A program made the translations under genes and the position numbers. Shown piece by piece: positions 1-64,000 of a stretch of 64,000 nt of DNA (its first letter is position 1; every line of letters starts with the position of its first letter). Under the pieces are notes generated by a model that was not told where the DNA came from, ran no database searches, and was given only the letters and a program-made list of their open reading frames with translations. The stretch is from Chondrosia reniformis (taxonomy: Eukaryota > Porifera > Demospongiae > Chondrillida > Chondrillidae): contig OX359189.1 in NCBI GenBank assembly GCA_947172415.1, forward strand, positions 3,548,501 to 3,612,500, given 5' to 3'.

Positions 1-1009
1 GATTTGAGGAGTCATTTTAGCAGTTGTAAAAGTGTGTTATACGTATGTGTGATAGATGGTCAACCAGGTCTCACCTTACATCAAGGTTGTTCCTGGACTG
101 CCATCAAAATCACTCCTGAAGCACTTATCTTTTAAAGCTGATAATTGATGATTCCTAACAATCCAGCAATGTTTGTAAGATCTCAACTTCAAAATACATT
201 ATTACATACATTATTACATACACTATATGTATTATTGATGTAGACGATTTGCCAAGTTCACACATATCTCATGAATATAGTAATATGTATTTCCAAGGTA
301 ACTGCATATTAATGAGCCCCACAATTCTGTGGGACAAGAACAAAAATGGAATAAGCAATTGACCAGACCCCAACTCACTGCTTTCATCAAGAGAGTATGG
401 AGGTGAGATAGCAGCCTAGGGTATGCTAGTGGAATCAGCTATTTTTCCATTAGCAAAATACAAAACAGAGTTAACTACCTTTCTTTTTGTACTAGAACCT
501 TAAATTGTTTGAGAAACAAAACTCTTATACATTTCACTAGTCTATACATCTGGTGCTAGTTTAATAGAAACAAGTGTATCATAAAAAAAAATAACATATT
601 TGTTTCACAACAATGGATTCTGATAGTGTACTAAAGCACCTTCCCATAATTTGACTTCATATTTCAAACTTTTAGCAAACAAAATACACTCCCATTAAAC
701 TTCTATATTTGCCTGTTTCATGTGTGTAGGAATTCTATAATTCGGATGAACAAGAATACGGGTGTAGTATTGCAAAAAAAATAAATGGGGGCCTGAAGAC
801 TTCAAATATGAGTTCAGTTAGAGTTAGAACTATAAATCAAGTAAGGATGAGGTCAGTAGACATGTAAATTTACTAGAAGACTGGCAAAGTCTGCATGTCT
901 GTACGTACGGAATTATTATATAGTTTTCTGACTACTGTAAACGTCTACACAGCTTCGGCTATCACTGATCCATTTTAGGATCCTATGTTACCAAGAACTT
1001 ATGTAAAGG
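1..1009. other. Non-coding flank, probably intron of the WARS2-like gene
   Basis: No open frame here resembles a known protein. On the minus strand this stretch lies downstream of WARS2 exon 1, so it should be intron and possibly later exons. One pyrimidine-rich minus-strand acceptor ends just right of position 326. Reading on from it gives Q-L-W-G-S-L-I-C, which could continue the family's H-x-x-L-x-W region in phase, but the match is short and no matching donor is convincing. The core KMSKS exon of a TrpRS was not seen, so it probably lies outside the window. Confidence 0.4.
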
Positions 1010-1327
1010 TCAAATGCTACGAATATGTGCTTCACGTACACAAGATTGCTGAAACAAGATGCTCCTTTTGGGGTCAACACCGCAAGCTAACAGGCTTGCT
1101 GCCATTTTATAAATGTTGGCTCTCAGAATTTTAGGATCCTGTGGTATTGTGATAGAATGAAGGTCCACTATACTGTACAACACAGACTTGTTATCATCTT
1201 GTAACTTAGTCCAATTCTTTAACGCTCCTAAATAGTTTCCTATGTGAGGAATCCCTGTCGGCTGAATACCGGAAAATATTCTTCTGCCCGCTCCTGCTAG
1301 CGACATTTGCCAATTGCGTAATCTCAT
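1010..1327 (-). CDS. WARS2: Mitochondrial tryptophan-tRNA ligase, first exon (partial)
   Basis: N-terminal part of a class I aminoacyl-tRNA synthetase that charges mitochondrial tRNA-Trp with tryptophan. Visible landmarks are FSGIQPTG at residues 18-25, the HIGH-type signature HIGN at 28-31, NYLGALKNW just after it, [10 protein letters not shown] in mid-exon, and ILFQQS followed by a REAH motif near the end. In the family the last motif is followed by an H-x-x-L-x-W segment. The frame closes soon after REAH, so a donor must lie close to there (candidates GTACGT or GTAGCA); the exact exon end is uncertain. The methionine at 1327 is chosen because a short basic leader precedes the conserved block, as expected for mitochondrial import. 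The gene follows the ILVBL gene on the same strand after about 250 bp. The remaining exons were not located. The assignment to the mitochondrial rather than the cytosolic enzyme rests on the bacterial-type sequence. Confidence 0.85.
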
Positions 1328-1574
1328 TCACGCCGTGCATACGTTCCATTTTAAGGGAGACCAACCCTCGGACCAACCCATTACATTGAAAATACATTCA
1401 TCGAAAAGCTGGGTATAAACAAAAACTGAAAGTGAAGGTTCATTTCACTCACTACAAATCGAAATAAATTCGTGGGTACAAGTAAGAAATGAAGTTACAA
1501 ATAATATTACACACCAAGCAGGCAAGTGCTGAAATTATGCCTGCAACTTAGTCACTTCAAACTAAACTGCTTAT

Positions 1575-3485
1575 TCAAACTGATATGGAACCTTCACGGA
1601 AATCACTTTTTCCTATTAGTGCATTTATTAGCACAGGTGTTCCCTTCTTGGCTAACCCCTTGGCTTCCTTGAACACATTATCAATATCACAATCCTTGGG
1701 TGTAATCTCTGAATCCAGTACAAAGCCTTTCCCTCCATACCCTTCTGCTACCTTTTCATATTGACAGTACGCAAGATCACATGCTACACTGCTCTTAAAG
1801 AGTGGCACCTGCTCCCTTGCAATCTGCGACCAACAAGCATCGTTACCAACTAAAGCTATTACAGGGGTACTGTGGCGGGCAAAGGTGTCAAACTCAGCCA
1901 CTGAATATCCTAGAGAACCATCACCATATATGATCCACACCTCGGCCTCTGGGCGACACAGTTTGGCACCAAGGGCAAAACCTCCTCCCACTCCAAGTGT
2001 ACCAAACGTTCCAGGGTCCAGCCAACTTAGGGGAGCCCTTGGTCTCACTATATACGCAGCACTACCAACAAAATCACCGCCATCAACAACAAGTATGCTA
2101 TTCTCATCAATTACTTGCTCTGCTCTATACAGGACTTTCAACGGATTGAGGTGAGCCTTTGCTTCCTCTTGAGCTTTACACAGATTCAGCGTCTCCTTTT
2201 CTGCATCACGTTCCTTCAGTGACTTGATCCATTCATCACAATTGTACTTATTTTTTAGAGCTGCACTCAAAGCCACCAGAAATTGGGCAGGATCAGACTG
2301 AAGTGCCAATGTAGGCTTCCAAGTCATGTCGCTATTTTTGTACAGGCTATCCCTACTACGGTTTACAGCAATTATCTTTGACCTTTTGTTGAGAACACGT
2401 CCATAACCTAATCGAAAATCACAAACAGCTCCAGCTAGTATGACAAGATCAGCATCCTTTAGTGCTTCCCTTCTCTTTTGTCTTATGTGTAAAGGTCCAT
2501 CTTTACCTAGCAATCCTCTTGCCATTCCACCAAGGAAACATGGTATCCCAATCTTCTCCAAAGCAGCCCTAACCTCTTCAGCCGGGACTGGAGGAAGAGT
2601 TACCTGACTGCCCAGTAATATTACGGGTTTCTTACTTGTCAGGATTAACTCTACTGCCTCTACCACACTAGAATTAGTAGGTGGCTCGTGATCCACTGGT
2701 AATGGAGCAACATTTTGTGAGTTCCAAGCATCACCAAATAGCTCAAACATGTAGCAGTCCGTATAGTGATTTACAACCATTTGCATTAAAGATGTGGGAT
2801 TCTTTGATTGCATAGCTAATTCTTTAGCAACAAGAGGGTACGGATACAGCACATCTATTGGGAACTCCACGAAAACTGGGCCTGGTGTACCAGACTGTGC
2901 AATCTGTATAGCTTTCTTTAAGACAGGGACAATCTCTCGAATTCTTGTCACAGTTGCCACATACTTGCAAATTGGCCTAAATAAGGAAATTTGGTCTATA
3001 TCTTGGAGTGCCCCGCGCCCTTTGAGCAAAGATGCAGCCGCTCCACCTATAACTAGAACCGGTGATTCTGCCATTTGGGCGTTTTTTACCGCTGTAACTG
3101 TGTTGGTTAAGCCTGGTCCAGCCGTTACAGCTGCAACGCCTATGACACCTGACAATCGAGCCACTGCATCAGCCGCAAAAACAGCGGTTGCCTCGTGTCT
3201 TGTATCCACTACCCGAATACCAGCCTCCTCAGATGCTACCAGTATGGGTGAAATGTGACCACCACACAAGGTAAATATAAATTTAACTCCATGAGCGTAA
3301 AGTACTTCGGCTACTAACTCTCCACCGTGTCTGTTTGACTCTTTGTCAACCTTTCGAAATAGTTTATCAACGATGTTTAATCTTCTTTTCAGAAGGACGA
3401 TTATCCAAGCCAAAATATTCAGCAGATACGATAATACTGCCATATTGACCTTTGCCACCGACCACGTGCGACTGCGCATGTGCAC
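1575..3485 (-). CDS. ILVBL: ILVBL-type ThDP enzyme (2-hydroxyacyl-CoA lyase 2-like), intronless
   Basis: Acetolactate synthase-like protein. In mammals ILVBL (HACL2) is a membrane-anchored endoplasmic reticulum enzyme that cleaves 2-hydroxy fatty acyl-CoA in alpha-oxidation. The frame has 636 codons, the usual length for the family. An N-terminal hydrophobic stretch, about residues 16-33, looks like the membrane anchor. The PYR domain starts near [10 protein letters not shown] (53-62) and carries the catalytic Glu98 in [14 protein letters not shown], followed by [20 protein letters not shown]. The central domain follows. The PP domain carries the ThDP/Mg motif GDG at 521-523 with its Asn at 548. 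The methionine at 3443 (residue 15) is the more natural start because the anchor follows at once; the first methionine only adds a short leader. No intron is seen, in contrast to the intron-rich genes to the right. Function is inferred from the family. Confidence 0.93.
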
Positions 3486-4317
3486 TGATCATTGACTAGT
3501 CTCGTCTAGTCCAGACCGCTATCTGGCTTCCATTTTTATTTGACGACCTATTTACTAGCAGTAACAACTGTTAGGTCTAGACAATTATGGATACAGCGTA
3601 ATGGCAAAAAAGATTGTTTTTTTTGCAATTGTAGGTGTTGACTACTATGTAGCTACATATAGACTCATTACATCAACTTATACTTTTAACAAAGTGTACA
3701 GGTATAGCTGTTGAACCATTTTCACTTCTGTATACATTTTCAGTTGGAATTCATTGTCAATGTATCATGGTCTAATCCATGATTATGTGGTTGGAAGATG
3801 AAGTGCACTGTCTCTATGTGTTAACCCATGATGATCCTTCAAACAAGATACTCAACAACTGCAAACACAGGTCACATAATATGCATGACATACATGATAA
3901 AATTACTTTCCAACTGCATGGATCAAATGCATGACAGTTACATTATACCAAACATGCAGGTATGTATATATATATTAGAGTAACTTAGAGTATACATGCA
4001 AGAAGGACCCTCTGTATACAATGTCGTCCATAAAATAATCCTTATATATAGAATAAAGGAAATTCACCGAATCCTACATGCACGCATAAATAAAAATGCC
4101 TATACATACCTACTTTTACATGCTCTAATCATGATACTTTTATGAATAAATACAGCTTTTCACTTCATTAATCTGTGCCATAAAGACAAAATTTTCAGTG
4201 AACTTTTAGTTAATCAGCAAGAAAAGATCACACAGAGGTATTGTAACATTTTTAATTTGGAGTTGCAGCTGTCTATATGTAGCCAGCCTACATGACCATC
4301 TTTTTGAGTGGTAAAGG
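3486..4317. other. Intergenic spacer upstream of ILVBL
   Basis: AT-rich sequence without a supported gene. The 5' side of the ILVBL gene lies at its left end, so its promoter should be within the first few hundred bases. No TATA box or other element stands out. Confidence 0.4.
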
Positions 4318-4460
4318 AAGAAGCTGGTTCCCAACAAGTGAATTTTGGTTCCACCCATTTCTCATTGCACTCCTCAGGAGATGTCAGTGGGTGGATTAAA
4401 ATCAGAGTTAAATGATGTGGATATCAAAACTTTAAGATGGCCATCAGATCTTAAGAGTCC
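4318..4460. repeat. Dispersed repeat, copy 1
   Basis: This stretch resembles 62325-62450: both carry a near-identical core (GTTCCACCC, then CA-CAGGAGA, then T-AAATC) followed by a shared ATCAGATCTTA-type end. Its right part is also repeated at about 19995-20060, at the left edge of duplication unit 3. Its class is unknown; no terminal inverted repeats or coding sequence are visible. Confidence 0.6.
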
Positions 4461-5066
4461 CCAATTTTTCAGTATTCTGGCTAATTAACTTTTCCTGCAT
4501 GACTTAATCAAATGGTGCTCTCAGTTTATCAAAAAACAGATACACATAGGTAGTACCTATACACTGTATATCGTCGCAGCCCACAACATATATATATTGT
4601 TATCAACTTAAATTTATACTTTAGGCCCTCTCCCAATTTCTGTATTCTTTTGGTATTCATTGTTAATCTTCAATCTTGATGCCCTCTTTGATATTTATTG
4701 TTTCCTATATTTGATCATCCTAGTAATTTCTTGTATATGGACAATTATGTCTATTATTTAATCATCTTTTACTCCCCATGCTAGTCTTTCACCCTCACCC
4801 TACCCTTTCTAATCTCCTGTATTTTTCTTTATTTACTGGATGCCTAGAATAGTAGGCTAAAGGTCTCAAAATAAGATACATGATTTGTCTTTCTTATAAC
4901 GTATCTATACTAATTCATGAAAGAAGAATTTTTAGATAATCACATGGAATATGTCGGTAAATATCAAAATACGTACGTATATATATATATATATATAGCT
5001 ATATGATATCTCCATATGCATTATGATGAAAATACTACACTATATATTTGCTTAATAAAGTTGTTA

Positions 5067-7382
5067 TTATACAAAATTATTCAATTTACTGATAAGGTTC
5101 TTCAAGTGTAATACCACTGTTGGCACAAGCAATGTGGTTATCACCGAGAAGAACCAGGAAAAGTTGATACTGGATCTCAGAGGTAGTCTAATGTCCATGA
5201 GGATTAAGCAATGGATACCCAGCAGAAAGGTAGCTCCACACAAAGCTAGTGTAGTGAGGAATAGCCAGAACAGACATCTCCACAAGCCTTCTCTCCAGTG
5301 AACCACCACTCTGTTGTTTGGCATGAACATTTGATCTAGACTGACAAATGCAGCTAAAAATGCAATGGTACCACAGGCAATGAGCAGAATAGCTGCGAAC
5401 AGGAATCCATTCCGGTATGGGTCTGTCAATACGGCTAATATGGTTGTAGGACCATAGAATCCTAGATATCCAAATATGGAACAAACGGAACTCCAAATTA
5501 CAAATGTTACAATAATTCTATTTGATCTTTTCTTGCTGATTAGCTTAAAGGTTATTATTCGGATGAGGTTTACCAAAGCCGTTGGTACAGGTAGGTGTTG
5601 TGGAATATCAGCTCTTCTTACTAGCACAATGCTAGTGACAAGCATCATCACAATAGCTAGAGATAGAGCAGGTCCAATTGTATGGTCTAAATGGCCTAAC
5701 TTATAACAATTCCAATTGTTCATTATAAATGCCACAGAGAGTGTTGTGCCTTTAGTCAAAAGTAACACATTGAATAATGTAGCAAACAGTGCTAATCCCC
5801 AAATGTAACTGAATGATGATGGAGAAAGAGCCAGTTGTAGAAAATAGTTTCTCATCTTAATTTGTTTTGCAACAATGATAATTGCAATTGGCCAGCATAT
5901 AAATACTCCAATTCTAAAAACAATCACAGTAATGAATATTGGTACCGAGAGGCACTCAAAGTTGCAGAAGATGTTTCTTTCCTTATGAATAACACAACTA
6001 TGTCCCATGGAATTGGAATATTCTGCAGTTTCAACCTTTCTCTTTAAAAGTGCTGCTCTAAGCTACAAATAATGAAAATATCCAAGCAATTAGTTACGTA
6101 TGTATGTATATATGAATAGTATGGAATGTGTGACCAAAAACCTTATATAGAATTCATAATAGTTATAATTATTTTGTCAGACTTACATTTATATAAACAA
6201 GTAAATATTAACATTTACAAAAATGATGTTAGAAGTAGGAATGGCAGTGGTCACTAATACATCTATCGAAACAAAACAGTCAGTGATTATATGATAAGGC
6301 TAATCATGCAGAAGTTGCATGTATACTGAAATTTAAGAAACTTAACCATACTCTTCTGTGTTTGGGCGCACTAACCTGAATAGGAATGGTGTGCCCAAAC
6401 ACAGAAGTGTATGGCTAAGTCACTTAAATTTCAGTATACATGCAATGAGTAGCCTTACCATATCTGGTATTACTTATTTGGGATTGGGGTCGACTTTTAT
6501 AAACAATTTGCCATGAAGCCTACCTTATTTCCTCGATTAAACGTGTATTTTTATCATGCTATTTCGAGATGCGTCATTTATTCAAGTCGAGGAAATATGG
6601 TATATCCCTTCATGTATTATAGTATATATATATATTATGCTTACTGTATTTTGGTTACATTTTCAGTTCACTTTAGATCTTGTATATATGTGATTCATTT
6701 TCGCAGATAACATTATAATACCCATTAAGCTAAGTGTAACTTGCATTTTAAATGAATTTTGATTTCATTTTGTATACATACCTTTATGTATTTATACAAT
6801 TTCATTTTGTACATACATACACCTAGGATGTAGTAATTTATTGACCAAACTCACAAGTAAGGTAACTGATAGTAGAAGTGACTTGGATTTTGGTACTTGA
6901 AATGGCACACTCAAGCATACAAAAGGATAGTCAGTTATAATGGGATTGGTCTTAAAGAAGACTCCTGACATTATCTGTGGAACTAACAGTCCTATTTCAT
7001 TGAGTACAGTCCCTGTTACCAGCATGTTAGTTGTAGATGAATACCACATAGTTCCTAAGACATTCTTTTCTCCATTGAGTTCTATGATGATACCTGCATA
7101 TGGTGTCTGGCTGCATATTGGCTGAAAAACAGGAGTTGCATTTGTGAAGAAAACGAGAGTGGCAAACTGAGGCACTGCATGATTAATAGGATAGAAGGTA
7201 TCCATCAATCTCTGATAGTTTTCTTGATCAGAAATGATAGCTGTGACAATATCATCAGTATAATCACATATTTCTTGATATTGACATGTCCAGTTGTAGA
7301 CTTGCTTTTCACAAACTACACACTGTAATACAGCCATCACAAATAGAATATTCACAGTTTTATTGTCTCTACAAGTAACCAT
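5067..7382 (-). CDS. Seven-pass membrane protein with secreted-type ectodomain, copy 1
   Basis: Two exons: 7382-6855 (176 codons) and 6062-5067 (331 codons plus stop). The donor reads CTT|GTGAGT and the acceptor TTTGTAG|CTTAGAG; both are phase 0, giving 507 residues. Exon 1 has a signal peptide (NILFVMAVLQCVVC), two N-glycosylation sequons (NWT, NAT) and five to six cysteines. Exon 2 has seven hydrophobic segments: residues about 19-43, 54-84, 98-124, 152-183, 196-224, 242-272 and 281-305, numbered from its internal methionine. Basic residues cluster in the loop after segments 1 and 3 and at the C-terminus (AKQIKMR, KLISKKRSNR, HLKNLISKL), which predicts an outside N-terminus and inside C-terminus. 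That is the layout of a G-protein-coupled receptor, but no DRY, NPxxY or other class motif is seen. I do not recognise the family. A role as a surface receptor is inference from topology only. Splicing is predicted, not observed. Confidence 0.72.
6190..6455. mobile_element. Palindromic element in the intron of copy 1 (truncated)
   Basis: Left arm plus start of the right arm of the palindromic family best seen at 8246-8628. The arms meet at the TGTTTGGGCGCAC motif and its complement around 6360-6405. The right arm is cut short near 6455. The element lies inside the only intron of the seven-pass gene. Confidence 0.8.
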
Positions 7383-7719
7383 ATTTAAGACTTATAGATC
7401 TATCAGAATTAGTTACAAATTTCTGAATAGAGTATCACTCTACTGGTGCCAACTGTATTATTCGTTTTCTAACTTACAATATATGCATACTAGAGTATAT
7501 AAGCTGAAACATATTTACTTACATGCATGTATTGTATGTAAATAAATTTCTGTTTATGCACATAGTCTATACATGGACATTTACTTTCTAATCACACTTG
7601 ACTTAATTATATTTTCAGATTCACATACAGTGTACTCTATTTAATCCACAGCAACTGGTTCAGATATATACAGTACATAAACCTGAACTTGCTGAAATTT
7701 AATTCAACTTAGCAGAGAG
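7383..7719. other. Upstream region of copy 1
   Basis: AT-rich sequence immediately 5' of exon 1 of the seven-pass gene, shared with units 2 and 3 and therefore likely to hold its promoter and 5' UTR. Repeated TATATAAGC-type and ATGCATACTAGAG motifs occur; in unit 2 the latter is expanded to three tandem copies at about 18960-19090. No defined site can be named. Confidence 0.4.
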
Positions 7720-8628
7720 TACGGTAAGTAGGAATGGCCGGAAAAAAATGGCCGCCCTATCCAATGTATTAGCAATCAACACCTCATAAATCGCCAACGA
7801 AGCGATTTTCGGTTATATTTGGTTATTTGCAGCGATTAATGCACGCTTTACTAAATGCCAAAACATGTTTCGACGCTCTACACGCTCTATAGCGTTCAAA
7901 AAGCGGCTAACTAGGAATAGACCCATTTCCAAAATTCATTTTTTCTTCTTTTATTGAATAGACTAGCGCTAATATGCGAACTTATGCGGGCACGTACTAG
8001 TTATAAATCGTCATACGTATATCGGAACTAGGGAATAGACAGCCCTAAATCTGAATGCGTTCTACAATAAGCATGTTAATTGTGAAGAGCGAAAATTGTG
8101 GTCTTCTCGGACGCCATTTTTTAATTAAGAGATCATGGTTTTCGGCATATTTCTCTGGTCTAAGACGTTATTTTGAGATCTTCGCCAAGAAAACTTTCAA
8201 ATCAATTTAAAACAAGTAATATTAAGAAGAAAAAAGGGGGAAAACAAGTAAATAAAAAACATTTACAAAAATGATGTTAGAAGTAGGAATGGCAGTATTC
8301 ACTAATACATCTGCAAAAAGTATCGAAACAAGACACTGATTATATGATAAGGCTAATCATACAGAAGTTGCATATATACTGAAATTTAAGTAACCTAACC
8401 ATACACTTCTGTGTTTGGGCGCACTAACCTTAAGTAGGAATGGTGCGTCCAAACACAGAAGTGTATGGTTAGGTTACTTAAATTTCAGTATATATGCAAC
8501 TTCTGTATGATTAGCCTTATCATATAATCAGTGTCTTGTTTCGATACGTTTTGCAGATGTATTAGTGAATACTGCCATTCCTACTTCTAACATCATTTTT
8601 GTAAATATTTTTTATTTACTTGTATATA
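7720..8628. mobile_element. Palindromic transposable element, most complete copy
   Basis: Two parts. 7720-8245 is a unique arm that starts with AGTAGGAATGGCCGG and a run of A. 8246-8628 is a near-perfect inverted repeat of about 180 nt per arm, meeting near 8435. The same arm and/or palindrome recur at 6190-6455, 9925-10325, 13397-13715, 15945-17275 (reversed) and 28065-28850. No coding sequence is in this copy. It behaves like a non-autonomous DNA element (foldback/MITE type); the superfamily is not identified. Confidence 0.8.
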
Positions 8629-8951
8629 AATACATTTTAATAGTTTGCATTACAAGATTTACAGCGTATGTGTACTGTTCTAAATGGGTAGTATTGTAAA
8701 TCTTACTGCTTTTAATATACATATGCATGCATTACCACATTATGAAATGTTTTCATGGACATTGTGAACAGAGAACAGAAATATATATATAATATACTTT
8801 AGTGGCATATCATTCCAAATTAATTATGACAAACGAAAATCTCTTTCTCCATGTACTGGAACATTGAAACAGTGGAATATCATTTTTCAGACTACCACCT
8901 AAATATAAACAGCAAGCTATTAGTTCATTTGCCACAATCACTAAATTTTGT

Positions 8952-9660
8952 ACTGTACCGGACCAGTCACCTGTAACTCCTCTTGCCATCTGTAAGATAA
9001 CTGTACCTGATCTGTAACTCCTCTTGCCATCTGTAAGATAACTGTACCTGATCTGTAACTCCTCTTGCCATCTGCAAGATAACTGTACCTGATCTGTAAC
9101 TCCTCTTGCCATCTGTAAGATAACTGTACCTGACCTGTAACTCCACTTGCCATCTGCAAGATAACTGTACCTGACCTGTAACTCCTCTTGCCATCTGCAA
9201 GATAACTGTACCTGACCTGTAACTCCACTTGCCATCTGTAAGATAACTGTACCTGATCTGTAACTCCTCTTGCCATCTGCAAGATAACTGTACCTGATCT
9301 GTAACTCCTCTTGCCATCTGTAAGATAACTGTACCTGACCTGTAACTCCTCTTGCCATCTGTAAGATAACTGTACCTGACCTGTAACTCCACTTACCATC
9401 TGTAAGATAACTGTACCTGACCTGTAACTCCACTTGCCATCTGCAAGATAACTGTACCTGACCTGTAACTCCACTTGCCATCTGTAAGATAACTGTACCT
9501 GACCTGTAACTCCACTTACCATCTGTAAGATAACTGTACCTGACCTGTAACTCCACTTGCCATCTGTAAGATAACTGTACCTGACCTGTAACTCCTCTTG
9601 CCATCTGTAAGATAACTGTACCTGACCTGTAACTCTTCTTGCCATCTGCAAGATACTGTA
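8952..9660. repeat. 41-bp minisatellite, 17 units
   Basis: Seventeen tandem units of 41 bp, each centred on CTTGCCATCTG. Units differ at a few fixed positions: CCTCTTG, CCACTTG or CCACTTA, ATCTG or ACCTG, and TGTAAG or TGCAAG. Since 41 is not a multiple of three and no unit has a stop on the minus strand, all three minus frames stay open across the array. These frames show a 41-residue period and are not taken as genes. The equivalent place in unit 2 (19513-19570) holds one unit. Confidence 0.95.
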
Positions 9661-9924
9661 CATACTGCAATGTGTATAGTGATAGGTTAAACCTAATGTT
9701 ACTACTGTACTTTTCTTCTGATACACAAGTACATAGTACTCCGATCCCAAACACTAAATGCTTGTGATTTCCTTATCAGCAAATAAGGGGTACAACGAAA
9801 GTGTGGCTGAGCACAAACATAGGAATTTAATATCTGATGCTGCTCTTAGAGTTTTGATGGAAATATTATTTAACTCTCTTAGATTTTGCCCCAGTTGTAT
9901 GCCATACTAATGAGTTCTATATAT

Positions 9925-10325
9925 ATCAGAGAGTACGGCAGTACTCTCTAAGTAGGGTATTATCAATTAACACCTCATAAATCAACAACGATGGGATTTT
10001 CGGTTGCATTCGAGTGTTTGCATACTTTTCTAAACTCCAAAACAGGTTTCGATGCTCTACAATCTTCGCAAAGTGGTTAACCTGAATTAGGCCAAATTCT
10101 GAAATTCCTCATTTTTTCTTTTTTCAAATGAGCTAGCGCAAACATGCGAACTTACGCAGGTACATACAAATACTAAATCGTTATGAATGTTTCCGAACTA
10201 GGGAATAGGCTACCCCGGATTTCAACACGCTACATCCGAAGCGTGTTCCTTTTAAAAGTTCCAAATTTAGGGCCTCTTCGAACGCCATTTTTTAATTAAG
10301 TTTCAAATTCTCTGTATATAAAAGG
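9925..10325. mobile_element. Arm of the palindromic element family
   Basis: Starts with GAGAGTACGGCAGTACTCT and runs to the CGCCATTTTTTAATTAAG motif. It matches 7720-8245 and is closest to 28065-28500. The palindromic half does not follow directly; unrelated sequence and then an R2-like LINE are found to the right. Confidence 0.75.
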
Positions 10326-10526
10326 GGGGAACACTTCATTATTTGTATGAGTGATACAAAAGTCATGCTTAGGGCACAGGGGAAAAATATGTTTTTTTAG
10401 AGTGAAAAAAAACATATACCTGGCAAGGCAGTTATATAGGAGTCATAAGGTAAATATAACAGAATATATATAATAAAAAATGTGACTGAACAGTAAATAC
10501 GTACATAATCATGTTCAGTTTGGACA

Positions 10527-11232
10527 CTAGGTTAGTGCTACATGGGCCATGAATATAGTTTTGGAGCTCTGGATTGCTAATTTGGCAAATTTCATCAATG
10601 TATTCCTCCTATCTGTTGTGGTGGAGCTGGGAGCGAATTTCTTCAACCGATGGATGGTGTCAGGGTTGTGGTGACCTAGGCTTCCAATTTCAATTGTTAT
10701 CAGACAGGGTAGTAACCCAGTTTCTAAGGGACCTGTCATCAGAGCTTGGAAATTTTCTTTGGTTTCTTTATTTGTGATGGCGGGCCCCAGCAAGGTTCTC
10801 TGTTGAGTTCCATGGAACTGTTAACTCCACTAGGTGACCTTTGTCTTCATAGAAGAGTGTGAGGTCAGGTCTGGTAGTTGTGAAGAGGAGACTTGGGGGG
10901 ATGGTTGATGGTGGGCTATCGGTTGCTCTGAGACCCTCAAGATCACAGTAGATGCTGGCATCTGGGTTGGAAGCTTTGACAAATTGGTAAAGGAGGTGGA
11001 GAATTTTGTCATGTCTCCAGGTGTACCGCCCCTGAGTAAGAGCTGTGGGGCAGCAATTTAGGACATGTTTGATGTTGCAGTGTGGTACGTGACACAGTGG
11101 GCATTTGGATATGACTTTATAACTCCATCTGCGCAGGTTAGATGGACGGTTGGGAGGCAGTCTATGCTGGCTCTGGCCATAAATGAAAGTTGGCCTGATG
11201 GGAGTCCATTGAGCTAGGATTCTCTTCCACAC
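10527..11232 (-). pseudogene. LINE C-terminal zinc finger and endonuclease-like fragment
   Basis: Two overlapping frames (11232-10768 and 10793-10527). The first carries KCPLC...H...C, then GRYTWRHDKILHLL, then RPDLTLFYEDKGHLVELTVP. The second carries ETGLLPCLITIEIGSLGHHN, which continues the R2-type tail in another frame. This indicates a frameshift near 10780. Confidence 0.7.
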
Positions 11233-11966
11233 TGGATTGGCCTCTTCTTAAGCAATGGTTTGTAGAAGGCTGTTCTAGACCTTCAGAGAGTGGAGGTGTT
11301 GTTCCCAGGTTTCTGAGTGCAGAGTTGTAAGGGCAGTTTTTGCAAGCTTCCTTTGTCTGGCTTGGGAAACCTGTGTTTTGTGGCTGAGTGCTTCTTTGGC
11401 TAGGTTGTAGGCTTCAATACAGTTAGGGGGGAACATAGGAAGGGCAAGTTGATGGATGTCTTAGATGTTCTTGTCTGTAGAAAGTGCTGTTGTAGTGAGG
11501 TAGCTCAGTTGAGCTTCTTCTGAATAGTTTGGTAGGAACTTAATTGATGTTGAGGCTATGTTTATGGAAGAGCACTGCTGGAGTAGAACATCTAGGCAGG
11601 TTTAACCATTGCTTGAGAGACTTGGGTATGGGCCTTAATTTGGAAATGGATATTGGAAAGTGTGCAGGCAGGTAGTGGGTTCACAGCTAGTGAGAACTGG
11701 AGTGAAGGTAGCAGATAATTCTTCAAGTTTTATATTCTCCTCTTAGGTGACAGGTGTTGATCTTTCTTAGTTGTGATGCAATGGACTCTCTCAGTTGGGT
11801 GGCTACCAGATTTCTGTGTCTGGATTCTGAGGTGGAAATAGTTTTGCCAAGGAAGGTGACAGGGGAAGATGCTATGTTCTTAGTTTTCCCTGCAGAAAGC
11901 GTGAACTGTTTAAGAGGGAGTAGTTTGGAACAATCGTGGCAATATGAAATACATTTGGATGGGTTG

Positions 11967-12180
11967 AGGTGTAAGTCCAGTTCTGAACTATCTTAGTAAG
12001 GATTGACTGATGTTCTATGATATTGGAGGAGATGACTGATAGGTCATCACCATATCCTTTTACTCAGTGAGGTGTAAGTCCAGTTCTGAACAGTGTTCAT
12101 CTATCTTAGTAAGGATTGACTGATTTTCTATGATGTTGGAGGAGATGACTGATAGGTCATCAGCATATCCTTTTATTTGG
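11967..12180 (-). pseudogene. RT catalytic segment, tandemly duplicated
   Basis: Read on the minus strand, 12154-12170 encodes the YADD active-site motif in GYADDLSVISSNI. A near copy about 113 bp further on (12041-12057) reads GYGDDLSVISSNI. The two 105-115 bp blocks are direct repeats, so the catalytic core of this LINE copy was duplicated after it decayed or at insertion. The first aspartate pair is kept in both. Confidence 0.75.
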
Positions 12181-12221
12181 TGAGGTGGTAGGTTGGCAAA
12201 TTTGGGAGATGCTAGTTCATC

Positions 12222-13022
12222 TCACAGTTTGGTGGAGAAGGTATAGATTGGTGGGGTTTTCGTAGAGGGGAGAAATGTTTTGCTGTTTCCCTTGCATGAG
12301 GACCATTTGAGTTTGTGAAGATTAATTATCTCGTAGGTTCCATTTGGGTACTGGACTTTGGTCTCTCCGGATATTGTATGTTCACTCACTTTGCATCTGT
12401 ACCAGCCTGGTGGTTCATCAGATTCTTCTTCATTCCACTGAAGATAGATGGAGGACGAGCAAGGTGGTAAGCCCTCAGATGTAGGTATTTGGAGCTTGGG
12501 GGTATATCCTCTGCATGGTAAGGCATTGGCCAATTGGATTATGGGTTGGAAGCAGAGGAGGAAGATGGTGGGTGATAGGGTGTCACCTTGGAATACTCCC
12601 TGTTTTACAGAGAATAGATCTGTATTCCAAGTCCTGCTATGGGTAAATGCTTTCAGCTGGCTATATGCATTTGTTACATATGAAGAGACTGCATTTGGGA
12701 CCTTGACATATTTTAGCATATCATTGATAAGCTGGTGGGATATCGAGCCGAAGGCATTGCTAAGGTCAAGAAAGGTGATATTTAGAGCGAGTCAAAGTGA
12801 CTTGGCATTTTCTAGGATTGCAGTGGTGGCAAGAATATGCTCCATGGTTCCACTAATACCAGTGAGGAAGCCTTTCTGGGTGGTATAGTAGACATGAAAT
12901 GATTGGCTATAGTTTTCAAGGCGGTTGGCAAGTTTAAACAATTTGCCAATTGTGGACATGAGTGCTATGGGTCGGTAGTTGGCTGGGTTGTGTTCTGGGC
13001 CTTTCTTATGTAGGAGTATCAT
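12222..13022 (-). pseudogene. LINE reverse-transcriptase fragment
   Basis: Two overlapping broken frames. The first has NPANYRPIALMSTIGKLF, the usual RT palm entry motif. The second has VKQGVFQGDTLSPTIFLLCF, the Q-G-D-x-L-S-P motif that precedes the catalytic site. The frames are offset near 12720-12790, so at least one frameshift separates them. Confidence 0.8.
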
Positions 13023-13396
13023 TTTGCCTATGCACCATGAGGGGCATTTGTGCTGAGTGTGTAGTATTTTGAATAAAGTGTGGCCAGAAAGAGGTGGGTG
13101 CAGGGAAGCTGCTTGAGGTGGTAGTAGCTTATACCATTAGCCCCTGGGTTGGGTTTGAAGAGCACTTCCTAAGTACAGCACGGATGCCACTTGGTCTGAT
13201 GGGAGACAAGTAATGAATAGAGACGAGTAACTTGAGTTAGAAATATTTGTGGTACTGCTGCCAGCCGCTATCGAATTTCTTAGTCGCTTTGCAGGGCCTA
13301 TATACAGTCATATTCTTAATGATTATGGACCCTTTATATCCTAAACTGAATGTTAAAGAACGGTAGAAAACATTCTTGACAAATTTGGGATCTTTT

Positions 13397-13715
13397 CAGA
13401 TGCCATTTTTTTAATTTAGAGCTCTCTATTATGTCGTCTATTCTGCTACTTTATTTCGAGTCTTCGCCAAGAAAACTTTTAAAACAAGTAAGAACAAGAA
13501 AAAGGGGCAACACAAGTTAAATAAAAACATTCAAAAATGAAGTTAAACGTAGGGATGGCACTATAACAGTGATTGGCACATCTAGAAAAAGTATAACGAA
13601 GCAAGAAAGTGATCATATGGTAAGGCTAACATTGCAGAAGTGGCATACTGCAACTTAACTATACACATCACTTCTATGTTTGGGCGCATCGATCCATACT
13701 TCTAGTATATCCATG
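13397..13715. mobile_element. Palindromic element, left half only
   Basis: Begins with GCCATTTTTTTAA, continues through TCTTCGCCAAGAAAACTTTT and AGTGATCATATGGTAAGGC, and reaches TGTTTGGGCGCATCGATCC. Closest to the copy at 28500-28850. The right arm of the palindrome is almost absent; a Penelope-like fragment follows directly. Confidence 0.7.
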
Positions 13716-14020
13716 ATCTCAAGACTAGCCACTCAATTGTTTGGGACAAGGCCAAGATTACAAACAGGGAAATCCACTGGCAAAGGAGAAGGGTCAAGGA
13801 AACCATCAGGATCCAGAAACGTCAGGTGAGGATGAATTTAGATCAAGGCATTGTGTCACATCAAGCCTCAAGATGAGTTAATATTCATACTTCCTGTTTT
13901 TCTCATCCTGCTGAGGGTCACATGACAGGAAGTGGAAATGGCGGTAAAAATCCTCTAAAATAGAGGCAATTCTTCCACTCAACCATCAGCCACTGAAGAA
14001 GACCCCCAGGGTCGAAACGT
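13716..14020 (+). pseudogene. Penelope-like element, 3' end with GIY-YIG tail
   Basis: Plus-strand reading from 13737 gives VWDKAKITNREIHWQRRRVK and then RMNLDQGIVSH, typical of the C-terminal tail after the GIY-YIG nuclease of Penelope-like retroelements. A non-coding tail follows, ending in CTGAAGAAGACCCCCAGGGTCGAAACG, which resembles the terminal-repeat end of the other Penelope-like copy in this window (GGGGTCGAAACA at 26358-26369). The 5' part is missing, as is common for these elements. Confidence 0.65.
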
Positions 14021-14084
14021 TTGACGAAGAAACGGAAAAAAACTGCGTTTTTAAACGCTCAAAAGTCAAAGGATGTATATACCA

Positions 14085-14335
14085 TCACAAAGATATATGG
14101 CCAAGGATTTACAGAAGATCAAGATTGGAAAAGACGAAGACTCCCACGATCACTTATGAAGGGTGGAATTCCCAGAAACGGCTGTCTTACCCAGTGGAGA
14201 AGAAGATCGAAGAAGGGAAAAGAAGGAAGAAAAGACTCCTGTATCCTCATCCAAAAGCTCTCTTCAGGTTTAGTTCCCCAAAAGGCTCTTTTACAGAATA
14301 GGCATATATAGCATGTACTAAAATGGTATCTTAGA
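14085..14335 (+). repeat. Dispersed repeat shared with DDX18 intron 9
   Basis: About 250 bp that reappear, reversed and with modest divergence, at 38770-39020. Landmarks are GAATTCCCAGAAACGGCTGTC and CCTATTCTGTAAAAGAGCC (in complement). No intact frame is kept between the copies, so it is scored as a non-coding mobile repeat. Confidence 0.8.
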
Positions 14336-14811
14336 ATTTTCACGTAGGAAGTACCTATACACTGTATATCATCGCAGCCCAAAACATATATATTGTTATC
14401 AACTTAAATACCTATATCCTTAAATCCCTCTCCCATTTTGTGTCATCTTACTATTGTTAATCTTCAACCTTGATGCCCTCTTTGATATTTATTGTTATCT
14501 ATATTTGATCATCCTAGTAATTTCTTGTAATATGGACTATTATTTTAATCTTCTTTTACTCCCCATGTTAGTCTTTCACTCTCATCCCACCCTTTTTTAA
14601 TCTTGTGTATTTCTTTATTAAGTGGATGCCTAGAATAGTAGACTAAAGGTCTCAAAATAAGATACATGATTCGACTTGATTTGTAATATTTCATGAAAGT
14701 AGAATTTTTTGATAATCACATGGAACAAATTTTATGCCTGTAAATATCATATCTGCAAACACATTATGTAAATACTACACTATATATATATAAATTTGCT
14801 TAATAAAGCAG

Positions 14812-17800
14812 TTATTGTACAAAATTATTCAATTTATTGATAAGGTTCTTTAAGTGTAATACCACTGTTGGCACAAGCAATGTGGTTATCACCGAGAAGA
14901 ACCAGGAAAAGTTGATACTGGATCTCAGAGGTAGTCTAATGTCCATGAGGATTAAGCAATGGATACCCAGCAGAAAGGTAGCTCCACACAAAGCTAGTGT
15001 AGTGAGGAATAGCCAGAATATACATTTCCATAAGCCTTCTCTCCAGTGAACCACCACTCTGTTGTTTGGCATGAACATTTGATCTAGACTGACAAATGCA
15101 GCTAAAAATGCAATGGTACCACAGGCAATGAGCAGAATAGCTGCGAACAGGAATCCATTCCGGTATGGGTCTGTCAATACGGCTAATATGGTTGTAGGAC
15201 CATAAAATCCTAGATATCCAAATATGGAACAAACGGAACTCCAAATTACAAATGTTACAATAATTCTATTTGATCTTTTCTTGCTGATTAGCTTAAAGGT
15301 TATTATTCGGATGAGGTTTACCAAAGCCGTTGGTACAGGTAGGTGTTGTGGAATATCAGCTCTTCTTACTAGCACAATGCTAGTGACAAGCATCATCACA
15401 ATAGCTAGAGATAGAGCAGGTCCAATTGTATGGTCTAAATGGCCTAACTTATAACAATTCCAGTTGTTCATTATAAATGCCACAGAGAGTGTTGTGCCTT
15501 TAGTCAAAAGTAACACATTGAATAATGTAGCAAACAGTGCTAATCCCCAAATGTAACTGAATGATGATGGAGAAAGAGCCAGTTGTAGAAAATAGTTCCT
15601 CATCTTAATTTGTTTTGCAACAATGATAATTGCAATTGGCCAGCATATAAATACTCCAATTCTAAAAACAATCACAGTAATGAATATTGGTACCGAGAGG
15701 CACTCAAAGTTGCAGAAGATGTTTCTTTCCTTATGAATAACACAACTATGTCCCATGGAATTGGAATATTCTGCAGTTTCAACCTTTCTCTTTAAAAGTG
15801 CTGCTCTAAGCTACAAATAATGAAAATATCCAAGCAATTAGTTACGTATGTATGTATATATGAATAGTATGGAATGTGTGACCAAAAACCTTATATAGAA
15901 TTCATAATAGTTATAATTATTTTGTCAGACTTACATTTATATAAACAAGTAAATATTAACATTTACAAAAATGATGTTAGAAGTAGGAATGGCAGTGGTC
16001 ACTAATACATCTATCGAAACAAAACAGTCAGTGATTATATGATAAGGCTAATAATGCAGAAGTTGCATGTATACTGAAATTTAAGAAACTTAACCATACT
16101 CTTCTGTGTTTGGGCGCACTAACCTGAAGTAGGAATGGTGCGCCCAAACACAGAAGTGTATGGTTAAGGTACTTAAATTTCAGTATATATACATGCAACT
16201 TCTGTATGATAAGCCTTATCATATATAATATAATATTAATCACTCTCTTGTTTCAATACTTTTTGCAGATGTATTAGTGAACACTGCTATTCCTACTTCT
16301 AACATCATTTTTGTAAATGTTTTTTATTTACTTGTATTCCCCTTTATTTCCTCTTAATATTACTTGTTTTATATTGATTTGAAAGTTTTCTTAGACAAGA
16401 GAAATATGCCGAATATTTGAGCCATGATCACTTAATTAAAAAATTTAATGGCGTCCGAGAAGACCACAATTTCGCTTTTTACAATTAGCATGCTTCTTGT
16501 AGAGCGCATTCAGATTTAGGGCTGTCTATTCCCTAGTTGGGAAATATTTATGACAATTTATAACTTGTACGTGCCCGCAGAAGTTCACATATTAGCTTTA
16601 GTCTATTCAATAAAAGAAGAAGTATATAGAAGAAAATATGAATTTTGGAAATGGGCCTATTCCTGGTTAGCCACTTTTTGAACGCTATACAGCGTGTAGA
16701 GCGTCAAAACATGTTTTGGCATTTAGAAAAGCGTGCAGTAATGGCTGCAAATAACCGAATATAACCAAAAATCGCTTTGTTGTTGATTTACTAGGTGTTG
16801 ATTGATAATACTGTATAGCGGGAATTTTTCACATGGACTTTAATTTCGCGTTTTTTGTGAGTTAACCCCAACTTTCTTCCGCCATTTTTATATATACTGG
16901 GAAGAAATTTTTGCGAGTTTCACCAATGATAACTCCATCTTTCAGCACAGTTACTGTGAAGGCATCCTTAGCGTTACCTAATTCACTTTTGCAGAGAAGT
17001 TGTTAGCTGATTGTGGCAGCTCAAACGTTTTTGTACGCATGATAACCTCTTACCATCGCTTTCATGCTGAAGCGCACATGTTCTGCACCAACTGCCATCC
17101 GTCCTGATTAAGTACACATGGAGCACGCAAAAATTTAAAATCATGAAAATAAGAACTACAAACGTTTATTCTGAGGCTTTTGCAAAGATTCACGAAAGTA
17201 TCTGTCTGCGAAAAGTTACCACTATATGGTAGATTGGATAGGGCGGCCATTTTTCCCCCAGCCATTCCACAGGTGCAACCTCAGCAAAGCCTTGGTTGAC
17301 ACTGAATGGTATAGAGCTAACAGAAGCAGACAAGGCAGACATCATTAAAGGAACAGAGTTAAATGACAAGCATATGAATTTTGCCCAGGAGATCATTAGA
17401 AAGCAATTCAAGAACCTAACAGGAATGCAGTCTACTTTAGCACTCATCCCATCCCATCGTTCATTCCAGGTCGCTCATTACTCCTGCTCATCCATTTTTG
17501 CAAATCATCCACTCTAAAGGCAACCACTAGATTGTTGCTTCAACCATTGCAAGCTTACCTACAGTAGAGATCTTTGACTCATTGTACTCATCTATTGATG
17601 ACATGACAACCAGGCTACTCGTGAATCTGTTTGAAATGAATGTTACTGTGGAGATGGGACCCTGCCCTCAGCAAGATGGTACTGCAGATTGTGGTGTCTT
17701 CACTATTACTATATGCACAGTCCTGGCCCATGGCAGCCAACCCGGCCAGTATGATCAAAAACAGATGAGAGGTCACCTTAGAAGGAGTAGCACATCATCC

Positions 17801-18856
17801 ACGTCTAATATGTCAAATGTACGTAGTCTTCTTCTTCTTGTTATGCTGTTCACCTCCCATCGTTGTCTTGCTGTCGTGCTGTCGTTGGTGATTTATGAGA
17901 TGTTGCTTGCTAATACATTGAAAAGGGAGGCCATTTTTTCCGGCCAATCCTACTTAAACGACGACGCCAATCCCAAATAAATAATACCACCAGTATTTTC
18001 ATCATTCTCTTTCGAGATGCATCATTTACTCAAGGGGAGTACTTAATCGAGGAAATATGGTATATCCCTTCATGTAATATAGTATATAACAACTTGCTTA
18101 TATATTATGCTTACTGTATTTTTGTTACATTTTCAGTTCACTTTAGATCTTGTATATATGTGATTCGTTTTCGCAGATAACATTATAATACCCATTAAGC
18201 TAAGTGTAACTTGGATTTTAAATGAATTTTAATTTCATTTTGTATACATACCTTTATGTATTTATATATACAATTTCGTTTTGTACATACATACACCTAG
18301 GATGTAGCAATTTATTGACTAAACTCACAAGTAAGGTAACTGATAGTAGAAGTGACTTGGATTGTGGTACTTGAAATGGCACAGTCAAGCATACAAAAGG
18401 GTAGTCAGTTATAATGGGATTGGTCTTAAAGAAGACTCCTGAAATTATCTGTGGAACAAACAGTCCTATTTCATTGAGTACAGTCCCTGTTGCCAGCATG
18501 TTAGTTGTAGATGAATACCACATAGTTCCTAAGACATTCTCTTCTCCATTGAGTTCTGTGATGATACCTGCATATGGTGTCTGGCTGCATATTGGCTGAA
18601 AAACAGGAGTTGCATTTGTGAAGAAAACGAGAGTGGCAAACTGAGGCACTGCATGGTTAATAGGATAGAAGGCATCCATCAATCTCTGATAGTTTTCTTG
18701 ATCAGAAATGATAGCTGTGACAATATCATCAGTATAATCACATATTTCTTGATATTGACATGTCCAGTTGTAGACTTGCTTTTCACAAACTACACACTGT
18801 AATACAGCCATCAAAAATAGAATATTCTCAGTTTTATTGTCTCTACAAGTAACCAT
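14812..18856 (-). CDS. Seven-pass membrane protein with secreted-type ectodomain, copy 2
   Basis: Exons 18856-18329 (176 codons) and 15810-14812 (332 codons plus stop), joined at CTT|GTGAGT and TTTGTAG|CTTAGAG in phase 0, giving 508 residues. The signal peptide, NWT and NAT sequons and seven membrane segments are as in copy 1. The membrane exon differs from copy 1 at only three residues (WR to WK, CL to CI, IS to IN) plus one extra C-terminal Gln where copy 1 has an earlier stop. The ectodomain exon is instead nearly identical to copy 3 over about 130 residues, so this copy is a mosaic. The intron carries transposon sequence on the opposite strand. Both frames are intact, so the gene may be functional. 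The family is unrecognised. Confidence 0.72.
15945..17275 (-). mobile_element. Palindromic element, reversed, in intron of copy 2
   Basis: 15945-16330 is the palindrome (arms meet near 16125). 16331-16812 is the unique arm reversed relative to the copy at 7720. 17228-17275 holds its outer end (GGGCGGCCATTTTT). The arm is split by a smaller insertion at about 16814-17226, whose ends TATAGCGGGAATTTTTC and GAAAAGTTACCACTATA are inverted repeats with three mismatches. That nested MITE contains no gene. Confidence 0.75.
17282..17975 (+). pseudogene. Ulp1/C48 cysteine protease fragment of a transposon
   Basis: Plus-strand reading shows TVEIFDSLYSS around 17558-17590 (the Asp region of a C48 peptidase) and PQQDGTADCGVFTITICT at about 17665-17720, with the oxyanion Gln and the catalytic Cys, then YDQKQMRGHL. 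This is the pattern of Ulp1-like proteases carried by several eukaryotic DNA transposons. Stops separate the N-terminal stretch (17296-17517) from this part and no His motif is readable, so it is broken. The fragment is bracketed by GGCGGCCATTTTTCC (17253-17267) and GGCCATTTTTTCCGGCC (17929-17945), the end motif of the palindromic family. It sits in the intron of copy 2 on the opposite strand. Confidence 0.7.
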
Positions 18857-19512
18857 ATTTAAGACTTATATATAGATCTATCAGAATTAGTTACAAATTT
18901 CTGAATAGAGTATCACTCTACTGGTGCCAACTGTATTATTCGCTTTCTAACTTATAATATATGCATACTAGAGTATATATATAAGCAGAAACATATTTAC
19001 ATACATGAATATGCATACTAGAGTATATATGTAAGCAGAAATATATTTACATACATGTATATGCATACTAGAGTATATAAGCAGAAACATATTTACATAC
19101 ATGCATATGCATGTATTGTATGTAAATAAACTTCTGCTTATACAAGTAGGCCATATATACATGGACATTTACTTTCTAATCACACTGGATTTAATTATAT
19201 TTTCAGATTCACATACAGTGTATATACTCTATTTAATCCACAGCAAATGGTTCAGGCATATACTGTACATATACACCTGAACTTGCAGAAGTTTAATTGA
19301 ACTTATATATATATAAATGCATTTTAATATTTTGCATTACAAGATTTACAGCATTACTTTCCGGAAGTATGGTATGTGTACTGTTCAAAATGGGTGGCAT
19401 TGTAAATCATACTGCTTTAATACTGCTTTTAATATACACATGCACGCATTACCACATTATGAAATGTTTTCATGGATATTGTGAACAGAGAACAGAAATA
19501 TATATATATTCA

Positions 19513-19572
19513 TGTACTGGAAACTGTACCAGATCTGTAACTCCTCTTGCCATCTGCAAGATACTGCAATGT
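19513..19572. repeat. Single 41-bp minisatellite unit (unexpanded allele)
   Basis: One unit (CTGTAACTCCTCTTGCCATC) with the same flanks as the 17-unit array at 8952-9660: a CATGTACTGGAA stretch on the left and GCAATGTGATAGGTTAAACC on the right. It shows the ancestral state before expansion in unit 1. Confidence 0.85.
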
Positions 19573-19774
19573 GATAGGTTAAACCTTATTACTGTACTTT
19601 TATTCTGATACACAAGTACATAGTACTCCAATCCCAAACACTAAATGCTTGTGGTTTCCTTATCAGCAAATAAGGGGTACAATGAAAGTGTGGCTGAGCA
19701 CAAACATAGGAATTTAAGATCTGATGCTGCTCTTAGAGTTCATCAATATAACACATTGTTTCAATATTACTTTT

Positions 19775-20148
19775 CTAATAGTCTAATGGCATTTTATATG
19801 CAAACTTTGTCCTCAGTTTTCTACCAAACAGAGGCCAAAATAAAAAAATCCCTTAATTTAGATAGCCTAAACTTTATGAAAATATAATATGCCCGTTCTG
19901 TTTCTAATAGGAAATGCGAGTGGGAGGATTAAAATCAGAATGAAATTCCTTTACAAACTGCAGGGATCATGTGTATGGCAGTGATAGTCATATATATTAA
20001 GTGGGTGGATTAAAATCAGAGTGAAATGATGTGGATATCAAAGCTTTAAGATCAGCATCACATATAAAGAGTCCCAAATTTTTCAGAATTCTGCCAAATT
20101 AACTTAATGTTCAAAAACTTTCCTGTATGATTTAATCAAATTGTACTA
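19775..20148. other. Spacer between units 2 and 3
   Basis: AT-rich spacer. 19995-20110 resembles 4385-4500, so it already belongs to the left flank of unit 3. No gene is seen. Confidence 0.5.
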
Positions 20149-20711
20149 CAGTGTAGTCCACATAATTCGAATCTCAGAATTCATTATCAAAAATTTGAAT
20201 TAGGCGAAAATTTGAATTATCAGTATATATTTCATTGAAATCAAATATACATATGTATTAAAAACATTCTTAGCCTTAAGTACTTCACCACTGATGGGAA
20301 TCGCCTGAGTGCGAGCAGCTGGGAACCACAGGAACAAGGCATCATCCACTTCAGCTTTGGCTGAAGTTCTCTAGCGTTTTTTCTGGGAGTTACCAAACGA
20401 GTGATTATCCTGCAGTTGATTCTTATTCTTCATAATAGTGCTGAGCGTACTGCAAGGAATGTTGTACTCGGCTGCTACATCCTTTTCCTTTTTGCTAGGT
20501 GGCAGACCTTCAACGCTTTCAACGATTTCACACTTTTTCTTTAGAGATAAAGATTGGTAGCTATTTCTTTTCATTAATATTTCTAGAAATTACAAAATAA
20601 ACGAAATTGCCCGTTGGAAATTTTATATTGCTAATATACGGGGAACATACGTATTATTCTAAATAAGCAAAATTTCGAAAGAACCAGATATGAATTATGA
20701 GGACTACACTG
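20149..20711 (-). mobile_element. Non-autonomous pogo/Tigger element with transposase remnant
   Basis: Ends CAGTGTAGTCCACATAATTCG and its complement GAATTATGAGGACTACACTG are inverted repeats flanked by TA on both sides. On the minus strand 20574-20371 encodes a 67-residue remnant with SLKKKCEIVESVEG and VAAEYNIPCSTLSTIMKNK, the N-terminal helix-turn-helix of pogo/Tigger (CENP-B-like) transposases. The catalytic DDE domain is absent. Unit 1 has the empty site near 4512. Confidence 0.85.
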
Positions 20712-20937
20712 TATCAGGTTATCAAAAAACAGATACACATACATATATGTAGTACCTATACACAGTATATTGTAGCAGCCCACAACATATACGTATATAT
20801 TGTTATCAACTTAAATATATACTTTTTAAGCCCTCTCCCATTTCTGTATTCTTTTGGTATTCATTGTTGATCCTTAATCTTGATGCCCTCTTTATTTTGT
20901 ATTTACAATTATTTCCTATATTTGATCATCCTATAGT

Positions 20938-21162
20938 TGTGATATCCAGACTAACCAAGCGCAACACTAGCGTGGAACGTTTAATAATAATTGTAACAAT
21001 TACATGCAGCTGATACACACTAAAACCAAAAAAATGATTAATGCACAATGCAATTATACATATACTACAAGTGTTTTATACTAAAAATAGTCACATACAC
21101 GAACTACCTAAAATGACATAATATAACATGGCTATAGGTAAGTCTACATAAAAGTTACTACA
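20938..21162 (-). repeat. Gypsy LTR (3' LTR with respect to the element)
   Basis: 225 bp. Nearly identical to 24696-24921, with a small number of substitutions and short indels, which suggests insertion long after the segmental duplication. The polypurine tract adjoins its right side. Confidence 0.92.
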
Positions 21163-21249
21163 ATCTCTCCCTCCTTAGAATAAAATCGGATACAGTCATT
21201 AAGTAGTATACTGACTCAGGGGTCGCCTAATTCTGCTTGACTTGCGTGG

Positions 21250-22022
21250 TTAAGTGGGATTGGAAACAGAACCCGAAGATTCTTGTGAAGTCGCACTGAC
21301 ATACGGCGAACTTGGCAAATCCTCAACGAAGGAATCATCTGCCGGTGTAAATGCTGATGTGACCCCCTTACAAATTAGCACCTGATCAATATGACGACAA
21401 ACTACCTTTCCATTGATCAATTCCACTTCTAAAGAAACAGGCCCATTACGAGTGACAACTGTCCCTGGAATCCATTTCGGCTCTGCCAAAAAGTTCCTAA
21501 CAAACACAGTTTCTCCCGGATGAAACTGCCTCTACTTAGTCTGCTTGTCATGTGCTGCCTTTTGTCTGGCCTGAGCCTCCTTTACACCTTCCTGGTGCTG
21601 GGTCTCACTAAATCAAGAATAGTCCTCAACCTTCGACCCATCATCAGTTCTGCTGGAGCTGTACCTGTAGTAGAATGCGGTGTTGTTCGGTAGTGGAACA
21701 GGAAACAAGATAATACCCTCTGAACATCTTCCCCACTGCTCTTCTGTAATGCTGCCTTAAAGGTTTGAACCTAACGCTCAGCCAAACCATTGGTTGATGG
21801 GTGGTAGGGAGCGGATGTAACATGACGAATACCATTCCCCCTCATAAACTCTTGAAAATCTGAGCTGGTAAATGCTGTCCCATTGTCAGAGACAAGTAAC
21901 TTGGGAAGTCCAAGAGTTGCAAACATTGATCTAAGTTTGTTGATGGTGTGAAATGACGATGCTGACAGCACAATTTCAATTTCCACCCATTTTGAATGGG
22001 CATCCACCACCACTAGAAACAT
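21250..22022 (-). pseudogene. Gypsy integrase
   Basis: 22022-21771 has VVVDAHSKWVEI, LVSDNGTAFTSSDFQEF and YHPSTNGLAER, giving the first two Asp and the Glu region of the DDE core. The frame shifts near 21770 and continues as a short fragment. 21507-21250 encodes the C-terminal tail with FLAEPKWIPGTVVTRNGP, as in Gypsy integrases of this type. Confidence 0.85.
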
Positions 22023-22331
22023 TTTACCTCTGAATGGACCAGCCTAGTCAATGTGGATTCTCTGCCGTGGACCTAAAGGCCACTCCCACGGGTGGAGTGG
22101 AACCATTGCTAGTGACTTCTGATTTATTTGGCATTCCTTGCATGATTGAACCTTATTTTCTAAGACCTGGCCACCATATCACTGTCCGTGCTAATCTTTT
22201 CATTCTTGTTACCCCTGGGTGACCTGCATGTAGCTCTTCCAACAGCATCTGCTTCCCCATAGAACACAGCCTCCCTCCACTGAACCTCTCTTCTTCGTTG
22301 AAATGGCAGAAAATCGTCTAGTTGTGTATCC

Positions 22332-23350
22332 CTAGCTCCATCCTGACAAAACCATGTCTGCCACCTTTGCTAAGATAAGGTCTCTTGCTGTCAATGTTTT
22401 TATTTGTTTTACTGTAACGGGACCATACTGAAACTTAAATATTCCATAATAAGTCAAAACTTCTGATGACAACAAAGCTTGCTGTGCTGCTGTGAAGGAT
22501 CTTTCTTGCCTCGATCCCCAAATCCATTCCTCTGATTTCTGCAATAGCTGATAGAGTGGTGCTAACAAACTGGCTAAGTGTGGTAGAAACTAGCCATAAT
22601 AATTGATCATTCCCAGGAACGAACGTAACTGAGAAATATTTTCAGGCCTGGGTGCATCCACAAGTGCTCTGACTTTGTCATCTGCAGATGAGTCATGTGT
22701 GGGATTCAAACCCTCTGCAGATATGGTATGCCCTAGATATTCAACTGATGGCAAAAAGAAAGAACATTTTTCTTTCTTGACACGCATCCCCGATTTCTCC
22801 AGTCTTGACAAAACCTCATGCAAATTTTGCAAGTGCTCTGTTTCGGTTCTCCCTGTCACCAATATGTCATCTAAGTAGACGGAGACATGAGGAACCCCTT
22901 ACAGAATGGTTTCTATTGTCCGTTGGAATATAGCAGGGGCTGATGCTATTCCGAATGGTAACCTGTTGCATTGGAATAGCCTCTTGCGTGTGTTGATCAC
23001 TACCACCTTCTGCGACACTTCTGCCAACGGAATTTGTTGATAGGCATGGGCAAGGTCTATCTTAGCAATTACTTCTCGCCGGCTAAAGTGGCGAAAATGT
23101 CCTCAATTTTTGGTAGTGGGTATGTGTCTAACTTTGTGACACAATTCAGAGTGACTTTGAAATCACCACATATTCTCACGGACCCATCCCTTTTTACTAC
23201 TGGCACTATTGGTGTGGCCCACTGGGAAAATTCTACTAGCGTGATAATGCCTTTCTTCTGTAGTCTCCCCAATTCCTGCTCGATCTTCCCCCTCAAGGCG
23301 TATGGTACTGTCCTTGCTTTACAGAAAATAGGGGCTGCCTCAGGGTCCAC
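22332..23350 (-). pseudogene. Gypsy reverse transcriptase and RNase H remnant
   Basis: 23350-23069 reads through the RT fingers (GRLQKKGIITLVEFSQWATP, then DGSVRICGDFKVTLN). A gap of broken frames follows, where the YxDD box would be; plus 22861-22890 reads back as VYLDDILV with a shift. 22862-22590 has VEYLGHTISAEGLNP and QLRSFLGMINYYG, the RT thumb. 22568-22332 carries a decayed tether/RNase H start (WGSRQERSFTAAQQALLSSE). Confidence 0.82.
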
Positions 23351-23353
23351 ATG

Positions 23354-23788
23354 TTATCGTGCTTGGAACTCCCTTGCGTTCCCTACATCTTCTCCAAAGA
23401 TAGCCTTATGTTCCTCTAATACATCCTGGAGGTGCAGGGGGCAATAAATGCTGAAGATGGCCGGCCAGTTGAATTTGAATTTTGCTAATATGTCCCTTCC
23501 TAACAATGTAGGGCCATTACCAGCCACCACCAGAATACTGACTGGTTCCTTTTGTCCTTCATATTCTGCTTGTACTTGGATGTACCTTAGTACCTTCAGC
23601 TGCTCCCCTGTATATGTCCTAAGCTTTACCTTGGATGGGTGTACTCTTGGTCCATTTCCCTTCCAAAGTTGTTGATAGGTTTCTGCACTCATTACTGAGG
23701 AAGCTGCCCCAGTGTCTATTTCATTTGGCACCTCATCCTGATTAACCTTGATGATAACACTAATTGGTGCCGCTTTGGATGCTGACAT
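23354..23788 (-). pseudogene. Gypsy aspartic protease
   Basis: A 144-codon open stretch. EIDTGAASSVMSAETY holds the catalytic D-T-G and NGPTLLGRDILAKF the later family motif. This is the best-preserved domain of the element. Its start methionine is arbitrary because it is part of a polyprotein. Confidence 0.88.
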
Positions 23789-23949
23789 AGCAAATAGGTC
23801 ATAAGTATATATAGGTTGTTCCTCCTCCTCCTCTGACCCCTCCTTAATTACATTTGTTTTGCCACCATATGATTTCTTTGTCAGTGATGACTCTTTTCCT
23901 TTTTTGAATTCCTCAGGTGAGCAATGTCCATCACTCCAGGAAGCTCTAG

Positions 23950-24693
23950 CTATATGTCCAGTCTTTCCACAGCTATGGCATTCAGCTGTTTTAAAACGGC
24001 ATGCACTTGCAGTATGCTGCTTATACTCTTACATCTGTAACATCGGTTAGAGAACTCATCCCTGTTTCCCTTCCTATGGCTAGCATTTATCGCCAGAACA
24101 TGTTCCTGCGATCCTCCTAGCTCCTGCTTTCCAAGAGCAGCTTGTTTCTTTGCTTGCAGTTCTTTTGCGTCCTGTTCCGCTAACTCTGATGCCTGGGTTA
24201 GTCCAAATGCTCTTTCAAAGGTGAGTTCTGGCTCTGCCAAGATTCGGCGTTACAGTCTTGTGTCCTTTAGGCCGCACACCAGTCGATCCCGAAGCATATC
24301 TTCCAGTGTGTTACCAAATTTGCAATGTTGCGTTAATTGTTGTAATTCAGCTACGTAGTAGGCCACGTTTTCTCCTTCATTCTGGAACCGGGAATGAAAG
24401 TTGCTCCACAATTACTGACGGTCTCGGACAGAAGTGCTCTTGGACTCTTGCCACTAACTCCTTGAACTTGAATTCTGTCGATTTTTGTGGCACTACCAAA
24501 TTACGTATCAATTGATACGTGTTTGGCCCACAAATGCTAAGCAAAATTGCTCTCTGCTTGGCATCTTCCTTGACGTCGTTTGCCATGAAATATTGCACCA
24601 TCTTTCCGCGTATGATGGCCATTGCTCTCTGCTTTGATCAAATTCTCCTACTGTTCTGTGGGTTGTCATGCTAAAATCCTGCCCCGTCACCAC
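23950..24693 (-). pseudogene. Gypsy gag remnant
   Basis: Three frames in succession. The first two overlap around QRAILLSICGPNTYQLIRNL, a capsid-like motif of Gypsy gag proteins. The third has AFGLTQASELAEQDAKELQ followed by an N-R-C-Y-R-C zinc-knuckle start, which then runs off frame. The gag reading frame therefore carries at least two frameshifts. Confidence 0.8.
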
Positions 24694-24695
24694 TT

Positions 24696-24921
24696 TGTGA
24701 TATCCAGACTAACCAAGCGCAACACTGGCGTGGAACGTTTAATCATGATTGCAACAATTACAGTTGATACACACTAAAACTCAAAAAACTGATTAATGCA
24801 CAATGCAATTATACATATACTACAAGTGTTTTATACTAAAAATAGTCACATACACGAACTACCTAAAATGACATATATAATACAACTTAGCTATAGGTAA
24901 GTCTACATAAAAGTTACTACA
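24696..24921 (-). repeat. Gypsy LTR (5' LTR with respect to the element)
   Basis: 226 bp, partner of 20938-21162. It should contain the element's promoter, but no core motif can be named with confidence. Unit 3 sequence (CTAGTAATTTC) resumes immediately to the right. Confidence 0.92.
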
Positions 24922-24958
24922 CTAGTAATTTCTTGTATATGGACAATCATGTCTATTA

Positions 24959-26421
24959 ACTTGAAAATACTCGAGTGGCTAGGTTCCATAATAACTTTGC
25001 TTTACTGAAACTACTCTAGCCGAACACTGAAAAAAATCAAATCAAACTTTTTGACCCCAATCCAGAGGTCCTCATCAGTGATAATAAGTACAACCAATTG
25101 GCAAGGTGGCTTATATATTACTGTGTGGCAGCCACTTATTTATCATACCAGGGAGGTTGCTACTTCAAATTTTTGGTACAGTTATGGGGTCACCTGTGTC
25201 TGTCACGGTGGCTAACCTTGTTATGGAAGACATTGAAGAGCGAGCGCTTGCATGCATCTTGCTCACACTACCCTCTGTTTGGAAGAGATATGTTAATGAC
25301 ATGCTAACAGCTCTCCTATGGGATTACATCAAACAGTTCCATCAGCACATCAACGCCATTGAGTCCTCCATCGAGTTCACGATCAAGCAGGAGGTTAATG
25401 GCTCCATCCCATTCCTGGACACCAGGATAATCTGACATGATGATGGTTCCTTGTCTACTGTAGTGTTCCAAAAAGAGACTCACACGGACTGCCACCTGGA
25501 CGTTTTCTCACATCATCCATTGCCCAAAAAACAGCAGTGGTCCGCAACTTACTAGCCCGGGCAGATAGGATATGCACTATGTCATAGACAAGGATAAAGA
25601 GAGGGAGCACATCATTAGAGCACTACAGAACAATGGTCAATGGCCCATGGACAATTGTGGCCGTAATCGGCACCCTACATCTCTCCTTCCCTCCAAAAAA
25701 GAGCAAGATCCACCCAAGATATCGGTGACCCTCTTGTACATCCGACATCTGTCAGAGTCCATTAGATGGATCCTCATCCCTTTAGGAGTCCGCACCTGCT
25801 TCCGTCTATACCAGACTCTAAAACAGATCCTTGTACACCTGAAGGACCACATGCATCCTTCCTAAACAACACTCTGGTGTGGTTTACAGTATCCCTTGTA
25901 GAACGTGTACAAAGGTATACATTAGCCAGACAGGCCGTACTTTGGAAACCCGAGCACAAAAGGGTGCTGCGCTGGTTTCAGGAGAGAGATCAATCTATCT
26001 GCAATGGCTCAGCATGTAGTGGTCGAGGGGCACGACAGACTGGATGGAAGCTACAGTGGTAGATGGCCACCCCCATTTCCACCAGAGATGTGCTTTGGAG
26101 ACTTGGCACATCCAGCTCAAGACAATACAATGAACAGAGATGCGGGCCCTTTGCCCTCGGTGTATGACCCTCTCATTCAATGGGACAAAAGTGAATTGAC
26201 AATTATGACAATAGCCTTTTCTATTTTACTATGCTATTGTATCACCTATATTTTTATTGATACACCCTCACACACTTTATTGATTTCTGCCCCATACTAT
26301 ATAAGCCACCTTGCCAATTGGTTGTACTTATTATCACTAATGAGAACCTCTGGATTGGGGTCGAAACATTTGATTTGATTTTTTCAGTGTTTGGCTAGAG
26401 TAGTTTCAGTAAAGCTAAGTT
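24959..26421 (+). mobile_element. Penelope-like element with inverted terminal repeats
   Basis: A 14-bp target duplication (AATCATGTCTATTA) flanks it exactly at 24945-24958 and 26422-26435. Terminal repeats of about 110 bp at 24990-25118 and 26300-26421 are inverted, sharing GAAACTACTCTAGCC and the GACCCCAATCCAGAGG core. The left one has about 30 extra bases at its outer end. Inside are a partial RT and a GIY-YIG nuclease remnant on the plus strand, both broken. Confidence 0.88.
25106..26045 (+). pseudogene. Penelope-like RT and GIY-YIG fragments
   Basis: RT part at about 25180-25435: MGSPVSVTVANLVMEDIEE, WKRYVNDM (the Y-V-D-D site changed to Y-V-N-D) and EFTIKQEVNGSIPFLDTRI. The rest is shifted. 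The GIY-YIG part at about 25880-26045 shows CRTCTKVYI and QTGRTLETRAQKG-like readings in alternating frames, then WLSMxxVVEGHDR. Frameshifts, stops and the lost catalytic Asp show it is inactive. Confidence 0.8.
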
Positions 26422-26739
26422 AATCATGTCTATTATTTTAATCATCTTTTACTCCCCATGCTAATCTGTCACTCCCATCCTACTCTTTTTAATCTCCCGT
26501 ATTTTTCTTTATTAACTGGATGCCTAGAATAGTAGGCTAAAGGTCTCAAAATAAGATACATGATTTGTCTTTCTTATAACATATTATAACATATACTAAT
26601 TCATGAAAGAAGAATGTTTAGATAATCACATGCATGGAACAAATTGTATGTCTGTAAATATCAAAATACGTATATAGCTATATGATATCTGCAAACACAT
26701 TATGTAAATACTACACTATAAATTTGCTTAATGAAGCAG

Positions 26740-29604
26740 TTATTGTACAAAATTATTCAATTTACTGATAAGGTTCTTTAAGTGTAATACCACTGTTGGC
26801 ACGAGCAATGTAGTTATCACCGAGAAGAACCAGGAAAAGTTGATACTGGATCTCAGAGGTAGTCTAATGTCCATGAGGATTAAGCAATGGATACCCAGCA
26901 GAAAGGTAGCTCCACATAAAGCTAGTGTAGCAAGGAATAGCCAGAACAGACATCTCCATAAGCCTTCTCTCCAGTGAACCGCCACACTGTTGTTTATCAT
27001 GAATATTTGATCTAGACTGACAAATGCAGCTAAAAATGCAATGGTACTGCAGGCAATGAGCAGAATAGCTGCAAACACGAACCCATTCCGGTATGGGTCT
27101 GTCAATACAGCTAATATGGTTATAGGACCATAGTATCCTAGATATCCAAATATGGAACAAACGGAACTCCAAATTACAAATGTTACAATAATTCTGTTTG
27201 ATCTTTTCTTGCTGATTAGCTTAAAGGTAATTATTCGGATGAGGTTTACCAAAGCCGTTGGTACAGGTAGGTGTTGTGGAATATCAGCTCTTTTTACTAA
27301 CACAATGCTAGTGACAAGCGTCATCACAATAGCAAGAGATAGAGCAAGTCCAAATGTATGGTCTAAACGGCCTAACATATAACAATTCCAGTTGTTCATT
27401 ATAACTGCCACTGAGAGTGTTGCGCTTTTAGTCAAAACGAACACATTGAACAATGCAGCAAACAATGCTAATCCCCAAATGTAACTAAACGAAGATGGAG
27501 AAAGAGCCAGTTGTAGAAAATAGTTCCTCATCTTAATTTGGTTTGCAACAATGATAATTGCAATTGGCCAGCATATAAATACTCCAATTCTAAAAACAAT
27601 CACAGTAATGAATATTGGTACTGAGAGACACTCAAAGTTGCAGAAGATGTTTCTTTCCTTATGAATAACACAACTATATCCCATGGAATCAGAATATTCT
27701 GCAGTTTCAACCTTTCTCTTTAGAAGTGCTGCTCTAAGCTACAAACAATGAAAAAATCCAAGCAATTAGTTACGTATGTATGTATGGTATGGAACGCAGT
27801 TTGTAACCAAAAACCTTATAATGAAATTACTTTGTCACCACATATATAAGTTCTTTAAAGGCTTACGTTTATATACCGTATATGTCCGTGTAGAAGCCGG
27901 GCTCAAAACTCCCTGGAAAGAAATAGAGGCCCGGGCCTCTATTCAGACATATACAGTAGATACATAAATATAATACACACCCATAAATAAGGTGATATGA
28001 TATAACATCTAGATATTCTTATTGTATTTTTTAGTCACATTTTCAATTCACTTTAGATCTCTTATCAGAGAGTACGGCAGTACTCTAAGTAGGGATGGCC
28101 GAAAAAAACATGGCCGCCCTATCCAATGTATTATCAATTAACACCTCATAAATCAACGATAGGATTTTCGGTTGTATACCAGTGTTTGCAGTCCTTTTGC
28201 ATATTTTTCTAAACGCCAAAACATGTTTCAATGCTCTACAACCTTGGCAAAGTGGTTAAACCGAAGTAGGCCAAATTCTGAAATTCCTCATTTTTGTTAT
28301 TTTTTCAAATGAGCTAGCGCTAGCATGCAAACTTACGCAGGTACACACAAGTACTAAATCGTCATTATTGTTTCCGAACTAGAGAATAGGCTACCCTAGA
28401 TTTCAACGCGCTCTATCCGAAGCGTGTTACTTTTGAAGGTGCTTATTTTAGGGCCTTTCTGAACGCAATTTTTTAATTAACTTTCAAATTCTCTGTATAA
28501 AGTAAATAAAACATTTAAAAAATGAAATGAGAAGTAGGGATGGCAGTCCTTGCATACCTATTACATCTAGAAAAAGTAACGAAACAAGAAAGTGATCATA
28601 TGGTAAGGCTAACATTGCAGAAGTGGCATACTGAAACTTAACTATACACATCACTTCTATGTTTGGGCGCATCATGGATATACTAGAAGTAGGGATCGAT
28701 GCGCCCAAACATAGAAGTGATGTATATATTTAAGTTCATATGATCACTTTCTTGTTTCGTTACTTTTTCTAGATGTGCCAATCACTATTATAGTGCCATC
28801 CCTACTTTAAACTTCATTTTTGAATGTTTTTATTTAACTTTATATATATATATGTGATTCATTATTAATATCCATTAAGTTGCATTTAAAATGAAATTTA
28901 AAGTTTCATTTAGTATGTGTTTAATTCAATATTCTGTTTTAATACATTTCAATTTTCTTTATTATTCAGACATACAATACGTACACTGAATATATTCCTT
29001 TCAAGAAATGTGTTTTGTACATACATACACCTAGGATATAGTAATTATTGACCAAACTCACAAGTAAGGTAACTGAATGTAGAATTGACTCAGATTGTGG
29101 TACTTGAAATCGCAGAGTCAAGCATACAAAAGGGTAGTCAGTTATAATGGGATTGGTCTTAAAGAAGACTCCTGAAATTATCTGTGGAACAAACAGTCCT
29201 ATTTCATTGAGTACAGTCCCTGTTGCCAGCATGTTAGTTGTAGATGAATACCACATAGTTCCTAAGACATTCTCTTCTCCATTGAGTTCTGTGATGATAC
29301 CTGCATATGGTGTCTGGCTGCATATTGGCTGAAAAACAGGAGTTGCATTTGTGAAGAAAACGAGAGTGGCAAACTGAGGCACTGCATGGTTAATAGGATA
29401 GAAGGCATCCATCAATCTCTGATAGTTTTCTTGATCAGAAATGATAGCTGTGACAATATCATCAGTATAATCACATATTTCTTGATATTGACATGTCCAG
29501 TTGTAGTCTTGCTTTTCACAAACTACACACTGTAATACAGCCATCAAAAATAGATTATTGATGATCACAGTTTTTTTTACTATTTTGTCTCTGCAAGTAA
29601 CCAT
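26740..29604 (-). CDS. Seven-pass membrane protein with secreted-type ectodomain, copy 3
   Basis: Exons 29604-29062 (181 codons) and 27738-26740 (332 codons plus stop), joined at the same donor (CTT|GTGAGT) and acceptor (TTTGTAG|CTTAGAG) as the other copies, phase 0, giving 513 residues. The signal peptide region has a small insertion (KIVKKTVIINN) relative to copies 1 and 2. The membrane exon has about 25 substitutions against copy 1, mostly conservative and mostly in membrane segments or outer loops. Both exons are free of stops, so selection may still act. The intron contains a full palindromic element. Family unrecognised; receptor role inferred from topology alone. Confidence 0.72.
27870..27965. 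repeat. Short inverted-repeat element
   Basis: About 90 bp with complementary ends: ACCGTATATGTCCGTGTAGA on the left against TATTCAGACATATACAGT on the right, and a CCGGGC / GCCCGGG centre. It is absent from the same intron in copies 1 and 2. It looks like a very small MITE; no TSD was confirmed. Confidence 0.5.
28065..28850. mobile_element. Palindromic element, complete copy in intron of copy 3
   Basis: Arm at 28065-28500, starting GAGAGTACGGCAGTACTCT and including ATGGCCGCCC, followed by a palindrome at 28501-28850 whose arms meet near 28680. It is a diverged subfamily of the element at 7720-8628 and closer to the pieces at 9925 and 13397. It fills much of the intron between exons 27738 and 29062. 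Confidence 0.8.
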
Positions 29605-30079
29605 ATTAAGTATATAGATCTATCAGAACAAGTTACAACTTCTGAATAGAGTATATATATATATCACTTTACTGGCATCGGCTGTATTATTCGCTTTCTA
29701 ACTTAGAGTACATGCATACTAGACTATATAAGCAGATACAGATTTATGTATTATAATATAAATAAATTTCTACTTATATAGTCTATACATGGACATTTCT
29801 AAATACACACATTATATTTTCAGTATCAATCTTATAACACCACATACACATAGTGTACACTCCATTTAATCCACAGCAATTGGTTCAGGCATTCGTATAT
29901 CCTACATTCACCTGAACTTGCAGAAGTTTAATTGAACTTGAATATTTGCATTACAAGATTTACTGTATTAATTTCCAGAATTATGGTATGTGCACTGTTC
30001 AAAATGGGTGGTATATATTCTAAATCCTACTGCTTTTAATATGAACATGCTTGTATTACCATAAGCATATATTATGAAA

Positions 30080-30960
30080 AGGCCATCCTTACCACAATTA
30101 TGCCAGATATTCAGGAGGCTGCTGGATTACTCCAACTTTGTGCTGGCCAACAGGCTGGCAGTGAAGCAGCAGTGCACACCAGGTGTCACATCTTCAATGA
30201 TTCCAACTCACAGGTGATGCTCCTTGTGGATGCTACCAATACATTCAATTCGCTGAATCGTCAGACAGCCCTAATCATTCCATATGTCCACCTCATGCCA
30301 CAGTCCTGACCAACACATACAGATCTGATGTCCAGTTTCACATTGATGAATAAACCCTCCACTCATGTGAAGGCATCACCCAAGGGGATCCATTGTATGT
30401 GATAGGCATTCTCCCTCTCATCCAGCAGCTCAACCCCATGGCAGCCACACAAATATGGTTTGCGGATAATGCAACAGCATGCAGGTGATCAAATCTGGTT
30501 CAGCATCTACATGAATGGTGAACTATATAGATTACATTGCTGGGACATCCTTCGGCTACCACACCAATCCAGCCAAGACTTGGCTCATCGTGAAAGTGAA
30601 ACACTTACCATCTGCAAAAATGACATTTGCAAGCACTGGTGTCAACGTAATTACATCACCATACTTGGAAATCGCCTTCTTGGTGTAGCCCTGGGTTCCA
30701 CATTATTTGTTGAAGGCTATACGCAGTGTAAGGTCAGCCAATGGGTTGACACAGTGAAGAGGCTGTTTTGTATTGCCCATAAGCAGCCACATGCTACTTA
30801 CTCTACTTTACCCATGGCCTTGTTAGCAATGGAGCTACTTGATGCACACCATCCCAGACATCTCTGACTTGCTAGCAGCCTTTGATGAAGTAATCAACAC
30901 TCACTTTAGCCCCACCCTAACTGGACATGGCAGCAGTACAAGCTGATGAACAGAGTTTAC
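30080..30960 (+). pseudogene. LINE reverse-transcriptase fragment
   Basis: Plus-strand readings give AAGLLQLCAGQQAGSEAAVH, then VMLLVDATNTFNSLNRQTAL (RT motif with the first catalytic Asp), CEGITQGDPL-like text near 30370, a shifted W-F-A-D-N segment near 30455 in place of FADD, and SQWVDTVKRLFCIAHKQPHA. Frames switch several times. It ends about 150 bp before the DDX18 start and marks the right end of unit 3. Confidence 0.8.
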
Positions 30961-31111
30961 AATGAGGTGCTGGGGTTCTTCTGTATTGACAGACTTGTAA
31001 TATATAAACATAACTGGGTGAATTGTGGTACGAAATTTACGAAAAGGACGTGCTAATGAAAAGATAATCTTCGTTTTAGTCGTATACGACAAACAAAACA
31101 CGCTTTCAAAA

Positions 31112-34100
31112 ATGGCGTCTTTTGAAGTGAGGAAACTCAAAAAAAGGATTAATAGGAAACGCACTATGGCAGTTGTACAGGAAGACGACGAAGGTTTATC
31201 ATTAAATTAGTATTTTTGTTTTAATAAAAGGTTTCATGGTGGTTTGGTTGTAGACAAAAATAATTATAATACGTACGTAGTCCTATCTAATTTATAGCTT
31301 TTGTTTTTGTACCTCTTTCTTTAGATAAAACTGTCAGCAAGAAATTGAAAGAAGCAGTGGTCAGGGATGAAACTGTCAGTGACGAAAGAGTTGTAACAAA
31401 CGCTACCAAGGCTGAAGGTGAGATTAAAAAATCAAAACATCATAAGATACATTAATAGATTAGAAAGTGTGACAGTGTAGAGTATTAGTTAGTAACCTCA
31501 CACACAAATAGGTCTCAATGTTAACAGCTAAGGAGATGTACATTACATGATATAATTTTTACAATATTCTCTGGTAGGTGATGTTGGTGATGTTGAAGTA
31601 GCTATTCAAAAGAGTGGAGTAGATGGAGATGCTATAGATGACACAAAGTTTGAGACCCTGAAAGATGTGGTGTGCCAGAAAACATTACGTGCTATTAGTG
31701 ACATGGGGTTTACTAAAATGACTGAGATTCAACATAAATGTATAAGACATTTGTTAAGTGGAAGGTATGGCAACTCTGAAGTGTGTTATTATAGTATTTT
31801 AGAATTTGTTTACAGTGGAACCCCTCTAATGCAGACACTGCTGGGACTCACAAAAGCGTCCTAATTATAGAGGTAGTCCTCATTTCAGGGGATGCACTAC
31901 TAATGTGTTCAGTTGACATTCTATTATGATAATACCTCTAGTCGGCTAGTCAAGAAACAAATAGTTATCTTTGTTACTTTTGTTCTAATTTGGCTTCGTA
32001 GAAGGCTATTAGAATGAAAACGTATGCTCACGGTCATGAATAATATTAAACGGAGAATAGTGCATATGCACCGTTTTATTGCTGCTGAGGAAGAAGTTAG
32101 AGCAATTGGTTATCAATTTTTGCTTCACTATATGTAACCTATGATCTATCTTCCATCTTAATTAATAACACGACCTCGTGGTCTTGAAGCGCCTTGTGTT
32201 TATCGTTTGTAGGTCCAGAAGCCTATCTTAAGTGCTTGAAGGAGCCTTGACATTGATTTTTGTACTAACTGCATTAACAAGCTACCATTATAATAATAAA
32301 CATATATGTTACATAGGTTTGGGGACTGTAAATTGTCTGCTTCACAGAATATGGGGGTTTCCGCATTTCAATGATTTAGTATGTACACTAGCTAATGTAA
32401 TTTCATTTGGGATCTGATGTAGCAGTCGATATACAGTTGATGGTCACTTTTCAGGGATGTCTGCGGAGAGGGGTTCCACTATATGGTAGATGTTAGCATG
32501 TTGCATTAGGTTATAGTTATTTTTATGGTAATATTTAACATAACTGATAGGAACTTAAAAGATATAATGTCCTCCCATGTGACATGACATGTAGCAGCAT
32601 GCTGTAGTCATTTTCGTGGATGAGTCAGTGGAGTCTGTATAAGTTGAATCTCTTGGTACCCAAAATCTGTTAGAAAAACTGTACTTACACTAGTCAGAAT
32701 CCATTATTCAGTAATTAACAATAATCAAAGCGTAAGTTACTCTACTCTCATTGGTGGATTGGCTGAAAAGACATGGCTGCCTATTCAATCTATTAACAAC
32801 TATCTCATAAATCAACAGCAAAATGTTGGTTGCATTAGACTACTTTTATATGCTTTTCTAAACTTCACAACCCATTTCAGCACTCTATGTACGTACATTC
32901 ACAAAGTGGGCATAGGATCAGAAATTACTGTAATAGTTTGGAATATCTAAGACAGTGGAACCCGCCATTATGCCACTCTGAAATGTAGACTTCATATTTG
33001 CATGGACAAAAATCCATACCCATTTGTATTTGTTATCCCTCTGTGTGTTATTACTCCTGACATATGGAAACCTCACTAATATGTTTACTAGTATACAGTT
33101 GTTCAGAGCATGGGAGAGGCATTACTGTGGCAATTGTAGCTCAGTGGCAGAGCAACTGGTGGTCTTAACCAGCTGTCCTGGGTTCAATTCCCAGCAATTG
33201 TTTCTTTCATGTTTTTCCCTCTTTATGATGTTTCATGGATTATTACGTACTTGTGGTTTGATTATCACATCGATTATTCATAAATAATATTAAAATACAA
33301 AGACATAAAAAAGCTAAAAGATGCAGTTTATGTGGACAGTGAAACAACTCAGTACTTTTGTAATCATACACTCAGTGTAAGCCTGTAACCTCAACAATTG
33401 ATCAAAACAAGGTACCTCAAGTGTTGATCTGTAGATCTCCATCATTTGTTAAAGAGGCTATGTAGGTAAAATGAATCTTTTATAAGTGAAAACAGACAGT
33501 TTTATGGTTTGTAATAATTGTGAATGAGTAATATGACAGTGACTGAAAATAAGATGATGACAGACTTTGGTACATCATTTGGGCATAGGGTTGAGGAAGG
33601 AAACCAAACTACTTACAGTAGGTTTAAACCACAATCCAGCCCTATGAAGATCCTTCTGTTGGTGAGGTTGGTTGCAGTCTTGGCAGATTACAATTTCACC
33701 TAGTGTCCATCATGCATGTTCTGCAACTCCATTCTTCCAATCATGTCTCTACTATAAGAGTGTGATTGTGTCAAGATTGATATGATATCAAGGGAGTAGT
33801 CCTATTAATTCTCAAAATACAAAACTTAAGTCTACACCATAAGGGATTTGAATCACAATGATGTAACAAAGTACTACGTCAAGTGGGGCATGGTGTATGT
33901 AAGGAGAAACAGGAAGTACTAGTCATTAAGTATTAGAAAACGGTGTTGTACATAGATTTCTCATGGAATATATTGTCTTTAAAAAGTTGACTTATTTGGT
34001 TCTGTAGTGGTTTGTTTCTCTAATAGCTTGTGCAATCAAGTATGACCTCATTGAAAGTGGTGATTTTTTCATTTTGGGAATAATGCCTATATATGTAGGT

Positions 34101-37100
34101 CTCATTTCCACTGTTGGTGGCAAACAGATTTGACAGAAAATTGCAACAATTAATCACATAATTTCATTTATTGATTGACCTGTTTGCACTCTATCTATTT
34201 ATTACTGTAAGAACCTTAAGGAGAACATAATATAGTTAATGACCTAAGGGCAATTATGACTGCCCTGCCAATTTAAAAGCGAAAACTCTTAATTAACATA
34301 GTGTATCTGTATGAGTTTTATTTCCAATTTGGCTAATTCAGTATGTTCAGTATTGTTTGTGTGCAGAGACCTGCTAGGAGCTGCAAGGACAGGAAGTGGC
34401 AAGACACTTGCCTTTCTCATTCCAGCTGTTGAGCTCCTATACAAGTTGGCATTTAAATCCAGAAATGGTCAGTACTAAGTATTCATCTTTTTAATTATCA
34501 AGCAATTTTTTATCTGTCAAATGACTGATTTCTGACTGTTGTTTTCAGCAGCGTGTTGAAATTTACATATATGTATACTTCACTACACTTTGCCTATCTT
34601 ATCTCTACATTTTTCCATATGGTACCATTATAAACAGCAGAAATAACATTATAATGCAACTCAACTCTTTTTTTGTAGTCTGAATATACGTATGTATCCT
34701 GTCAAGTGATTTATTTTATTTTAGGTACTGGTGTTATTGTCATATCTCCCACCCGAGAACTTTCTCTTCAAACATACGGGGTTGCCAAGGAATTGTTGGA
34801 GTATCATAATCTTACCTTTGGAATTGTGATGGGTGGAGCTAACAGAAAGGGTGAGACTGAGAAGCTACAAAAAGGAGTAAATTTGTTGATTTCAACACCA
34901 GGACGTTTACTGGACCACTTACAAGTAAGTAACATACATATATATGCTTCTTTAAAGTATCTGCAAAGGTACTTTGGTGAATGACTTACGTATTAGTTTA
35001 AAATAACTGCATCATGCGTGAAAGTGTAATACTAAACTAGGCAAGTTTAGAGAACACATGTGACAGTAGCCCCCACTGCGTACGTGATCAACTTATTGTT
35101 TTGATCTTTAAGAATTTCACTGACTCCTACAATCAGTGTCTTCTAAACCTCTTCTTTGTTGATGAGTTAGATTGAGATAACTAGAATGTTCAAGTAGATT
35201 CATGATGTGCATCATACGTATCCATCGCCAACAGACAAAGTAGTTTTAAATTTTGAACTTTATGTTGTATCATTTTACCCAAAAGAAGTTTCGAGTACTT
35301 TATTTGTATAGTTGCTCTATTATTTACTTTACAAGTAATTCATGGTGTGAAGTAGAGCCTGTTTACAAAGACATTAGGAAGGTCAGCCTTTGTAACATCT
35401 ATTTGGTTAAGTCCCAAGAGTTACTTACCTCTGTATTGGTGTTGAAGTTCCCCTGGACACTTCCCAGTAAAGAAATGATAGCTAGACAATCATCCCATTG
35501 GAATGCATACTGCAAATTAGTAACTTCCAAAAGTAGTTAGCACAATTAAGATGGTTAATGTAGTACATAGCATTATTTTTTCATTTAAAATTTTAGAAAT
35601 CTCCATGGTCTAAATTAAGTATGACCATTACAACACTTTAGATAGTTTATTAAGATTGTTAGTGTAGTTGTATATCTATTACATTATGAGTAAAAACATC
35701 AGATAGCTAACAAAAGAAGAGTTTCTAGTGAAATGATTCAGTAGAAATTACATAACCTTTTAAAACTGTAGTATAATGAATTGTGTGAAAATACCAGAAT
35801 ACGTATTTGATTTGTCAGTTTGTTCTGATAAAGAGAACTACAACTAGACAGTTTCTAGTTAGGATAAGAAGGAAGCGTGGATGGTTGCTGTAGAGGATGT
35901 ACGTATGTAGCTCTGTGAGAGAGTAGTGGTTGTAATAACCAGTTGTCCTGAGTTTAATTTACGTAATTTGCTTCTTTTGTGTTTTTTGCTCTTTCACGAG
36001 GTTTGTCAATGAGTATTTGTGCTTTGATTCACATAATACATTTCACTTGTATTGCTTATATTTCACTACTTTTCCCAGTACTGTTATATAATCTTCTATA
36101 CTCTGCATAACTGATTGTTTCTACTACTCATGCTCTTATAATCTTGTATATTCTGTCCTAATGTGTAGAACACAGAGGCCTTTTTGTATAGGAACTTGCA
36201 GTGTTTGATAATTGACGAAGCTGACAGAATACTAGAAATTGGATTTGAAGAAGAAATGAAACAGATTATAAAAATTCTACCAAGTGAGTAAATCTATCAA
36301 TTCAGATAAAGGCTTTGGGTGATTTTACTGAAGAAACCTTTTAGGAGTGGCTTTCATATGAACTGTTTTACAAGTTGTATTTGACAAGGTTGTCAAGCAA
36401 TATTACATATTGCTGTGTACCTACGTACATGTACATATGTGTGTAAATAGTTACTTTGTATATAAGTGACCTATCCTCATTATATTCTAAACTTGAAAGT
36501 TACTATATACATATTGAAGGTGAGCAATATCTACAGAATCTGTACACTGTGAAGCCCCTGATGATAAAACTAAAATGACATCATATTCTTGGTATTGTTC
36601 TACAATTGATGTATGGACACCTGGTTAATTTCCCTCTGTGTATCAATATTTAAATTACTTTTCCTAAATATTGATCACCTCTGTTTGTATGTTATTCATA
36701 TATAGTATGATTGACGATAAATGTTTATACTACAAGCATATACTGTGTATTGTCCACTGTCAGGTATGCCATATAGTGTAGCTGCAATTATGAAACTAGT
36801 ACGTACTGTACATACGTATGCAATTATAAGAATTGATTTTCTTAAAGCTCGACTTGTGTGTATGTTTATTGTCGTAATGGGCATTTCTTAACAATTATTC
36901 TGTTAGTTATACAGTACGTACATATAATTGACTTTATCATAATTGGTTACATATACATTGGAAGTGTATGTTAATATTATGTAGGACCTATTTGTTATTC
37001 CTAGTAGAGACCTCTCCATAAAGCATTACCTCTATAATTGTAGATAGCTGATGTAATTAGCCTATGTATCTCTATCTATTCTCTATAGAAAAGCGACAGA

Positions 37101-40100
37101 CTGTACTGTTCTCTGCAACACAAACTAAAAATGTAGAAGACCTGGCGCGCTTGTCACTTAAGACCTCTCCTTTGTATGTTGGGGTAGATGACAGCAAGGA
37201 TACAGCCACAGTTGAAGGATTGCAACAGGTTAAGGATCTCCTTCTGCATACCCTGCCATTCCATATATGGGCATCTTGATTGTGCTACAGACAGTAAAGT
37301 GTTTCATTAGAGGCTTTTGAGTTTCATTTACAGGGTCTACATACATAGGTGGTACATGTTAAGTTTTATTAAAAACATTGCTTTAAATAACACATTGGGT
37401 GACCTCTCTAAACAGCATGTAACAGCTATCTACTGTACATGAAGGTGCTGTACCTTACTCTGTATGTATATGAGCACAGGGGAACAGCTGAAGAGTGGTT
37501 GACCACTTTTGTGAAATACAAAGGCACATTATTATCTTGGGCCAATGTGAAAGTATTAAGTGTGTACAATTGTTGTCTGGATTTACCCCAACCACTCCTG
37601 TTCTCTGAGGAGTAGAATGAGCAATGGCTGAACAGCTGTGGAAAGCTCATCCGTATCCGTATCTTTATGAATGGTAAAGAGAAGTCTCTGGTTCCCTTCA
37701 TTTAATAAATTTTGTTTCCCAATGTTAGTTCATTACACGCCTCAGTAGATGGGGTAAATCCTAAACTTAATGCTAAAGGTGTAAGCTTATATCCTGGCAC
37801 ATTAATGCATTTTAAAAGAACATTTTCTGTGTCATCTCTCAGGATCTTCATTTTGACACTGTTTTATCCTACAGGGTTACATTGTTTGTCCGGCAGACCA
37901 ACGATTTTTATTGCTGTTCACATTCTTGAAGAAAAACAAAGCCAGGAAAATAATGGTTTTCTTCTCTTCGTGCAATTCAGTTAAATTTCACTCAGAGCTA
38001 CTCAACTACATTGATATACCAGTCATGGACATACATGTAAGTCATATGAAACAAACAGTTAGTTAGTACAACCTCTATAGTGGCACCAAATGATTTGGGA
38101 TGCTTGTACAGTAATGACATATTTACATGTGTTAATCTAATCTTAGTCTGCTGTAAACCAATATACAGCAGTTGTAAAACATATGAACCTGCTACATAAA
38201 TTCATTCCAATTCATCTGATTGTAGTCAAACCTTATTAATGTGAAAGTAAAGGCTGTTTCATTGAAGCCATTTTCATATGTAGTAGATTTGTGTATATAT
38301 GACAACATTCTGAGTTTTGTATCAGCTGTTGTCTTAAGGATACCTTGTGGACTTTCTACATGTACATGCATAGTACCTAAATATTCTACTTGGTTAAATA
38401 TCTATTGCTGGTTGATTACCTACACAGTGTATATGTGCATGTAATAGGGCAAGCAGAAACAACACAAGCGTACGTCCACATTTTTTGAGTTCTGTGAGTC
38501 AAGCTCTGGAATACTGCTTTGTACAGATGTGGCTGCAAGAGGTTTAGATGTACCGGAAGTGGACTGGATTGTGCAGTACGATCCACCAGATGATCCTAAA
38601 GTAAGAAGCACAAAAACACATTTGTTAAAAGGTTATTCAAGTCAAATACTAGAAACTATGTCAACCATTGGGCTTTTTTGTATTTATGCACACAATGGCT
38701 TTATGTGGTATACATTCTATCATTGCTTTTTGCACAAGTTGTAAAACGGTCTATTAGCCCAGTAGCTGCATATATGAAAAATCTAAGATACCATTTTCCT
38801 ACATGCTATATGCCTATTCTGTAAAAGAGCCTATAGTGGAACTAAACCTGAAGAGAGCTTTGGATGAAGGTACAGGAGTCTTTTCTTCCTTCTTTTCCCT
38901 TCTTTCATCTTCTTCTCCCCTGGGTCAGACAGCCGTTTCTGGGAATTCCACCCTTCATCAGTGATCCTGGGAGTCTTTGTCTTTTTCTTTTTCTTGATCT
39001 TCTGTAAATCCTGTGTCTGTAAATTCTGTAAATATGTTTGTGAAACAGTCAACTTTTAGTTCTACTTCCCTCTCAAGATAAATCAATTCTGCAGTGGCAT
39101 TTAACAATGTAGGGTGTGTGACTAATAGTCTACCAGATCTGTGGTATGGCTATTCTTTGTGCTCAAAGATGATGACCTCAGTGTATCAATGTCATGCTAG
39201 CTGGCAGTAGAATTACAGTTTGCTGTACCTGTGCTATGTGGCACAGTTTCATTGTGGTTCTGGAGAAATGTTACATTTCATTTGGAAGCTGGCAGTTCCA
39301 TGATGATGTGCAAGCTGAATGTATTAGTAATATATGTGCTAAATGGGTGTGCAGCCTTGGTATGACTCATTGTCTGTGCTGTGGTTTAAGCTGTATGTGT
39401 TTATTTTGGAGGCTTTTAAGAGGTTCCTGGGTGTCTAAAAATCACTTTAAGACTTTACATATCTTATATGGAATGTGTATTTCTTACAGTGGAGTCAATG
39501 CTTTATCTGCAGTTTTTAATATATGTATATAGTTATTAAGATAACCTGAGGGAAAAAACTTGGGAAAAAAATATAATCCTTCATTTGGAGCAATTAATTG
39601 GGAATTTAATAACTTGCACAGAATATTTGGCAGCAACTATTGTTAAATAGATATGATCACCTTTAAATTTTATGTGAACAATTGTGTACCTCCTACAAAG
39701 TTTGAAGCTGCCCTTGCTTTTCATTTCGAATACACACTATTGTAGGTAATACCTAAAGGGCATGATTCATGTATTTACTGCTGTCTTTAGATTGAAATGA
39801 ACTAGGTCTGTGCCTCTGTGCGTTTTTGAGAGAATTGCACAGGTGGCATTTGGGAATTTAAGTGGGGAAGTTAAACTAGTAAGGTTTCAGGATTTCCCAA
39901 GGGAGAGTAATAGATTACCTCACTGTTAGGGATCCTATGCTTATCATAGCTTATGTATATGTACCAGAAATTTGTTCATGTTTATGTAAGGTAGGTGCTA
40001 AACCACAAGTACTATTAGCTGACCAGGTGTTTGGATAAAATAATAGTCTGGCCATTAGCACTGAATAAAATTTTAAAAATTACATGCTAAAAACACTTTA

Positions 40101-42468
40101 TATACCAGCTAGCTATTTTTACTTTTAAAGGTAGTAGTCCTAGATTGTATATCGCTTAGCATTCTGACATATGTAATCCTTTAGATTTGACTTAGCAGTG
40201 TTCTAAACTGTACATTTAAACTTAATGATTTTGGGGTACCTTGGTATATTATTTTCAGAAAATGTGTTTTAGTATGGCTTCCTTTCATAACCTTGTTGTA
40301 TGCATATATCTGTGGCGGACACTCAGCTGGCTTTTGTTTTCTAAGCTTAAAATTAGCTTTCTCTACAAGATATCAGTTAACAGCATTCAAGCAACAAACG
40401 TAATCAGTTAATTGGACATTTAAGAACCAGCAATTATGTAGTTTAAGTAATACTTGTTATGCTCTGACTACAAAAAATTACTACGTTAATTGGTTTTATA
40501 ATTACTATGTGTATAGCTTTGGAACAAAGAGGTGGTTTTCAGTGACTTCTGTGCTAAATTTTACAGTGTAGTTGCTTTGCTAAAATGTGTGGTTAACATG
40601 AGCCATAAAGGTATTATACTGGACTCCCAGTTCAAACAGCTACTATTTTTATTGGTATTTTATACAATCACTGATTATTGCATAAATTTAAGTGTACATA
40701 GCATATATAAATATTTAGATGGTAATGTGGTGTGCTTGCCCTATGTACCTCAGTTCCATGCGCTCTTTGACTGACAGTACTACTGAAGTGATTCTAGTCT
40801 TGCTTAATTTGTTTAGGAATATATCCATAGAGTAGGTCGTACTGCCAGGGCTGGAGAGAAAGGAAATGCATTGCTATTCTTATTACCAGAAGAACTTCAG
40901 TTTCTCAAGTACCTGAAGCAAGCTAAGGTAATTGATAAGAAATACTATTCTTCTAAAATGTGTAATACTTTACTTTTAAGACCGCATGTATGTATGTGCA
41001 TTTGTAAGTTGGACATACCCAAAAGTAAAAAATGAATGTACATTGTAAACTGGTTTTATGGCTACAAGAACTGAGTTTGTCTGCAAATGAGTCTGAAATA
41101 TGATGTGTAAGTGTAAGTTAGCAAGTGCAAGCTCTTTTACAGAGGGTACTTGATAGTCTATTATTTATTTATTAAATTGCTCTGATTGATGTAATATTGT
41201 ATTCTATTGTATCCAACTTGTGAATCCTTGACAGCAAATATTAAGTGTATCTGACTTATGTTAGATGCCAAAGAATGAATGTAGGTTTTTGTAGCAATGT
41301 ATGGTGTTGTATTGTGTATTTACACCCTCTCTGGTAGGTTCCATTGAATGAGTATGAGTTTTCTACTAAAAAGCTGAGTAACATACAGTCGCAGGTAAGA
41401 TCCTACTCCATGTGATAATTGACAGTACTAACATGGATGTTGTTTAAAATGATACCCTTTCAGATATATTTATGTAAACTCTTGCAGATGGAGAAATTAA
41501 TTGAGAAGAACTATTACCTTCACAAGTCCTCCAGGGATGGCTATCGCTCTTATTTACATGCTTATGCATCTCATTCACTGAAGTCTGTTTTTAATGTTGA
41601 AAATCTGGATCTGCAACAACTTGCAAAGGCCTTTGGTTTTGCCACACCTCCAAATGTTAATCTACGTATCCACCCCATGATTTAATAAGTGAATTGAACA
41701 TGTAAATTCTCTCAGTAGTGTTTACTTTTTGTTCCCTTTAAAACCATAATGTGTAGTTTTTGACCTTCACGTATGTGTACTTACGTACGTATACAATATT
41801 TATGGTTTAATTTCCTGTTTGTTGCTTGGGATATTTCCGTAGTTACATTTGTTGCATTTTCTGTTTGCCTCTGTTGCATTTTTCAAATTTTTGCTCGAAC
41901 TTTGTTTGTATTCTGGTAAACAGAGGTCAATGATATTATAATTAGTCATGCACTGTACCAGTTGGACACATGGGTTCAGTGAGTATACATACACACTCTA
42001 GCTAGATTAAATTAATTTTCTACTGTTTTAAGATAGTTAGTATGGTAGCCATTTTTATCACAGTTGGTGATAGCTACTTAGTTCATCTAATAAGTTTTAT
42101 AACAACAAGCTTCCTTTATAGTGTAAATGTTACATTCCTCTACTTCCATATATGTTATTATTCATTAGTTTGCAGTCTTATCACATTTCTCTTGAAATTG
42201 AGCCAGTAACCTTTAGTTAGTATAATTTTGACCCTCTTTGTCACCAACCATCCCAGTTTTGTAGCACCATATCTCTTCTAACCTTTAATGAGCTTTTCTG
42301 TGTTTTGATTTACCTTAATGCCTTTCAGAAGTCCACAGTAGTAAAGGAGAACATATCAGAAAGAGAGGGGGAAGGAGAGGCTTTGGGCATCACAAATCAA
42401 AAGTCTCTACCAATAGGACCAAGATGTACAAAAAAGTGAAAAAGGACGTCAGGCAGTTTACCAGATAA
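31112..42468 (+). CDS. DDX18: DDX18-type DEAD-box RNA helicase, 13 exons
   Basis: Nucleolar helicase (yeast Has1) needed for large ribosomal subunit assembly. Exons: 31112-31193, 31325-31417, 31578-31764, 34367-34467, 34725-34924, 36169-36283, 37089-37228, 37875-38036, 38448-38600, 40817-40927, 41338-41394, 41488-41665 and 42329-42468. All are GT-AG, phases agree at every junction, and the total of 1719 nt gives 572 residues. Motifs in order: Q region GFTKMTEIQ; motif [10 protein letters not shown], split after exon 3; Ia PTREL; GG; Ib [38 protein letters not shown]. The last exon gives the basic [13 protein letters not shown] tail known from DDX18. The N-terminus is short and basic/acidic. 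Reading through the exon 12 donor would stop at 41685 and lose this tail. Long introns 3 and 9 hold transposons. Confidence 0.95.
31813..32480. mobile_element. pogo-like MITE in DDX18 intron 3
   Basis: Left end CAGTGGAACCCCTCT (after TA) and right end AGAGGGGTTCCACT (before ATA) are inverted repeats. Internal pieces such as GCAGACACTG and GGATGTCTGCGG also pair. No transposase frame is visible. A short related end (CAGTGGAACCCGCC) occurs at 32954. Confidence 0.65.
32735..32945. mobile_element. Old copy of the palindromic-element arm
   Basis: Diverged match to 7720-8245 and 9925-10325: GGCTGAAAAGACATGGCTGCC at the start, CTCATAAATCAACAGC, then CAAAGTGGGCATAGGATCAG. It shows the family is older than the current cluster and is not restricted to it. 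Intronic in DDX18. Confidence 0.55.
33102..33287 (+). mobile_element. tRNA-derived SINE, copy 1
   Basis: The tRNA-like head at 33131-33200 has an A box (TAGCTCAGTGGC) and a B box (GGTTCAATTCC) of RNA polymerase III promoters. It is followed by a non-tRNA tail from TTTCTTTCATG to CACATCGATTATTCATAA that is shared with the copy at 58985-59160. The anticodon arm is not canonical, and the common tail argues against a real tRNA gene. Located in DDX18 intron 3. Confidence 0.82.
35875..36040 (+). mobile_element. tRNA-derived SINE, degenerate copy
   Basis: Diverged member of the same family: GTAGCTCTGTGAGAGAG for the A box, CCAGTTGTCCTGAGTTTAAT for the B box region, then CTTCTTTTGTGTTTTTTGC and TTTGATTCACATAAT in the tail. 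Located in DDX18 intron 5. Confidence 0.65.
38770..39020 (-). repeat. Dispersed repeat in DDX18 intron 9
   Basis: Reverse-orientation copy of 14085-14335, alignable over nearly the full 250 bp with scattered substitutions. Intron 9 continues to 40816 with AT-rich sequence in which I see no further element. Confidence 0.8.
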
Positions 42469-43334
42469 CATTCTTTTCTTACTATTTGGCTGCTCATAAT
42501 ATAGTAATATAAAACATAACTTTATTTTTAGCACATACATACGTACTGTAGGTATACAAGTTTTCTATTGTAAGTGTAGGAATAATGTTAAGGTATTGAC
42601 AAGTGTGTTATGTTATTGCTAAACATTTGTCAATTTGATGCAGAGTGTAAAAGTTACGTATGTATGACTGAATTACTGTTGTTTGGAGTGTATTTCCTGC
42701 ACAACCAGCAGCTGTTTCAGTTGTGTATTTGTGTCTGTATATATCTGTACATCTATGTAGGTATATAATTTGTGTATGTTTTTATTTATGAGCATATTAT
42801 ATAGACCAACTGGGTGAACTAGTACGTTTTGACTACACTAGTCAATTATACCAAATGAAAAGGAAATGGGAAAATTATTTTTTATTTTTGTATCATTTTT
42901 ACAATAAATTTTTCAATAATTTGGTGATGAGAAACTTCAAATAAATGATATCTCAGTGGAAAAATTAAAAATTCAATAACTGATTTCATGAGAAGTTTAA
43001 CACAATATACGTACATACAGACAAAAAATAACACCTAAATGAATGAAGACAAAATGGAGTGGTACAGTTACGTAGAATAATATATAATGCACTGACTAGC
43101 AGGCAATGTTAAAGTTGTTCTTTAGAAATAGCCAAGAATGAAAGAAAATACTTTGTAATGGTGACGTCCATTGGTGATTTAAAGTTTTTTTCGCGTTTTG
43201 TTATTTTGAGATTTTTAAAAAGTTACTTTATTCACAGTTCATACATACAGAATCTGAAATCCACGCAAGTGGTTTATAATGCACTTCTAAGTAGTCCCTC
43301 TCTATTTAGCAAGCTCTATGCTACTTGTGTCAAT
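42469..43334. other. Convergent intergenic region DDX18 / TENT5
   Basis: Both genes end towards each other here, so it should hold both 3' UTRs. AATAAA-type signals are present at about 42903 (plus strand). No gene or repeat is recognised. Confidence 0.5.
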
Positions 43335-44690
43335 CTACGACACTGGAGGAACCTGTCGCCGGAGCATACGTGGTGGGAGGTTACGTTCAAACCCAGAACC
43401 ATGGGGGATAGGACTTGAAGGGGGAGTGGGAAATCTCTTATTACCAAACTGATTTGATGTCCCAAGGTAACTGCTCCTGTTGGATTTTCTAATTGAGTTC
43501 TTGTGGTGAGGGGCCATCTGGGATGTAAATTCTGCATTAATAGGTCGAGTCTGATAATTGACAATAGGTGCATTGGAGTCAGCTGTAGTTGGGCTGGATG
43601 GTGCTTGAGATGGGTATACAAACATGGGTTGCTGGACCTGCTGATACATAGCGTATTGATGAACAAGGAGGCCACTAATGAGACGAAGGGCTCGCTGTAG
43701 GTCATATGGCCTGATACACCTAGCAGTTGACACGATCTGACCAAGAAAGTTGAGAAAATTAATCCCTTCATCAGGAGTGGAGAAGTGGGTGTATAGATAC
43801 TTCAAGTATTTGTAATGCTGAACGCTTTCGTTTGGGAAATCAATGAAAAATCTCACACACATCAATTGATGAAGCTGATCCTCTTCTTCCGGATTTGCCA
43901 ACTGGTAACCAGACACTCTAAGATAGCAGTACTTCAGCAGACCGCCGCCTCTGATTTCTTCCGCTTTCGACGTGCAAATCAGCCGATTGTTCAAGTGGTC
44001 TATCGCTTCGTCTATGTCACCATACAAGGAGATGACTTTAGCTCTAGGGAAGAAGTCCGGCGTGACGGTAACTTGACCGGCAAGAAAGCTGATAACATTG
44101 TTGAGTACAATATGAAAAGAATCAACGGTGAATTCGTACTGCCTCCTCATCGAATCGACGAACTTCAGTTCAATGTTTCGCCCTACCGTATTGTGCAGAG
44201 AAATTAGGGACCACCGATCGGTGTCAAGGGTCTTAAACATCTTCTTAACATAAGCAACTTCCAAGTGATTTGGCTGCAGTCTATCCTTCGCGGTTTCCTC
44301 TGGCATAAAGTCGAGGAGAGTTAGCAAAACGGCATCCTTGATCCTGTGAAGGGTTTCTCCGGATTCGATCGTAACATGGAATATCAGATCCAAATCTTTG
44401 TATTGTATAGTAGGGTACGTTTCCGGATTAGAGCAGACAACTCTAGTTGCAGCACTGCCGTTAAGCCGTACGTCTTCCACAACAACGCCGGCCGCACTCA
44501 GCCCCTTTTTAACTGCCTGTATCAAGTCAACTAAGCGAATACTAAGGTCGGGGAAGTTGTTATGGCTGTTTATTTCCATTGGGGTCTTCAAAATATCTAC
44601 CAGTTTCTCCACTTGCTCAAACTCGAGCTGCCTCGAACTTTTATCTCGGAACATATCACGGCTCTGTAGAGTTTCATTAATACCTTCCAT
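43335..44690 (-). CDS. TENT5: TENT5/FAM46-family non-canonical poly(A) polymerase, intronless
   Basis: Nucleotidyltransferase-fold protein; animal TENT5 (FAM46) proteins add adenosines to mRNA 3' ends and stabilise secretory-protein transcripts. 451 residues, slightly longer than vertebrate members. The nucleotide-binding NGSAA motif is at 77-81 in LNGSAATRVV. The catalytic pair DLDL follows at 99-102 in YKDLDLIF. The third acid is in KFVDS at 176-180. RWSLISLHN at 159-167 and EEIRGGGLLKYC at 244-255 are further family signatures. From about residue 350 a low-complexity Pro/Ser/Asn/Gln tail follows, without known domain. All three acidic positions are kept, so the enzyme is probably active. 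Which of the vertebrate paralogues A-D it represents cannot be told; one ancestral gene is expected outside vertebrates. Confidence 0.93.
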   Translation of the reverse strand: MEGINETLQSRDMFRDKSSRQLEFEQVEKLVDILKTPMEINSHNNFPDLSIRLVDLIQAVKKGLSAAGVVVEDVRLNGSAATRVVCSNPETYPTIQYKDLDLIFHVTIESGETLHRIKDAVLLTLLDFMPEETAKDRLQPNHLEVAYVKKMFKTLDTDRWSLISLHNTVGRNIELKFVDSMRRQYEFTVDSFHIVLNNVISFLAGQVTVTPDFFPRAKVISLYGDIDEAIDHLNNRLICTSKAEEIRGGGLLKYCYLRVSGYQLANPEEEDQLHQLMCVRFFIDFPNESVQHYKYLKYLYTHFSTPDEGINFLNFLGQIVSTARCIRPYDLQRALRLISGLLVHQYAMYQQVQQPMFVYPSQAPSSPTTADSNAPIVNYQTRPINAEFTSQMAPHHKNSIRKSNRSSYLGTSNQFGNKRFPTPPSSPIPHGSGFERNLPPRMLRRQVPPVS

Positions 44691-45196
44691 TTCGTTAATA
44701 ACTTTAAATAATGACTAGTCTTGGGCTAACTCACGTCTACACAACACTGCAAAGAAACAAAAAGAAAACTGGTATATATAGGATAAAGGGTCTTTGTTTC
44801 GATTCTCTCTTGCAATAGCTGTACTTACCAGTAAAGTTATTAATAGACAATAAATCACTTGGAGTACTGTGAATAATTACAGAAGAGAACGAATTTTGCA
44901 ATATGCCAGACTTTACTCGAAGAAACCAGCTTTAGAAGTTGCCCAGAAAAAAGACTATTGGTAGTCTATTCAAATCCATATACGAATTTGACTAATCAGC
45001 GGGCCTGTTCCTATTAGCAACTACGCTATAATACGTCATAGCTATAAATAGTTACATTGGGAAACATCATACATCATCATTGTATATAAATAGTAATGAT
45101 GACTAAATACGGATTTGTTACGATATCATATGATGACACTGCAAATTGCGTTCCAAGTATTCATGAATTAAGCAGAAATACTGCCCAAATGGTGCT
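44691..45196. other. Intergenic region upstream of TENT5
   Basis: About 500 bp between the TENT5 start and the stop codon of the SENP6/7-like gene, both on the minus strand. It should contain the TENT5 promoter and the 3' UTR of the protease gene. No distinct motif is recognised. Confidence 0.5.
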
Positions 45197-48100
45197 CTAC
45201 TCATGATCAGGCTTAGAGTTAGCTTTGTTGATTCTTTCAATGACAGAGTAAAGTTGACCACGAACTCCTTTTGGTTCACAAGTACAAAGGGTATTGTCTT
45301 TTATCAGTGGAACTTCATTAGACAGTTTCTGTGAAGAGAAAACATGCAAGAAATCAGTCATCAAAATTAGACTACTTGAAACTTAAATCTAAAACAATGC
45401 AAATACAAGTGCAACCACATAATGTTAAAAGAGATACAGATAAAGTGCACACATTAAACAAACACAAATGAGGGACAAGTGTGGTGGATTTTGTAATTCA
45501 AACTTTGGATGTGAAGACAATAAACCTATTAGATAAAGTAAGTGGAGCAATATAACATTTTTAGAAGGAAATTGCAGTACAAATTGCAAACTGATACAAG
45601 AAGGTACTAATTGCGCAAATCAATATAACATATTGTTACATACTGTTAGGCACACCTCCTATGAAAATTTATTCTCTTTATGTAGTCTGCTGGATACCTT
45701 TTAATGAAATTTTAGAATGACATATGACTAGCTAGTCTACCAATCAAGCAAAATGAAAATTAAATTATGTGACCCCACTCAGGTATGAACTATGCTATGG
45801 GGAAATGAGAAAGTGCTGTAATACTACCTAACAAGATTCAAACATGCAATGATATGTCAGTAAAAAATATGAATGAAATGGCACTTACTTTAAAGAGGAC
45901 TTCCATAAAGTGCAACAAGTACACACCACAATCTGAACTGTTTGGTTGCAAAGGGATCTAAGTATATATGAACACACACTAAACGTGCAACATACAAACA
46001 TAAGAATCAGAATGTAAATAAGACACATTGAGTGTGTGTCATGAACAAAGGGAGCAAGTCCTTATATTAGACAGATAGCCTGAAGCCCGCTAAGGGAAGG
46101 TGATGTACCAATCATAACCAGTTGATGTGGTTTGTAGTCTTGGCATACAAGCGACCCTTATCTAAGCATTTGGGGCAGCTAATTAAATATATGTTCAAAC
46201 TGAAGAATAAACAAAGGCTAGCTTGGCAGGGGTAAGGTTTAGAGGTTAATGGCTATAAACCAATACCTACATTTTACCTAGGCATACATACATGTAAGTA
46301 CAGGCAACTAACAAGCACAAGCAAGGAAGCCATATACATCAGGTCATTTTAAATTTAAAATGGCAAGATTCAATGTCCATTTTACAGGGTAAACTACTTA
46401 AGACAGATCATTCCCACAAATACATATTTAACTATGCATACAATACATACCACTGGCCACACATTACTCATTACTCAGTGGTATTAGAGAAAGTAACCCA
46501 CTCACTAAATACAACAAACAAATAGGAGTGATTTATCAAATGATGTAGAGTTCCTAAAGACTTCACTGAATGGTCTCAGCATAACCTAATAGTCTTAACC
46601 TTACCTATTGTGTAATGTACGTATATGTATGCACTTACAGTAGACTGTCAATAGTAGGATGAGATTAGTCAGTAGGAAAACAATTATCAAATATTAGCAA
46701 CCTCCTAGCACACAACAACCTTTGAGTATATGAAAATGACTTTCTAGATGTGCAAATATGGTTAGCATACAACAACTACCTCATATTAAGGGACAAGAAA
46801 GTGCTTGCAACAGAAGGCCAGACGTTAATCTAGCATTCACAATAATAATTAATCAAAAGTGGACAGTTACCTGGGGATGTACAGTGGATAAACCATCAAA
46901 GTGGCCATCTTCAGATCGGCATTTTTTGGTTTTCCATTCCTGATTGAGATAACTAAGTACACAAATATAGAAGATGGAAAAGTACAATTAGAATACATTA
47001 TAGTATGTGCAACATATTTAATATCTTACACCTAGAGTAATTATATGTATGACAAATACTGTACCAAAGATTTGCAAATCTCCAAAATCTCTAGACTTCT
47101 ACTCTAGAGTAAGCTTTAATGATTAGGATGAAGCATCTGAGGCTTTACACAGTATGTTGAAAAATCCATGCTATAAAACTATACTCTACATCAGAGGCAC
47201 TTTAGAGACACACAAAAGGCTATTCTGATCAGTGGAGGACATCTCTCAAAATGTAAAGAAATTGCCCACTTATGAAGTTAAAAGATGGTTTCGTGCATCA
47301 CATAAAAGATTAGGAAAGTCTGTCACAGACTGCTGAAATAAAGATTAAAGAAACACCACAGATCTACTGTATGCAAACATTACCATTACATTAACTTGAA
47401 TGCAAATATTGACTAGTACTTTACAGCAACATTGCTCCTTTAGAGAAGGACTGGTTGACCTGTCTTAACAAAAGTTTCGGTACATAGTTTCCTTAAACTA
47501 AAATTGCAGTAGTGGAGATTCTGTTATAAATTGAATAGAATTTCACAAAGTGAATCTTGAAATACTCAAATTGGAGATCAAACTTTATTTTCAGAGGACA
47601 AAGTCTCTGTCCTCAAAGCACAGAGCAGACATAACACAGTAATTGATGTGTGTCTTTAGAAGTACCATATAAACGTGACTGTATGGTGAAATAGACAATG
47701 AATACATACTCCTTAGGATTTACAGTTGCGCATATTCACAAAGGTTACGTAGTATGCTTGTAGCATAGATGTACATATACATATATGGGTACAAACGCAT
47801 GTATACCTACATGTATACAAATTGTCTAAAAACTAAGAGTGAACAGATGGCTAATTAGAAGTATGAAACATACATAGTACTAAAGCTATGGTTCCGAACA
47901 CCTCATCAACAAGTTATATCTCATGATCAGCAGATGACATTTTTATGGCATTCAAGAGGCCATATAACTTAATGACTACTGATTCAAATTAGTACACGGG
48001 CATGTCATGTACAACAGGCCAGAGTAGAGAAAGGAAGGTGAAGCAGGTATTCATTGCAGAAGTAAAGGGAGGATGTCAGCAAGAATGATCAAGATGGAAA

Positions 48101-51100
48101 TATAATTATGATTAACCATTATATGCTGCTTAATCTTTACAGATGACCCCTCCTGTATAGATTTAATACCACATTCATAAAACCATCAAAAATTAAACCT
48201 CCTAAAATTGTCAAAACTACACTCACAAAACAAGAAGACCTGTGAATACTTCTTAAAGGCTACACAATGGTCAATGCCATGAGTGGCTGATACATAAGTT
48301 TACATAAGTTTAGGTACATACTTAAGTAAGATTCCTAAGACCACTTATATGGCCTTATTGAAAAGTGTTGACCTGTGAACCTTCAAAAAGTGTCCCTCTA
48401 TTTTCTTACTCTAACAGTTAAGAAGGAATAATGTAGCATCAGAGGAGCAGGATCCCAAACAGACTACTAAACTGAATTCAATGTTAGCACTAATCAATAA
48501 AGAAATATAGCTAAATATACTTTCACTGTTACGACAACAGGAACAACTGTAAAACCTTTAAACAGCTCATTCAACTAGTGAGGTACATACACATGCATCA
48601 TAGCTAATCTAAAAAGTGGATAGATAATATCTCAAAGGAAAAAAATCAGTGAAATTTCCTTATTCTGAGTCCCACTGCATCCATCTTAAGAAAAAGGATT
48701 TAGTTAATACTAGTCTCTCAAAAGGGTCACTTTCAAAAGACATTTGTGTATATTGGTACCAAAGTTTTGGGGTTTTAAAACACATTTTAATTCACCATAC
48801 AATTATCCCTTTCATCTGATTAATGCATATATATGACCACAACACTAGATCATGTGAAAGACCTCCATTAATGGATAATGGATTCCGAGACTGTGTCAAA
48901 CCTTACAATCTACATATACAGTAGATGTACTAGTTTTCCTAACACAGATGTGTACTTAGAGAATTGGTAGTCATAAGCACCAAAACATAACGCTTATTTA
49001 TAATAACATTACTTTGACAGAATGATCCAAAACGTACGTACAGTAATCGTGCACTGTACGTATGTTATGATTTACAAGCTAGCTGTACCCTCATCTTATC
49101 CTACACATACAAAATTATCTTAAGTGGTCCGGGGATGTGCTTATTCAAGTGACTTGGACTACCAAACCAATATGTATACAAGCACATTTCTTATGATATA
49201 CTTAGCTATTGTACATGGAGACTCCCACTATAGCCCTTCATGAAAACCAGCTTAACACAAAACCAGTTGATTTGGATAAAATGTGGTGTGTATACGTATG
49301 TGTGAGGCTTCATTCTTACACAAACTTTAACAAAAGGTAAGAAAAGTAAATTAAGTCTCTCTAGCTCACCTTGTGATCCTCTTTCCAAAGTGATGCCTTC
49401 TTACACCCAACGAATCCAACACAATGATGCATGGTCTAGGAGACAGAGGTAGACAATACACAATGTTTTCACAAGCTTAGCACTAACACACCTTGAACTC
49501 AAGACAGGATATAACAGCTTCCTAACAGAGATGTCATTAATTAGTGGTGACATACAATTAGGTTAAGTACATGCATAGGAGATTAGAGTAAAGGCCCCTC
49601 TTAAGTGGTGATAATGCAAAAATTTCATAAATAAAGTTAAAATATACGTACGTATTATAAGAAAGAAATATATGAGATATCTGTTATATGTAGATTACAA
49701 TAAGTGAGTCGTGATCAGTGAACTCTAGAAAAAGCAACTATTCCCTTCAATGATGTATAACTGGAAAATTACGTGCTTGCCAATGATGATTTGAATCATT
49801 AGCATGGACTACCATATAAATATACACACAAAATTATGTCAAAGGATTATTTGGTGAAACACAATTTGCTATATACAGTATAGACGTCATGTATGTATAC
49901 TACAAAATTGATAGCATTGAAGGCTAATGACACTGCTAATCTTCAGCTCAATAGACTACCACTGAAAGGCACTGTAGCTAAAATTTAAACTAATGACAGA
50001 CTACTGTTCCAAGGAACACTAAGACATTGCAAGCTGTTTTGGTATCAGTCACACAAAGGTTCATTTGTAATTCACATTTCCGGTGGGGTTTGATATGGGA
50101 ACACCTGCTATCCATTAGTACTATAAATTCAGATGCAGTACATAATAGGAACACAGTAAAGGGTTTCTGAGTACATGATACAATGGTGCTGTACAATTGT
50201 GGTATCAACTATCAACTCAAGAAATACATTCCAATAGCCATGTACATATACCCGAGGGCATGTAGAGCACAATTCTTTATTTTCTATATGTATGTATAAC
50301 TAAGGTGCTCTGATTAGCAACAAGGGTACAAATATCAAATCAACAAAACTGACATAATATTTCAAGAAAGCAAGATTGAACAACAGAGCATTGTAATATT
50401 TAGTTTAAGGCCAGCTACAGCTGCTTCATATGGAATGAAATAAGACAGTTGAAAATGTTTGTAATGTGACACTGCTGTATCATTGTTAATGGTCAAACTT
50501 GTACATACATACCAATAGTCTATAAGAGAAAATGTTCCACACTTACTTTTCACTTTTATCTGTAGGTTCCTCTACTTGTAGAGATTCAGGTTCATCCTAT
50601 GGTACGACAATAGAATAGAAGAGTATGTGATATGAATTACAGTGTTAAGTACTGACTCAATGATAATCCTGTAGTTATTATCTATATACATACGTACGTA
50701 CACATACCAACGCACAATGTAACACAATCAATCAAAACCTTTGGTCTACCTGCCTTATAAGTATAGTCATTATATGATTAATTGCTTGATCCTACTAAAT
50801 GCTGCCAAATAACCATTGAACCCAAAAGTAATGTTTGACAAAGTCAGAGATCTGGTTGAAAAGTTACCAAAGAATAATAGATCATCAAACTGCTATGCTT
50901 CATTTCTTGTCGTCAACTGTTTGAAAATGATACCTTCAAATTACAGAGTTCATGGACCGTTATATAGAGTGTTTTAATTGCTGTCAAAATATGAATTGTA
51001 CATATCGAATTAATCTTAAACAGAAAATGAACAAAGAAATGTCAACATACCAATACTGCTAACTGAGGACTGATAAATGGTACTACAAACTGACCTTTCT

Positions 51101-54100
51101 AAAGGTCAAAAGTGTAAATGTATGTTTTTCCTACTTTCTTGTCTATGCTGTACATCACAGACAAAGATGTACATACAACAAACTGACAGACATATTATGT
51201 TATATGCAACCCCTCAAAGATTCTCACACCTGGACAGTACACTCATCTCATATGTACACAAGTTTCATACTATAAAGGAGGTGTTGGGAGATATCAAACA
51301 TAGTCTTATGAATAGTTACATGCAAAAGTGCACTATTCAGTAATTGAAGAGCGAGCAAATGTAGGTAAACAAAACGAAAAACATGGCTCCAGAAGAAGCA
51401 GCAGAAACAGTAGAAGAGTTGATGAAATAGTAGAAGAGTTGATGAAATAATGGACTCAAAGCCACTAATCTTCAAAGCTCTAATCTTAAAGTTGCAATTA
51501 ATGTTACAGTATAAAATATATATAGGAAGATGTTTTCATTTGCCTACCGTTTCTAAACAGTTTATTGTACAATATTAGGTAACCAGTAGCACCAGTAGTT
51601 AACAGTTAATAACCTTTATTGTGACTAGGCAACATTGTAATTAAGCACAGGTGATAAACCAAAGCTGGTATGAAGTTTCCATAGAAATGGAAAAAAGGAT
51701 GACCTAACACAGGTGTGTAGTATCACCTCAGCATGGACGACCCAATCCCTTTCGCATGTTAGAGCCTCAAAGTTCAAAGTAGTACTACAGACATGCACAC
51801 AAATAAAGTATTTAAACAGTACTGTGTATCTACAGGCTAATATCTTAAGTTAGGCACTATAAATGTTGCTTACCACAATAAGTAGGAAATTACATACCTA
51901 CCAAATGTCAAACATGAAACATGAAAGAGCAGTAACTGGGAGAGAAACCACTGGTGTAAGCAACCTATGCTATATCACTACATTTTGACTACAACAGTGA
52001 TATTTCAATCACTAGTTACGTACATTCAAATTCTACCTTTTAAATTAATTACTATTAATTCACTGCACCTACGTACCAAGCAAAGCTAATTAAGGTAAAT
52101 GACATCACTAAATGAAACCTTTTTATGCCAAAAACAATGTACATGCATCTGAAGACTTCACTGTCTTTTCACTAAATGAAACCTTTTTATGCCAAAAACA
52201 ATGTACATGCATCTGAGGGCTTCACTGTCTTTTCACTGTTTTGTAAACAAACCCTCAAAACATAAAACTACACAAACAAAATCAGTGTAATGTTGCTTGA
52301 GTAATTCCTTCTACTGTTATTTTGTAAGTCAAACATAGTAGACTAGGAAACCTAAAATGGACCAAATCATGAACAGAAATCAAAGTAAAATACAATATGT
52401 AATATGGCAGTAAAGTCCTTCAACTTAATCTTCACATAAATTACAATGGACATATGTCATGTATCAGAGAAACTCGTCAACCATACGTAGACTTAATGGA
52501 ATAATAGCTTGACCACAGAGGTGTGGTCAAGCTATTATTCCATTAAGTCTACGTATGCCATCCTAATCAATAAGTTATAATATGCTAGCATTACAAAATC
52601 ATTCAAAATGGCTCGCCTAAAGAGTTTGTAATCACAACACAAGACTATTCAGTTTTAACATGTAAGTGAGTGAGTCTACCTAAAATAAGCAGATTAGTAC
52701 CACAATATAGGTATAGTCACCTTATCAGTCACACCACTTTTCACCTCACCACTATAGTATACATAGCACTGGTGCTGATTCAGCAGTGGCTCTTACTTAA
52801 TTATTACACTATATTGGAATATAATGTTGGCTGAAACAAAGCAAGTGTAACTCATGTGACTAAACAAAATTCATTTTAAGACAAAACAAACAGCTGGACA
52901 TTCCAATATACCAAAATAGGGACTTTGATTGCTAAGTGATGCTATCAAGAATGGTAAACGACTATAGGACACTATTTCAACAAGATACTATTACAAACCT
53001 ATCAAGTAACCTGTTACCAGTCCACATATTGATGAAAGCACCCTAAGTATCAGATACTCATTACTCGTAATAGTACTGCAATTGTCAGATTACAATGAAG
53101 TACTACAGGTATACCTGCTAAACAGAGAAAAGCATTTGTAATCATATCTTTTAAGACTCATATAACTACCATATATGTATATATGTATGTAGTAGATTAG
53201 GTCATATTGAGTTTTCAAATGGAAACCTTCTCATTATGACAAACAATACAAGCATGGACACACTTTAAATGGAGCCTTTGTATGCAAACACCACAGTATT
53301 TGTGTTAGATGATAGGGATTTCTTCTAAATGCACTAAACTTATCTTTGAGATGAGTCATCATTAATCTTTTGAGCATCTAGAGACACAGCTGGTTCTTTT
53401 AGGATTCAGACATCACTCATAGGTATACATTTATAATATTCATGAATAAAGTAAAACAGGGATGTACAAGGTTGACATAACTTTCACACGCAGTATCTAA
53501 GGGAGTGCTTTCTGATGGGTAAACAAGTCCTCTCTTAGTAATGTCCCCATGTTCTAGTTCATTTTAATCTGATAACCATACATAGCGTTGACCGTGTTCC
53601 ATTTATGTGAATACAAAGATACCTGAGATTCATATCTAATACTACCAGCCTTAGACTACTTAAAGAAAACAAGGAACAAGGAACTGCTACAAGGAACTCT
53701 ACTCCATTTTATCTACTTAACCATAGCACAAGCATTGGTAATATTTAAAATTTCAAAACAGAAATGGCTTTTCTATCAAGTACTTCATGAAAATTGATGT
53801 TCCAATCTGAAATCACTAACAAATATGTAATTACAATCATTCCAGGCAAATGATTATTAGAACAATCAGGCATTAGAAATGGTATTATGGTTTCTAGTGC
53901 TTCCCCCTCATCTAATGATTATATACATGCTTATACATCAGCATGACTTAATAAGTGTATTTACGTATTTAAAGAGAAGTATTGTATGGAAAACCAATTG
54001 AGAAGCTATACTATATACGGGAGAATAATAGCATACATACATGTATTAGAGAAAGTAGAAGGTTCCCACATACGTAGATATGTCCCCAGTATGTTGACTG

Positions 54101-57100
54101 TGCAGATAAGCCAGATATTATCAAACATCATTTTGTTATTATTTGCATGAATCTTTACAACAAATATTTAAGAAATATGACACTAAGTGGAATAATGAGT
54201 AAATGTACAGCCCCACCCCTTGCCTTAGGTGACCCCTGATCACTGTTTACCAATTGGAGTGGCCCACCCTACACAAAAGGGACACATCTGCATTGTCTGC
54301 TAACCTAAAGAGAGTCACTCACTGAGAATCCTTAAAATACAATGAATAAAGACATTATAGAAGAACATGCTTAACCTATTCTGCCCAAAAACATCAAGCC
54401 ATTAGCCATTCTCAAAAATTCCATCCACAACAAAGGTTTAGAGAAGGCAGTCCTCTTATAACCAACAGCAATGTCCCTAGACAGTGGCTCTCTCTGCCCT
54501 AGCTACACATCGATGTCACAGCAGTCACTCATTTGCCTAAGAAGAAGCCAAGACTGTTGACTGTAATCACAAACTGGTAAGAGAGATCCACCCAGTAAAA
54601 TTGACTATTACATCTTCACAAGACACCCTCAAAAATAGAAGAGCTTGTCAAGCCACAACTCTGCTTCCCTACAATTTTGGTCTATAAATCTTACATTTTA
54701 ACCCAAATGTTTAGTTGTAATTTGGTATAGCAATACTTTGCTCCTCAGTACAAATTATAGGCAAGTTAATGCACCTGTAGTGACATTATTAATGATCTCT
54801 CTCCATTGCTACCTACTATGAAGCCAATTGTAGTGCTTTACTTTTATTAAACAGGATATGCAATCATCACACATAATTAAATTCTTAATTCAATTTCCAT
54901 AAAAGGCTATAAATAGATATGCTACTAACAGTACACCAAATACACATATAAATATAGCTTTTGGATACCTTTAAACTTACCCATAATAGAGTGAAGTCAA
55001 ACTGTTAACACTAGGATGACTCAGCCAATATAATGGCAGAGACAACATGATATCACCTGTTTACTTGTATTCTAGGAATATTACAGAATATTATGCCTAC
55101 CTTCAAATCAATTAGTATGTATGCATTTCTAAATAGCATGTAACTCACTCTTTTTGAGTGAGAGCAATCGGGTTCAGCAAGATCAGAATCATCAATACAA
55201 AGAGAGGCACCTGGGACAGCGTCCTGTTGGTTCAGCAATACATTTGCTGTAGTTGTCTGGCTTTCAAGAGAATCTTCCAATGTTTTCCCATTTTTGTCTA
55301 TGTCCTCTTTTGAAGGAGGCTCTGAAATATTAGAAGACTAAAATATAAACACATAGTTTTATTGCTGTACATGCATTAACTAAAGTGTATGTGTACACAG
55401 TAAATATGCTTTACAAACGTTTAGTACACTCCAACCTTTGTAAATTACTCTTAGATTCTGAACTAGGGCCACTAAGGCATACCTAAGTTTTAACAGCATG
55501 ACACTTGATACACATACGTACATATGTAGTTGACAGTGGACATGTATGATTCAATTTTCCTATGAGGTATTTCCGATAAACAACTTCCTAAACTACATAA
55601 GTATATGTACAAGGGTATACAAATTTACTTGTAAAAGTGTACACTACTTGAAATATAACAGCAAAAGACTGATATTCCAAAGGTTAAATAATAAAAATAT
55701 GAGGAAAACTTATGTATCTTATACAGTGTGTCAAATACAGAATTAATAAATGACAATGCAGTCACTCAATCTAAATAAAACTTGTTACCCAATGACTTCT
55801 AACATACACTCTTAATGGACAATCTCTATAGAAAGGAGAAAATCACTAGCCCCAAGTTGCCATTTAATCGAGGCTCCACGATATCCCTTAGAGTGTACAA
55901 TTAGAGCAGAACAAAATGTGTGAGAATCCAGGAAAAAAGATTTTATATATAATGACCACATCGCACTAGCAAAAACGAAATGGCACAGTCACATACAGCT
56001 ATATTTCAGTAATAATACAAATGTCACATGTCTTTAAGTTTCTATTGAATTACTTACAGATGTACAAGAGCTTGGGCACATGAATGAACCACAAACTATT
56101 AATCTAAGACCCATAAGCCCATACCTTTGAGTACATATGTAAATTAATGACATAAAACAAATTTCAAAGTATTGCAGCCATAACAGTGATATACAGATAA
56201 GGACCTCTTTGGCTAAAAATGAATATTTCCTCATCTGAATCCTCATTGGGTAAGACTACTTGTGCTTCTTTTTTTCCCCTTTTCAGTTTCAAGGACCTGG
56301 CTTTTGTTGTTTCTGTTTTCTTCTGCTGTACCTCCTTTGCGTGGATCTCCTTATTATACATGCCAGGATTAAAAACAACAAAGACAAACCAGTGGGACCT
56401 ACATATATAAGCAAATATAGCAGATTATAAGGAAAGTTTTCAACAATTACAGAAGCTTTATTATTTCATACCATAAATAGGTAGGTCTATTTGATCATAC
56501 TTAATGTAACACAATTTTCAGTGCTGTATCAATTTGTACCTACATACGTACGTATGTCATGTGTATTAAGTATATACTAGGTGTACATTTAGTAATACCT
56601 TACAGCATTTTCTGTTTGAATATTTGCTCCAAACCTATTGGAACATACGTATGCCACCCTTAATTAAAAAGTCTACCTAATTAAAATTTCTCAAAATTTC
56701 CTTAAACAGTTAGTAAAATCATATCTGGATGATCCTCCTACAAGGCAGTTGAATTAATCATTTACACATAGTGTATCATGCTTGCACAATTTACATAGTA
56801 TATACTCCGTTGCTGGGGCAACCACCTGTGTTTAAATTTCGTAACCGTGATAAGACAGGATTTAAGAAGCTATATACTGCATCAGTTTCTTAAATCCTGT
56901 TATATCCCTGCCCAAATATGGTAAACTAAGACATTTCTTCTTGGGGGTGGACGATTCTCCTTACATTTAGGACAGTTGGAGTAGTCAGGGCAAGAGCATT
57001 CTATGAAGTTGTCAGCGTTTAAGCAAAAAGAACCAAACGCTAGCAGACCCATCCTGAAAGTCCTGCCAAAATAACGATAAGAAGCGTTTCGGTGTATATG

Positions 57101-60100
57101 GGTTTACATACATACTCGCCGTCAGGCGCTAACACGCCCTCGTGACTCGTACGCATAAAACCCATATACACCTCAGCACCGTGGTATAACTAATACGTAT
57201 AATACAGTAACTGTGACAAAGGATTAACCAATTAGTGAAAACCTTATTGGGAACAGGCTGTTGCAGGTAATTAGCTGATGACTGATGTACCTACCCAGGT
57301 TCAGATAACGACTATAACAAAGGCATCAGCTGCTTTGATTTAGTAGTGTTTTTGTTTTTGTTTACTTCTTGAAGTGCTGTAGTTTTAGGATCTCCGTTTT
57401 CCTTATAAGGCGTAAAGGTTGTAGGAGTACCCAAGATTCAAGTGTGATCAGGGAGTAGTTACAGCCTAGGCTCCAAGAAGGAAGTAAGATATTAAAAATC
57501 GGGATACATTACACTATATCAACCAAGTGACCCAAGGCCTTTTCTTAGCTGCTTAATTGAGTTTACTTACTAAATATAAAGTACAAATGCCTGCCTATTC
57601 CTCACTTTGTGCAAAAATAACAAGATATATGATCCCCGTTGTGTCCTGTAAAGTATCAAATACGTAAGTGTTACAAGCATAAGTCCACGGCCACTTTAGA
57701 TCATGGGGCTAATCACATGTATTCACTTTACAATTAGAGTGCAGTTTTGGTTAAAATATGTATAATATCATTCAGCTTGGAAATGGCAGTATGATAGCCA
57801 ACTAAATATGAGATAAGGATTGCGGGAAGGCAACTTCACTTATATATTTACTCAATTCAAAGGAGATTTAGATTTCAAAGAAAGCTTCAGTTTTCCCCAA
57901 AACTTTTAACTTACAGTATGTAAAATGCTACATATGTAAAAAATTTCTAAATAAAAATCTATGTTGGGTATACAGTAAAACCTCTATTAACGGACACTCC
58001 CAATAGCGGACAGTCTCCGTATAACGGACAGCATGCAATGTGCCAACTTTTTTGTATACGATTGTACATTAGCAACTCCCGAATAGCGGACAACCTCCGA
58101 ATTCCGGATAACGGACACACTGCCCGATCCCAAGGACTTTTTGTATTACAAAAAACTCCTTTAATGGACAAAGAGGGCCTTATCTAGCTACGGTTGCAGT
58201 CAGAAAAAAACAACCTAACGAGGGACGCCTCTCACCGAGTATTGATGGAGCTGTTAACGAATTAAAAGCATCCGATCGACTAATCTTGAATGTACTAACG
58301 AAGTAACGTACGTACGGTTGACACCGTTTCAGATAGCATTGTATACAGATATAAAGCTTTTATTATGAAAACCTCCCAGTAAAGGACAACCTCCAAATTA
58401 AGTCCCTTTGCACCAACTTGTCCGTTATTGAGAGGTTTCACTGTATATGTATATGCAAGAGGACAAAAAGCTTAAAAGAAAATTCCAATAAAGTTTTGGG
58501 CAGCATGCCTAAAATATTATACATCTCAGTTTGTAAGCAGAAGTAGTCATTGCCTCTGTTGACTGTATAGACATTACATATTGAGTTGTTACACATGCTA
58601 TCTTGGTAATTTAGAACTTACTGATAGCAAACTGGAATAATAACCACTTCTTTTGAGAATATATCAACAGATTTAGTCCAATTCTTAACTCTTGAATGTT
58701 CCTTTTCGGGCGTCCTACAGAGAATCATAAAAAACATGGTCTAGTAGGAGAAGATTTGATCAGTGTGTAAAAACTATAAAAGAATTATGCATACACTAAA
58801 AATAGCAAAGATTCAGTAGAATACAACCACTTAAGTAACGTTTGCTCACTTCGGCAAAACTTTAGCTGACGTATCAAACTTGCCACTTGACAATCGAGTG
58901 AAAAAGAATGAACTAAAAATATGAATTTTACTCTGAACTTGTTCAGGTAGCTGCTTCCATAGGTACCTGGAAAACGTACATGTTATGAATAATCGATGTG
59001 ATAATCAAACCACAAGTAATAATCAATCAAACATCATAACGAGGGAAAAACATGAAAGAAGCAATTGCTGGGAATCGAACCCAGGACAACTGGTTATGAC
59101 CACCAGTTGCTCTGCCACTGAGCTACAACTGCCACAGCAATGCCCCCCTCATGCTCTCCCTCTTAAGCTAACTACAACTACTAATTGGTTAATATTCTTA
59201 ATCAGTGGTGATTCTCTTCATCAGTACAAGCTGATAATCAAGATGTATGTATAACCCAAATGATACCTACAAGAGAACCAACTACGTATGTACATTACAC
59301 ATGTGTCAAGACTGAAGGCTAGTGAGAGTAAATTGAAAATGGTAAAGCGACTTAAGTAGAATATCCCAACAATCTGTAATTCTACTTTAATCACTCTACC
59401 TCCTTTGCTGGATCAATACAATACAAATAATACCACAAACAAACAGTTCACTTTAAATTTAGTTATATTAGCGATTTCACATTTACCGCTAAAATTAGAG
59501 TTCGCTAAATATAGTATTACTACTAAATAGAGTACTACTGTAATTATTTATTACCGTAATTAACTAACAAAACTTCCATGCATTTTGTAAGTCACTAATA
59601 TTATATTCCGCTATGTAGGGGTAAAATCCAGTATCGCTAACTTTTGGTCCCGCTTAAATAAAGGGATTTACAGTATGTATCTCTGGAATTTGCCACTCAC
59701 TCAATCAGATATCATATATTTCAAATGGAAATAATTTATTGAGATATGCATGTAATCACATGACATACTTGATTACTCACAATAAGTAAAAGTTGATTAC
59801 TGTATCATTTAAAAACTCTCCTTCTTCAAGGCATTCCAGGTCTTCTGTTTTGACTTGTAAAGACTGAGTTCCGTAGTGATATGTGAAGTCACTGTCAGAT
59901 AAGAAAAACTTCAAGTTCAGCATACCAGGAACACATATGTACCTATTTACATATGTTTACCCTTATAAATATGTATTATTAGTATAACTTATTACACTTA
60001 TGTCACTTATAATCAGTCAAAGCAAATTAATTATCTCATCGACACATTAACATCCCAAAATTCTGTCAACTTTGCCTGTGGATGGAGTAGGGTAATGCAT

Positions 60101-63100
60101 TTGCCTCATTTTTACCACACCATGTAAACATTAGCATATATCACTAAACATTTTAACATACATACGTATAACAAACTAAATCTACTCAATTTATTACATG
60201 TACAATCAAAGTGAAAGTCACTGAATAAAACGTATAATTACAGCTTGCAACTAAAAAGAAGAGAACATATTATAGGCCTACTTATCAAAAGAGAATACAG
60301 GTGAACCTCTATACTGCAACTTGTACAACCAAAGAGATGCCTAAGTGGTACTTTGCTATTAATCTATCACAAAAACATCAAAAGTGAATGAAAATACATA
60401 TACGTACGTAGAATCTCATTATAATAAAATCGTTTATAGTGAATGTCTCAGTATAGTGAAGTACTTGGCTAGCCTCCGTATACTATTATATGTATTAGTT
60501 ATACCATGACGCTGAGGTGTATATGGGCTTTATACGTACGAGTCACGAGGGCGTATTAGTGCCCGAGGGTGAGTACGTATAATATCCATATACACCTCAG
60601 CGCTGTGGTATGAGTGATATATACTCCGTCACTTCTTATCGTTATTTTGGCGGGACTTTCAGGATGGCTCTGCTAACGTTTGATTCTTTTTGCTTAAACG
60701 CTGACGACTTCATAGAATGCTCTTGCCCTGACTGCTCCAACTGTCCTAAATGTAAGGAGAATTGTCCACCCCCAAGAAGAAACGTCTTAGTTTACTATAT
60801 TAGGGCAGGGATATAACAGGATTTAAGAAGCCGATGCAGTATATAGCTTCTTAAATCCTGTTATATCACAGTTATGAAATTTAAATACAGGCGGTTGCCC
60901 CGGCAACTGAGTATATACATTCAATATGCGAATATTCAATATAGGGAACAAATTTTGGTCCCCACTGAGCTTCACTATAGTGACATTCCACTGTATCTAG
61001 GCTGTACTTTTGAACGCACATTCAGTAATGTAGAGAGAGGCTATAACTTACATGTCAGGCAACTTAGCCTTCAAAACGGATGACTTCTGTGTCCGAACAG
61101 AGCGTCTCACTCTCTGTCCTTCACAGGCTAGTACATTCTCAGTCGGATGACCCTTAGTTCTAAGAGGAGGCCTGGACAGAGAGTCAGGATCAATATCTGG
61201 TAATCCATCACTTTCATCAGAGCCAAAAATGTCTTGATAATCCTGACTAGTAGGCTTAAGACCAGCAGACTTCTTTTTGATGGTAGCCGTTCTTAACTCT
61301 ACATAAAGGTACATACTGTACATTCCATAATGATATATACGTACATACATATTTGTATGTACTGCATATACAGTGTATGTATACAATTGTTTAGGCCTAT
61401 CAATTTGATGTACATATACATGGTACATTACAAACTGTTTAATAGTTTAATAGACAATTCATCAAATTACATGTACATATTAACAAATGCCTGAGTTTTT
61501 TGACAAGCTTCACTAAACAGGTCTAATTAAGTTGTGTATGACAACTATAGAGTTAGAGACATTATTGGAATGTACAAAGCTGAGCTACATAACCTGTTTA
61601 TAGATGTAAGTATGTGACTAAAAGTTAACAGATCATAATGAAGAAGTGGCAGTGACAGCAATAAATAACTAAATTAGTTAGATAGGTGGAAAGAGATAAA
61701 CACTGAAATGGTCTTATATGAGATGAGCTTAATAGCCAGAAGTAGAAATGAAAGCAATATAGGGGCTGCCTATATTGTTTCAATGCGCCAAAAATGACAA
61801 ATCTAAATCACACCATAGAACCTACGTATATAGAAAAAGGTTATTCGTGGATTGGCAATCCAGACATGTTTACACCAGTAAATTACAGCATGAAAATAGC
61901 TGAGTATATCAGTTTGTTTAACTTATGTATTTACACATACGTATACAATAAAACAACATCCTATGTACGTACACTGAAACCCCTATAATAACAACAGCCA
62001 TAAAAGTAACTACGTAGTACAAAGTGTAAAAAGAATTCCACTGTAAAAGGGAAGACATCTGAATGATGTATTAAAAAGGAAGATGCAAAATAACTGTATC
62101 AAGTGACACAAGACAACATTTACAAATATGTTGCATCATTAGACTGTGGATTTTAACCCTCCTATTCATGTCTAATGAGGAGCACAATGAATATAAGGGT
62201 GGAGCCAAAACTCGCTGAATGGGAACCAGAGTCTACCCTTAGCCACTCAAAGAGATGGTGGAGCCATAGAAAGCTGTTTTGTCCTTATTAGGAATCATCA
62301 GTATGGCATACTGACTCTGGTTTCCCATCAAGTGAACTTTGGTTCCACCCTTTTGCTCATTTGCATTCCACAGGAGACATCATTCTGGGGTAAAATCCAC
62401 AGCAAAATGATGAAACACGGTAGCTTTAAAATCAGCTTTAGATCTTAAAGTCAACATTTTTTTCATTTACAAATACATAGCTTACTGTAGTCCTTGCTTT
62501 GGAGTATTCCCTGCTCGACAGGCCCTACAGACCGATTCACAACTTCTAGAATGTCATCAGCTGCTTGAGAACTACATCAAAAACACAAAGAGATAACATA
62601 CCTTCCTTTAACTATACAAAGGATGTTAGTAACTTATAACGTCTTCAAGCAACATGCTGTAAACAAATACCATAATTCGGGAATTTTTCCAACGTTCATG
62701 TGATGAGTTTAAATATTATCGTGTTCTAAACCAACCGCACTTTTTGATTTCACACGAATAAATGAACAAGCGAAAAGTTTGTATGAAAAATGTTTGTGGT
62801 TTGGGCCAACCATAAAAATATTTTAACAACGAAATTTCCCAAATTACTGTATATAAAGGCGAGCCACAGTAGCATCCAGACCCTTTTCTATCTAGGTACA
62901 ACATAAAAACCTTCAAATTAAATATCTTTGCTACCTACAGCCAAAGCAGTGTTAACATGTTATGAGTGAAAAGTTTATAACATCACATACACAATTTTAT
63001 ACATTAATGTGGTTTCTTACTTATCAGTACAAAAGTTGTAATTTTGCTATTACAGTAGTTTAGTTATGGTTAAAATATGTCTGTCATGTTGTCTTTAGGT

Positions 63101-63913
63101 CATGTACCTCACAGACCACATACTATAGGGTTTTCAATTTTCCTAAACGTTTTATGCTACAGCATAAAGGCACTTAAAAGAAACCATAATTTAGTTATAA
63201 AAAGCTAAACATCATAGTAGCTAGGGAATAGCCTTCTGTTGGAAACAATATTAGCCAAATACATTTACTATTAGCACATCAGAGAACACAGAGCTCTTGG
63301 GTCTGTAATTATTGCTCTACAGACATATTTTCTCTCAGAGTTAAAGATAATTAGAGCTTATTGCCAATATACTGTAAGACAATCACAAAGAATTAAAAAT
63401 TAATAAGGCTTTTTAACTGAAAAAATGGAGCAGACTACTGAAATAAAGACCTTTCAAAATTTATAGTAGGCTTGGCCCTGTTTATATAGGCCTAGAGATA
63501 TCAGAGTGTAGTTTTTATTACCTTGTTATTTGATCATAAACTTGTATTTATCCTCTTCCAAGGCCAACTCTAATATGCTACTTACGGTAGCTGCAATATT
63601 TGGTCAATAAAAATAAAGAAAAAATTAGTAAGAAAAAACAACCTTAAATTAACCGTCAACGTGCCATGCCTGGTTATAAAAATTGCTGAAGCAGAAGGAA
63701 TGGCGGTAGATATAATAAATATTGCTACACACTTTAAACCAATATACGTACGTACGTAGGTTCTTGTCAAAATTACAGCAAGTTAGCATGCTTTTGTAGA
63801 CATTCCCTAAGTAGTTTGAAAACTATCTTCAAACTATTCAGCCAAAATTCTTTGTCATTTTACCTCATTTTAACATTCTCCTCACTACAGCTTTTAACAT
63901 TGGAAACAGCAGT
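45197..63913 (-). CDS. SENP6/7: SENP6/SENP7-type SUMO protease (Ulp2-like), multi-exon, N-terminus outside window
   Basis: Peptidase C48 that trims SUMO chains in the nucleus. Exons, gene order: 63913-63864 (tentative), 62571-62486, 61298-61052, 59891-59781, 58966-58850, 58714-58622, 56398-56205, 55321-55149, 50596-50547, 49435-49370, 48251-48227 (25-nt microexon, tentative), 46939-46871, 45957-45889, 45328-45197. Phases agree at each join and the set is 1482 nt. Landmarks: [13 protein letters not shown] (domain start), [48 protein letters not shown] (catalytic His), [11 protein letters not shown] (Asp) and [14 protein letters not shown] (oxyanion Gln and catalytic Cys). An acidic, Ser-rich insert of about 130 residues splits His from Asp, as in the loops of SENP6 and SENP7. 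Upstream exons encode a basic/acidic linker. The triad is complete, so it is probably active. SENP6 and SENP7 cannot be told apart. Confidence 0.9.
51362..51460. repeat. Short direct repeat in SENP6/7 intron
   Basis: GTAGAAGAGTTGATGAAATA occurs twice in direct succession (about 51410-51450). Simple local duplication without coding meaning. Confidence 0.6.
52106..52237. repeat. 64-bp tandem duplication
   Basis: Two adjacent units starting CACTAAATGAAACC and ending CACTGTCTTTT, nearly identical (GAAGAC against GAGGGC). Intronic in the SENP6/7-like gene. No further units are seen. Confidence 0.9.
52482..52557. repeat. Perfect 35-bp hairpin
   Basis: Arms 52482-52516 and 52523-52557 are exact complements, starting CATACGTAGACTTAATGG, with a 6-nt loop (AGAGGT). 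It could be a tiny foldback MITE or a transcribed hairpin; the sequence alone does not decide. Confidence 0.9.
56835..57190 (-). repeat. 350-400 bp dispersed element, minus copy
   Basis: Inverted partner of 60478-60895. One end has a small palindrome (GGATTTAAGAAGCTATATA ... TTCTTAAATCCTGTTATATC). The other end has a GTGTATATGGG palindrome (GGTGTATATGGG and CCCATATACACC). Read on the minus strand the middle keeps a Cys-rich reading ([16 protein letters not shown]). Intronic in the SENP6/7-like gene. Confidence 0.8.
57973..58443. mobile_element. pogo-type MITE
   Basis: 471 bp bounded by TA. Left end CAGTAAAACCTCTATTAACGG and right end TGTCCGTTATTGAGAGGTTT...CACTG are inverted repeats, and many internal GCGGACA/AACGGACA copies extend the pairing. 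Such ends are typical of Tigger/pogo non-autonomous elements. No transposase part is seen. It lies in an intron of the SENP6/7-like gene. Confidence 0.85.
58985..59160 (-). mobile_element. tRNA-derived SINE, copy 2
   Basis: Reverse-strand copy of the element at 33102-33287. The tRNA-like head is at 59131-59062, with a perfect B box (GGTTCGATTCC) and the A box TAGCTCAGTGGC. It has the same leader (GAGAGCATG) and tail (CACATCGATTATTCATAA). Intronic, between exons 58966 and 59781 of the SENP6/7-like gene. Confidence 0.85.
60478..60895 (+). repeat. 350-400 bp dispersed element, plus copy
   Basis: Plus-strand partner of 56835-57190, sharing the GTGTATATGGG palindrome at the left, the Cys-rich middle, and the GGATTTAAGAAGC palindrome at the right. 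The two copies lie in opposite orientation on either side of three SENP6/7 exons (58622-59891). Confidence 0.8.
60610..60816 (+). CDS. Small Cys-rich reading frame inside the dispersed element
   Basis: 68 codons with [20 protein letters not shown] followed by [13 protein letters not shown]. Seven Cys fall in a short span, with C-x-C, C-x2-C and C-x2-C spacings that could bind zinc. The same reading, with several substitutions, is open in the inverted copy around 57040-56935. Both may derive from an exon of a larger transposon protein. No family recognised; it may not be expressed. Confidence 0.35.
   Translation: MSDIYSVTSYRYFGGTFRMALLTFDSFCLNADDFIECSCPDCSNCPKCKENCPPPRRNVLVYYIRAGI
62325..62455. 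repeat. Dispersed repeat, copy 2
   Basis: Matches 4318-4460 (AAGTGAACTTTGGTTCCACCC, CACAGGAGACATCA, AGATCTTAAAG). A related GGGAACCAGAGTC / GACTCTGGTTTCCC inverted pair lies just left, at 62227-62330. Intronic in the SENP6/7-like gene. Confidence 0.6.
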
Positions 63914-64000
63914 CTAAAATGGAAGAAACATTATAAGGCAGGTCAGCCTGTACATAGTTAATGAATAACTTAATGGTTTACAATATACGTAAATAATATA

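What the first reader, a model, noticed from the sequence alone, without database searches (positions are those of the whole stretch)
4500..30075. Triplicated gene for an unrecognised seven-pass membrane protein with a signal peptide and glycosylated ectodomain
In all three units the ectodomain exon and the membrane exon have matching phase-0 splice sites (CTT|GTGAGT and TTTGTAG|CTTAGAG), so they most likely form one gene of 507-513 codons. Signal peptide, sequons, seven hydrophobic segments and positive-inside loops give a receptor-like topology without any known receptor motif. All six exons are intact despite heavy transposon load. This is the best candidate for an undescribed, lineage-specific receptor family in the window.
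Basis: partly seen in the sequence, partly recalled or inferred. Interest (0 to 1): 0.75.

Follow-up and report, generated by a model that had tools for sequence, protein, structure and literature searches.

The report
Unrecognised seven-pass membrane protein family in sponge
Three neighbouring sponge genes each encode a predicted cell-surface protein with a sugar-decorated outer domain and seven membrane passes; they belong to an apparently undescribed family of about thirty gene copies that looks like a receptor family but has no proven function.

Summary
All six exons are open and each pair joins in phase 0 into 507, 508 and 513 residues. The genome matches Chondrosia reniformis (kidney sponge) by size.

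The triplet is a small part of a larger family. In this genome 32 loci, the three included, carry both exons in order on one strand, over nine chromosomes; 27 of 32 have both phase-0 splice sites. A very divergent 33rd locus keeps the plan. Identity falls to chance outside the splice sites and the exons diverge together (r 0.97). Eight cysteines on the predicted outer face are conserved.

No Pfam, NCBIfam, PDB-sequence or Foldseek match was found. AlphaFold gives seven long helices at moderate confidence; the ectodomain model failed.

Best reading: an orphan, tandemly expanded, N-out seven-pass receptor-like family outside the recognised GPCR families. Topology is predicted; receptor function and G-protein coupling are not shown. 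Lineage restriction is untested: no other sponge genome could be searched.

The parts
6855..7382 (-). Unit 1 exon A: signal peptide (by eye) and ectodomain (176 codons), donor CTT|GTGAGT
6063..6854 (-). Unit 1 intron (792 bp), phase 0; holds a foldback repeat near 6351-6410
   Evidence: foldback seen by eye
5067..6062 (-). Unit 1 exon B: three-cysteine linker and seven membrane segments (331 codons plus stop)
18329..18856 (-). Unit 2 exon A (176 codons)
15811..18328 (-). Unit 2 intron (2518 bp), longer than in units 1 and 3
14812..15810 (-). Unit 2 exon B (332 codons plus stop)
29062..29604 (-). Unit 3 exon A (181 codons)
27739..29061 (-). Unit 3 intron (1323 bp)
26740..27738 (-). Unit 3 exon B (332 codons plus stop)

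Best explanation
Each unit is one two-exon gene for a surface protein of about 510 residues. A signal peptide sends the N-terminus out of the cell. A glycosylated ectodomain of about 150 residues with four invariant cysteines is followed by a three-cysteine linker and seven membrane helices; the C-tail is short and basic, inside the cell. The likely mechanism is that of an orphan seven-pass receptor: the ectodomain, together with the strongly conserved second and third extracellular loops, senses a ligand and passes the change through helices 5-7 to the cytosolic loops. The family has spread by tandem duplication in the way chemosensory or immune-type receptor sets do. Shown by computation: gene structure, family size, conserved cysteines, conserved splice phase, purifying selection on the membrane exon in most comparisons. 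Predicted: N-out seven-pass topology. Inferred: disulfides, ligand sensing. Not shown: G-protein coupling, expression, ligand.
For: Joined frames and splice sites. 32 loci with both exons in order on one strand; 27 of 32 with both phase-0 sites. Identity falls to chance outside the splice sites in 36 pairs of 9 representatives. Exon A and B identities correlate, r = 0.972, 25 members. Eight cysteines conserved in predicted extracellular positions: exon A 17 of 17 at each of four; exon B 22/23, 23/24, 23/24 and 24/25. Loop charges fit N-out with seven passes better than eight passes. Seven long helices in the best AlphaFold model of exon B, pLDDT 69.8, pTM 0.65. dN/dS of exon B 0.19-0.35 among the three units and 0.18-0.35 in five comparisons between subfamilies. 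N81 and T83 (an N-x-T sequon) invariant in 17 of 17. Clusters on several chromosomes. A divergent member with the same intron phase and plan.
Against: No match to a GPCR profile and none to five of the genome's own rhodopsin-like receptors (hhalign probability 0.8%). Foldseek finds nothing in PDB or the viral library (best E 1.6 and 0.18). Three of the five AlphaFold models of exon B are poor (pLDDT 42-45). TM3 is the least conserved membrane segment (0.19 mean pairwise identity among 10 representatives) and extracellular loops 2 and 3 the most conserved parts (0.58, 0.69), unlike the class A pattern that I recall. No DRY or NPxxY motif in the alignments. The divergent member lacks the four exon B cysteines. 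One pair of members (L067, L071) has dN/dS near 0.85 in both exons, so constraint is not uniform. The ectodomain model is useless (pLDDT 35.5). No expression data were seen.
Confidence: 0.55

Rival explanations
1. A non-receptor seven-pass surface or trafficking protein, for example a GOST-like cargo or trafficking protein, channel subunit or adhesion protein, whose ectodomain binds a partner rather than a signal.
For: Conservation peaks at extracellular loops 2 and 3 and helix 6, not at TM3; no GPCR motif or profile match. GOST proteins also have an ectodomain directly before seven helices (PMC12716839, passages).
Against: No GOLD or GOST family among the Pfam matches, though the ectodomain fold stays unknown; repeated tandem expansion to 33 loci is more usual for sensing or immune gene sets than for housekeeping trafficking (inference).
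Confidence: 0.3
2. A highly diverged branch of a recognised GPCR class (rhodopsin-like, adhesion, glutamate, frizzled) that profile searches can no longer see.
For: Predicted N-out seven-pass layout, cysteine at the ECL1/TM3 end (24 of 25), cysteine-containing linker before TM1 as recalled for frizzled/smoothened; seven long helices in the best AlphaFold model.
Against: No Pfam 7tm profile at E up to 10 for the window units or up to 1 for any of 25 members; hhalign against five own rhodopsin-like receptors 0.8%; no Foldseek match at moderate model confidence, which does not exclude the fold.
Confidence: 0.12
3. Exon A and exon B are two separate genes: a small secreted protein and a membrane protein.
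For: The ENA-derived database entries hold them as separate single-exon ORFs.
Against: Paired at 32 loci with the same order and strand, phase-0 splice sites at both ends in 27 of 32, identity drop at these sites, correlated divergence; no conserved Met at the start of exon B.
Confidence: 0.03

Closest known systems
GPCRs of the Pfam GPCR_A clan (rhodopsin, adhesion, glutamate, frizzled), as catalogued for Amphimedon (PMC4302439, passages)
   Same: Predicted N-out seven-pass layout and an extracellular domain before TM1.
   Different: No profile match, no DRY/NPxxY, no ECL2 cysteine in the window units, no known ectodomain.
GOST and Hi-GOLD seven-pass proteins (PMC12716839, passages)
   Same: Ectodomain directly before seven helices; Hi-GOLD is of unknown function and reported in sponges.
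   Different: No GOLD match by Pfam; the ectodomain fold could not be modelled, so this stays open.
Insect OR/GR-like seven-pass channels (features recalled; survey PMC7746228 seen only in a search listing)
   Same: Seven passes, tandemly expanded; recalled to be most conserved towards TM7, as here at TM6/ECL3.
   Different: Recalled to be N-in without signal peptide; here a signal peptide and an extracellular ectodomain are predicted; no Pfam match.

Membership tests
GPCR (Pfam GPCR_A clan) | Match to a 7tm profile | tested here: not met
   No 7tm family listed for 4 window exons at E up to 10, 25 exon B members at E up to 1, or the divergent member at E up to 10
GPCR (Pfam GPCR_A clan) | Seven membrane helices with N-terminus outside | tested here: met
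   By prediction only: hydropathy and loop charge, seven long helices in the best AlphaFold model, signal peptide by eye
GPCR (Pfam GPCR_A clan) | Class A DRY (TM3) and NPxxY (TM7) motifs (recalled) | tested here: not met
   Alignments: TM3 end reads IVLVRRADIP in unit 1, TM7 reads FFSVITTLLVPTVVL
GPCR (Pfam GPCR_A clan) | TM3-ECL2 disulfide (recalled) | tested here: not met
   ECL1/TM3 cysteine in 24 of 25, but no ECL2 cysteine column reaches 60% and the window units have none there; part of the paralogs have a cysteine at the outer end of TM4
GPCR (Pfam GPCR_A clan) | GPCR bundle fold | tested here: inconclusive
   Model of exon B moderate, no Foldseek match
GPCR (Pfam GPCR_A clan) | Couples to a G protein | not testable with these tools
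   Needs a cell assay
GOST / Hi-GOLD | GOLD domain in the ectodomain | tested here: inconclusive
   No Pfam match, but the ectodomain model failed
Adhesion GPCR | GPS/GAIN region and 7tm_2 profile | tested here: not met
   No such Pfam match
Frizzled / smoothened | Fz cysteine-rich domain and Frizzled 7TM profile | tested here: not met
   No such Pfam match; conserved extracellular cysteines are four in exon A, three in the linker, one in loop 1
Insect OR/GR-like | N-in topology, 7tm_6/7tm_7 profile (recalled) | tested here: not met
   No such Pfam match; N-out predicted from signal peptide and loop charge
RSF, GPRch1-3 (PMC12716839) | Sequence similarity of the 7TM domain to these families | not tested
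   Their sequences were not at hand

The most novel reading that the evidence does not exclude
A class of animal seven-pass surface receptors that is independent of the GPCR families, built from a new ectodomain fold and a new membrane fold whose sensing surface is formed by the ectodomain and extracellular loops 2 and 3, and expanded by tandem duplication as a sponge chemosensory or microbe-sensing repertoire.
Probability: 0.22. Interest if true: 0.8.

Novelty: new variant of a known kind. Interest (0 to 1): 0.52.

Why it matters
The Amphimedon GPCR survey started from Pfam GPCR_A profiles (PMC4302439, methods passage), so a family of 33 loci outside those profiles would be missed by such a search. 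How nerveless animals sense their surroundings and their dense microbial communities is an open question, and a sizeable orphan surface-protein family in a sponge described as of high-microbial-abundance type (PMC12181767, abstract) gives a concrete gene set to express, localise and test. Five paper searches, read as listings only (25 of 59, 10 of 10, 8 of 8, 15 of 41 and 5 of 5 papers shown), listed no paper whose title or abstract start describes this family; that is no proof of absence.

Tried and rejected

An eighth pass at exon B 159-175 was considered: it would turn the loop charges against positive-inside, and the AlphaFold model shows only a short helix, 161-170, there.

A mosaic origin of unit 2 was considered from protein identities and dropped, because synonymous distances do not support it. 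A lower synonymous rate in exon A than in exon B was checked at fourfold-degenerate sites and was not borne out: 616 of 1453 against 858 of 2117 identical, A above B in 25 of 45 pairs of 10 representatives.

Relatives elsewhere: viral contigs and genome contigs gave none; these hold viruses and prokaryotes, so little was to be expected. Whether the 5.8-billion protein set holds other sponges was not tested, so species restriction is not claimed. dN/dS of exon A among the window units (0.78-1.42) rests on 2 to 4.5 synonymous changes and is not read as positive selection.

Rows left out: alignment A1 holds 18 of the 24 full-length loci and 7 database proteins, A2 holds 17 of those 24 (near-duplicates, and L072 in A2, left out); the structure alignments hold the three window copies with 8 (exon B) and 13 of 14 (exon A) database proteins. 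The output was cut, so splice counts come.

Full report
Where the window lies. The window is G000:C1:3548501-3612500 of a genome of 117,379,552 bases in 15 contigs. The contig lengths printed for C1-C9 and C12 (10.41, 10.29, 9.42, 8.95, 8.80, 8.73, 8.46, 8.13, 7.70 and 7.52 Mb) agree with the chromosome table of Chondrosia reniformis odChoReni1.1, 117.37 Mb in 14 chromosomes plus mitochondrion, and C7 (8,459,200) equals the printed scaffold N50 (PMC12181767, passages). Small differences remain: C4 is 8.954 against 8.96 Mb, and a figure legend gives 10,413,042 for the longest scaffold against 10,409,357 for C1. I take the species as identified by this match.

The observation. Three units on the minus strand each hold an ectodomain exon and, 792, 2518 or 1323 bp further on, a membrane exon. 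The donor CTT|GTGAGT and the acceptor TTTGTAG|CTTAGAG are in phase 0 in all three; the joined frames are 507, 508 and 513 residues.

It is a family. Searches of the window's own genome with exon B and with exon A each gave 40 matches from 41 scored candidates; the tool says such counts are lower bounds. I fetched 35 places. With the three window units, 32 loci hold both exons on one strand in the order A, B. In 30 of 32 a phase-0 donor, and in 27 of 32 both sites, were found near the expected place; 23 of those 30 donors are GT[AG]AG, the seven others, all of one C3 subfamily, GTGGGT. Since the script looks for such sites, conservation is the better evidence: in 36 pairs of 9 subfamily representatives identity is 0.48 before the donor, 0.52 in the 15 bases from the donor on, then 0.25-0.28; it is 0.26-0.34 in the intron before the acceptor, 0.53 in its last 15 bases and 0.45-0.49 in the exon. 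Pairwise identities of exon A and exon B over 25 members correlate at r = 0.972 (0 of 2000 permutations as high). By my reading, 24 of the 32 loci are full length; the others carry stops, frame breaks, truncation or no clear acceptor. The 32 loci lie on C1-C8 and C12 (C7 with one disrupted copy only), many in clusters: C3 2.13-2.18 and 2.30-2.33 Mb, C12 5.85-5.91 Mb, C8 4.21-4.27 Mb.

A deep branch. A 33rd locus, C1:3217151-3218870 on the minus strand, matches unit 1 exon A at 26% but has the same plan: a 181-codon exon with a phase-0 donor ATG|GTAAGA and a 328-codon membrane exon behind CTGCAG| in phase 0. Profile comparison gives probability 97.4 for exon A and 94.5 for exon B. Its exon A finds 33 other places in the genome (best E 5.9e-12); its exon B finds only itself and one marginal place, unit 3 (E 0.0455). 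On this branch the membrane exon has diverged more than the ectodomain.

Topology and cysteines. Exon B shows seven strong hydropathy peaks and a weaker charged one at 159-175; loop charges fit N-out with seven passes better than eight, though the extracellular linker is +1.3. No dedicated topology predictor was run. Eight cysteines fall outside the cell in this layout: exon A 33, 39, 90, 156 (17 of 17 each), exon B 23, 33, 37 in the linker (22 of 23, 23 of 24, 23 of 24) and 119 in loop 1 (24 of 25). Three less conserved cysteine columns lie in or at the outer end of TM6 (19, 17 and 20 of 25). The deep-branch member keeps three of the four exon A cysteines (alignment) and lacks all four of exon B (alignment); the joint loss would fit their pairing with each other, but this is one case and an inference. 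N81 and T83, an N-x-T sequon, are invariant (17 of 17). Paralogs have plain signal peptides, for example MNIWFLLLKGIALSILTGPLGVYG.

Selection and history. Among the window units dN/dS of exon B is 0.19, 0.27 and 0.35; in exon B units 1 and 2 differ at dS 0.024 and unit 3 from either at 0.11-0.12, so unit 3 probably split off first. Exon A gives 1.42, 1.10 and 0.78 on very few synonymous changes. In five comparisons between subfamilies exon B gives 0.18-0.35 and exon A 0.25-0.43; within the C3 and C12 groups exon B gives 0.23-0.60 (15 pairs) and 0.19-0.42 (15 pairs). The pair L067/L071 stands out at 0.85-0.86 in both exons, a sign of weak constraint there (all).

Where conservation sits. Among ten representatives mean pairwise identity is highest in extracellular loop 3 (0.69), loop 2 (0.58) and helix 6 (0.54) and lowest in the tail (0.14) and helix 3 (0.19). 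Invariant in all 25 rows of A1 are, among others, P215, Y216 and F220 around loop 2 and H284, D290, L293, P294, I299, F301 and W303 around loop 3. A shared outer surface is kept while the rest drifts. This is unlike what I recall of class A GPCRs and is the strongest hint that the membrane part may work differently.

What it is not, by the tests made. No Pfam family came near significance for the window exons, 25 exon B and 17 exon A members (best E 0.013) or the deep branch; none in NCBIfam; no PDB sequence relative (none at E up to 10; best E 0.61, 0.31 and 0.44). hhalign against five rhodopsin-like receptors of the same genome gives probability 0.8. AlphaFold of exon B from 11 sequences: best pLDDT 69.8, pTM 0.65, two of five models alike in score and three poor, seven long helices. 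Foldseek finds nothing with E below 0.1 in PDB or the viral library; most VIA-align rows rest on a two-helix stretch, 214-291. Exon A: pLDDT 35.5, unusable.

Relatives. Protein searches returned 22 proteins in all, all single exons from ENA contigs, several of chromosome length. Against 25 members of this genome, 19 of 22 match at 92-100%; P0021 is identical to exon A of the disrupted C7 locus. P0002 (81% to unit 1) and P0004 (67% to the C3 7.84 Mb copy; 90% over 70 residues to the C7 locus) have no close full-length counterpart among the loci compared. The set looks like another assembly of the species, and the two exceptions hint at copy-number or intactness differences. Viral and prokaryote collections gave none.

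Mechanism. I commit to an orphan seven-pass receptor-like protein: ectodomain and outer loops sense something outside, helices pass it on. Shown are gene structure, family and constraint; topology is predicted; sensing is inferred from layout, outer-face conservation and tandem expansion; coupling is unknown. The main rival is a seven-pass surface or trafficking protein with a non-signalling job.

Literature. Krishnan et al. 2014 (PMC4302439, passages) collected Amphimedon GPCRs through Pfam GPCR_A profiles, which do not detect this family. The 2025 eLife survey (PMC12716839, passages) names new families such as Hi-GOLD and RSF; membership in RSF or the GPRch families was not tested. Five paper searches, read as listings, showed no description of this family.

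Noticed in passing
window 8969-9661: Tandem array of a 41-bp unit, 16.9 copies, 96% matches; because 41 is not a multiple of three it gives long repetitive ORFs in three minus-strand frames.
   Followed up: partly
window 1575-3488 (-): Uninterrupted 637-residue frame with all three thiamine-pyrophosphate enzyme domains (2-hydroxyacyl-CoA lyase/ILVBL type by recall), apparently a single-exon gene.
   Followed up: partly
window 43335-44714 (-): Open 459-residue frame matching NTP_transf_7 (TENT5/FAM46-type nucleotidyltransferase by recall), E 3.4e-105.
   Followed up: partly
window 10771-11247, 12225-12791, 23357-24028 (all -): Retroelement remnants between the units: RVT_1 over its cut-off; zf-RVT and gag-type aspartyl protease under theirs. 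Described only.
   Followed up: no
window about 6351-6410, 16101-16160, 28651-28720; also 13512-13690: All three introns hold a foldback repeat with arms like CTTCTGTGTTTGGGCGCA ... TGCGCCCAAACACAGAAG, seen by eye; one search shows a further similar stretch outside the introns at 13512-13690. Possibly a MITE-like element; whether it came before the duplications is open.
   Followed up: no
window 33130-33202 (+), 59060-59132 (-): Two tRNA genes above Rfam's gathering score.
   Followed up: no
L079 (G000:C7) and proteins P0004, P0002: A disrupted family copy on C7 resembles a longer protein from another contig (P0004, 90% over 70 residues), and P0002 has no close copy among the 25 members compared: a hint of copy-number or intactness polymorphism.
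   Followed up: partly
G000:C11 near 4846562 and 4855772: Two further partial exon A relatives seen only with the deep-branch query (33-34% over about 80 residues, one with a stop); possible extra members of the wider family.
   Followed up: no
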